Assembly (NCBI GenBank): GCA_916610825.1
Contig: OU744452.1
Location: forward strand, 9,642,021-9,706,020
DNA: 64,000 nt
Direction: 5' to 3'
DNA from: Haliclystus octoradiatus
Taxonomy: Eukaryota; Cnidaria; Staurozoa; Stauromedusae; Haliclystidae
Of the stretch, positions 1 to 64,000 are shown in pieces; the stretch's first letter is position 1, and each line of letters begins with the position of its first letter. The notes beneath the pieces were generated by a model. That model saw nothing but the letters and a program-made list of their open reading frames with translations. It ran no database searches and was not told the origin of the DNA. A program made the translations under genes and the position numbers.

Positions 1-3000
1 TAACTGATCAACCAACCACTGTTGCTGATAACACCACTACCGAAACACCTTCTACCACGTATATTCCAACTACAACCGAAAAACCAAGCACTGTAACTGA
101 TCAACCGACCACTGTTGCTGATAACACCACTACAGAAACACCATCTACTACATTAGCTCCAACAACAACAGAGAAGCCAAGCACTGTTACTGAAGAACCA
201 ACCACTATTGCTGATAACACCACTACTGAAACACCTTCTACCTCCTCCGGTCCAACAACAACAGAGAAGCCAAGCACTATAACTGATCAACCAACCACTA
301 TTGCTGATAACACCACTACAGAAACACCTTCTACCACGTATATTCCAACTACAACCGAACAACCAAGCACTGTAACTGATCAACCGACCACTGTTGCTGA
401 TAACACCACTACAGAAACACCATCTACTACATTAGCTCCAACAACGACAGAGAAGCCAAGCACTGTTACTGAAGAACCAACCACTATTGCTGATAACACC
501 AATACCGAAACACCTTCTACCTCATCCGGTTCAACAACAACAGAGAAGCCAAGCACTATAACTGATCAACCAACCACTATTGCTGATAACACCACTACAG
601 AAACACCATCTACCACGTATGCACCATCTACAACTGAAAAACCAAGTACTATAACTGATCAACCGACCACTGTTGCTGATAATACCACTACAGAAACACC
701 ATCTACCACTTATGTTCCCACTACAACCGAAAAGCCAAGCACTGTAACTGATCAACCAACCACCTTTGCTGACAACACCACTACCGAAACACCTTCTACC
801 TCCTCCGCTCCAACAACAACAGAGAAGCCAAGCACTGTTACTGATCAACCAACCACGATAGCTGATAACACCACTACAGAAACACCATCTACTACATTAG
901 CTCCAACAACAACAGAGAAGCCAAGCACCGTAACTGATCAGCCAACCACTATTGCTGATAACACCACTAGCGAAACACCTTCTACCTCATCAGCTCCAAC
1001 AACAACAGAAAAGCCAAGCACTATAACTGATCAACCAACCACTGTTGCTGATAACACCACTACCGAAACACCTTCTACCACGTATATTCCAACTACAACC
1101 GAACAACCAAGCATTGTAACTGATCAACCGACCACTGTTGCTGATAACACCACTACAGAAACACCATCTACTACATTAGCTCCAACAACAACAGAGAAGC
1201 CAAGCACTGTTACTGAAGAACCAACCACTATTGCTGATAACACCACTACAGAAACACCATCTACTACATTAGCTCCAACAACAACAGAGAAGCCAAGCAC
1301 TATAACTGATCAACCAACCACTGTTGCTGATAACACCACTACCGAAACACCTTCTACCACGTATATTCCAACTACAACCGAACAACCAAGCACTGTAACT
1401 GATCAACCGACCACTGTTGCTGATAACACCACTACAGAAACACCATCTACTACATTAGCTCCAACAACAACAGAGAAGCCAAGCACTGTTACTGAAGAAC
1501 CAACCACTATTGCTGATAACACCACTACCGAAACACCTTCTACCACGTATGCTCCATCTACAACTGAAAAACCAAGTACTATAACTGATCAACCGACCAC
1601 TGTTGCTGATAATACCACTACAGAAACACCATCTACCACTTATGTTCCCACTACAACCGAAAAGCCAAGCACTGTAACTGATCAACCAACCACCTTTGCT
1701 GACAACACCACTACCGAAACACCTTCTACCTCCTCCGCTCCAACAACAACAGAGAAGCCAAGCACTGTTACTGATCAACCAACCACGATAGCTGATAACA
1801 CCACTACAGAAACACCATCTACTACATTAGCTCCAACAACAACAGAGAAGCCAAGCACCGTAACTGATCAGCCAACCACTATTGCTGATAACACCACTAG
1901 CGAAACACCTTCTACCTCATCAGCTCCAACAACAACAGAAAAGCCAAGCACTATAACTGATCAACCAACCACTGTTGCTGATAACACCACTACCGAAACA
2001 CCTTCTACCACGTATATTCCAACTACAACCGAACAACCAAGCACTGTAACTGATCAACCAACCACTATTGCTGATAACACCACTACAGAAACACCATCTA
2101 CTACATTAGCTCCAACAACAACAGAGAAGCCAAGCACTGTTACTGAAGAACCAACCACTATTGCTGATAACACCACTACCGAAACACCTTCTACCTCCTC
2201 CGGTTCAACAACAACAGAGAAGCCAAGCACTATAACTGATCAACCAACCACTATTGCTGATAACACCACTACAGAAACACCATCTACCACGTATGCTCCA
2301 TCTACAACTGAAAATTCAAGTACTATAACTGATCAACCGACAACAGTTGCTGATAATACCACTACAGAAACACCATCTACCACTTATGTTCCCACTACAA
2401 CCGAAAAGCCAAGCACTGTAACTGATCAACCAACCACCTTTGCTGACAACACCACTACCGAAACACCTTCTACCTCCTCCGCTCCAACAACAACAGAGAA
2501 GCCAAGCACTGTTACTGATCAACCAACCACGATAGCTGATAACACCACTACAGAAACACCATCTACTACATTAGCTCCAACAACAACAGAGAAGCCAATC
2601 ACCGTAACTAATCAGCCAGCCACTATTGCTGATAACACCACTAGCGAAACACCTTCTACCTCATCAGCTCCAACAACAACCGAAAAGCCAAGCACTATAA
2701 CTGATCAACCAACCACTGTTGCTGATAACACCACTACCGAAACACCTTCTACCACGTATATTCCAACTACAACCGAACAACCAAGCACTGTAACTGATCA
2801 ACCGACCACTGTTGCTGATAACACCACTACAGAAACACCATCTACTACATTAGCTCCAACAACAACAGAGAAGCCAAGCACTGTTACTGAAGAACCAATC
2901 ACTATTGCTGATAACACTACTATCGAAACACCTTCTACCTCCTCCGGTTCAACAACAACAGAGAAGCCAAGCACTATAACTGATCAACCAACCACTATTG

Positions 3001-6000
3001 CTGATAACACCACTACAGAAACACCATCTACCACGTATGCTCCATCTACAACTGAAAAACCAAGTACTATAACTGATCAACCGACCACTGTTGCTGAAAA
3101 CACCACTACAGAAACACCATCTACTACATTAGCTCCAACAACAACAGAGAAGCCAAGCACCGTAACTGATCAGCCAACCACTATTGCTGATAACACCACT
3201 AGCGAAACACCTTCTACCTCATCAGCTCAAACAACAACAGAAAAGCCAAGCACTATAACTGATCAACCAACCACTGTTGCTGATAACACCACTACCGAAA
3301 CACCTTCTACCACGTATATTCCAACTACAACCGAACAACCAAGCACTGTAACTGATCAACCGACCACTGTTGCTGATAACACCACTACAGAAACACCATC
3401 TACTACATTAGCTCCAACAACAACAACAGAGAAGCCAAGCACTGTTACTGAAGAACCAACCACTATTGCTGATAACACCACTACCGAAACACCTTCTACC
3501 TCCTCCGGTCCAACAACAACAGAGAAGCCAAGCACTATAACTGATCAACCAACCACTATTGCTGATAACACCACTACAGAAACACCATCTACCACGTATG
3601 CTCCATCTACAACTGAAAATTCAAGTACTATAACTGATCAACCGACAACAGTTGCTGATAATACCACTACAGAAACACCATCTACCACTTATGTTCCCAC
3701 TACAACCGAAAAGCCAAGCACTGTAACTGATCAACCAACCACCTTTGCTGACAACACCACTACCAAAACACCTTCTACCTCCTCCGCTCCAACAACAACA
3801 GAGAAGCCAAGCACTGTTACTGATCAACCAACCACGATAGCTGATAACACCACTACAGAAACACCATCTACTACATTAGCTCCAACAACAACAGAGAAGC
3901 CAATCACCGTAACTGATCAGCCAGCCACTATTGCTGATAACACCACTAGCGAAACACCTTCTACCTCATCAGCTCCAACAACAACCGAAAAGCCAAGCAC
4001 TATAACTGATCAACCAACCACTGTTGCTGATAATACCACTACAGAAACACCATCTACCACTTATGTTCCCACTACAACCGAAAAGCCAAGCACTGTAACT
4101 GATCAACCAACCACGATTGCTGATAACACCACTACAGAAACACCATCTACTACATTAGCTCCAACAACAACAGAGAAGCCAAGCACTGTAACTGATCAAC
4201 CAACCACTATTGCTGATAACACCACTAGCGAAACACCTTCTACGTCATCAGCTCCAACAACAACAGAAAAGCCAAGCACTATTACTGATCAACCAACCAC
4301 AATTGCTGATAACACCACTACAGAAACACCATCTACCACGTATGCTCCATCTACAACTGAAAAACCAAGTACTATAACTGATCAACCGACAACTGTTGCT
4401 GATAATACCACTACAGAAACACCATCTACCACTTATGTTCCCACTACAACCGAAAAGCCAAGCACTGTAACTGATCAACCAACCACGATTGCTGATAACA
4501 CCACTACAGAAACACCATCTACTACATTAGCTCCAACAACAACAGAGAAGCCAAGCACTGTAACTGATCAACCAACCACTATTGCTGATAACACCACTAG
4601 CGAAACACCTTCTACGTCATCAGCTCCAACAACAACAGAAAAGCCAAGCACTATTACTGATCAACCAACCACAATTGCTGATAACACCACTACAGAAACA
4701 CCATCTACCACGTATGCTCCATCTACAACTGAAAAACCAAGTACTATAACTGATCAACCGACAACTGTTGCTGATAATACCACTACAGAAACACCATCTA
4801 CCACTTATATTCCCACTACAACCGAAAAGCCAAGCACTGTAACTGATCAACCAACCACCTTTGCTGACAACACCACTACCGAAACACCTTCTACCTCCTC
4901 CGCTCCAACAACAACAGAGAAGCCAAGCACTGTTACTGATCAACCAACCACGATTGCTGATAACACCACTACAGAAACACCATCTACTACATTAGCTCCA
5001 ACAACAACAGAGAAGCCAAGCACCGTAACTGATCAGCCAACCACTATTGCTGATAACACCACTAGCGAAACACCTTCTACCTCATCAGCTCCAACAACAA
5101 CAGAAAAGCCAAGCACTATAACTGATCAACCAACCACTGTTGCTGATAACACCACTACCGAAACACCTTCTACTACATTAGCTCCAACAACAACAGAAAA
5201 GCCAAGCACTATTACTGATCAACCAACCACGATTGCTGATAACACCACTACAGAAACACCATCTACCACGTATGCTCCATCTACAACTGAAAAACCAAGT
5301 ACTATAACTGATCAACCGACCACTGTTGCTGATAATACCTCTACAGAAACACCATCTACCACTTATGTTCCCACTACAACCGAAAAGCCAAGCACTGTAA
5401 CTGATCAACCAACCACTATTGCTGATAACACCACTAGCGAAACACCTTCTACGTCATCAGCTCTAACAACAACAGAAAAGCCAAGCACTATTACTGATCA
5501 ACCAACCACGATTGTTGATAACACCACTACAGAAACACCATCTACCACGTATGCTCCATCTACAACTGAAAAACCAAGTACTATAACTGATCAACCGACC
5601 ACTGTTGCTGATAATACCACTACAGAAACACCATCTACCACTTATGTTCCCACTACAACCGAAAAGCCAAGCACTGTAACTGATCAACCAACCACCTTTG
5701 CTGACAACACCACTACTGAAACACCTTCTACCTCCTCCGCTCCAACAACAACAGAGAAGCCAAGCACTGTTACTGATCAACCAACCACGATTGCTGATAA
5801 CACCACTACAGAAACACCATCTACTACATTAGCTCCAACAACAACAGAGAAGCCAAGCACTGTAACTGATCAACCAACCACTATTGCTGATAACACCACT
5901 AGCGAAACACCTTCTACGTCATCAGCTCCAACAACAACAGAAAAGCCAAGCACTATTACTGATCAACCAACCACAATTGCTGATAACACCACTACAGAAA

Positions 6001-9000
6001 CACCATCTACCACGTATGCTCCATCTACAACTGAAAAACCAAGTACTATAACTGATCAACCGACAACTGTTGCTGATAATACCACTACAGAAACACCATC
6101 TACCACTTATATTCCAACTACAACCGAAAAGCCAAGCACTGTAACTGATCAACCAACCACCATTGCTGATAACACCACTACCGAAACACCTTCTACCTCC
6201 TCCGCTCCAACAACAACAGAGAAGCCAAGCACTGTTACTGATCAACCAACCACGATTGCTGATAACACCACTACAGAAACACCATCTACTACATTAGCTC
6301 CAACAACAACAGAGAAGCCAAGCACCGTAACTGATCAGCCAACCACTATTGCTGATAACACCACTAGCGAAACACCTTCTACCTCATCAGCTCCAACAAC
6401 AACAGAAAAGCCAAGCACTGTAACTGATCAACCAACCACTGTTGCTGATAACACCACTACCGAAACACCTTCTACTACATTAGCTCCAACAACAACAGAG
6501 AAGCCAAGCACTGTAACTGATCAACCAACCACGATTGCTGATAATACCACTACAGAAACACCATCTACTACATTAGCTCCAACAACAACAGAGAAGCCAA
6601 GCACCGTAACTGATCAACCAACCACCTTTGCTGACAACACCACTACCGAAACACCTTCTACCTCCTCCGCTCCCACAACAACAGAGAAGCCAAGCACTGT
6701 TACTGATCAACCAACCACTGTTGCTGATAACACCACTACCGAAACACCTTCTACCACGTATATTCCAACTACAACCGAACAACCAAGCACTGTAACTGAT
6801 CAACCGACCACTGTTGCTGATAACGCCACTACAGAAACACCATCTACTACATTAGCTCCAACAACAACAGAGAAGCCAAGCACTGTAACTGATCAACCAA
6901 CCACTATTGCTGATAACACCACTACCGAAACACCTTCTACCTCCTCTGCTCCCACAACAACAGAGAAGCCAAGCACTGTTACTGATCAACCAACCACTGT
7001 TGCTGATAACACCACTACCGAAACACCTTCTACCACGTATATTCCAACTACAACCGAACAACCAAGCACTGTAACTGATCAACCAACCACTGTTGCTGAT
7101 AACACCACTACCGAAACACCTTCTACCACGTATATTCCAACTACAACCGAACAACCAAGCACTGTAACTGATCAACCGACCACTGTTGCTGATAACACCA
7201 CTACAGAAACACCATCTACTACATTAGCTCCAACAACAACAGAGAAGCCAAGCACTGTAACTGATCAACCAACCACTATTGCTGATAACACCACTAGCGA
7301 AACACCTTCTACGTCATCAGCTCCAACAACAACAGAGAAGCCAAGCACTGTTACTGATCAACCAACCACCTTTGCTGACAACACCACTACCGAAACACCT
7401 TCTACCTCCTCCGCTCCCACAACAACAGAGAAGCCAAGCACTGTTACTGATCAACCAACCACTGTTGCTGATAACACCACTACCGAAACACCTTCTACCA
7501 CGTATATTCCAACTACAACCGAACAACCAAGCACTGTAACTGATCAACCGACCACTGTTGCTGATAACGCCACTACAGAAACACCATCTACTACATTAGC
7601 TCCAACAACAACAGAGAAGCCAAGCACTGTAACTGATCAACCAACCACTATTGCTGATAACACCACTACCGAAACACCTTCTACCTCCTCTGCTCCCACA
7701 ACAACAGAGAAGCCAAGCACTGTAACTGATCAACCAACCACTATTGCTGATAACACCACTAGCGAAACACCTTCTACGTCATCAGCTCCAACAACAACAG
7801 AGAAGCCAAGCACTGTTACTGATCAACCAACCACTGTTGCTGATAACACCACTACCGAAACACCTTCTACCACGTATATTCCAACTACAACCGAACAACC
7901 AAGCACTGTAACTGATCAACCGACCACTGTTGCTGACAACACCACTACCGAAACACCTTCTACCTCCTCCGCTCCAACAACAACAGAGAAGCCAAGCACT
8001 GTTACTGATCAACCAACCACTGTTGCTGATAACACCACTACCGAAACACCTTCTACCACGTATATTCCAACTACAACCGAACAACCAAGCACTGTAACTG
8101 ATCAACCGACCACTGTTGCTGATAACACCACTACAGAAACACCATCTACTACATTAGCTCCAACAACAACAGAGAAGCCAAGCACTGTAACTGATCAACC
8201 AACCACTATTGCTGATAACACCACTAGCGAAACACCTTCTACGTCATCAGCTCCAACAACAACAGAGAAGCCAAGCACTGTTACTGATCAACCAAGCACT
8301 ATTGCTGATAACACCACTACCGAAACACCTTCTACCTCCTCCGGTCCAACAACAACAGAGAAGCCAAGCACTATAACTGATCAACCAACCACCTTTGCTG
8401 ACAACACCACTACCGAAACACCTTCTACCTCCTCCGCTCCAAGAACAACAGAGAAGCCAAGCACTGTTACTGATCAACCAACCACTGTTGCTGATAACAC
8501 CACTACCGAAACACCTTCTGCCACGTATATTCCAACTACAACCGAACAACCAAGCACTGTAACTGATCAACCGACCACTGTTGCTGATAACACCACTACA
8601 GAAACACCATCTACTACATTAGCTCCAACAACAACAGAGAAGCCAAGCACTGTTACTGAAGAACCAACCACTATTGCTGATAACACCACTACCGAAACAC
8701 CTTCTACCTCCTCCGGTCCAACAACAACAGAGAAGCCAAGCACTATAACTGATCATCCAACCACTATTGCTGATAACACCACTAGCGAAACACCTTCTAC
8801 CTCATCAGCTCCAACAACAACACGAAATCCAAGCACTATAACTGATCAACCAACCACTGTTGCTGATAACACCACTACCGAAACACCTTCTACTACATTA
8901 GCTCCAACAACAACAGAGAAGCCAAGCACTGTAACTGATCAACCAACCACTATTGCTGATAACACCACTAGCGAAACACCTTCTACGTCATCAGCTCCAA

Positions 9001-12000
9001 CAACAACAGAAAAGCCAAGCACTATTACTGATCAACCAACCACGATTGCTGATAACACTACTACAGAAACACCATCTACTACATTTGCTCAAACAACAAC
9101 AGAGAAGCCAAGCACCGTAACTGATCAGCCAACCACTATTGCTGATAACACCACTAGCAAAACACCTTCTACCTCATCAGCTCCAACAACAACAGAAAAG
9201 CCAAGCACTATAACTGATCAACCAACCACTGTTGCTGATAATACCACTACAGAAACACCATCTACCACTTATGTTCCCACTACAACCGAAAAGCCAAGCA
9301 CTGTAACTGATCAACCAACCACCTTTGCTGACAACACCACTACCGAAACACCTTCTACCTCCTCCCCTCCAACAACAACAGAGAAGCCAAGCACTGTTAC
9401 TGATCAACCAACCACTATTGCTGATAACACTACTACAGAAACACCATCTACCACGTATGTTCCAACTACAACCGAAAATCCAAGCACTATAACTGATCAG
9501 CCAACCACTATTGCTGATAACACTACTACAGAAACACCATCTACTACATTTGCTCAAACAACAACAGAAAATCCAAGCACTATTACTGATCAACCAACCA
9601 CGATTGCTGATAACACCACTACAGAAACACCATCTACTACATTAGCTCCAACAACAACAGAGAAGCCAAGCACTGTTACTGAAGAACCAACCACTATTGC
9701 TGATAACACCACTACCGAAACACCTTCTACCTCCTCCGGTCCAACAACAACAGAGAAGCCAAGCACTATAACTGATCAACCAACCACGATTGCTGATAAC
9801 ACCACTACCGCAGCACCTTCTACTACATTAGCTCCAACAACAACAGAAAAGCCAAGCACTGTAACTGATCAACCAACCACGATTGCTGATAACACCACTA
9901 CTGAAACACCTTCTACTACATTAGCTCCAACAACAACAGAGAAGCCAAGCACTGTAACTGATCAACCAACCACTATTGCTGATAACACCACTAGCGAAAC
10001 ACCTTCTACGTCATCAGCTCCAACAACAACAGAGAAGCCAAGCACTGTTACTGATCAACCAACCGCTGTTGCTGATAACACCACTACCGAAACACCTTCT
10101 ACCACGTATATTCCAACTACAACCGAACAACCAAGCACTGTAACTGATCAACCGACCACTGTTGCTGACAACACCACTACCGAAACACCTTCTACCTCCT
10201 CCGCTCCAACAACAACAGAGAAGCCAAGCACTGTTACTGATCAACCAACCACTGTTGCTGATAACACCACTACCGAAACACCTTCTACCACGTATATTCC
10301 AACTACAACCGAACAACCAAGCACTGTAACTGATCAACCGACCACTGTTGCTGATAACACCACTACAGAAACACCATCTACTACTTTAGCTCCAACAACA
10401 ACAGAGAAGCCAAGCACTGTAACTGATCAACCAACCACTATTGCTGATAACACCACTAGCGAAACACCTTCTACCTCATCAGCTCCAATAACAACAGAAA
10501 AGCCAAGCACTATAACTGATCAACCAACCACTGTTGCTGATAATACCACTACAGAAACACCATCTACTACATTAGCTCCAACAACAACAGAGAAGCCAAG
10601 CACTGTTACTGAAGAACCAACCACTATTGCTGATAACACCACTACCGAAACACCTTCTACCTCCTCCGGTCCAACAACAACAGAGAAGCCAAGCACTATA
10701 ACTGATCAACCAACCACGATTGCTGATAACACCACTACCGCAGCACCTTCTACTACAATAGCTCCAACAACAACAGAGAAGCCAAGCACTGTTACTGATC
10801 AACCAACCACTGTTGCTGATAACACCACTACCGAAACACCTTCTACCACGTATATTCCAACTACAACCGAACAACCAAGCACTGTAACTGATCAACCGAC
10901 CACTGTTGCTGACAACACCACTACCGAAACACCTTCTACCTCCTCCGCTCCAACAACAACAGAGAAGCCAAGCACTGTTACTGATCAACCAACCACTGTT
11001 GCTGATAACACCACTACCGAAACACCTTCTACCACGTATATTCCAACTACAACCGAACAACCAAGCACTGTAACTGATCAACCGACCACTGTTGCTGATA
11101 ACACCACTACAGAAACACCATCTACTACATTAGCTCCAACAACAACAGAGAAGCCAAGCACTGTAACTGATCAACCAACCACTATTGCTGATAACACCAC
11201 TAGCGAAACACCTTCTACGTCATCAGCTCCAACAACAACAGAGAAGCCAAGCACTGTTACTGATCAACCAACCACTATTGCTGATAACACCACTACCGAA
11301 ACACCTTCTACCTCCTCCGGTCCAACAACAACAGAGAAGCCAAGCACTATAACTGATCAACCAACCACCTTTGCTGACAACACCACTACCGAAACACCTT
11401 CTACCTCCTCCGCTCCAACAACAACAAAGAAGCCAAGCACTGTTACTGATCAACCAACCACTGTTGCTGATAACACCACTACCGAAACACCTTCTACCAC
11501 GTATATTCCAACTACAACCGAACAACCAAGCACTGTAACTGATCAACCGACCACTGTTGCTGATAACACCACTACAGAAACACCATCTACTACATTAGCT
11601 CCAACAACAACAGAGAAGCCAAGCACTGTAACTGATCAACCAACCACTATTGCTGATAACACCACTAGCGAAACACCTTCTACGTCATCAGCTCCAACAA
11701 CAACAGAGAAGCCAAGCACTGTTACTGATCAACCAACCACTATTGCTGATAACACCACTACCGAAACACCTTCTACCACGTATATTCCAACTACAACCGA
11801 ACAACCAAGCACTGTAACTGATCAACCGACCACTGTTGCTGATAACACCACTACAGAAACACCATCTACTACTTTAGCTCCAACAACAACAGAGAAGCCA
11901 AGCACTGTAACTGATCAACCAACCACTATTGCTGATAACACCACTAGCGAAACACCTTCTACCTCATCAGCTCCAACAACAACAGAAAAGCCAAGCACTA

Positions 12001-15000
12001 TAACTGATCAACCAACCACTGTTGCTGATAATACCACTACAGAAACACCATCTACTACATTAGCTCCAACAACAACAGAGAAGCCAAGCACTGTTACTGA
12101 AGAACCAACCACTATTGCTGATAACACCACTACCGAAACACCTTCTACCTCCTCCGGTCCAACAACAACAGAGAAGCCAAGCACTATAACTGATCAACCA
12201 ACCACGATTGCTGATAACACCACTACCGCAGCACCTTCTACTACAATAGCTCCAACAACAACAGAGAAGCCAAGCACTGTTACTGATCAACCAACCACTG
12301 TTGCTGATAACACCACTACCGAAACACCTTCTACCACGTATATTCCAACTACAACCGAACAACCAAGCACTGTAACTGATCAACCGACCACTGTTGCTGA
12401 CAACACCACTACCGAAACACCTTCTACCTCCTCCGCTCCAACAACAACAGAGAAGCCAAGCACTGTTACTGATCAACCAACCACTGTTGCTGATAACACC
12501 ACTACCGAAACACCTTCTACCACGTATATTCCAACTACAACCGAACAACCAAGCACTGTAACTGATCAACCGACCACTGTTGCTGATAACACCACTACAG
12601 AAACACCATCTACTACATTAGCTCCAACAACAACAGAGAAGCCAAGCACTATAACTGATCAACCAACCACTATTGCTGATAACACCACTAGCGAAACACC
12701 TTCTACGTCATCAGCTCCAACAACAACAGAGAAGCCAAGCACTGTTACTGATCAACCAACCACTATTGCTGATAACACCACTACCGAAACACCTTCTACC
12801 TCCTCCGGTCCAACAACAACAGAGAAGCCAAGCACTATAACTGATCAACCAACCACCTTTGCTGACAACACCACTACCGAAACACCTTCTACCTCCTCCG
12901 CTCCAACAACAACAGAGAAGCCAAGCACTGTTACTGATCAACCAACCACTGTTGCTGATAACACCACTACCGAAACACCTTCTACCACGTATATTCCAAC
13001 TACAACCGAACAACCAAGCACTGTAACTGAACAACCGACCACTGTTGCTGATAACACCACTACAGAAACACCATCTACTACATTAGCTCCAACAACAACA
13101 GAGAAGCCAAGCACTGTAACTGATCAACCAACCACTATTGCTGATAACACCACTAGCGAAACACCTTCTACGTCATCAGCTCCAACAACAACAGAGAAGC
13201 CAAGCACTGTTACTGATCAACCAACCACTATTGCTGATAACACCACTACCGAAACACCTTCTACCTCCTCCGGTCCAACAACAACAGAGAAGCCAAGCAC
13301 TATAACTGATCAACCAACCACCTTTGCTGACAAGTCCACTACCGAAACACCTTCTACCTCCTCCGCTCCAACAACAACAGAGAAGCCAAGCACTATAACT
13401 GATCAACCAACCACCTTTGCTGACAACACCACTACCGAAACACCTTCTACCTCCTCCGCTCCAACAACAACAGAGAAGCCAAGCACTGTTACTGATCAAC
13501 CAACCACTGTTGCTGATAACACCACTACCGAAACACCTTCTACCACGTATATTCCAACTACAACCGAACAACCAAGCACTGTAACTGATCAACCGACCAC
13601 TGTTGCTGATAACACCACTACAGAAACACCATCTACTACATTAGCTCCAACAACAACAGAGAAGCCAAGCACTGTAACTGATCAACCAACCACTATTGCT
13701 GATAACACCACTAGCGAAACACCTTCTACGTCATCAGCTCCAACAACAACAGAGAAGCCAAGCACTGTTACTGATCAACCAACCACTATTGCTGATAACA
13801 CCACTACCGAAACACCTTCTACCTCATCAGCTCCAACAACAACAGAGAAGCCAAGCACTATAACTGATCAACCAACCACCTTTGCTGACAAGTCCACTAC
13901 CGAAACACCTTCTACCTCCTCCGCTCCAACAACAACAGAGAAGCCAAGCACTGTTACTGATCAACCAACCACTGTTGCTGATAACACCACTACCGAAACA
14001 CCTTCTACCACGTATATTCCAACTACAACCGAACAACCAAGCACTGTAACTGATCAACCGACCACTGTTGCTGATAACACCACTACAGAAACACCATCTA
14101 CTACATTAGCTCCAACAACAACAGAGAAGCCAAGCACTGTTACTGAAGAACCAACCACTATTGCTGATAACACCACTACCGAAACACCTTCTACCTCCTC
14201 CGGTCCAACAACAACAGAGAAGCCAAGCACTATAACTGATCATCCAACCACTATTGCTGATAACACCACTAGCGAAACACCTTCTACCTCATCAGCTCCA
14301 ACAACAACAGGAAAGCCAAGCACTATAACTGATCAACCAACCACTGTTGCTGATAACACCACTACCGAAACACCTTCTACTACATTAGCTCCAACAACAA
14401 CAGAGAAGCCAAGCACTGTAACTGATCAACCAACCACTATTGCTGATAACACCACTAGCGAAACACCTTCTACGTCATCAGCTCCAACAACAACAGAAAA
14501 GCCAAGCACTATTACTGATCAACCAACCACGATTGCTGATAACACTACTACAGAAACACCATCTACTACATTTGCTCAAACAACAACAGAGAAGCCAAGC
14601 ACCGTAACTGATCAGCCAACCACTATTGCTGATAACACCACTAGCAAAACACCTTCTACCTCATCAGCTCCAACAACAACAGAAAAGCCAAGCATTATAA
14701 CTGATCAACCAACCACTGTTGCTGATAATGCCACTACAGAAACACCATCTACCACTTATGTTCCCACTACAACCGAAAAGCCAAGCACTGTAACTGATCA
14801 ACCAACCACCTTTGCTGACAACACCACTACCGAAACACCTTCTACCTCCTCCCCTCCAACAACAACAGAGAAGCCAAGCACTGTTACTGATCAACCAACC
14901 ACTATTGCTGATAACACTACTACAGAAACACCATCTACCACGTATGTTCCAACTACAACCGAAAATCCAAGCACTATAACTGATCAGCCAACCACTATTG

Positions 15001-18000
15001 CTGATAACACTACTACAGAAACACCATCTACTACATTTGCTCAAACAACAACAGAGAAGCCAAGCACTATTACTGATCAACCAACCACGATTGCTGATAA
15101 CACCACTACAGAAACACCATCTACTACATTAGCTCCAACAACAACAGAGAAGCCAAGCACTGTTACTGAAGAACCAACCACTATTGCTGATAACACCACT
15201 ACCGAAACACCTTCTACCTCCTCCGGTCCAACAACAACAGAGAAGCCAAGCACTATAACTGATCAACCAACCACGATTGCTGATAACACCACTACCGCAG
15301 CACCTTCTACTACATTAGCTCCAACAACAACAGAAAAGCCAAGCACTGTAACTGATCAACCAACCACGATTGCTGATAACACCACTACTGAAACACCTTC
15401 TACTACATTAGCTCCAACAACAACAGAGAAGCCAAGCACTGTAACTGATCAACCAACCACTATTGCTGATAACACCACTAGCGAAACACCTTCTACGTCA
15501 TCAGCTCCAACAACAACAGAGAAGCCAAGCACTGTTACTGATCAACCAACCACTGTTGCTGATAACACCACTACCGAAACACCTTCTACCACGTATATTC
15601 CAACTACAACCGAACAACCAAGCACTGTAACTGATCAACCGACCACTGTTGCTGACAACACCACTACCGAAACACCTTCTACCTCCTCCGCTCCAACAAC
15701 AACAGAGAAGCCAAGCACTGTTACTGATCAACCAACCACTGTTGCTGATAACACCACTACAGAAACACCATCTACCACGTATATTCCAACTACAACCGAA
15801 CAACCAAGCACTGTAACTGATCAACCGACCACTGTTGCTGATAACACCACTACAGAAACACCATCTACTACATTAGCTCCAACAACAACAGAGAAGCCAA
15901 GCACTGTAACTGATCAACCAACCACTGATGCTGATAACACCACTAGCGAAACACCTTCTACCTCCTCCGGTCCAACAACAACAGAGAAGCCAAGCACTAT
16001 AACTGATCAACCAACCACCTTTGCTGACAACACCACTACCGAAACACCTTCTACCTCCTCCGCTCCAACAACAACAGAGAAGCCAAGCACTATAACTGAT
16101 CAACCAACCACTGTTGCTGATAACACCACTACCGAAACACCTTCTACCACGTATATTCCAACTACAACCGAACAACCAAGCACTGTAACTGATCAACCGA
16201 CCACTGTTGCTGATAACACCACTACAGAAACACCATCTACTACATTAGCTCCAACAACAACAGAGAAGCCAAGCACTGTAACTGATCAACCAACCACTAT
16301 TGCTGATAACACCACTAGCGAAACACCTTCTACGTCATCAGCTCCAACAACAACAGAGAAGCCAAGCACTGTTACTGATCAACCAACCACTATTGCTGAT
16401 AACACCACTACCGAAACACCTTCTACCTCCTCCGGTCCAACAACAACAAAGAAGCCAAGCACTATAACTGATCAACCAACCACCTTTGCTGACAACACCA
16501 CTACCGAAACACCTTCTACCTCCTCCGCTCCAACAACAACAGAGAAGCCAAGCACTGTTACTGATCAACCAACCACTGTTGCTGATAACACCACTACCGA
16601 AACACCTTCTACCACGTATATTCCAACTACAACCGAACAACCAAGCACTGTAACTGATCAACCGACCACTGTTGCTGATAACACCACTACAGAAACACCA
16701 TCTACTACATTAGCTCCAACAACAACAGAGAAGCCAAGCACTGTTACTGAAGAACCAACCACTATTGCTGATAACACCACTACCGAAACACCTTCTACCT
16801 CCTCCGGTCCAACAACAACAGAGAAGCCAAGCACTATAACTGATCATCCAACCACTATTGCTGATAACACCACTAGCGAAACACCTTCTACCTCATCAGC
16901 TCCAACAACAACAGAAAAGCCAAGCACTATAACTGATCAACCAACCACTGTTGCTGATAACACCACTACCGAAACACCTTCTACTACATTAGCTCCAACA
17001 ACAACAGAGAAGCCAAGCACTGTAACTGATCAACCAACCACTATTGCTGATAACACCACTACAGAAACACCATCTACCACGTATATTCCAACTACAACCG
17101 AACAACCAAGCACTGTAACTGATCAACCGACCACTGTTGCTGACAACACCACTACCAAAACACCTTCTACCTCCTCCGCTCCAACAACAACAGAGAAGCC
17201 AAGCACTGTTACTGATCAACCAACCACTGTTGCTGATAACACCACTACCGAAACACCTTCTACCACGTATATTCCAACTACAACCGAACAACCAAGCACT
17301 GTAACTGATCAACCGACCACTGTTGCTGATAATACCACTACAGAAACACCATCTACCACTTATGTTCCCACTACAACCGAAAAGCCAAGCACTGTAACTG
17401 ATCAACCAACCACCTTTGCTGACAACACCACTACCGAAACACCTTCTACCTCCTCCGCTCCAACAACAACAGAGAAGCCAAGCACTGTTACTGATCAACC
17501 AACCACGATAGCTGATAACACCACTACAGAAACACCATCTACTACATTAGCTCCAACAACAACAGAGAAGCCAATCACCGTAACTGATCAGCCAGCCACT
17601 ATTGCTGATAACACCACTAGCGAAACACCTTCTACCTCATCAGCTCCAACAACAACCGAAAAGCCAAGCACTATAACTGATCAACCAACCACTGTTGCTG
17701 ATAACACCACTACCAAAACACCTTCTACCACTTATATTCCAACTACAACCGAACAACCAAGCACTGTAACTGATCAACCGACCACTGTTGCTGATAACAC
17801 CACTACAGAAACACCATCTACCACGTATGCTCCATCTACAACTGAAAAACCAAGTACTATAACTGATCAACCGACCACTATTGCTGATAATACCACTACA
17901 GAAACACCATCTACCACTTATGTTCCCACTACAACCAAAAAGCCAAGCACTGTAACTGATCAACCAACCACCTTTGCTGACAACACCACTACCGAAACAC

Positions 18001-21000
18001 CTTCTACCTCCTCCGCTCCAACAACAACAGAGAAACCAAGCACTGTTACTGATCAACCAACCACGATAGCTGATAACACCACTACAGAAACACCATCTAC
18101 TACATTAGCTCCAACAACAACAGAGAAGCCAAGCACCGTAACTGATCAGCCAACCACTATTGCTGATAACACCACTAGCGAAACACCTTCTACCTCATCA
18201 GCTCCAACAACAACAGAAAAGCCAAGCACTATAACTGATCAACCAACCACTGTTGCTGATAACACCACTACCGAAACACCTTCTACCACGTATATTCCAA
18301 CTACAACCGAACAACCAAGCACTGTAACTGATCAACCGACCACTGTTGCTGATAACACCACTACAGAAACACCATCTACTACATTAGCTCCAACAACAAC
18401 AGAGAAGCCAAGCACTGTTACTGAAGAACCAACCACTATTGCTGATAACACCACTACCGAAACACCTTCTACCTCCTCCGGTCCAACAACAACAGAGAAG
18501 CCAAGCACTATAACTGATCAACCAATCACTATTGCTGATAACACCACTACAGAAACACCATCTACCACGTATGCTCCATCTACAACTGAAAAACCAAGTA
18601 CTATAACTGATCAACCGACCACTGTTGCTGATAATACCACTACAGAAACACCATCTACCACTTATGTTCCCACTACAACCGAAAAGCCAAGCACTGTAAC
18701 TGATCAACCAACCACCTTTGCTGACAACACCACTACCGAAACACCTTCTACCTCCTCCGCTCCAACAACAACAGAGAAGCCAAGCACTGTTACTGATCAA
18801 CCAACCACGATAGCTGATAACACCACTACAGAAACACCATCTACTACATTAGCTCCACCAACAACAGAGAAGCCAAGCACCGTAACTGATCAGCCAACCA
18901 CTATTGCTGATAACACCACTAGCGAAACACCTTCTACCTCATCAGCTCCAACAACAACAGAGAAGCCAAGCACTATAACTGATCAACCAACCACCTTTGC
19001 TGACAACACCACTACCGAAACACCTTCTACCTCCTCCGCTCCAACAACAACAGAGAAGCCAAGCACTGTTACTGATCAACCAACCACTGTTGCTGATAAC
19101 ACCACTACCGAAACACCTTCTACCACGTATATTCCAACTACAACCGAACAACCAAGCACTGTAACTGATCAACCGACCACTGTTGCTGATAACACCACTA
19201 CAGAAACACCATCTACTACATTAGCTCCAACAACAACAGAGAAGCCAAGCACTGTAACTGATCAACCAACCACTATTGCTGATAACACCACTAGCGAAAC
19301 ACCTTCTACGTCATCAGCTCCAACAACAACAGAGAAGCCAAGCACTGTTACTGATCAACCAACCACTATTGCTGATAACACCACTACCGAAACACCTTCT
19401 ACCTCCTCCGGTCCAACAACAACAAAGAAGCCAAGCACTATAACTGATCAACCAACCACCTTTGCTGACAACACCACTACCGAAACACCTTCTACCTCCT
19501 CCGCTCCAACAACAACAGAGAAGCCAAGCACTGTTACTGATCAACCAACCACTGTTGCTGATAACACCACTAGCGAAACACCTTCTACCACGTATATTCC
19601 AACTACAACCGAACAACCAAGCACTGTAACTGATCAACCGACCACTGTTGCTGATAACACCACTACAGAAACACCATCTACTACATTAGCTCCAACAACA
19701 ACAGAGAAGCCAAGCACTGTTACTGAAGAACCAACCACTATTGCTGATAACACCACTACCGAAACACCTTCTACCTCCTCCGGTCCAACAACAACAGAGA
19801 AGCCAAGCACTATAACTGATCATCCAACCACTATTGCTGATAACACCACTAGCGAAACACCTTCTACCTCATCAGCTCCAACAACAACAGAAAAGCCAAG
19901 CACTATAACTGATCAACCAACCACTGTTGCTGATAACACCACTACCGAAACACCTTCTACTACATTAGCTCCAACAACAACAGAGAAGCCAAGCACTGTA
20001 ACTGATCAACCAACCACTGTTGCTGATAACACCACTACCGAAACACCTTCTACCACGTATATTCCAACTACAACCGAACAACCAAGCACTGTAACTGATC
20101 AACCGACCACTGTTGCTGACAACACCACTACCAAAACACCTTCTACCTCCTCCGCTCCAACAACAACAGAGAAGCCAAGCACTGTTACTGATCAACCAAC
20201 CACTGTTGCTGATAACACCACTACCGAAACACCTTCTACCACGTATATTCCAACTACAACCGAACAACCAAGCACTGTAACTGATCAACCGACCACTGTT
20301 GCTGATAATACCACTACAGAAACACCATCTACCACTTATGTTCCCACTACAACCGAAAAGCCAAGCACTGTAACTGATCAACCAACCACCTTTGCTGACA
20401 ACACCACTACCGAAACACCTTCTACCTCCTCCGCTCCAACAACAACAGAGAAGCCAAGCACTGTTACTGATCAACCAACCACGATAGCTGATAACACCAC
20501 TACAGAAACACCATCTACTACATTAGCTCCAACAACAACAGAGAAGCCAATCACCGTAACTGATCAGCCAGCCACTATTGCTGATAACACCACTAGCGAA
20601 ACACCTTCTACCTCATCAGCTCCAACAACAACCGAAAAGCCAAGCACTATAACTGATCAACCAACCACTGTTGCTGATAACACCACTACCAAAACACCTT
20701 CTACCACTTATATTCCAACTACAACCGAACAACCAAGCACTGTAACTGATCAACCGACCACTGTTGCTGATAACACCACTACAGAAACACCATCTACCAC
20801 GTATGCTCCATCTACAACTGAAAAACCAAGTACTATAACTGATCAACCGACCACTGTTGCTGATAATACCACTACAGAAACACCATCTACCACTTATGTT
20901 CCCACTACAACCAAAAAGCCAAGCACTGTAACTGATCAACCAACCACCTTTGCTGACAACACCACTACCGAAACACCTTCTACCTCCTCCGCTCCAACAA

Positions 21001-24000
21001 CAACAGAGAAACCAAGCACTGTTACTGATCAACCAACCACGATAGCTGATAACACCACTACAGAAACACCATCTACTACATTAGCTCCAACAACAACAGA
21101 GAAGCCAAGCACCGTAACTGATCAGCCAACCACTATTGCTGATAACACCACTAGCGAAACACCTTCTACCTCATCAGCTCCAACAACAACAGAAAAGCCA
21201 AGCACTATAACTGATCAACCAACCACTGTTGCTGATAACACCACTACCGAAACACCTTCTACCACGTATATTCCAACTACAACAGAACAACCAAGCACTG
21301 TAACTGATCAACCGACCACTGTTGCTGATAACACCACTACAGAAACACCATCTACTACATTAGCTCCAACAACAACAGAGAAGCCAAGCACTGTTACTGA
21401 AGAACCAACCACTATTGCTGATAACACCACTACCGAAACACCTTCTACCTCCTCCGGTCCAACAACAACAGAGAAGCCAAGCACTATAACTGATCAACCA
21501 ACCACTATTGCTGATAACACCACTACAGAAACACCATCTACCACGTATGCTCCATCTACAACTGAAAAACCAAGTACTATAACTGATCAACCGACCACTG
21601 TTGCTGATAATACCACTACAGAAACACCATCTACCACTTATGTTCCCACTACAACCGAAAAGCCAAGCACTGTAACTGATCAACCAACCACCTTTGCTGA
21701 CAACACCACTACCGAAACACCTTCTACCTCCTCCGCTCCAACAACAACAGAGAAGCCAAGCACTGTTACTGATCAACCAACCACGATAGCTGATAACACC
21801 ACTACAGAAACACCATCTACTACATTAGCTCCAACAACAACAGAGAAGCCAAGCACCGTAACTGATCAGCCAACCACTATTGCTGATAACACCACTAGCG
21901 AAACACCTTCTACCTCATCAGCTCCAACAACAACAGAAAAGCCAAGCACTATAACTGATCAACCAACCACTGTTGCTGATAACACCACTACCGAAACACC
22001 TTCTACCACGTATATTCCAACTACAACCGAACCACCAAGCACTGTAACTGATCAAACGACCACTGTTGCTGATAACACCACTACAGAAACACCATCTACT
22101 ACATTAGCTCCAACAACAACAGAGAAGCCAAGCACTGTTACTGAAGAACCAACCACTATTGCTGATAACACCACTACCGAAACACCTTCTACCTCCTCCG
22201 GTCCAACAACAACAGAGAAGCCAAGCACTATAACTGATCAACCAACCACTATTGCTGATAACACCACTACAGAAACACCATCTACCACGTATGCTCCATC
22301 TACAACTGAAAAACCAAGTACTATAACTGATCAACCGACCACTGTTGCTGATAATACCACTACAGAAACACCATCTACCACTTATGTTCCCACTACAACC
22401 GAAAAGCCAAGCAAGGTAACTGATCAACCAACCACCTTTGCTGACAACACCACTACCGAAACACCTTCTACCTCCTCCGCTCCAACAACAACAGAGAAGC
22501 CAAGCACTGTTACTGATCAACCAACCACGATAGCTGATAACACCACTACAGAAACACCATCTACTACATTAGCTCCAACAACAACAGAGAAGCCAATCAC
22601 CATAACTGATCAACCAACCACTATTGCTGATAACACCACTAGCGAAACACCTTCTACGTCATCAGCTCCAACAACAACAGAAAAGCCAAGCACTATTACT
22701 GATCAACCAACCACGTTTGCTGATAACACCACTACAGAAACACCATCTACTACATTAGCTCCAACAACGACAGAGAAGCCAAGCACTGTTACTGAAGAAC
22801 CAACCACTATTGCTGATAACACCACTACCGAAACACCTTCTACCTCCTCCGGTCCAACAACAACAGAGAAGCCAAGCACTATAACTGATCAACCAACCAC
22901 TATTGCTGATAACACCACTACCGAAACACCATCTACCACGTATGCTCCATCTACAACTGAAAAACCAAGTACTATAACTGATCAACCGACCACTGTTGCT
23001 GATAACACCACTACAGAAACACCATCTACTACATTAGCTCCAACAACGACAGAGAAGCCAAGCACTGTTACTGAAGAACCAACCACTATTGCTGATAACA
23101 CCACTACCGAAACACCTTCTACCTCCTCCGGTTCAACAACAACAGAGAAGCCAAGCACTATAACTGATCAACCAATCACTATTGCTGATAACACCACTAC
23201 AGAAACACCATCTACCACGTATGCTCCATCTACAACTGAAAAACCAAGTACTATAACTGATCAACCGACCACTGTTGCTGATAATACCACTACAGAAACA
23301 CCATCTACCACTTATGTTCTTACTACAACCGAAAAGCCAAGCACTGTAACTGATCAACCAACCACCTTTGCTGACAACACCACTACCGAAACACCTTCTA
23401 CCTCCTCCGCTCCAACAACAACAGAGAAGCCAAGCACTGTTACTGATCAACCAACCACGATAGCTGATAACACCACTACAGAAACACCATCTACTACATT
23501 AGCTCCAACAACAACAGAGAAGCCAAGCACCGTAACTGATCAGCCAACCACTATTGCTGATAACATCACTAGCGAAACACCTTCTACCTCATCAGCTCCA
23601 ACAACAACAGAGAAGCCAAGCACTGTAACTGATCAACCAACCACTGTTGCTGATAACACCACTACCGAAACACCTTCTACCACGTATATTCCAACTACAA
23701 CCGAACAACCAAGCACTGTAACTGATCAACCGACCACTGTTGCTGATAACACCACTACAGAAACACCATCTACTACATTAGCTCCAACAACAACAGAGAA
23801 GCCAAGCACTGTTACTGAAGAACCAACCACTATTGCTGATAACACCACTACCGAAACACCTTCTACCTCCTCCGGTTCAACAACAACAGAGAAGCCAAGC
23901 ACTATAACTGATCAACCAACCACTATTGCTGATAACACCACTACAGAAACACCATCTACCACGTATGCTCCATCTACAACTGAAAAACCAAGTACTATAA

Positions 24001-27000
24001 CTGATCAACCGACCACTGTTGCTGATAATACCACTACAGAAACACCATCTACCACTTATGTTCTTACTACAACCGAAAAGCCAAGCACTGTAACTGATCA
24101 ACCAACCACCTTTGCTGACAACACCACTACCGAAACACCTTCTACCTCCTCCGCTCCAACAACAACAGAGAAGCCAAGCACTGTTACTGATCAACCAACC
24201 ACGATAGCTGATAACACCACTACAGAAACACCATCTACTACATTAGCTCCAACAACAACAGAGAAGCCAAGCACCGTAACTGATCAGCCAACCACTATTG
24301 CTGATAACATCACTAGCGAAACACCTTCTACCTCATCAGCTCCAACAACAACAGAAAAGCCAAGCACTGTAACTGATCAACCAACCACTGTTGCTGATAA
24401 CACCACTACCGAAACACCTTCTACCACGTATATTCCAACTACAACCGAACAACCAAGCACTGTAACTGATCAACCGACCACTATTGCTGATAACACCACT
24501 ACAGAAACACCATCTACTACATTAGCTCCAACAACAACAGAGAAGCCAAGCACTGTTACTGAAGAACCAACCACTATTGCTGATAACACCACTACCGAAA
24601 CACCTTCTACCTCCTCCGGTTCAACAACAACAGAGAAGCCAAGCACTATAACTGATCAACCAACCACTATTGCTGATAACACCACTACAGAAACACCATC
24701 TACCACGTATGCTCCATCTACAACTGAAAAACCAAGTACTATAACTGATCAACCGACCACTGTTGCTGATAATACCACTACAGAAACACCATCTACCACT
24801 TATGTTCTTACTACAACCGAAAAGCCAAGCACTGTAACTGATCAACCAACCACCTTTGCTGACAACACCACTACCGAAACACCTTCTACCTCCTCCGCTC
24901 CAACAACAACAGAGAAGCCAAGCACTGTTACTGATCAACCAACCACGATAGCTGATAACACCACTACAGAAACACCATCTACTACATTAGCTCCAACAAC
25001 AACAGAGAAGCCAAGCACCGTAACTGATCAGCCAACCACTATTGCTGATAACATCACTAGCGAAACACCTTCTACCTCATCAGCTCCAACAACAACAGAA
25101 AAGCCAAGCACTGTAACTGATCAACCAACCACTGTTGCTGATAACACCACTACCGAAACACCTTCTACCACGTATATTCCAACTACAACCGAACAACCAA
25201 GCACTGTAACTGATCAACCGACCACTGTTGCTGATAACACCACTACAGAAACACCATCTACTACATTAGCTCCAACAACAACAGAGAAGCCAAGCACTGT
25301 TACTGAAGAACCAACCACTATTGCTGATAACACCACTACCGAAACACCTTCTACCTCCTCCGGTCCAACAACAACAGAGAAGCCAAGCACTATAACTGAT
25401 CAACCAACCACTATTGCTGATAACACCACTACAGAAACACCATCTACCACGTATGCTCCATCTACAACTGAAAAACCAAGTACTATAACTGATCAACCGA
25501 CCACTGTTGCTGATAATACCACTACAGAAACACCATCTACCACTTATGTTCCCACTACAACCGAAAAGCCAAGCACTGTAACTGATCAACCAACCACCTT
25601 TGCTGACAACACCACTACCGAAACACCTTCTACCTCATCAGCTCCAACAACAACAGAAAAGCCAAGCACTGTAACTGATCAACCAACCACGATAGCTGAT
25701 AACACCACTACAGAAACACCATCTACTACATTAGCTCCAACAACAACAGAGAAGCCAAGCACCGTAACTGATCAACCAACCACTATTGCTGATAACACCA
25801 CTAGCGAAACACCTTCTACCTCATCAGCTCCAACAACAACAGAAAAACCAAGCACTGTAACTGATCAACCAACCACTGTTGCTGATAACACCACTACCGA
25901 AACACCTTCTACCACGTATATTCCAACTACAACCGAACAACCAAGCACTGTAACTGATCAACCGACCACTGTTGCTGATAACACCACTACAGAAACACCA
26001 TCTACTACATTAGCTCCAACAACAACAGAGAAGCCAAGCACTGTTACTGAAGAACCAACCACTATTGCTGATAACACCACTACCGAAACACCTTCTACCT
26101 CCTCCGGTCCAATAACAACAGAGAAGCCAAGCACTATAACTGATCAACCAACCACTATTGCTGATAACACCACTACAGAAACACCATCAACCACGTATGC
26201 TCCATCTACAACTGAAAAACCAAGTACTATAACTGATCAACTGACCACTGTTGCTGATAATACCACTACAGAAACACCATCTACCACTTATGTTCCCACT
26301 ACAACCGAAAAGCCAAGCACTGTAACTGATCAACCAACCACCTTTGCTGACAACACCACTGCCGAAACACCTTCTACCTCCTCCGCTCCAACAATAACAG
26401 AGAAGCCAAGCACTGTTACTGATCAACCAACCACGATTGCTGATAACACCACTACAGAAACACCATCTACTACATTAGCTCCAACAACAACAGAGAAGCC
26501 AAGCACCGTAACTGATCAGCCAACCACTATTGCTGATAACACCACTAGCGAAACATCTTCTACCTCATCAGCTCCAACAACAACAGAAATGCCAAGCACT
26601 ATAACTGATCAACCAACCACTGTTGCTGATAAAACCACTACCGAAACACCTTCTACCACGTATATTCCAACTACAACCGAACAACCAAGCACTGTAACTG
26701 ATCAACCGACCACTGTTGCTGATAACACCACTACAGAAACACCATCTACTACATTAGCTCCAACAACAACAGAGAAGCCAAGCACTGTTACTGAAGAACC
26801 AACCACTATTGCTGATAACACCACTACTGAAACACCTTCTACCTCCTCCGGTCCAACAACAACAGAGAAGCCAAGCACTATAACTGATCAACCAACCACT
26901 ATTGCTGATAACACCACTACAGAAACACCTTCTACCACGTATATTCCAACTACAACCGAACAACCAAGCACTGTAACTGATCAACCGACCACTGTTGCTG

Positions 27001-30000
27001 ATAACACCACTACAGAAACACCATCTACTACATTAGCTCCAACAACGACAGAGAAGCCAAGCACTGTTACTGAAGAACCAACCACTATTGCTGATAACAC
27101 CAATACCGAAACACCTTCTACCTCATCCGGTTCAACAACAACAGAGAAGCCAAGCACTATAACTGATCAACCAACCACTATTGCTGATAACACCACTACA
27201 GAAACACCATCTACCACGTATGCACCATCTACAACTGAAAAACCAAGTACTATAACTGATCAACCGACCACTGTTGCTGATAATACCACTACAGAAACAC
27301 CATCTACCACTTATGTTCCCACTACAACCGAAAAGCCAAGCACTGTAACTGATCAACCAACCACCTTTGCTGACAACACCACTACCGAAACACCTTCTAC
27401 CTCCTCCGCTCCAACAACAACAGAGAAGCCAAGCACTGTTACTGATCAACCAACCACGATAGCTGATAACACCACTACAGAAACACCATCTACTACATTA
27501 GCTCCAACAACAACAGAGAAGCCAAGCACCGTAACTGATCAGCCAACCACTATTGCTGATAACACCACTAGCGAAACACCTTCTACCTCATCAGCTCCAA
27601 CAACAACAGAAAAGCCAAGCACTATAACTGATCAACCAACCACTGTTGCTGATAACACCACTACCGAAACACCTTCTACACGGTATATTCCAACTACAAC
27701 CGAACAACCAAGCATTGTAACTGATCAACCGACCACTGTTGCTGATAACACCACTACGGAAACACCATCTACTACATTAGCTCCAACAACAACAGAGAAG
27801 CCAAGCACTGTTACTGAAGAACCAACCACTATTGCTGATAACACCACTACCGAAACACCATCTACTACATTAGCTCCAACAACAACAGAGAAGCCAAGCA
27901 CTATAACTGATCAACCAACCACTGTTGCTGATAACACCACTACCGAAACACCTTCTACCACGTATATTCCAACTACAACCGAACAACCAAGCACTGTAAC
28001 TGATCAACCGACCACTGTTGCTGATAACACCACTACAGAAACACCATCTACTACATTAGCTCCAACAACAACAGAGAAGCCAAGCACTGTTACTGAAGAA
28101 CCAACCACTATTGCTGATAACACCACTACCGAAACACCTTCTACCACGTATGCTCCATCTACAACTGAAAAACCAAGTACTATAACTGATCAACCGACCA
28201 CTGTTGCTGATAATACCACTACAGAAACACCATCTACCACTTATGTTCCCACTACAACCGAAAAGCCAAGCACTGTAACTGATCAACCAACCACCTTTGC
28301 TGACAACACCACTACCGAAACACCTTCTACCTCCTCCGCTCCAACAACAACAGAGAAGCCAAGCACTGTTACTGATCAACCAACCACGATAGCTGATAAC
28401 ACCACTACAGAAACACCATCTACTACATTAGCTCCAACAACAACAGAGAAGCCAAGCACCGTAACTGATCAGCCAACCACTATTGCTGATAACACCACTA
28501 GCGAAACACCTTCTACCTCATCAGCTCCAACAACAACAGAAAAGCCAAGCACTATAACTGATCAACCAACCACTGTTGCTGATAACACCACTACCGAAAC
28601 ACCTTCTACCACGTATATTCCAACTACAACCGAACAACCAAGCACTGTAACTGATCAACCGACCACTATTGCTGATAACACCACTACAGAAACACCATCT
28701 ACTACATTAGCTCCAACAACAACAGAGAAGCCAAGCACTGTTACTGAAGAACCAACCACTATTGCTGATAACACCACTACCGAAACACCTTCTACCTCCT
28801 CCGGTCCAACAACAACAGAGAAGCCAAGCACTATAACTGATCAACCAACCACTATTGCTGATAACACCACTACAGAAACACCATCTACCACGTATGCTCC
28901 ATCTACAACTGAAAATTCAAGTACTATTACTGATCAACCGACAACAGTTGCTGATAATACCACTACAGAAACACCATCTACCACTTATGTTCCCACTACA
29001 ACCGAAAAGCCAAGCACTGTAACTGATCAACCAACCACCTTTGCTGACAACACCACTACCGAAACACCTTCTACCTCCTCCGCTCCAACAACAACAGAGA
29101 AGCCAAGCACTGTTACTGATCAACCAACCACGATAGCTGATAACACCACTACAGAAACACCATCTACTACATTAGCTCCAACAACAACAGAGAAGCCAAT
29201 CACCGTAACTAATCAGCCAGCCACTATTGCTGATAACACCACTAGCGAAACACCTTCTACCTCATCAGCTCCAACAACAACCGAAAAGCCAAGCACTATA
29301 ACTGATCAACCAACCACTGTTGCTGATAACACCACTACCGAAACACCTTCTACCACGTATATTCCAACTACAACCGAACAACCAAGCACTGTAACTGATC
29401 AACCGACCACTGTTGCTGATAACACCACTACAGAAACACCATCTACTACATTAGCTCCAACAACAACAGAGAAGCCAAGCACTGTTACTGAAGAACCAAT
29501 CACTATTGCTGATAACACTACTATCGAAACACCTTCTACCTCCTCCGGTTCAACAACAACAGAGAAGCCAAGCACTATAACTGATCAACCAACCACTATT
29601 GCTGATAACACCACTACAGAAACACCATCTACCACGTATGCTCCATCTACAACTGAAAAACCAAGTACTATAACTGATCAACCGACCACTGTTGCTGAAA
29701 ACACCACTACAGAAACACCATCTACTACATTAGCTCCAACAACAACAGAGAAGCCAAGCACCGTAACTGATCAGCCAACCACTATTGCTGATAACACCAC
29801 TAGCGAAACACCTTCTACCTCATCAGCTCAAACAACAACAGAAAAGCCAAGCACTATAACTGATCAACCAACCACTGTTGCTGATAACACCACTACCGAA
29901 ACACCTTCTACCACGTATATTCCAACTACAACCGAACAACCAAGCACTGTAACTGATCAACCGACCACTGTTGCTGATAACACCACTACAGAAACACCAT

Positions 30001-33000
30001 CTACTACATTAGCTCCAACAACAACAGAGAAGCCAAGCACTGTTACTGAAGAACCAACCACTATTGCTGATAACACCACTACCGAAACACCTTCTACCTC
30101 CTCCGGTCCAACAACAACAGAGAAGCCAAGCACTATAACTGATCAACCAACCACTATTGCTGATAACACCACTACAGAAACACCATCTACCACGTATGCT
30201 CCATCTACAACTGAAAATTCAAGTACTATAACTGATCAACCGACAACAGTTGCTGATAATACCACTACAGAAACACCATCTACCACTTATGTTCCCACTA
30301 CAACCGAAAAGCCAAGCACTGTAACTGATCAACCAACCACCTTTGCTGACAACACCACTACCAAAACACCTTCTACCTCCTCCGCTCCAACAACAACAGA
30401 GAAGCCAAGCACTGTTACTGATCAACCAACCACGATAGCTGATAACACCACTGCAGAAACACCATCTACTACATTAGCTCCAACAACAACAGAGAAGCCA
30501 ATCACCGTAACTGATCAGCCAGCCACTATTGCTGATAACACCACTAGCGAAACACCTTCTACCTCATCAGCTCCAACAACAACCGAAAAGCCAAGCACTA
30601 TAACTGATCAACCAACCACTGTTGCTGATAATACCACTACAGAAACACCATCTACCACTTATGTTCTTACTACAACCGAAAAGCCAAGCACTGTAACTGA
30701 TCAACCAACCACCTTTGCTGACAACACCACTACCGAAACACCTTCTACCTCCTCCGCTCCAACAACAACAGAGAAGCCAAGCACTGTTACTGATCAACCA
30801 ACCACGATAGCTGATAACACCACTACAGAAACACCATCTACTACATTAGCTCCAACAACAACAGAGAAGCCAAGCACCGTAACTGATCAGCCAACCACTA
30901 TTGCTGATAACATCACTAGCGAAACACCTTCTACCTCATCAGCTCCAACAACAACAGAAAAGCCAAGCACTGTAACTGATCAACCAACCACTGTTGCTGA
31001 TAACACCACTACCGAAACACCTTCTACCACGTATATTCCAACTACAACCGAACAACCAAGCACTGTAACTGATCAACCGACCACTGTTGCTGATAACACC
31101 ACTACAGAAACACCATCTACTACATTAGCTCCAACAACAACAGAGAAGCCAAGCACTTTTACTGAAGAACCAACCACTATTGCTGATAACACCACTACCG
31201 AAACACCTTCTACCTCCTCCGGTCCAACAACAACAGAGAAGCCAAGCACTATAACTGATCAACCAACCACTATTGCTGATAACACCACTACAGAAACACC
31301 ATCTACCACGTATGCTCCATCTACAACTGAAAAACCAAGTACTATAACTGATCAACCGACCACTGTTGCTGATAATACCACTACAGAAACACCATCTACC
31401 ACTTATGTTCCCACTACAACCGAAAAGCCAAGCACTGTAACTGATCAACCAACCACCTTTGCTGACAACACCACTACCGAAACACCTTCTACCTCCTCCG
31501 CTCCAACAACAACAGAGAAGCCAAGCACTGTTACTGATCAACCAACCACGATAGCTGATAACACCACTACAGAAACACCATCTACTACATTAGCTCCAAC
31601 AACAACAGAGAAGCCAAGCACCGTAACTGATCAGCCAACCACTATTGCTGATAACACCACTAGCGAAACACCTTCTACCTCATCAGCTCCAACAACAACA
31701 GAAAAGCCAAGCACTGTAACTGATCAACCAACCACTGTTGCTGATAACACCACTACCGAAACACCTTCTACCACGTATATTCCAACTACAACCGAACAAC
31801 CAAGCACTGTAACTGATCAACCGACCACTGTTGCTGATAACACCACTACAGAAACACCATCTACTACATTAGCTCCAACAACAACAGAGAAGCCAAGCAC
31901 TGTTACTGAAGAACCAACCACTATTGCTGATAACACCACTACCGAAACACCTTCTACCTCCTCCGGTCCAACAACAACAGAGAAGCCAAGCACTATAACT
32001 GATCAACCAACCACTATTGCTGATAACACCACTACAGAAACACCATCTACCACGTATGCTCCATCTACAACTGAAAAACCAAGTACTATAACTGATCAAC
32101 CGACCACTGTTGCTGATAATACCACTACAGAAACACCATCTACCACTTATGTTCCCACTACAACCGAAAAGCCAAGCACTGTAACTTATCAACCAACCAC
32201 ATTTGCTGACAACACCACTACCGAAACACCTTCTACCTCCTCCGCTCCAACAATAACAGAGAAGCCAAGCACTGTTACTGATCAACCAACCACGATTGCT
32301 GATAACACCACTACAGAAACACCATCTACTACATTAGCTCCAACAACAACAGAGAAGCCAAGCACCGTAACTGATCAGCCAACCACTATTGCTGATAACA
32401 CCACTAGCGAAACACCTTCTACCTCATCAGCTCCAACAACAACAGAAAAGCCAAGCACTATAACTGATCAACCAACCACTGTTGCTGATAACACCACTAC
32501 CGAAACACCTTCTACCTCCTCCGGTCCAACAACAACAGAGAAGCCAAGCACTATAACTGATCAACCAACCACTATTGCTGATAACACCACTACAGAAACA
32601 CCTTCTACCACGTATATTCCAACTACAACCGAACAACCAAGCACTGTAACTGATCAACCGACCACTGTTGCTGATAACACCACTACAGAAACACCATCTA
32701 CTACATTAGCTCCAACAACGACAGAGAAGCCAAGCACTGTTACTGAAGAACCAACCACTATTGCTGATAACACCAATACCGAAACACCTTCTACCTCCTC
32801 CGGTTCAACAACAACAGAGAAGCCAAGCACTATAACTGATCAACCAACCACTATTGCTGATAACACCACTACAGAAACACCATCTACCACGTATGCTCCA
32901 TCTACAACTGAAAAACCAAGTACTATAACTGATCAACCGACCACTGTTGCTGATAATACCACTACAGAAACACCATCTACCACTTATGTTCCCACTACAA

Positions 33001-36000
33001 CCGAAAAGCCAAGCACTGTAACTGATCAACCAACCACCTTTGCTGACAACACCACTACCGAAACACCTTCTACCTCCTCCGGTTCAACAACAACAGAGAA
33101 GCCAAGCACTATAACTGATCAACCAACCACTATTGCTGATAACACCACTACCGAAACACCTTCTACCACGTATATTCCAACTACAACCGAACAACCAAGC
33201 ACTGTAACTGATCAACCGACCACTGTTGCTGATAACACCACTACAGAAACACCATCTACTACATTAGCTCCAACAACAACAGAGAAGCCAAGCACTGTTA
33301 CTGAAGAACCAACCACTATTGCTGATAACACCACTACCGAAACACCTTCTACCTCCTCCGCTCCAACAACAACAGAGAAGCCAAGCACTATAACTGATCA
33401 ACCAACCACTATTGCTGATAACACCACTACAGAAACACCATCTACCACGTATGCTCCATCTACAACTGAAAATTCAAGTACTATAACTGATCAACCGACA
33501 ACAGTTGCTGATAATACCACTACAGAAACACCATCTACCACTTATGTTCCCACTACAACCGAAAAGCCAAGCACTGTAACTGATCAACCAACCACCTTTG
33601 CTGACAACACCACTACCGAAACACCTTCTACCTCCTCCGCTCCAACAACAACAGAGAAGCCAAGCACTGTTACTGATCAACCAACCACGATAGCTGATAA
33701 CACCACTACAGAAACACCATCTACTACATTAGCTCCAACAACAACAGAGAAGCCAATCACCGTAACTAATCAGCCAGCCACTATTGCTGATAACACCACT
33801 AGCGAAACACCTTCTACCTCATCAGCTCCAACAACAACCGAAAAGCCAAGCACTATAACTGATCAACCAACCACTGTTGCTGATAACACCACTACCGAAA
33901 CACCTTCTACCACGTATATTCCAACTACAACCGAACAACCAAGCACTGTAACTGATCAACCGACCACTGTTGCTGATAACACCACTACAGAAACACCATC
34001 TACTACATTAGCTCCAACAACAACAGAGAAGCCAAGCACTGTTACTGAAGAACCAACCACTATTGCTGATAACACTACTACCGAAACACCTTCTACCTCC
34101 TCCGGTTCAACAACAACAGAGAAGCCAAGCACTATAACTGATCAACCAACCACTATTGCTGATAACACCACTACAGAAACACCATCTACCACGTATGCTC
34201 CATCTACAACTGAAAAACCAAGTACTATAACTGATCAACCGACCACTGTTGCTGATAACACCACTACAGAAACACCATCTACTACATTAGCTCCAACAAC
34301 AACAGAGAAGCCAAGCACCGTAACTGATCAGCCAACCACTATTGCTGATAACACCACTAGCGAAACACCTTCTACCTCATCAGCTCCAACAACAACAGAA
34401 AAGCCAAGCACTATAACTGATCAACCAACCACTGTTGCTGATAACACCACTACCGAAACACCTTCTACCACGTATATTCCAACTACAACCGAACAACCAA
34501 GCACTGTAACTGATCAACCGACCACTGTTGCTGATAACACCACTACAGAAACACCATCTACTACATTAGCTCCAACAACAACAGAGAAGCCAAGCACTGT
34601 TACTGAAGAACCAACCACTATTGCTGATAACACCACTACCGAAACACCTTCTACCTCCTCCGGTCCAACAACAACAGAGAAGCCAAGCACTATAACTGAT
34701 CAACCAACCACTATTGCTGATAACACCACTACAGAAACACCATCTACCACGTATGCTCCATCTACAACTGAAAATTCAAGTACTATAACTGATCAACCGA
34801 CAACAGTTGCTGATAATACCACTACAGAAACACCATCTACCACTTATGTTCCCACTACAACCGAAAAGCCAAGCACTGTAACTGATCTACCAACCACCTT
34901 TGCTGACAACACCACTACCGAAACACCTTCTACCTCCTCCGCTCCAACAACAACAGAGAAGCCAAGCACTGTTACTGATCAACCAACCACGATAGCTTAT
35001 AACACCACTACAGAAACACCATCTACTACATTAGCTCCAACAACAACAGAGAAGCCAATCACCGTAACTGATCAGCCAGCCACTATTGCTGATAACACCA
35101 CTAGCGAAACACCTTCTACCTCATCAGCTCCAACAACAACCGAAAAGCCAAGCACTATAACTGATCAACCAACCACTGTTGCTGATAACACCACTACCGA
35201 AACACCTTCTACCACGTATTTTCCAACTACAACCGAACAACCAAGCACTGTAACTGATCAACCGACCACTGTTGCTGATAACACCACTACAGAAACACCA
35301 TCTACTACATTAGCTCCAACAACAACAGAGAAGCCAAGCACTGTTACTGAAGAACCAACCACTATTGCTGATAACACTACTACCGAAACACCTTCTACCT
35401 CCTCCGGTTCAACAACAACAGAGAAGCCAAGCACTATAACTGATCAACCAACCACTATTGCTGATAACACCACTACAGAAACACCATCTACCACGTATGC
35501 TCCATCTACAACTGAAAAACCAAGTACTATAACTGATCAACCGACCACTGTTGCTGATAACACCACTACAGAAACACCATCTACTACATTAGCTCCAACA
35601 ACAACAGAGAAGCCAAGCACTGTAACTGATCAACCAACCACTATTGCTGATAACACCACTAGCGAAACACCTTCTACGTCATCAGCTCCAACAACAACAG
35701 AAAAGCCAAGCACTATTACTGATCAACCAACCACGATTGCTGATAACACCACTACAGAAACACCATTTACCACGTATGCTCCATCTACAACTGAAAAACC
35801 AAGTACTATAACTGATCAACCGACCACTGTTGCTGATAATACCACTACAGAAACACCATCTACCACTTATGTTCCCACTACAACCGAAAAGCCAAGCACT
35901 GTAACTGATCAACCAACCACCTTTGCTGACAACACCACTACCGAAACACCTTCTACCTCCTCCGCTCCAACAACAACAGAGAAGCCAAGCACTGTTACTG

Positions 36001-39000
36001 ATCAACCAACCACGATTGCTGATAACACCACTACAGAAACACCTTCTACCACGTATATTCCAACTACAACCGAACAACCAAGCACTGTAACTGATCAACC
36101 GACCACTGTTGCTGATAACACCACTACAGAAACACCATCTACTACATTAGCTCCAACAACGACAGAGAAGCCAAGCACTGTTACTGAAGAACCAACCACT
36201 ATTGCTGATAACACCACTACCGAAACACCTTCTACCTCCTCCGGTCCAACAACAACAGAGAAGCCAAGCACTATAACTGATCAACCAACCACTATTGCTG
36301 ATAACACCACTACAGAAACACCATCTACCACGTATGCTCCATCTACAACTGAAAAACCAAGTACTATAACTGATCAACCGACCACTGTTGCTGATAACAC
36401 CACTACAGAAACACCATCTACTACATTAGCTCCAACAACGACAGAGAAGCCAAGCACTGTTACTGAAGAACCAACCACTATTGCTGATAACACCACTACC
36501 GAAACACCTTCTACCTCCTCCGGTTCAACAACAACAGAGAAGCCAAGCACTATAACTGATCAACCAACCACTATTGCTGATAACACCACTACAGAAACAC
36601 CATCTACCACGTATGCTCCATCTACAACTGAAAAACCAAGTACTATAACTGATCAACCGACCACTGTTGCTGATAATACCACTACAGAAACACCATCTAC
36701 CACTTATGTTCCCACTACAACCGAAAAGGCAAGCACTGTAACTGATCAACCAACCACCTTTGCTGACAACACCACTACCGAAACACCTTCTACCTCCTCC
36801 GCTCCAACAACAACAGAGAAGCCAAGCACTGTTACTGATCAACCAACCACGATAGCTGATAACACCACTACAGAAACACCATCTACTACATTAGCTCCAA
36901 CAACAACAGAGAAGCCAAGCACCGTAACTGATCAGCCAACCACTATTGCTGATAACACCACTAGCGAAACACCTTCTACCTCATCAGCTCCAACAACAAC
37001 AGAAAAGCCAAGCACTATAACTGATCAACCAACCACTGTTGCTGATAACACCACTACCGAAACACCTTCTACCACGTATATTCCAACTACAACCGAACAA
37101 CCAAGCACTGTAACTGATCAACCGACCACTGTTGCTGATAACACCACTACAGAAACACCATCTACTACATTAGCTCCAACAACGACAGAGAAGCCAAGCA
37201 CTGTTACTGAAGAACCAACCACTATTGCTGATAACACCAATACCGAAACACCTTCTACCTCCTCCGGTTCAACAACAACAGAGAAGCCAAGCACTATAAC
37301 TGATCAACCAACCACTATTGCTGATAACACCACTACAGAAACACCATCTACCACGTATGCTCCATCTACAACTGAAAAACCAAGTACTATAACTGATCAA
37401 CCGACCACTGTTGCTGATAATACCACTACAGAAACACCATCTACCACTTATGTTCCCACTACAACCGAAAAGCCAAGCACTGTAACTGATCAACCAACCA
37501 CCTTTGCTGACAACACCACTACCGAAACACCTTCTACCTCCTCCGCTCCAACAACAACAGAGAAGCCAAGCACTGTTACTGATCAACCAACCACGATAGC
37601 TGATAACACCACTACAGAAACACCATCTACTACATTAGCTCCAACAACAACAGAGAAGCCAATCTCCGTAACTGATCAGCCAGCCACTATTGCTGATAAC
37701 ACCACTAGCGAAACACCTTCTACCTCATCAGCTCCAACAACAACCGAAAAGCCAAGCACTATAACTGATCAACCAACCACTGTTGCTGATAACACCACTA
37801 CCGAAACACCTTCTACCACGTATTTTCCAACTACAACCGAACAACCAAGCACTGTAACTGATCAACCGACCACTGATGCTGATAACACCACTACAGAAAC
37901 ACCATCTACTACATTAGCTCCAACAACAACAGAGAAGCCAAGCACTGTTACTGAAGAACCAACCACTATTGCTGATAACACTACTACCGAAACACCTTCT
38001 ACCTCCTCCGGTTCAACAACAACAGAGAAGCCAAGCACTATAACTGATCAACCAACCACTATTGCTGATAACACCACTACAGAAACACCATCTACCACGT
38101 ATGCTCCATCTACAACTGAAAAACCAAGTACTATAACTGATCAACCGACCACTGTTGCTGATAACACCACTACAGAAACACCATCTACTACATTAGCTCC
38201 AACAACAACAGAGAAGCCAAGCACTGTAACTGATCAACCAACCACTATTGCTGATAACACCACTAGCGAAACACCTCCTACGTCATCAGCTCCAACAACA
38301 ACAGAAAAGCCAAGCACTATTACTGATCAACCAACCACGATTGCTGATAACACCACTACAGAAACACCATTTACCACGTATGCTCCATCTACAACTGAAA
38401 AACCAAGTACTATAACTGATCAACCGACCACTGTTGCTGATAATACCACTACAGAAACACCATCTACCACTTATGTTCCCACTACAACCGAAAAGCCAAG
38501 CACTGTAACTGATCAACCAACCACCTTTGCTGACAACACCACTACCGAAACACCTTCTACCTCCTCCGCTCCAACAACAACAGAGAAGCCAAGCACTGTT
38601 ACTGATCAACCAACCACGATTGCTGATAACACCACTACAGAAACACCTTCTACCACGTATATTCCAACTACAACCGAACAACCAAGCACTGTAACTGATC
38701 AACCGACCACTGTTGCTGATAACACCACTACAGAAACACCATCTACTACATTAGCTCCAACAACGACAGAGAAGCCAAGCACTGTTACTGAAGAACCAAC
38801 CACTATTGCTGATAACACCACTACCGAAACACCTTCTACCTCCTCCGGTCCAACAACAACAGAGAAGCCAAGCACTATAACTGATCAACCAACCACTATT
38901 GCTGATAACACCACTACAGAAACACCATCTACCACGTATGCTCCATCTACAAATGAAAAACCAAGTACTATAACTGATCAACCGACCACTGTTGCTGATA

Positions 39001-42000
39001 ACACCACTACAGAAACACCATCTACTACATTAGCTCCAACAACGACAGAGAAGCCAAGCACTGTTACTGAAGAACCAACCACTATTGCTGATAACACCAC
39101 TACCGAAACACCTTCTACCTCCTCCGGTTCAACAACAACAGAGAAGCCAAGCACTATAACTGATCAACCAACCACTATTGCTGATAACACCACTACAGAA
39201 ACACCATCTACCACGTATGCTCCATCTACAACTGAAAAACCAAGTACTATAACTGATCAACCGACCACTGTTGCTGATAATACCACTACAGAAACACCAT
39301 CTTCCACTTATGTTCCCACTACAACCGAAAAGCCAAGCACTGTAACTGATCAACCAACCACCTTTGCTGACAACACCACTACCGAAACACCTTCTACCTC
39401 CTCCGCTCCAACAACAACAGAGAAGCCAAGCACTGTTACTGATCAACCAACCACGATAGCTGATAACACCACTACAGAAACACCATCTACTACATTAGCT
39501 CCAACAACAACAGAGACGCCAAGCACCGTAACTGATCAGCCAACCACTATTGCTGATAACACCACTAGCGAAACACCTTCTACCTCATCAGCTCCAACAA
39601 CAACAGAAAAGCCAAGCACTATAACTGATCAACCAACCACTGTTGCTGATAACACCACTACCGAAACACCTTCTACCACGTATATTCCAACTACAACCGA
39701 ACAACCAAGCACTGTAACTGATCAACCGACCACTGTTGCTGATAACACCACTACAGAAACACCATCTACTACATTAGCTCCAACAACGACAGAGAAGCCA
39801 AGCACTGTTACTGAAGAACCAACCACTATTGCTGATAACACCAATACCGAAACACCTTCTACCTCCTCCGGTTCAACAACAACAGAGAAGCCAAGCACTA
39901 TAACTGATCAACCAACCACTATTGCTGATAACACCACTACAGAAACACCATCTACCACGTATGCTCCATCTACAACTGAAAAACCAAGTACTATAACTGA
40001 TCAACCGACCACTGTTGCTGATAATACCACTACAGAAACACCATCTACCACTTATGTTCCCACTACAACCGAAAAGCCAAGCACTGTAACTGATCAACCA
40101 ACCACCTTTGCTGACAACACCACTACCGAAACACCTTCTACCTCCTCCGCTCCAACAACAACAGAGAAGCCAAGCACTGTTACTGATCAACCAACCAGGA
40201 TAGCTGATAACACCACTACAGAAACACCATCTACTACATTAGCTCCAACAACAACAGAGAAGCCAAGCACCGTAACTGATCAGCCAACCACTATTGCTGA
40301 TAACACCACTAGCGAAACACCTTCTACCTCATCAGCTCCAACAACAACAGAAAAGCCAAGCACTATAACTGATCAACCAACCACTGTTGCTGATAACACC
40401 ACTACCGAAACACCTTCTACCACGTATATTCCAACTACAACCGAACAACCAAGCACTGTAACTGATCAACCGACCACTGTTGCTGATAACACCACTACAG
40501 AAACACCATCTACTACATTAGCTCCAACAACAACAGAGAAGCCAAGCACTGTTACTGAAGAACCAACCACTATTGCTGATAACACCACTACCGAAACACC
40601 TTCTACCTCCTCCGGTCCAACAACAACAGAGAAGCCAAGCACTATAACTGATCAACCAACCACTATTGCTGATAACACCACTAGCGAAACACCTTCTACC
40701 TCATCAGCTCCAACAACAACCGAAAAGCCAAGCACTATAACTGATCAACCAACCACTGTTGCTGATAACACCACTACCGAAACACCTTCTACCACGTATA
40801 TTCCAACTACAACCGAACAACCAAGCACTGTAACTGATCAACCGACCACTGTTGCTGATAACACCACTACAGAAACACCATCTACTACATTAGCTCCAAC
40901 AACAACAGAGAAGCCAAGCACTGTTACTGAAGAACCAACCACTATTGCTGATAACACTACTACCGAAACACCTTCTACCTCCTCCGGTTCAACAACAACA
41001 GAGAAGCCAAGCACTATAACTGATCAACCAACCACTATTGCTGATAACACCACTACAGAAACACCATCTACCACGTATGCTCCATCTACAACTGAAAAAC
41101 CAAGTACTATAACTGATCAACCGACCACTGTTGCTGATAACACCACTACAGAAACACCATCTACTACATTAGCTCCAACAACAACAGAGAAGCCAAGCAT
41201 TGTTACTGAAGAACCAACCACTATTGCTGATAACACCACTACCGAAATACCTTCTACCTCCTCCGGTCCAACAACAACAGAGAAGCCAAGCACTATAACT
41301 GATCAACCAACCACTATTGCTGATAACACCACTAGCGAAACACCTTCTACCTCATCAGCTCCAACAACAACCGAAAAGCCAAGCACTATAACTGATCAAC
41401 CAACCACTGTTGCTGATAACACCACTACCGAAACACCTTCTACCACGTATATTCCAACTACAACCGAACAACCAAGCACTGTAACTGATCAACCGACCAC
41501 TGTTGCTGATAACACCACTACAGAAACACCATCTACTACATTAGCTCCAACAACAACAGAGAAGCCAAGCACTGTTACTGAACAACCAACCACTATTGCT
41601 GATAACACTACTACCGAAACACCTTCTACCTCCTCCGGTTCAACAACAACAGAGAAGCCAAGCACTATAACTGATCAACCAACCACTATTGCTGATAACA
41701 CCACTACAGAAACACCATCTACCACGTATGCTCCATCTACAACTGAAAAACCAAGTACTATAACTGATCAACCGACCACTGTTGCTGATAACACCACTAC
41801 AGAAACACCATCTACTACATTAGCTCCAACAACAACAGAAAAGCCAAGCACTGTAACTGATCAACCAACCACTATTGCTGATAACACCACTAGCGAAACA
41901 CCTTCTACGTCATCAGCTCCAACAACAACAGAAAAGCCAAGCACTATTACTGATCAACCAACCACGATTGCTGATAACACCACTACAGAAACACCATCTA

Positions 42001-45000
42001 CCACGTATGCTCCATCTACAACTGAAAAACCAAGTACTATAACTGATCAACCGACCACTGTTGCTGATAATACCACTACAGAAACACCATCTACCACTTA
42101 TGTTCCCACTACAACCGAAAATCCAAGCACTGTAACTGATCAACCAACCACCTTTGCTGACAACACCACTACCGAAACACCTTCTACCTCCTCCGCTCCA
42201 ACAACAACAGAGAAGCCAAGCACTGTTACTGATCAACCAACCACGATTGCTGATAACACCACTACAGAAACACCATCTACTACATTAGCTCCAACAACAA
42301 CAGAGAAGCCAAGCACTATAACTGATCAACCAACCACTGTTGCTGATAACACCACTACCGAAACACCTTCTACCACGTATATTCCAACTACAACCGAACA
42401 ACCAAGCACTGTAACTGATCAACCGACCACTGTTGCTGATAACACCACTACAGAAACACCATCTACTACATTAGCTCCAACAACAACAGAGAAGCCAAGC
42501 ACTGTTACTGAAGAACCAACCACTATTGCTGATAACACCACTACCGAAACACCTTCTACCTCCTCCGGTCCAACAACAACAGAGAAGCCAAGCACTGTAA
42601 CTGATCAACCAACCACTATTGCTGATAACACCACTACAGAAACACCATCTACCACGTATGCTCCATCTACAACTGAAAAACCAAGTACTATAACTGATCA
42701 ACCGACCACTGTTGCTGATAACACCACTACAGAAACACCATCTACTACATTAGCTCCAACAACAACAGAGAAGCCAAGCATTGTTACTGAAGAACCAACC
42801 ACTATTGCTGATAACACCACTACCGAAATACCTTCTACCTCCTCCGGTCCAACAACAACAGAGAAGCCAAGCACTATAACTGATCAACCAACCACTATTG
42901 CTGATAACACCACTAGCGAAACACCTTCTACCTCATCAGCTCCAACAACAACCGAAAAGCCAAGCACTATAACTGATCAACCAACCACTGTTGCTGATAA
43001 CACCACTACCGAAACACCTTCTACCACGTATATTCCAACTACAACCGAACAACCAAGCACTGTAACTGATCAACCGACCACTGTTGCTGATAACACCACT
43101 ACAGAAACACCATCTACTACATTAGCTCCAACAACAACAGAGAAGCCAAGCACTGTTACTGAAGAACCAACCACTATTGCTGATAACACTACTACCGAAA
43201 CACCTTCTACCTCCTCCGGTTCAACAACAACAGAGAAGCCAAGCACTATAACTGATCAACCAACCACTATTGCTGATAACACCACTACAGAAACACCATC
43301 TACCACGTATGCTCCATCTACAACTGAAAAACCAAGTACTATAACTGATCAACCGACCACTGTTGCTGATAACACCACTACAGAAACACCATCTACTACA
43401 TTAGCTCCAACAACAACAGAAAAGCCAAGCACTGTAACTGATCAACCAACCACTATTGCTGATAACACCACTAGCGAAACACCTTCTACGTCATCAGCTC
43501 CAACAACAACAGAAAAGCCAAGCACTATTACTGATCAACCAACCACGATTGCTGATAACACCACTACAGAAACACCATCTACCACGTATGCTCCATCTAC
43601 AACTGAAAAACCAAGTACTATAACTGATCAACCGACCACTGTTGCTGATAATACCACTACAGAAACACCATCTACCACTTATGTTCCCACTACAACCGAA
43701 AATCCAAGCACTGTAACTGATCAACCAACCACCTTTGCTGACAACACCACTACCGAAACACCTTCTACCTCCTCCGCTCCAACAACAACAGAGAAGCCAA
43801 GCACTGTTACTGATCAACCAACCACGATTGCTGATAACACCACTACAGAAACACCATCTACTACATTAGCTCCAACAACAACAGAGAAGCCAAGCACTAT
43901 AACTGATCAACCAACCACTGTTGCTGATAACACCACTACCGAAACACCTTCTACCACGTATATTCCAACTACAACCGAACAACCAAGCACTGTAACTGAT
44001 CAACCGACCACTGTTGCTGATAACACCACTACAGAAACACCATCTACTACATTAGCTCCAACAACAACAGAGAAGCCAAGCACTGTTACTGAAGAACCAA
44101 CCACTATTGCTGATAACACCACTACCGAAACACCTTCTACCTCCTCCGGTCCAACAACAACAGAGAAGCCAAGCACTGTAACTGATCAACCAACCACTAT
44201 TGCTGATAACACCACTACAGAAACACCATCTACCACGTATGCTCCATCTACAACTGAAAAACCAAGTACTATAACTGATCAACCGACCACTGTTGCTGAT
44301 AACACCACTACAGAAACACCATCTACCACGTATGCTCCAACTACAACCGAAAAGCCAAGCACTGTAACTGATCAACCAACCACCTTTGCTGACAACACCA
44401 CTACCGAAACACCTTCTACCTCCTCCGCTCCAACAACAACAGAGAAGCCAAGCACTGTTACTGATCAACCAACCACGATAGCTGATAACACCACTACAGA
44501 AACACCATCTACTACATTAGCTCCAACAACAACAGAGAAGCCAAGCACCGTAACTGATCAGCCAACCACTATTGCTGATAACACCACTAGCGAAACACCT
44601 TCTACCTCATCAGCTCCAACAACAACAGAAAAACCAAGCACTGTAACTGATCAACCAACCACTGTTGCTGATAACACCACTACCGAAACACCTTCTACCA
44701 CGTATATTCCAACTACAACCGAACAACCAAGCACTGTAACTGATCAACCGACCACTGTTGCTGATAACACCACTACAGAAACACCATCTACTACATTAGC
44801 TCCAACAACAACAGAGAAGCCAAGCACTGTTACTGAAGAACCAACCACTATTGCTGATAACACCACTACCGAAACACCTTCTACCTCCTCCGGTCCAATA
44901 ACAACAGAGAAGCCAAGCACTATAACTGATCAACCAACCACTATTGCTGATAACACCACTACAGAAACACCATCAACCACGTATGCTCCATCTACAACTG

Positions 45001-48000
45001 AAAAACCAAGTACTATAACTGATCAACTGACCACTGTTGCTGATAATACCACTACAGAAACACCATCTACCACTTATGTTCCCACTACAACCGAAAAGCC
45101 AAGCACTGTAACTGATCAACCAACCACCTTTGCTGACAACACCACTGCCGAAACACCTTCTACCTCCTCCGCTCCAACAATAACAGAGAAGCCAAGCACT
45201 GTTACTGATCAACCAACCACGATTGCTGATAACACCACTACAGAAACACCATCTACTACATTAGCTCCAACAACAACAGAGAAGCCAAGCACCGTAACTG
45301 ATCAGCCAACCACTATTGCTGATAACACCACTAGCGAAACATCTTCTACCTCATCAGCTCCAACAACAACAGAAATGCCAAGCACTATAACTGATCAACC
45401 AACCACTGTTGCTGATAACACCACTACCGAAACACCTTCTACCACGTATATTCCAACTACAACCGAACAACCAAGCACTGTAACTGATCAACCGACCACT
45501 GTTGCTGATAACACCACTACAGAAACACCATCTACTACATTAGCTCCAACAACAACAGAGAAGCCAAGCACTGTTACTGAAGAACCAACCACTATTGCTG
45601 ATAACACCACTACTGAAACACCTTCTACCTCCTCCGGTCCAACAACAACAGAGAAGCCAAGCACTATAACTGATCAACCAACCACTATTGCTGATAACAC
45701 CACTACAGAAACACCTTCTACCACGTATATTCCAACTACAACCGAACAACCAAGCACTGTAACTGATCAACCGACCACTGTTGCTGATAACACCACTACA
45801 GAAACACCATCTACTACATTAGCTCCAACAACGACAGAGAAGCCAAGCACTGTTACTGAAGAACCAACCACTATTGCTGATAACACCAATACCGAAACAC
45901 CTTCTACCTCATCCGGTTCAACAACAACAGAGAAGCCAAGCACTATAACTGATCAACCAACCACTATTGCTGATAACACCACTACAGAAACACCATCTAC
46001 CACGTATGCACCATCTACAACTGAAAAACCAAGTACTATAACTGATCAACCGACCACTGTTGCTGATAATACCACTACAGAAACACCATCTACCACTTAT
46101 GTTCCCACTACAACCGAAAAGCCAAGCACTGTAACTGATCAACCAACCACCTTTGCTGACAACACCACTACCGAAACACCTTCTACCTCCTCCGCTCCAA
46201 CAACAACAGAGAAGCCAAGCACTGTTACTGATCAACCAACCACGATAGCTGATAACACCACTACAGAAACACCATCTACTACATTAGCTCCAACAACAAC
46301 AGAGAAGCCAAGCACCGTAACTGATCAGCCAACCACTATTGCTGATAACACCACTAGCGAAACACCTTCTACCTCATCAGCTCCAACAACAACAGAAAAG
46401 CCAAGCACTATAACTGATCAACCAACCACTGTTGCTGATAACACCACTACCGAAACACCTTCTACCACGTATATTCCAACTACAACCGAACAACCAAGCA
46501 TTGTAACTGATCAACCGACCACTGTTGCTGATAACACCACTACAGAAACACCATCTACTACATTAGCTCCAACAACAACAGAGAAGCCAAGCACTGTTAC
46601 TGAAGAACCAACCACTATTGCTGATAACACCACTACCGAAACACCATCTACTACATTAGCTCCAACAACAACAGAGAAGCCAAGCACTATAACTGATCAA
46701 CCAACCACTGTTGCTGATAACACCACTACCGAAACACCTTCTACCACGTATATTCCAACTACAACCGAACAACCAAGCACTGTAACTGATCAACCGACCA
46801 CTGTTGCTGATAACACCACTACAGAAACACCATCTACTACATTAGCTCCAACAACAACAGAGAAGCCAAGCACTGTTACTGAAGAACCAACCACTATTGC
46901 TGATAACACCACTACCGAAACACCTTCTACCACGTATGCTCCATCTACAACTGAAAAACCAAGTACTATAACTGATCAACCGACCACTGTTGCTGATAAT
47001 ACCACTACAGAAACACCATCTACCACTTATGTTCCCACTACAACCGAAAAGCCAAGCACTGTAACTGATCAACCAACCACCTTTGCTGACAACACCACTA
47101 CCGAAACACCTTCTACCTCCTCCGCTCCAACAACAACAGAGAAGCCAAGCACTGTTACTGATCAACCAACCACGATAGCTGATAACACCACTACAGAAAC
47201 ACCATCTACTACATTAGCTCCAACAACAACAGAGAAGCCAAGCACCGTAACTGATCAGCCAACCACTATTGCTGATAACACCACTAGCGAAACACCTTCT
47301 ACCTCATCAGCTCCAACAACAACAGAAAAGCCAAGCACTATAACTGATCAACCAACCACTGTTGCTGATAACACCACTACCGAAACACCTTCTACCACGT
47401 ATATTCCAACTACAACCGAACAACCAAGCACTGTAACTGATCAACCAACCACTATTGCTGATAACACCACTACAGAAACACCATCTACTACATTAGCTCC
47501 AACAACAACAGAGAAGCCAAGCACTGTTACTGAAGAACCAACCACTATTGCTGATAACACCACTACCGAAACACCTTCTACCTCCTCCGGTCCAACAACA
47601 ACAGAGAAGCCAAGCACTATAACTGATCAACCAACCACTATTGCTGATAACACCACTACAGAAACACCATCTACCACGTATGCTCCATCTACAACTGAAA
47701 ATTCAAGTACTATAACTGATCAACCGACAACAGTTGCTGATAATACCACTACAGAAACACCATCTACCACTTATGTTCCCACTACAACCGAAAAGCCAAG
47801 CACTGTAACTGATCAACCAACCACCTTTGCTGACAACACCACTACCGAAACACCTTCTACCTCCTCCGCTCCAACAACAACAGAGAAGCCAAGCACTGTT
47901 ACTGATCAACCAACCACTATAGCTGATAACACCACTACAGAAACACCATCTACTACATTAGCTCCAACAACAACAGAGAAGCCAATCACCGTAACTAATC

Positions 48001-51000
48001 AGCCAGCCACTATTGCTGATAACACCACTAGCGAAACACCTTCTACCTCATCAGCTCCAACAACAACCGAAAAGCCAAGCACTATAACTGATCAACCAAC
48101 CACTGTTGCTGATAACACCACTACCGAAACACCTTCTACCACGTATATTCCAACTACAACCGAACAACCAAGCACTGTAACTGATCAACCGACCACTGTT
48201 GCTGATAACACCACTACAGAAACACCATCTACTACATTAGCTCCAACAACAACAGAGAAGCCAAGCACTGTTACTGAAGAACCAATCACTATTGCTGATA
48301 ACACTACTATCGAAACACCTTCTACCTCCTCCGGTTCAACAACAACAGAGAAGCCAAGCACTATAACTGATCAACCAACCACTATTGCTGATAACACCAC
48401 TACAGAAACACCATCTACCACGTATGCTCCATCTACAACTGAAAAACCAAGTACTATAACTGATCAACCGACCACTGTTGCTGAAAACACCACTACAGAA
48501 ACACCATCTACTACATTAGCTCCAACAACAACAGAGAAGCCAAGCACCGTAACTGATCAGCCAACCACTATTGCTGATAACACCACTAGCGAAACACCTT
48601 CTACCTCATCAGCTCAAACAACAACAGAAAAGCCAAGCACTATAACTGATCAACCAACCACTGTTGCTGATAACACCACTACCGAAACACCTTCTACCAC
48701 GTATATTCCAACTACAACCGAACAACCAAGCACTGTAACTGATCAACCGACCACTGTTGCTGATAACACCACTACAGAAACACCATCTACTACATTAGCT
48801 CCAACAACAACAGAGAAGCCAAGCACTGTTACTGAAGAACCAACCACTATTGCTGATAACACCACTACCGAAACACCTTCTACCTCCTCCGGTCCAACAA
48901 CAACAGAGAAGCCAAGCACTATAACTGATCAACCAACCACTATTGCTGATAACACCACTACAGAAACACCATCTACCACGTATGCTCCATCTACAACTGA
49001 AAATTCAAGTACTATAACTGATCAACCGACAACAGTTGCTGATAATACCACTACAGAAACACCATCTACCACTTATGTTCCCACTACAACCGAAAAGCCA
49101 AGCACTGTAACTGATCAACCAACCACCTTTGCTGACAACACCACTACCAAAACACCTTCTACCTCCTCCGCTCCAACAACAACAGAGAAGCCAAGCACTG
49201 TTACTGATCAACCAACCACGATAGCTGATAACACCACTACAGAAACACCATCTACTACATTAGCTCCAACAACAACAGAGAAGCCAATCACCGTAACTGA
49301 TCAGCCAGCCACTATTGCTGATAACACCACTAGCGAAACACCTTCTACCTCATCAGCTCCAACAACAACCGAAAAGCCAAGCACTATAACTGATCAACCA
49401 ACCACTGTTGCTGATAATACCACTACAGAAACACCATCTACCACTTATGTTCTTACTACAACCGAAAAGCCAAGCACTGTAACTGATCAACCAACCACCT
49501 TTGCTGACAACACCACTACCGAAACACCTTCTACCTCCTCCGCTCCAACAACAACAGAGAAGCCAAGCACTGTTACTGATCAACCAACCACGATAGCTGA
49601 TAACACCACTACAGAAACACCATCTACTACATTAGCTCCAACAACAACAGAGAAGCCAAGCACCGTAACTGATCAGCCAACCACTATTGCTGATAACATC
49701 ACTAGCGAAACACCTTCTACCTCATCAGCTCCAACAACAACAGAAAAGCCAAGCACTGTAACTGATCAACCAACCACTGTTGCTGATAACACCACTACCG
49801 AAACACCTTCTACCACGTATATTCCAACTACAACCGAACAACCAAGCACTGTAACTGATCAACCGACCACTGTTGCTGATAACACCACTACAGAAACACC
49901 ATCTACTACATTAGCTCCAACAACAACAGAGAAGCCAAGCACTTTTACTGAAGAACCAACCACTATTGCTGATAACACCACTACCGAAACACCTTCTACC
50001 TCCTCCGGTCCAACAACAACAGAGAAGCCAAGCACTATAACTGATCAACCAACCACTATTGCTGATAACACCACTACAGAAACACCATCTACCACGTATG
50101 CTCCATCTACAACTGAAAAACCAAGTACTATAACTGATCAACCGACCACTGTTGCTGATAATACCACTACAGAAACACCATCTACCACTTATGTTCCCAC
50201 TACAACCGAAAAGCCAAGCACTGTAACTGATCAACCAACCACCTTTGCTGACAACACCACTACCGAAACACCTTCTACCTCCTCCGCTCCAACAACAACA
50301 GAGAAGCCAAGCACTGTTACTGATCAACCAACCACGATAGCTGATAACACCACTACAGAAACACCATCTACTACATTAGCTCCAACAACAACAGAGAAGC
50401 CAAGCACCGTAACTGATCAGCCAACCACTATTGCTGATAACACCACTAGCGAAACACCTTCTACCTCATCAGCTCCAACAACAACAGAAAAGCCAAGCAC
50501 TGTAACTGATCAACCAACCACTGTTGCTGATAACACCACTACCGAAACACCTTCTACCTCCTCCGGTCCAACAACAACAGAGAAGCCAAGCACTATAACT
50601 GATCAACCAACCACTATTGCTGATAACACCACTACAGAAACACCTTCTACCACGTATATTCCAACTACAACCGAACAACCAAGCACTGTAACTGATCAAC
50701 CGACCACTGTTGCTGATAACACCACTACAGAAACACCATCTACTACGTTAGCTCCAACAACGACAGAGAAGCCAAGCACTGTTACTGAAGAACCAACCAC
50801 TATTGCTGATAACACCAATACCGAAACACCTTCTACCTCCTCCGGTTCAACAACAACAGAGAAGCCAAGCACTATAACTGATCAACCAACCACTATTGCT
50901 GATAACACCACTACAGAAACACCATCTACCACGTATGCTCCATCTACAACTGAAAAACCAAGTACTATAACTGATCAACCGACCACTGTTGCTGATAATA

Positions 51001-54000
51001 CCACTACAGAAACACCATCTACCACTTATGTTCCCACTACAACCGAAAAGCCAAGCACTGTAACTGATCAACCAACCACCTTTGCTGACAACACCACTAC
51101 CGAAACACCTTCTACCTCCTCCGGTTCAACAACAACAGAGAAGCCAAGCACTATAACTGATCAACCAACCACTATTGCTGATAACACCACTACCGAAACA
51201 CCTTCTACCACGTATATTCCAACTACAACCGAACAACCAAGCACTGTAACTGATCAACCGACCACTGTTGCTGATAACACCACTACGGAAACACCATCTA
51301 CTACATTAGCTCCAACAACAACAGAGAAGCCAAGCACTGTTACTGAAGAACCAACCACTATTGCTGATAACACCACTACCGAAACACCTTCTACCTCCTC
51401 CGGTCCAACAACAACAGAGAAGCCAAGCACTATAACTGATCAACCAACCACTATTGCTGATAACACCACTACAGAAACACCATCTACCACGTATGCTCCA
51501 TCTACAACTGAAAATTCAAGTACTATAACTGATCAACCGACAACAGTTGCTGATAATACCACTACAGAAACACCATCTACCACTTATGTTCCCACTACAA
51601 CCGAAAAGCCAAGCACTGTAACTGATCAACCAACCACCTTTGCTGACAACACCACTACCGAAACACCTTCTACCTCCTCCGCTCCAACAACAACAGAGAA
51701 GCCAAGCACTGTAACTGATCAACCAACCACTATTGCTGATAACACCACTACAGAAACACCATCTACTACATTAGCTCCAACAACAACAGAGAAGCCAATC
51801 ACCGTAACTAATCAGCCAGCCACTATTGCTGATAACACCACTAGCGAAACACCTTCTACCTCCTCCGCTCCAACAACAACAGAGAAGCCAAGCACTGTTA
51901 CTGATCAACCAACCACTGTTGCTGATAACACCACTACCGAAACACCTTCTACCACGTATATTCCAACTACAACCGAACAACCAAGCACTGTAACTGATCA
52001 ACCGACCACTGTTGCTGATAACACCACTACAGAAACACCATCTACTACATTAGCTCCAACAACAACAGAGAAGCCAAGCACTGTTACTGAAGAACCAACC
52101 ACTATTGCTGATAACACTACTACCGAAACACCTTCTACCTCCTCCGGTTCAACAACAACAGAGAAGCCAAGCACTATAACTGATCAACCAACCACTATTG
52201 CTGATAACACCACTACAGAAACACCATCTACCACGTATGCTCCATCTACAACTGAAAAACCAAGTACTATAACTGATCAACCGACCACTGTTGCTGATAA
52301 CACCACTACAGAAACACCATCTACTACATTAGCTCCAACAACAACAGAGAAGCCAAGCACCGTAACTGATCAGCCAACCACTATTGCTGATAACACCACT
52401 AGCGAAACACCTTCTACCTCATCAGCTCCAACAACAACAGAAAAGCCAAGCACTATAACTGATCAACCAACCACTGTTGCTGATAACACCACTACCGAAA
52501 CACCTTCTACCACGTATATTCCAACTACAACCGAACAACCAAGCACTGTAACTGATCAACCGACCACTGTTGCTGATAACACCACTACAGAAACACCATC
52601 TACTACATTAGCTCCAACAACAACAGAGAAGCCAAGCACTGTTACTGAAGAACCAACCACTATTGCTGATAACACCACTACCGAAACACCTTCTACCTCC
52701 TCCGGTCCAACAACAACAGAGAAGCCAAGCACTATAACTGATCAACCAACCACTATTGCTGATAACACCACTACAGAAACACCATCTACCACGTATGCTC
52801 CATCTACAACTGAAAATTCAAGTACTATAACTGATCAACCGACAACAGTTGCTGATAATACCACTACAGAAACACCATCTACCACTTATGTTCCCACTAC
52901 AACCGAAAAGCCAAGCACTGTAACTGATCTACCAACCACCTTTGCTGACAACACCACTACCGAAACACCTTCTACCTCCTCCGCTCCAACAACAACAGAG
53001 AAGCCAAGCACTGTTACTGATCAACCAACCACGATAGCTTATAACACCACTACAGAAACACCATCTACTACATTAGCTCCAACAACAACAGAGAAGCCAA
53101 TCACCGTAACTGATCAGCCAGCCACTATTGCTGATAACACCACTAGCGAAACACCTTCTACCTCATCAGCTCCAACAACAACCGAAAAGCCAAGCACTAT
53201 AACTGATCAACCAACCACTGTTGCTGATAACACCACTACCGAAACACCTTCTACCACGTATTTTCCAACTACAACCGAACAACCAAGCACTGTAACTGAT
53301 CAACCGACCACTGTTGCTGATAACACCACTACAGAAACACCATCTACTACATTAGCTCCAACAACAACAGAGAAGCCAAGCACTGTTACTGAAGAACCAA
53401 CCACTATTGCTGATAACACTACTACCGAAACACCTTCTACCTCCTCCGGTTCAACAACAACAGAGAAGCCAAGCACTATAACTGATCAACCAACCACTAT
53501 TGCTGATAACACCACTACAGAAACACCATCTACCACGTATGCTCCATCTACAACTGAAAAACCAAGTACTATAACTGATCAACCGACCACTGTTGCTGAT
53601 AACACCACTACAGAAACACCATCTACTACATTAGCTCCAACAACAACAGAGAAGCCAAGCACTGTAACTGATCAACCAACCACTATTGCTGATAACACCA
53701 CTAGCGAAACACCTTCTACGTCATCAGCTCCAACAACAACAGAAAAGCCAAGCACTATTACTGATCAACCAACCACGATTGCTGATAACACCACTACAGA
53801 AACACCATTTACCACGTATGCTCCATCTACAACTGAAAAACCAAGTACTATAACTGATCAACCGACCACTGTTGCTGATAATACCACTACAGAAACACCA
53901 TCTACCACTTATGTTCCCACTACAACCGAAAAGCCAAGCACTGTAACTGATGAACCAACCACCTTTGCTGACAACACCACTACCGAAACACCTTCTACCT

Positions 54001-57000
54001 CCTCCGCTCCAACAACAACAGAGAAGCCAAGCACTGTTACTGATCAACCAACCACGATTGCTGATAACACCACTACAGAAACACCTTCTACCACGTATAT
54101 TCCAACTACAACCGAAAAGCCAAGCACTGTAACTGATCAACCGACCACTGTTGCTGATAACACCACTACAGAAACACCATCTACTACATTAGCTCCAACA
54201 ACGACAGAGAAGCCAAGCACTGTTACTGAAGAACCAACCACTATTGCTGATAACACCACTACCGAAACACCTTCTACCTCCTCCGGTCCAACAACAACAG
54301 AGAAGCCAAGCACTGTAACTGATCAACCAACCACTATTGCTGATAACACCACTACAGAAACACCATCTACCACGTATGCTCCATCTACAACTGAAAAACC
54401 AAGTACTATAACTGATCAACCGACCACTGTTGCTGATAACACCACTACAGAAACACCATCTACTACATTAGCTCCAACAACGACAGAGAAGCCAAGCACT
54501 GTTACTGAAGAACCAACCACTATTGCTGATAACACCACTACCGAAACACCTTCTACCTCCTCCGGTTCAACAACAACAGAGAAGCCAAGCACTATAACTG
54601 ATCAACCAACCACTATTGCTGATAACACCACTACAGAAACACCATCTACCACGTATGCTCCATCTACAACTGAAAAACCAAGTACTATAACTGATCAACC
54701 GACCACTGTTGCTGATAATACCACTACAGAAACACCATCTACCACTTATGTTCCCACTACAACCGAAAAGGCAAGCACTGTAACTGATCAACCAACCACC
54801 TTTGCTGACAACACCACTACCGAAACACCTTCTACCTCCTCCGCTCCAACAACAACAGAGAAGCCAAGCACTGTTACTGATCAACCAACCACGATAGCTG
54901 ATAACACCACTACAGAAACACCATCTACTACATTAGCTCCAACAACAACAGAGAAGCCAAGCACTGTTACTGAAGAACCAACCACTATTGCTGATAACAC
55001 TACTACCGAAACACCTTCTACCTCCTCCGGTTCAACAACAACAGAGAAGCCAAGCACTATAACTGATCAACCAACCACTATTGCTGATAACACCACTACA
55101 GAAACACCATCTACCACGTATGCTCCATCTACAACTGAAAAACCAAGTACTATAACTGATCAACCGACCACTGTTGCTGATAACACCACTACAGAAACAC
55201 CATCTACTACATTAGCTCCAACAACAACAGAGAAGCCAAGCACTGTAACTGATCAACCAACCACTATTGCTGATAACACCACTAGCGAAACACCTTCTAC
55301 GTCATCAGCTCCAACAACAACAGAAAAGCCAAGCACTATTACTGATCAACCAACCACGATTGCTGATAACACCACTACAGAAACACCATTTACCACGTAT
55401 GCTCCATCTACAACTGAAAAACCAAGTACTATAACTGATCAACCGACCACTGTTGCTGATAATACCACTACAGAAACACCATCTACCACTTATGTTCCCA
55501 CTACAACCGAAAAGCCAAGCACTGTAACTGATCAACCAACCACCTTTGCTGACAACACCACTACCGAAACACCTTCTACCTCCTCCGCTCCAACAACAAC
55601 AGAGAAGCCAAGCACTGTTACTGATCAACCAACCACGATTGCTGATAACACCACTACAGAAACACCATCTACCACGTATACTCCAACTACAACCGAACAA
55701 CCAAGCACTGTAACTGATCAACCGACCACTGTTGCTGATAACACCACTACAGAAACACCATCTACTACATTAGCTCCAACAACGACAGAGAAGCCAAGCA
55801 CTGTTACTGAAGAACCAACCACTATTGCTGATAACACCACTACCGAAACACCTTCTACCTCCTCCGGTCCAACAACAACAGAGAAGCCAAGCACTATAAC
55901 TGATCAACCAACCACTATTGCTGATAACACCACTACAGAAACACCATCTACCACGTATGCTCCATCTACAACTGAAAAACCAAGTACTATAACTGATCAA
56001 CCGACCACTGTTGCTGATAACACCACTACAGAAACACCATCTACTACATTAGCTCCAACAACGACAGAGAAGCCAAGCACTGTTACTGAAGAACCAACCA
56101 CTATTGCTGATAACACCACTACCGAAACACCTTCTACCTCCTCCGGTTCAACAACAACAGAGAAGCCAAGCACTATAACTGATCAACCAACCACTATTGC
56201 TGATAACACCACTACAGAAACACCATCTACCACGTATGCTCCATCTACAACTGAAAAACCAAGTACTATAACTGATCAACCGACCACTGTTGCTGATAAT
56301 ACCACTACAGAAACACCATCTACCACTTATGTTCCCACTACAACCGAAAAGGCAAGCACTGTAACTGATCAACCAACCACCTTTGCTGACAACACCACTA
56401 CCGAAACACCTTCTACCTCCTCCGCTCCAACAACAACAGAGAAGCCAAGCACTGTTACTGATCAACCAACCACGATAGCTGATAACACCACTACAGAAAC
56501 ACCATCTACTACATTAGCTCCAACAACAACAGAGAAGCCAAGCACCGTAACTGATCAGCCAACCACTATTGCTGATAACACCACTAGCGAAACACCTTCT
56601 ACCTCATCAGCTCCAACAACAACAGAAAAGCCAAGCACTATAACTGATCAACCAACCACTGTTGCTGATAACACCACTACCGAAACACCTTCTACCACGT
56701 ATATTCCAACTACAACCGAACAACCAAGCACTGTAACTGATCAACCGACCACTGTTGCTGATAACACCACTACAGAAACACCATCTACTACATTAGCTCC
56801 AACAACGACAGAGAAGCCAAGCACTGTTACTGAAGAACCAACCACTATTGCTGATAACACCAATACCGAAACACCTTCTACCTCCTCCGGTTCAACAACA
56901 ACAGAGAAGCCAAGCACTATAACTGATCAACCAACCACTATTGCTGATAACACCACTACAGAAACACCATCTACCACGTATGCTCCATCTACAACTGAAA

Positions 57001-60000
57001 AACCAAGTACTATAACTGATCAACCGACCACTGTTGCTGATAATACCACTACAGAAACACCATCTACCACTTATGTTCCCACTACAACCGAAAAGCCAAG
57101 CACTGTAACTGATCAACCAACCACCTTTGCTGACAACACCACTACCGAAACACCTTCTACCTCCTCCGCTCCAACAACAACAGAGAAGCCAAGCACTGTT
57201 ACTGATCAACCAACCACGATAGCTGATAACACCACTACAGAAACACCATCTACTACATTAGCTCCAACAACAACAGAGAAGCCAATCTCCGTAACTGATC
57301 AGCCAGCCACTATTGCTGATAACACCACTAGCGAAACACCTTCTACCTCATCAGCTCCAACAACAACCGAAAAGCCAAGCACTATAACTGATCAACCAAC
57401 CACTGTTGCTGATAACACCACTACCGAAACACCTTCTACCACGTATTTTCCAACTACAACCGAACAACCAAGCACTGTAACTGATCAACCGACCACTGAT
57501 GCTGATAACACCACTACAGAAACACCATCTACTACATTAGCTCCAACAACAACAGAGAAGCCAAGCACTGTTACTGAAGAACCAACCACTATTGCTGATA
57601 ACACTACTACCGAAACACCTTCTACCTCCTCCGGTTCAACAACAACAGAGAAGCCAAGCACTATAACTGATCAACCAACCACTATTGCTGATAACACCAC
57701 TACAGAAACACCATCTACCACGTATGCTCCATCTACAACTGAAAAACCAAGTACTATAACTGATCAACCGACCACTGTTGCTGATAACACCACTACAGAA
57801 ACACCATCTACTACATTAGCTCCAACAACAACAGAGAAGCCAAGCACTGTAACTGATCAACCAACCACTATTGCTGATAACACCACTAGCGAAACACCTC
57901 CTACGTCATCAGCTCCAACAACAACAGAAAAGCCAAGCACTATTACTGATCAACCAACCACGATTGCTGATAACACCACTACAGAAACACCATTTACCAC
58001 GTATGCTCCATCTACAACTGAAAAACCAAGTACTATAACTGATCAACCGACCACTGTTGCTGATAATACCACTACAGAAACACCATCTACCACTTATGTT
58101 CCCACTACAACCGAAAAGCCAAGCACTGTAACTGATCAACCAACCACCTTTGCTGACAACACCACTACCGAAACACCTTCTACCTCCTCCGCTCCAACAA
58201 CAACAGAGAAGCCAAGCACTGTTACTGATCAACCAACCACGATTGCTGATAACACCACTACAGAAACACCTTCTACCACGTATATTCCAACTACAACCGA
58301 AAAGCCAAGCACTGTAACTGATCAACCAACCACTGTTGCTGATAACACCACTACAGAAACACCATCTACTACATTAGCTCCAACAACGACAGAGAAGCCA
58401 AGCACTGTTACTGAAGAACCAACCACTATTGCTGATAACACCACTACCGAAACACCTTCTACCTCCTCCGGTCCAACAACAACAGAGAAGCCAAGCACTA
58501 TAACTGATCAACCAACCACTATTGCTGATAACACCACTACAGAAACACCATCTACCACGTATGCTCCATCTACAAATGAAAAACCAAGTACTATAACTGA
58601 TCAACCGACCACTGTTGCTGATAACACCACTACAGAAACACCATCTACTACATTAGCTCCAACAACGACAGAGAAGCCAAGCACTGTTACTGAAGAACCA
58701 ACCACTATTGCTGATAACACCACTACCGAAACACCTTCTACCTCCTCCGGTTCAACAACAACAGAGAAGCCAAGCACTATAACTGATCAACCAACCACTA
58801 TTGCTGATAACACCACTACAGAAACACCATCTACCACGTATGCTCCATCTACAACTGAAAAACCAAGTACTATAACTGATCAACCGACCACTGTTGCTGA
58901 TAATACCACTACAGAAACACCATCTTCCACTTATGTTCCCACTACAACCGAAAAGCCAAGCACTGTAACTGATCAACCAACCACCTTTGCTGACAACACC
59001 ACTACCGAAACACCTTCTACCTCCTCCGCTCCAACAACAACAGAGAAGCCAAGCACTGTTACTGATCAACCAACCACGATAGCTGATAACACCACTACAG
59101 AAACACCATCTACTACATTAGCTCCAACAACAACAGAGACGCCAAGCACCGTAACTGATCAGCCAACCACTATTGCTGATAACACCACTAGCGAAACACC
59201 TTCTACCTCATCAGCTCCAACAACAACAGAAAAGCCAAGCACTATAACTGATCAACCAACCACTGTTGCTGATAACACCACTACCGAAACACCTTCTACC
59301 ACGTATATTCCAACTACAACCGAACAACCAAGCACTGTAACTGATCAACCGACCACTGTTGCTGATAACACCACTACAGAAACACCATCTACTACATTAG
59401 CTCCAACAACGACAGAGAAGCCAAGCACTGTTACTGAAGAACCAACCACTATTGCTGATAACACCAATACCGAAACACCTTCTACCTCCTCCGGTTCAAC
59501 AACAACAGAGAAGCCAAGCACTATAACTGATCAACCAACCACTATTGCTGATAACACCACTACAGAAACACCATCTACCACGTATGCTCCATCTACAACT
59601 GAAAAACCAAGTACTATAACTGATCAACCGACCACTGTTGCTGATAATACCACTACAGAAACACCATCTACCACTTATGTTCCCACTACAACCGAAAAGC
59701 CAAGCACTGTAACTGATCAACCAACCACCTTTGCTGACAACACCACTACCGAAACACCTTCTACCTCCTCCGCTCCAACAACAACAGAGAAGCCAAGCAC
59801 TGTTACTGATCAACCAACCAGGATAGCTGATAACACCACTACAGAAACACCATCTACTACATTAGCTCCAACAACAACAGAGAAGCCAAGCACCGTAACT
59901 GATCAGCCAACCACTATTGCTGATAACACCACTAGCGAAACACCTTCTACCTCATCAGCTCCAACAACAACAGAAAAGCCAAGCACTATAACTGATCAAC

Positions 60001-63000
60001 CAACCACTGTTGCTGATAACACCACTACCGAAACACCTTCTACCACGTATATTCCAACTACAACCGAACAACCAAGCACTGTAACTGATCAACCGACCAC
60101 TGTTGCTGATAACACCACTACAGAAACACCATCTACTACATTAGCTCCAACAACAACAGAGAAGCCAAGCACTGTTACTGAAGAACCAACCACTATTGCT
60201 GATAACACCACTACCGAAACACCTTCTACCTCCTCCGGTCCAACAACAACAGAGAAGCCAAGCACTATAACTGATCAACCAACCACTATTGCTGATAACA
60301 CCACTAGCGAAACACCTTCTACCTCATCAGCTCCAACAACAACCGAAAAGCCAAGCACTATAACTGATCAACCAACCACTGTTGCTGATAACACCACTAC
60401 CGAAACACCTTCTACCACGTATATTCCAACTACAACCGAACAACCAAGCACTGTAACTGATCAACCGACCACTGTTGCTGATAACACCACTAGAGAAACA
60501 CCATCTACTACATTAGCTCCAACAACAACAGAGAAGCCAAGCACTGTTACTGAAGAACCAACCACTATTGCTGATAACACTACTACCGAAACACCTTCTA
60601 CCTCCTCCGGTTCAACAACAACAGAGAAGCCAAGCACTATAACTGATCAACCAACCACTATTGCTGATAACACCACTACAGAAACACCATCTACCACGTA
60701 TGCTCCATCTACAACTGAAAAACCAAGTACTATAACTGATCAACCGACCACTGTTGCTGATAACACCACTACAGAAACACCATCTACTACATTAGCTCCA
60801 ACAACAACAGAGAAGCCAAGCATTGTTACTGAAGAACCAACCACTATTGCTGATAACACCACTACCGAAATACCTTCTACCTCCTCCGGTCCAACAACAA
60901 CAGAGAAGCCAAGCACTATAACTGATCAACCAACCACTATTGCTGATAACACCACTAGCGAAACACCTTCTACCTCATCAGCTCCAACAACAACCGAAAA
61001 GCCAAGCACTATAACTGATCAACCAACCACTGTTGCTGATAACACCACTACCGAAACACCTTCTACCACGTATATTCCAACTACAACCGAACAACAAAGC
61101 ACTGTAACTGATCAACCGACCACTGTTGCTGATAACACCACTACAGAAACACCATCTACTACATTAGCTCCAACAACAACAGAGAAGCCAAGCACTGTTA
61201 CTGAAGAACCAACCACTATTGCTGATAACACTACTACCGAAACACCTTCTACCTCCTCCGGTTCAACAACAACAGAGAAGCCAAGCACTATAACTGATCA
61301 ACCAACCACTATTGCTGATAACACCACTACAGAAACACCATCTACCACGTATGCTCCATCTACAACTGAAAAACCAAGTACTATAACTGATCAACCGACC
61401 ACTGTTGCTGATAACACCACTACAGAAACACCATCTACTACATTAGCTCCAACAACAACAGAAAAGCCAAGCACTGTAACTGATCAACCAACCACTATTG
61501 CTGATAACACCACTAGCGAAACACCTTCTACGTCATCAGCTCCAACAACAACAGAAAAGCCAAGCACTATTACTGATCAACCAACCACGATTGCTGATAA
61601 CACCACTACAGAAACACCATCTACCACGTATGCTCCATCTACAACTGAAAAACCAAGTACTATAACTGATCAACCGACCACTGTTGCTGATAATACCACT
61701 ACAGAAACACCATCTACCACTTATGTTCCCACTACAACCGAAAATCCAAGCACTGTAACTGATCAACCAACCACCTTTGCTGACAACACCACTACCGAAA
61801 CACCTTCTACCTCCTCCGCTCCAACAACAACAGAGAAGCCAAGCACTGTTACTGATCAACCAACCACGATTGCTGATAACACCACTACAGAAACACCATC
61901 TACTACATTAGCTCCAACAACAACAGAGAAGCCAAGCACTATAACTGATCAACCAACCACTGTTGCTGATAACACCACTACCGAAACACCTTCTACCACG
62001 TATATTCCAACTACAACCGAACAACCAAGCACTGTAACTGATCAACCGACCACTGTTGCTGATAACACCACTACAGAAACACCATCTACTACATTAGCTC
62101 CAACAACGACAGAGAAGCCAAGCACTGTTACTGAAGAACCAACCACTATTGCTGATAACACCACTACCGAAACACCTTCTACCTCCTCCGGTCCAACAAC
62201 AACAGAGAAGCCAAGCACTATAACTGATCAACCAACCACTATTGCTGATAACACCACTAGCGAAACACCTTCTACCTCATCAGCTCCAACCACAACCGAA
62301 AAGCCAAGCACTATAACTGATCAACCAACCATTGTTGCTGATAACACCACTACCGAAACACCTTCTACCACGTATATTCCAACTACAACCGAACAACCAA
62401 GCACTGTAACTGATCAACCGACCACTGTTGCTGATAACACCACTACAGAAACACCATCTACTACATTAGCTCCAACAACAACAGAGAAGCCAAGCACTGT
62501 TACTGAAGAACCAACCACTATTGCTGATAACACTACTACCGAAACACCTTCTACCTCCTCCGGTTCAACAACAACAGAGAAGCCAAGCACTATAACTGAT
62601 CAACCAACCACTATTGCTGATAACACCACTACAGAAACACCATCTACCACGTATGCTCCATCTACAACTGAAAAACCAAGTACTATAACTGATCAACCGA
62701 CCACTGTTGCTGATAACACCACTACAGAAACACCATCTACTACATTAGCTCCAACAACAACAGAAAAGCCAAGCACTGTAACTGATCAACCAACCACTAT
62801 TGCTGACAACACCACTAGCGAAACACCTTCTACGTCATCAGCTCCAACAACAACAGAAAAGCCAAGCACTATTACTGATCAACCAACCACGATTGCTGAT
62901 AACACCACTACAGAAACACCATCTACCACGTATGCTCCATCTACAACTGAAAAACCAAGTACTATAACTGATCAGCCGACCACTGTTGCTGATAATACCA

Positions 63001-64000
63001 ATACAGAAACACCATCTACCACTTATGTTCCCACTACAACCGAAAATCCAAGCACTGTAACTGATCAACCAACCACCTTTGCTGACAACACCACTACCGA
63101 AACACCTTCTACCTCCTCCGCTCCAACAACAACAGAGAAGCCAAGCACTGTTACTGATCAACCAACCACGATTGCTGATAACACCACTACAGAAACACCA
63201 TCTACTACATTAGCTCCAACAACAACAGAGAAGCCAAGCACTATAACTGATCAACCAACCACTGTTGCTGATAACACCACTACCGAAACACCTTCTACCA
63301 CGTATATTCCAACTACAACCGAACAACCAAGCACTGTAACTGATCAACCGACCACTGTTGCTGATAACACCACTACAGAAACACCATCTACTACATTAGC
63401 TCCAACAACGACAGAGAAGCCAAGCACTGTTACTGAAGAACCAACCACTATTGCTGATAACACCACTACCGAAACACCTTCTACCTCCTCCGGTTCAACA
63501 ACAACAGAGAAGCCAAGCACTATAACTGATCAACCAACCACTATTGCTGATAACACCACTACAGAAACACCATCTACCACGTATGCTCCATCTACAACTG
63601 AAAAACCAAGTACTATAACTGATCAACCGACCACTGTTGCTGATAACACCACTACAGAAACACCATCTACTACATTAGCTCCAACAACAACAGAAAAGCC
63701 AAGCACTGTAACTGATCAACCAACCACTATTGCTGACAACACCACTAGCGAAACACCTTCTACGTCATCAGCTCCAACAACAACAGAAAAGCCAAGCACT
63801 ATTACTGATCAACCAACCACGATTGCTGATAACACCACTACAGAAACACCATCTACCACGTATGCTCCATCTACAACTGAAAAACCAAGTACTATAACTG
63901 ATCAGCCGACCACTGTTGCTGATAATACCACTACAGAAACACCATCTACCACTTATGTTCCCACTACAACCGAAAATCCAAGCACTGTAACTGATCAACC
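1..64000 (+). CDS. Internal fragment of a giant mucin-like Thr/Pro/Ser-rich tandem-repeat protein, open at both ends
   Basis: The reading frame whose codons start at multiples of 3 (first full codon 3-5, last 63996-63998) runs across the window with no stop that I could see. It encodes about 21,330 residues as 688 units of 31. In each unit TDQPTT fills positions 1-6, ADNTT 8-12, ETPST 14-18, Pro 22, TTE 24-26 and PST 28-30. Thr is about 42% and Thr+Ser+Pro about 61%. I saw no Cys or Trp, and Met only at 26589 and 45375. Known mucin Pro/Thr/Ser domains have this composition and are densely O-glycosylated, secreted or surface-exposed, and extended. I therefore infer a mucin-like, gel-forming, glue or surface-coat protein. 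Start, signal peptide, terminal domains, promoter and introns all lie outside. The coding case rests on the 93-base period, one whole-codon indel in 688 units, abundant synonymous changes, and stops in nearly every unit of the other two forward frames. The family and organism are not identified. Confidence 0.9.
2304..2333 (+). other. ENSST variant with a second N-glycosylation sequon (first of ten)
   Basis: In a TYAPS unit the usual Glu-Lys-Pro-Ser-Thr is Glu-Asn-Ser-Ser-Thr (GAA AAT TCA AGT), with Asn at 2313-2315. Asn-Ser-Ser is a canonical N-glycosylation sequon, extra to the Asn-Thr-Thr at positions 10-12 of the unit. The same variant occurs with Asn codons at 3618, 28914, 30216, 33471, 34773, 47700, 49002, 51513 and 52815. 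There are two in R1, four in R2 and four in R3, and I saw none between 4.1 and 25 kb. Whether the sequons are used is unknown. Confidence 0.75.
3351..3446 (+). repeat. The single 96-bp unit, with one extra ACA codon
   Basis: This TLAPT-type unit has four ACA codons in a row after the Pro codon where its neighbours have three, giving 32 residues (TTTTEK). The unit start is at 3351 and the next is at 3447, not 3444. The equivalent units in the later copies, near 29.95 kb and 48.74 kb, have the normal three codons, so the insertion is private to this copy. Slippage within the short ACA run is the likely cause. It preserves the frame. Confidence 0.93.
4116..6480 (+). repeat. Local block with 4-, 10- and 14-unit periods
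   Basis: Same 31-codon unit, but the order of types differs from both flanks. Stretches recur at 372 bases (4248 against 4620), 930 bases (4248 against 5178) and 1302 bases (4620 against 5922). TYAPS, TYVPT and SSAPT units using acg tca tca dominate, and a plain TYIPT-Gln unit is rarer here than further on. It looks like a patchwork of short duplications between R1 and the next block. No separate gene is visible. Confidence 0.7.
8342..10478 (+). repeat. First copy of a 23-unit segment repeated 5,487 bp downstream
   Basis: About 2.14 kb here matches 13829-15965 at an offset of 5487 bases, exactly 59 units. Both copies carry TTFAQT units (aca ttt gct caa near 9081 and 14568), Lys for Glu in ACT AGC AAA, and Ser-Pro-Pro in place of Ser-Ala-Pro near 9364 and 14851. 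These rare marks make common descent clear. The copies differ by a few substitutions. Boundaries are good to about one unit. Confidence 0.8.
10205..11692 (+). repeat. 16-unit (1,488-bp) tandem duplication, copy 1
   Basis: Bases 10205-11692 are followed directly by a second copy at 11693-13180. Shared marks include TTT for TTA in a TLAPT unit (act act tta at 10382 and 11870), Ala-Ala for Glu-Thr (acc gca gca) near 10738 and 12226, and ACA ATA GCT near 10754 and 12242. The adjacency and whole-unit length fit an unequal crossover within the array. Confidence 0.8.
11693..13180 (+). repeat. 16-unit (1,488-bp) tandem duplication, copy 2
   Basis: Direct neighbour of the copy at 10205-11692. Private differences are small, for example ATA for GTA near 12650 and Glu for Asp in ACT GAA CAA near 13027. 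The duplication is therefore recent compared with divergence between unit types, which differ at many sites. Confidence 0.8.
13829..15965 (+). repeat. Second copy of the 23-unit segment (partner of 8342-10478)
   Basis: This matches the earlier segment unit for unit. Private changes here include Ile for Thr near 14695 and GCC for ACC near 14730 (Asn-Ala-Thr, which keeps the sequon). Similarity ends near 15965, where this copy continues with an SSGPT unit and the other with SSAPT. Confidence 0.8.
15967..18942 (+). repeat. 32-unit (2,976-bp) tandem duplication, copy 1
   Basis: This stretch matches 18943-21918 at an offset of 2976 bases, exactly 32 units or four 744-base repeats. Shared marks include Lys-Lys in ACA AAG AAG near 16450 and 19426, ACC AAA for ACC GAA near 17155 and 20131, and CCA ATC ACC (Ile for Ser) near 17574 and 20550. 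Boundaries are approximate to one unit. Confidence 0.8.
18943..21918 (+). repeat. 32-unit (2,976-bp) tandem duplication, copy 2
   Basis: Partner of 15967-18942. The copies differ by scattered single bases, for example TYIPT context acc gaa here against aca gaa near 17064. Its right end merges into the 744-base repeat region. Confidence 0.8.
21303..22046 (+). repeat. Reference copy of the 8-unit higher-order repeat (744 bp)
   Basis: The eight units start at 21303, 21396, 21489, 21582, 21675, 21768, 21861 and 21954. Their types in order are Val-TLAPT, Ile-SSGPT (with TEEP in place of TDQP), Ile-TYAPS, Val-TYVPT, Phe-SSAPT, Ile-TLAPT, Ile-SSAPT (with Thr13 as Ser), and Val-TYIPT. The eighth normally has Gln at position 27, but here that codon is CCA (Pro, near 22029). 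This order recurs through most of 17-63 kb and is the building block of the larger duplications. Confidence 0.9.
22977..26696 (+). repeat. Five consecutive 744-bp higher-order repeats
   Basis: The Val-TLAPT unit that opens each repeat starts at 22977, 23721, 24465, 25209 and 25953, and the next at 26697, so spacing is exactly 744 bases five times. Repeats 1-3 share the private change Pro to Leu (CTT at 23319, 24063, 24807) in the TYVPT unit and ACC to ATC (Asn-Ile-Thr) near 23565, 24309 and 25053. Repeats 4 and 5 lack both. This is the longest run of uninterrupted higher-order repeats that I could verify. Confidence 0.88.
25690..44100 (+). repeat. Large segment copy R2 (about 18.4 kb)
   Basis: Matches R3 (44470-63450) in order. 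The offset is 18786 bases (202 units) from the start to about 31.7 kb, 18042 (194 units) to about 36.9 kb, 19623 (211 units) to about 42.6 kb, and 19344 (208 units) to the end. Between these steps the two copies are identical apart from rare substitutions. Shared rare marks are Leu for Pro at 26241, Met for Lys at 26589, Phe in ACT TTT ACT near 31155, Leu for Gln near 34887 and Tyr for Asp near 34998. The first 4 kb from 26602 also matches R1. Confidence 0.88.
31068..31811 (+). repeat. Extra 8-unit repeat in R2, first of a pair
   Basis: R2 has two 744-base repeats in a row here (31068-31811 and 31812-32555), where R3 has one (49854-50597). R3 carries ACG ATA and GTA ACT marks of the first R2 repeat up to about 50500, then the SSGPT mark of the second R2 repeat from about 50550. 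The copies therefore differ by one crossover within about 50 bases. Confidence 0.82.
53377..54957 (+). repeat. 17-unit (1,581-bp) tandem duplication inside R3, copy 1
   Basis: Directly followed by copy 2 at 54958-56538. R2 has this stretch only once. The copies differ at a few sites: GAT GAA here against GAT CAA near 55530, GAA AAG here against GAA CAA near 55695, GTA against ATA near 54318, and TAT ATT against TAT ACT near 55680. The junction at about 54957 joins an Ile-TLAPT unit to a TEEP unit. Confidence 0.83.
54958..56538 (+). repeat. 17-unit (1,581-bp) tandem duplication inside R3, copy 2
   Basis: Second copy of 53377-54957, present only in R3. It ends where R3 resumes the R2 order, at the ACC GTA ACT GAT CAG mark near 56540 (R2 counterpart near 36920). 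Confidence 0.83.
62290..63219 (+). repeat. 10-unit (930-bp) tandem duplication, copy 1
   Basis: This stretch recurs 930 bases later, from about 63220 to the window end. Both copies carry CAG for CAA in a TDQP codon (near 62973 and 63903) and GAC for GAT in ATT GCT GAC (near 62799 and 63729). One difference is AAT for ACT near 63000, which destroys a sequon in copy 1. Copy 2 is cut by the window edge, so the full number of copies is unknown. Confidence 0.75.

Follow-up and report, generated by a model that had tools for sequence, protein, structure and literature searches.

Does a tandem repeat that stays open in one reading frame across an entire stretch of a stalked-jellyfish genome encode a protein, and if so, what kind of protein is it and how long might it be? 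The stretch analysed here, referred to as the window, comprises 64,000 nucleotides of Haliclystus octoradiatus (contig C8 of the assembly, OU744452.1, positions 9,642,021 to 9,706,020). Contig C8 holds 21,348,345 bases, and the genome searched amounts to 261.86 Mb in 33 contigs. Positions outside the window are given as contig position minus 9,642,020. We consider it fairly probable that the locus is a gene for a secreted PTS mucin-type glycoprotein, built from small 5' exons and one giant repeat exon whose coding capacity is no less than 55,265 residues and perhaps exceeds 100,000. In the same assembly, the contig with COX1 measures 18,316 bp and has eight TGA triplets inside that gene; a 4.3-kb piece has 38% G+C and one identified tRNA gene, for Trp. 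The published mitochondrion of the species has 18.3 kb and 38.3% G+C (PMC9975415).

The repeat and its reading frame

Exact translation of the whole window yielded no stop in the 21,332 codons of the forward frame that starts at base 3, and 420 to 2,552 stops in each of the five remaining frames. The first-pass annotation had claimed a stop-free forward frame of about 21,330 codons, a claim that an in-frame stop within the window would overturn, and exact translation revealed none. It had also described a single intronless frame, open at both ends and belonging to a protein larger than the window. Both points hold. In contiguous translation, the frame extends from -28,548 through 55,265 gap-free codons without a stop, up to an assembly gap of 500 N (137,248 to 137,747, + strand), and the unit stays in a single reading frame throughout this pre-gap part. 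The initial observation was right but understated, the array being larger than reported.

Within the window, the giant exon consists of an array of a 31-residue acidic PTS repeat (positions 3 to 64,000, + strand, both ends open), as characterized by exact translation, TRF, and unit divergence. TRF finds a single array filling the window, its periods being 279, 372, and 465 bp, corresponding to three, four, and five copies of a 93-bp (31-aa) unit. The consensus of 2,007 units is TEKPSTVTDQPTTIADNTTTETPSTTSAPTT. Each 31-mer contains approximately 15 Thr or Ser residues, and an N-x-S/T sequon occurs in 1,955 of the 2,007 units. The repeat is acidic, with Glu and Asp contributing 7.1% and 6.1% of unit residues, respectively. 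Excerpts of PMC2515642 define PTS mucins (the Muc class) by a Ser plus Thr content above 25%, at least four repeats, and PTS repeats covering more than one third of the length. Here, Ser and Thr account for 27,272 of the 55,265 pre-gap residues (49%) in a tandem array of 31-mers, which agrees with the class in composition and repeats. The same part holds 1,753 sequons and a single Cys. The mucin-like character proposed in the first-pass annotation is supported by these values, and its description of a pure Thr/Pro/Ser repeat gives way to that of an acidic PTS repeat flanked by basic end blocks.

Structural and domain predictions were obtained for samples of the array. AlphaFold2 modelled 186 array residues as strand-like at low confidence (mean pLDDT 51.2). 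A Pfam scan of 1,000 of the 21,332 window residues returned one match, SNAP-25 (E 4.5e-20), with no stretch passing on its own, and it was judged spurious. No Ig or FN3 domain, as in a titin-like muscle giant, was matched by Pfam in these 1,000 residues.

Coding selection among the repeat copies

Frame openness alone is weak evidence of coding, because 93 is a multiple of three and a stop-free unit stays open when copied. The decisive test lies in the pattern of divergence among copies. This pattern was scored on 2,007 units (402 distinct) located between -26,709 and approximately 164,000, with the gap excluded and irregularly spaced units left out. Mean unit identity to the consensus is 0.904, and differences from the consensus affect codon positions 1, 2, and 3 at 6.2, 4.2, and 18.4%, respectively.

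Changes were counted by comparing each distinct unit with its nearest commoner unit, leaving out the 60 of 401 distinct units that lie more than 2 nt away. This procedure identified 415 inferred changes, comprising 249 nonsynonymous, 166 synonymous, and no nonsense changes. Expected numbers, drawn from the spectrum of the same 415 changes, are 303.7, 101.2, and 10.1, respectively, and N/S is about 0.5 for copies that differ from a commoner one by at most 2 nt. The P values for the lack of nonsense changes (3.6e-5) and for the codon-position skew (2.6e-6) are rough because repeat copies are not independent. A cruder and weaker comparison considered which types of possible single change are seen at all: none of the 6 nonsense types, but 103 of the 197 nonsynonymous and 46 of the 76 synonymous ones (nonsense versus nonsynonymous, p 0.013; synonymous versus nonsynonymous, p 0.23). 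Irregular spacings in whole codons provide no separate test, since the anchors were sought in translation; the real frame evidence is the lack of any break wherever the sequence before and after the gap was read contiguously. The divergence pattern shows that the repeats are under coding selection.

A plain non-coding satellite, with a period that is a multiple of three by chance, would account for the arithmetic of the unit (93 = 3 x 31). The array also contains recurrent blocks of 7 to 8 units (up to 744 bp) and longer duplicated segments, as satellites do. Divergence blind to frame would be expected under this explanation. The codon-position skew and the complete lack of nonsense changes rule out such divergence, which makes a satellite of this kind hardly credible.

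Another explanation envisages a coding-looking array that is no longer expressed, that is, a former mucin exon expanding as a satellite. One frameshift in the array, described below, and transposable elements just past its 3' end are in keeping with such a history. The count of nonsense changes (0 of 415 against about 10 expected) and the N/S of about 0.5 speak for continued constraint, and the motif counts fit a single place, judged on the first 100 or so places listed. A 20-base pattern matching 94% of the units occurs 3,102 times in forward orientation and once in reverse across the genome, and the reversed-pattern control gave 0 occurrences. For this locus, 3,061 occurrences were extrapolated, close to the genome total. 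Taken together, loss of expression seems improbable.

A candidate second copy of the repeat on contig C2 (38,981,262 bases) was rejected. It consists of the single reverse match to the 20-base pattern, and the 1,220 surrounding bases contain stops in all six frames, with a longest open run of 72 aa.

Extent and integrity of the array

Beyond the gap, the array of the predicted mucin gene continues on the + strand from 137,750 to 276,556, where 46,268 codons end in a TGA. This segment was read contiguously to 194,000 and in spots beyond. The frame is in phase 2 before the gap and in phase 1 after it, and the 18,750 codons that directly follow the gap contain no stop in contiguous translation. 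The frame is broken by a 5-bp deletion at about 276,540, some 212.5 kb past the right end of the window. A 740-bp piece covering this site contains a repeat copy with the deletion, followed by the TGA at contig position 9,918,574 (276,536 to 276,556 for both, + strand). The shortened motif was found in one of 87 loci searched, and a degenerate form of it, one base longer, is absent from the window.

A last open block of 16,173 codons (276,525 to 325,046, + strand) ends in a TGA at contig positions 9,967,064 to 9,967,066. Its shifted phase is open wherever sampled, and its final 11,046 bp were read contiguously and are unbroken. Phase remains constant to contig position 9,917,880 and is shifted by one from 9,918,621. 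All 49 spots are open (22,940 bp sampled between contig positions 9,836,021 and 9,956,020, together with one 740-bp piece); two of them show two open frames, one of each pair matching the expected phase. Spots that agree in phase rule out a net shift between them, but paired shifts or an inserted stop could still lie in the intervals. The total span is 353,595 bp: the contiguous and spot reads cover approximately 256.8 kb, the gap takes up 500 bp, and the remaining 96.3 kb or so lies between the pieces read. Its three open blocks sum to 117,706 codons (55,265 + 46,268 + 16,173), gap excluded. An AATAAA motif lies 150 bp past the terminal stop. Farther along, between contig positions 9,972,149 and 9,986,020, frames resemble a LINE reverse transcriptase and Copia-type and Gypsy-type polyproteins, the types being judged by reading.

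Charge is distributed in blocks along this span. A 5' basic block of 505 aa (-28,224 to -26,710, + strand) contains 76 Lys or Arg and 8 Asp or Glu residues. The acidic middle contains 1,588 Lys or Arg and 7,183 Asp or Glu in 54,652 pre-gap residues, and 572 and 2,448, respectively, in 18,750 post-gap residues. At the 3' end, a basic block of 3,681 aa as far as read (314,001 to 325,046, + strand, its true start lying between 312,101 and 314,001) contains 496 Lys or Arg and 20 Asp or Glu. The end units differ from the 31-mer; most recur every 46 aa in the 5' block and every 52 aa in the 3' block. The 610-aa 5' part outside the array and the 3' block share approximately 49% identity with the low-complexity filter off. 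These two regions are likely akin, with composition adding to the identity.

From the open blocks, the locus appears to encode a protein at least 55,000 aa long, a figure that may exceed 100,000 provided the gene is intact. In this assembly, the 5-bp deletion truncates the frame. We tentatively entertain, at below even confidence, that an exon of approximately 350 kb yields a single chain exceeding 100,000 residues (117,706 codons in three open blocks), which would form a charge triblock with basic ends and a very long acidic mucin middle, and gel by charge without disulfides.

Assembly quality bears on this length. The sequenced library consisted of sheared DNA fragments averaging 12-20 kb (PMC9975415). 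The longest exact repeats, 4,911 bp in the pre-gap part and 4,428 bp in the 56 kb after the gap, are shorter than these fragments, and after the gap there are stretches up to 11.9 kb long that are 99.5% alike. For these reasons, the pre-gap array is probably correctly assembled and the post-gap array is less sure. Mis-assembly after the gap is conceivable, with near-identical stretches approaching the read length.

A further explanation agrees with the mucin reading and disputes the length. The gene would be real, but the 350-kb span would not be one polypeptide, either because the allele ends at the deletion or because the array was mis-joined or inflated near the gap. Working alleles would then be shorter and variable in length, like human mucin VNTRs. 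The gap inside the array, the frame-breaking deletion, and the near-identical stretches of up to 11.9 kb lend weight to this account, and the polishing of the assembly with short reads (PMC9975415) may involve mis-mapping in repeats. Human MUC12 offers a precedent, with alleles of 4,677 to 23,080 aa in the excerpted preprint (PMC13345508). On the opposite side, 55,265 codons are free of gaps, exact repeats are shorter than the sequenced fragments, and the segment past the deletion is open wherever sampled. A shorter product of this kind is possible, if rather unlikely.

Gene model, relatives, and possible role

The favored model of a secreted PTS mucin includes predicted exons upstream of the array. 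Four such exons with phase-1 ends, all on the + strand (-31,485 to -31,375, -30,478 to -30,347, -30,092 to -30,021, and -29,572 to -29,390), would join the giant exon in frame. The contiguous open frame and a predicted splice would place the pre-gap part of the giant exon at -28,541 to 137,247 (+ strand). Farther upstream, a weak ab initio prediction of exon 1 that begins like a signal peptide (-34,569 to -34,470, + strand) has the best donor score of six candidate rows. The first-pass annotation had proposed extending into the flanks in search of the start, the signal peptide, and terminal domains. This extension led to a terminal stop and to candidate 5' exons, one of them with a chitin-binding-like domain, the signal-peptide exon being the weak candidate just described.

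The last of the four exons resembles a chitin-binding peritrophin-A domain (CBM_14), just under the Pfam cut-off of 22.1 bits (22.0 bits for the exon alone, 18.5 in the joined model). A phmmer search matched PDB chain 8in3_A, with an E value of 1.2e-4 for the whole sequence and 0.0093 for the best single domain. Apart from this CBM_14-like domain, Pfam identified no mucin end domains in the 5' exons scanned. The genome holds at least 105 CBM_14 matches at E <= 0.001, including clusters on C5 (7.066-7.070 Mb) and C4 (8.864-8.871 Mb), and none of the matches listed at this threshold lies on C8. The joined 5' exons, used as a query against the genome, gave four rows at this locus and six weak rows elsewhere (E 0.003-0.054), with no close paralogue among them. 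Judging by this domain, the predicted mucin is probably chitin-binding.

Several other open frames lie in the 5' flank. In an intronless frame of 972 aa (-41261 to -38346, + strand), a long N-terminal region precedes a 7tm_2 (secretin-type) receptor domain. Lysyl oxidase and SRCR domains occur in frames (-58847 to -48273, - strand) that may belong to one LOXL-type gene for a matrix cross-linking enzyme. A 552-aa frame (-83653 to -81998, + strand) matches a Mutator-like transposase, and two more match 6-pyruvoyl tetrahydropterin synthase (-93024 to -92479, - strand) and UPF0047 (-61201 to -60830, + strand).

In length, the array compares with the largest proteins known. Titin comprises approximately 35,000-38,000 aa and PKZILLA-1 45,212 aa; both are chains of folded domains, whereas a simple repeat dominates the predicted jellyfish protein. 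The 55,265 gap-free codons exceed both, which supports the placement among the very largest proteins in the first-pass annotation, and fall short of a predicted bacterial protein of approximately 85,000 aa. The 117,706-codon span, if one protein, would to our knowledge exceed any protein known. The 55,265 codons also surpass the giant ORF of Velamenicoccus archaeovorus, which, as excerpted, encodes 39,678 aa with 42 predicted transmembrane helices (PMC10066038), unlike the single simple repeat that dominates here. Omnitrophota hold some of the largest reported proteins, according to an excerpt of PMC11573180.

Closer likenesses are found among animal mucins, as far as the excerpted sources describe them. 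Drosophila Muc/Mur mucins with peritrophin-A (PerA) share the dominance of PTS repeats and the scarcity of other domains, along with a peritrophin-A-type domain for chitin binding that is borderline in the jellyfish (PMC2515642). Drosophila mucin-like proteins span 300-23,000 aa in the same source; the cnidarian array is longer and has an acidic middle and basic end blocks. Canonical mucin repeats are coded in one large exon according to the preprint excerpts, and human VNTR mucins, among which MUC12 has the longest exon, share this single large VNTR exon of PTS repeats (PMC13345508). With 55,265 gap-free codons, the jellyfish array is over twice as long as the longest MUC12 allele in that source. 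Jellyfish qniumucin is likewise a tandem-repeat mucin, with a repeat of 8 residues in the excerpt against 31 here (PMC6031612; repeat lengths compared, not sequences). No earlier report of this gene, or of giant cnidarian mucins, was found among the open-licence papers listed.

The working of the protein can be outlined from these features, with splicing, secretion, and glycosylation as predictions from sequence. The small 5' exons would encode a non-repeat N-terminal region that ends in the peritrophin-A-like domain, and this domain may anchor the chain to chitin or related glycans. The Thr/Ser residues and the N-sequon of each 31-mer would bear glycans and produce an extended, hydrated bottlebrush. 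Gel-forming mucins of the MUC2/MUC5 type possess Cys-rich VWD or cystine-knot ends and polymerize through disulfides. Polymerization of this type is not expected here, because the array is almost without cysteine (1 Cys in 55,265 residues). In addition, Pfam returned no VWD or cystine-knot match in the 5' exons scanned, and the last 60 residues contain no Cys. Basic ends and an acidic, almost Cys-free middle would let chains associate by charge and not by disulfides, and the charge-linked chains may form a mucus or adhesive gel of very long chains. Unequal exchange, with recurrent blocks of 7 to 8 units, probably enlarged the array between the basic repeats still present at each end.

Such a mucin could serve as mucus or as glue, because peritrophin-A proteins have been linked to adhesion (PMC6626399) and staurozoans attach by several glandular adhesive regions (PMC5088631), as excerpts of these sources indicate. 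In the former, the pedal disc of Exaiptasia shows enrichment of an invertebrate chitin-binding superfamily and up-regulation of a protein with 11 peritrophin-A domains, and peritrophin-A domains are proposed to act in pedal-disc adhesion in Hydra. The product could accordingly be an adhesive of the pedal disc or pads and not a general surface or gut mucus, an alternative that concerns role only. The genome contains many other CBM_14 matches, and we regard a dedicated adhesive as somewhat unlikely.

By its sequence features, the locus is an extreme new form of the already known PTS mucin gene class. If the gene is intact and expressed, its product would rank among the longest proteins known, and it raises the question of how a cell transcribes, translates, glycosylates, packs, and secretes such a chain. 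At assumed rates, the full span would require 2-4 h of transcription and 6.5 h of translation, and the extended chain would measure 29-42 micrometres. The array also shows coding selection at work in nature on thousands of copies of a repeat. This stalked-jellyfish gene further offers a candidate polymer of very long chains for mucus or adhesion.
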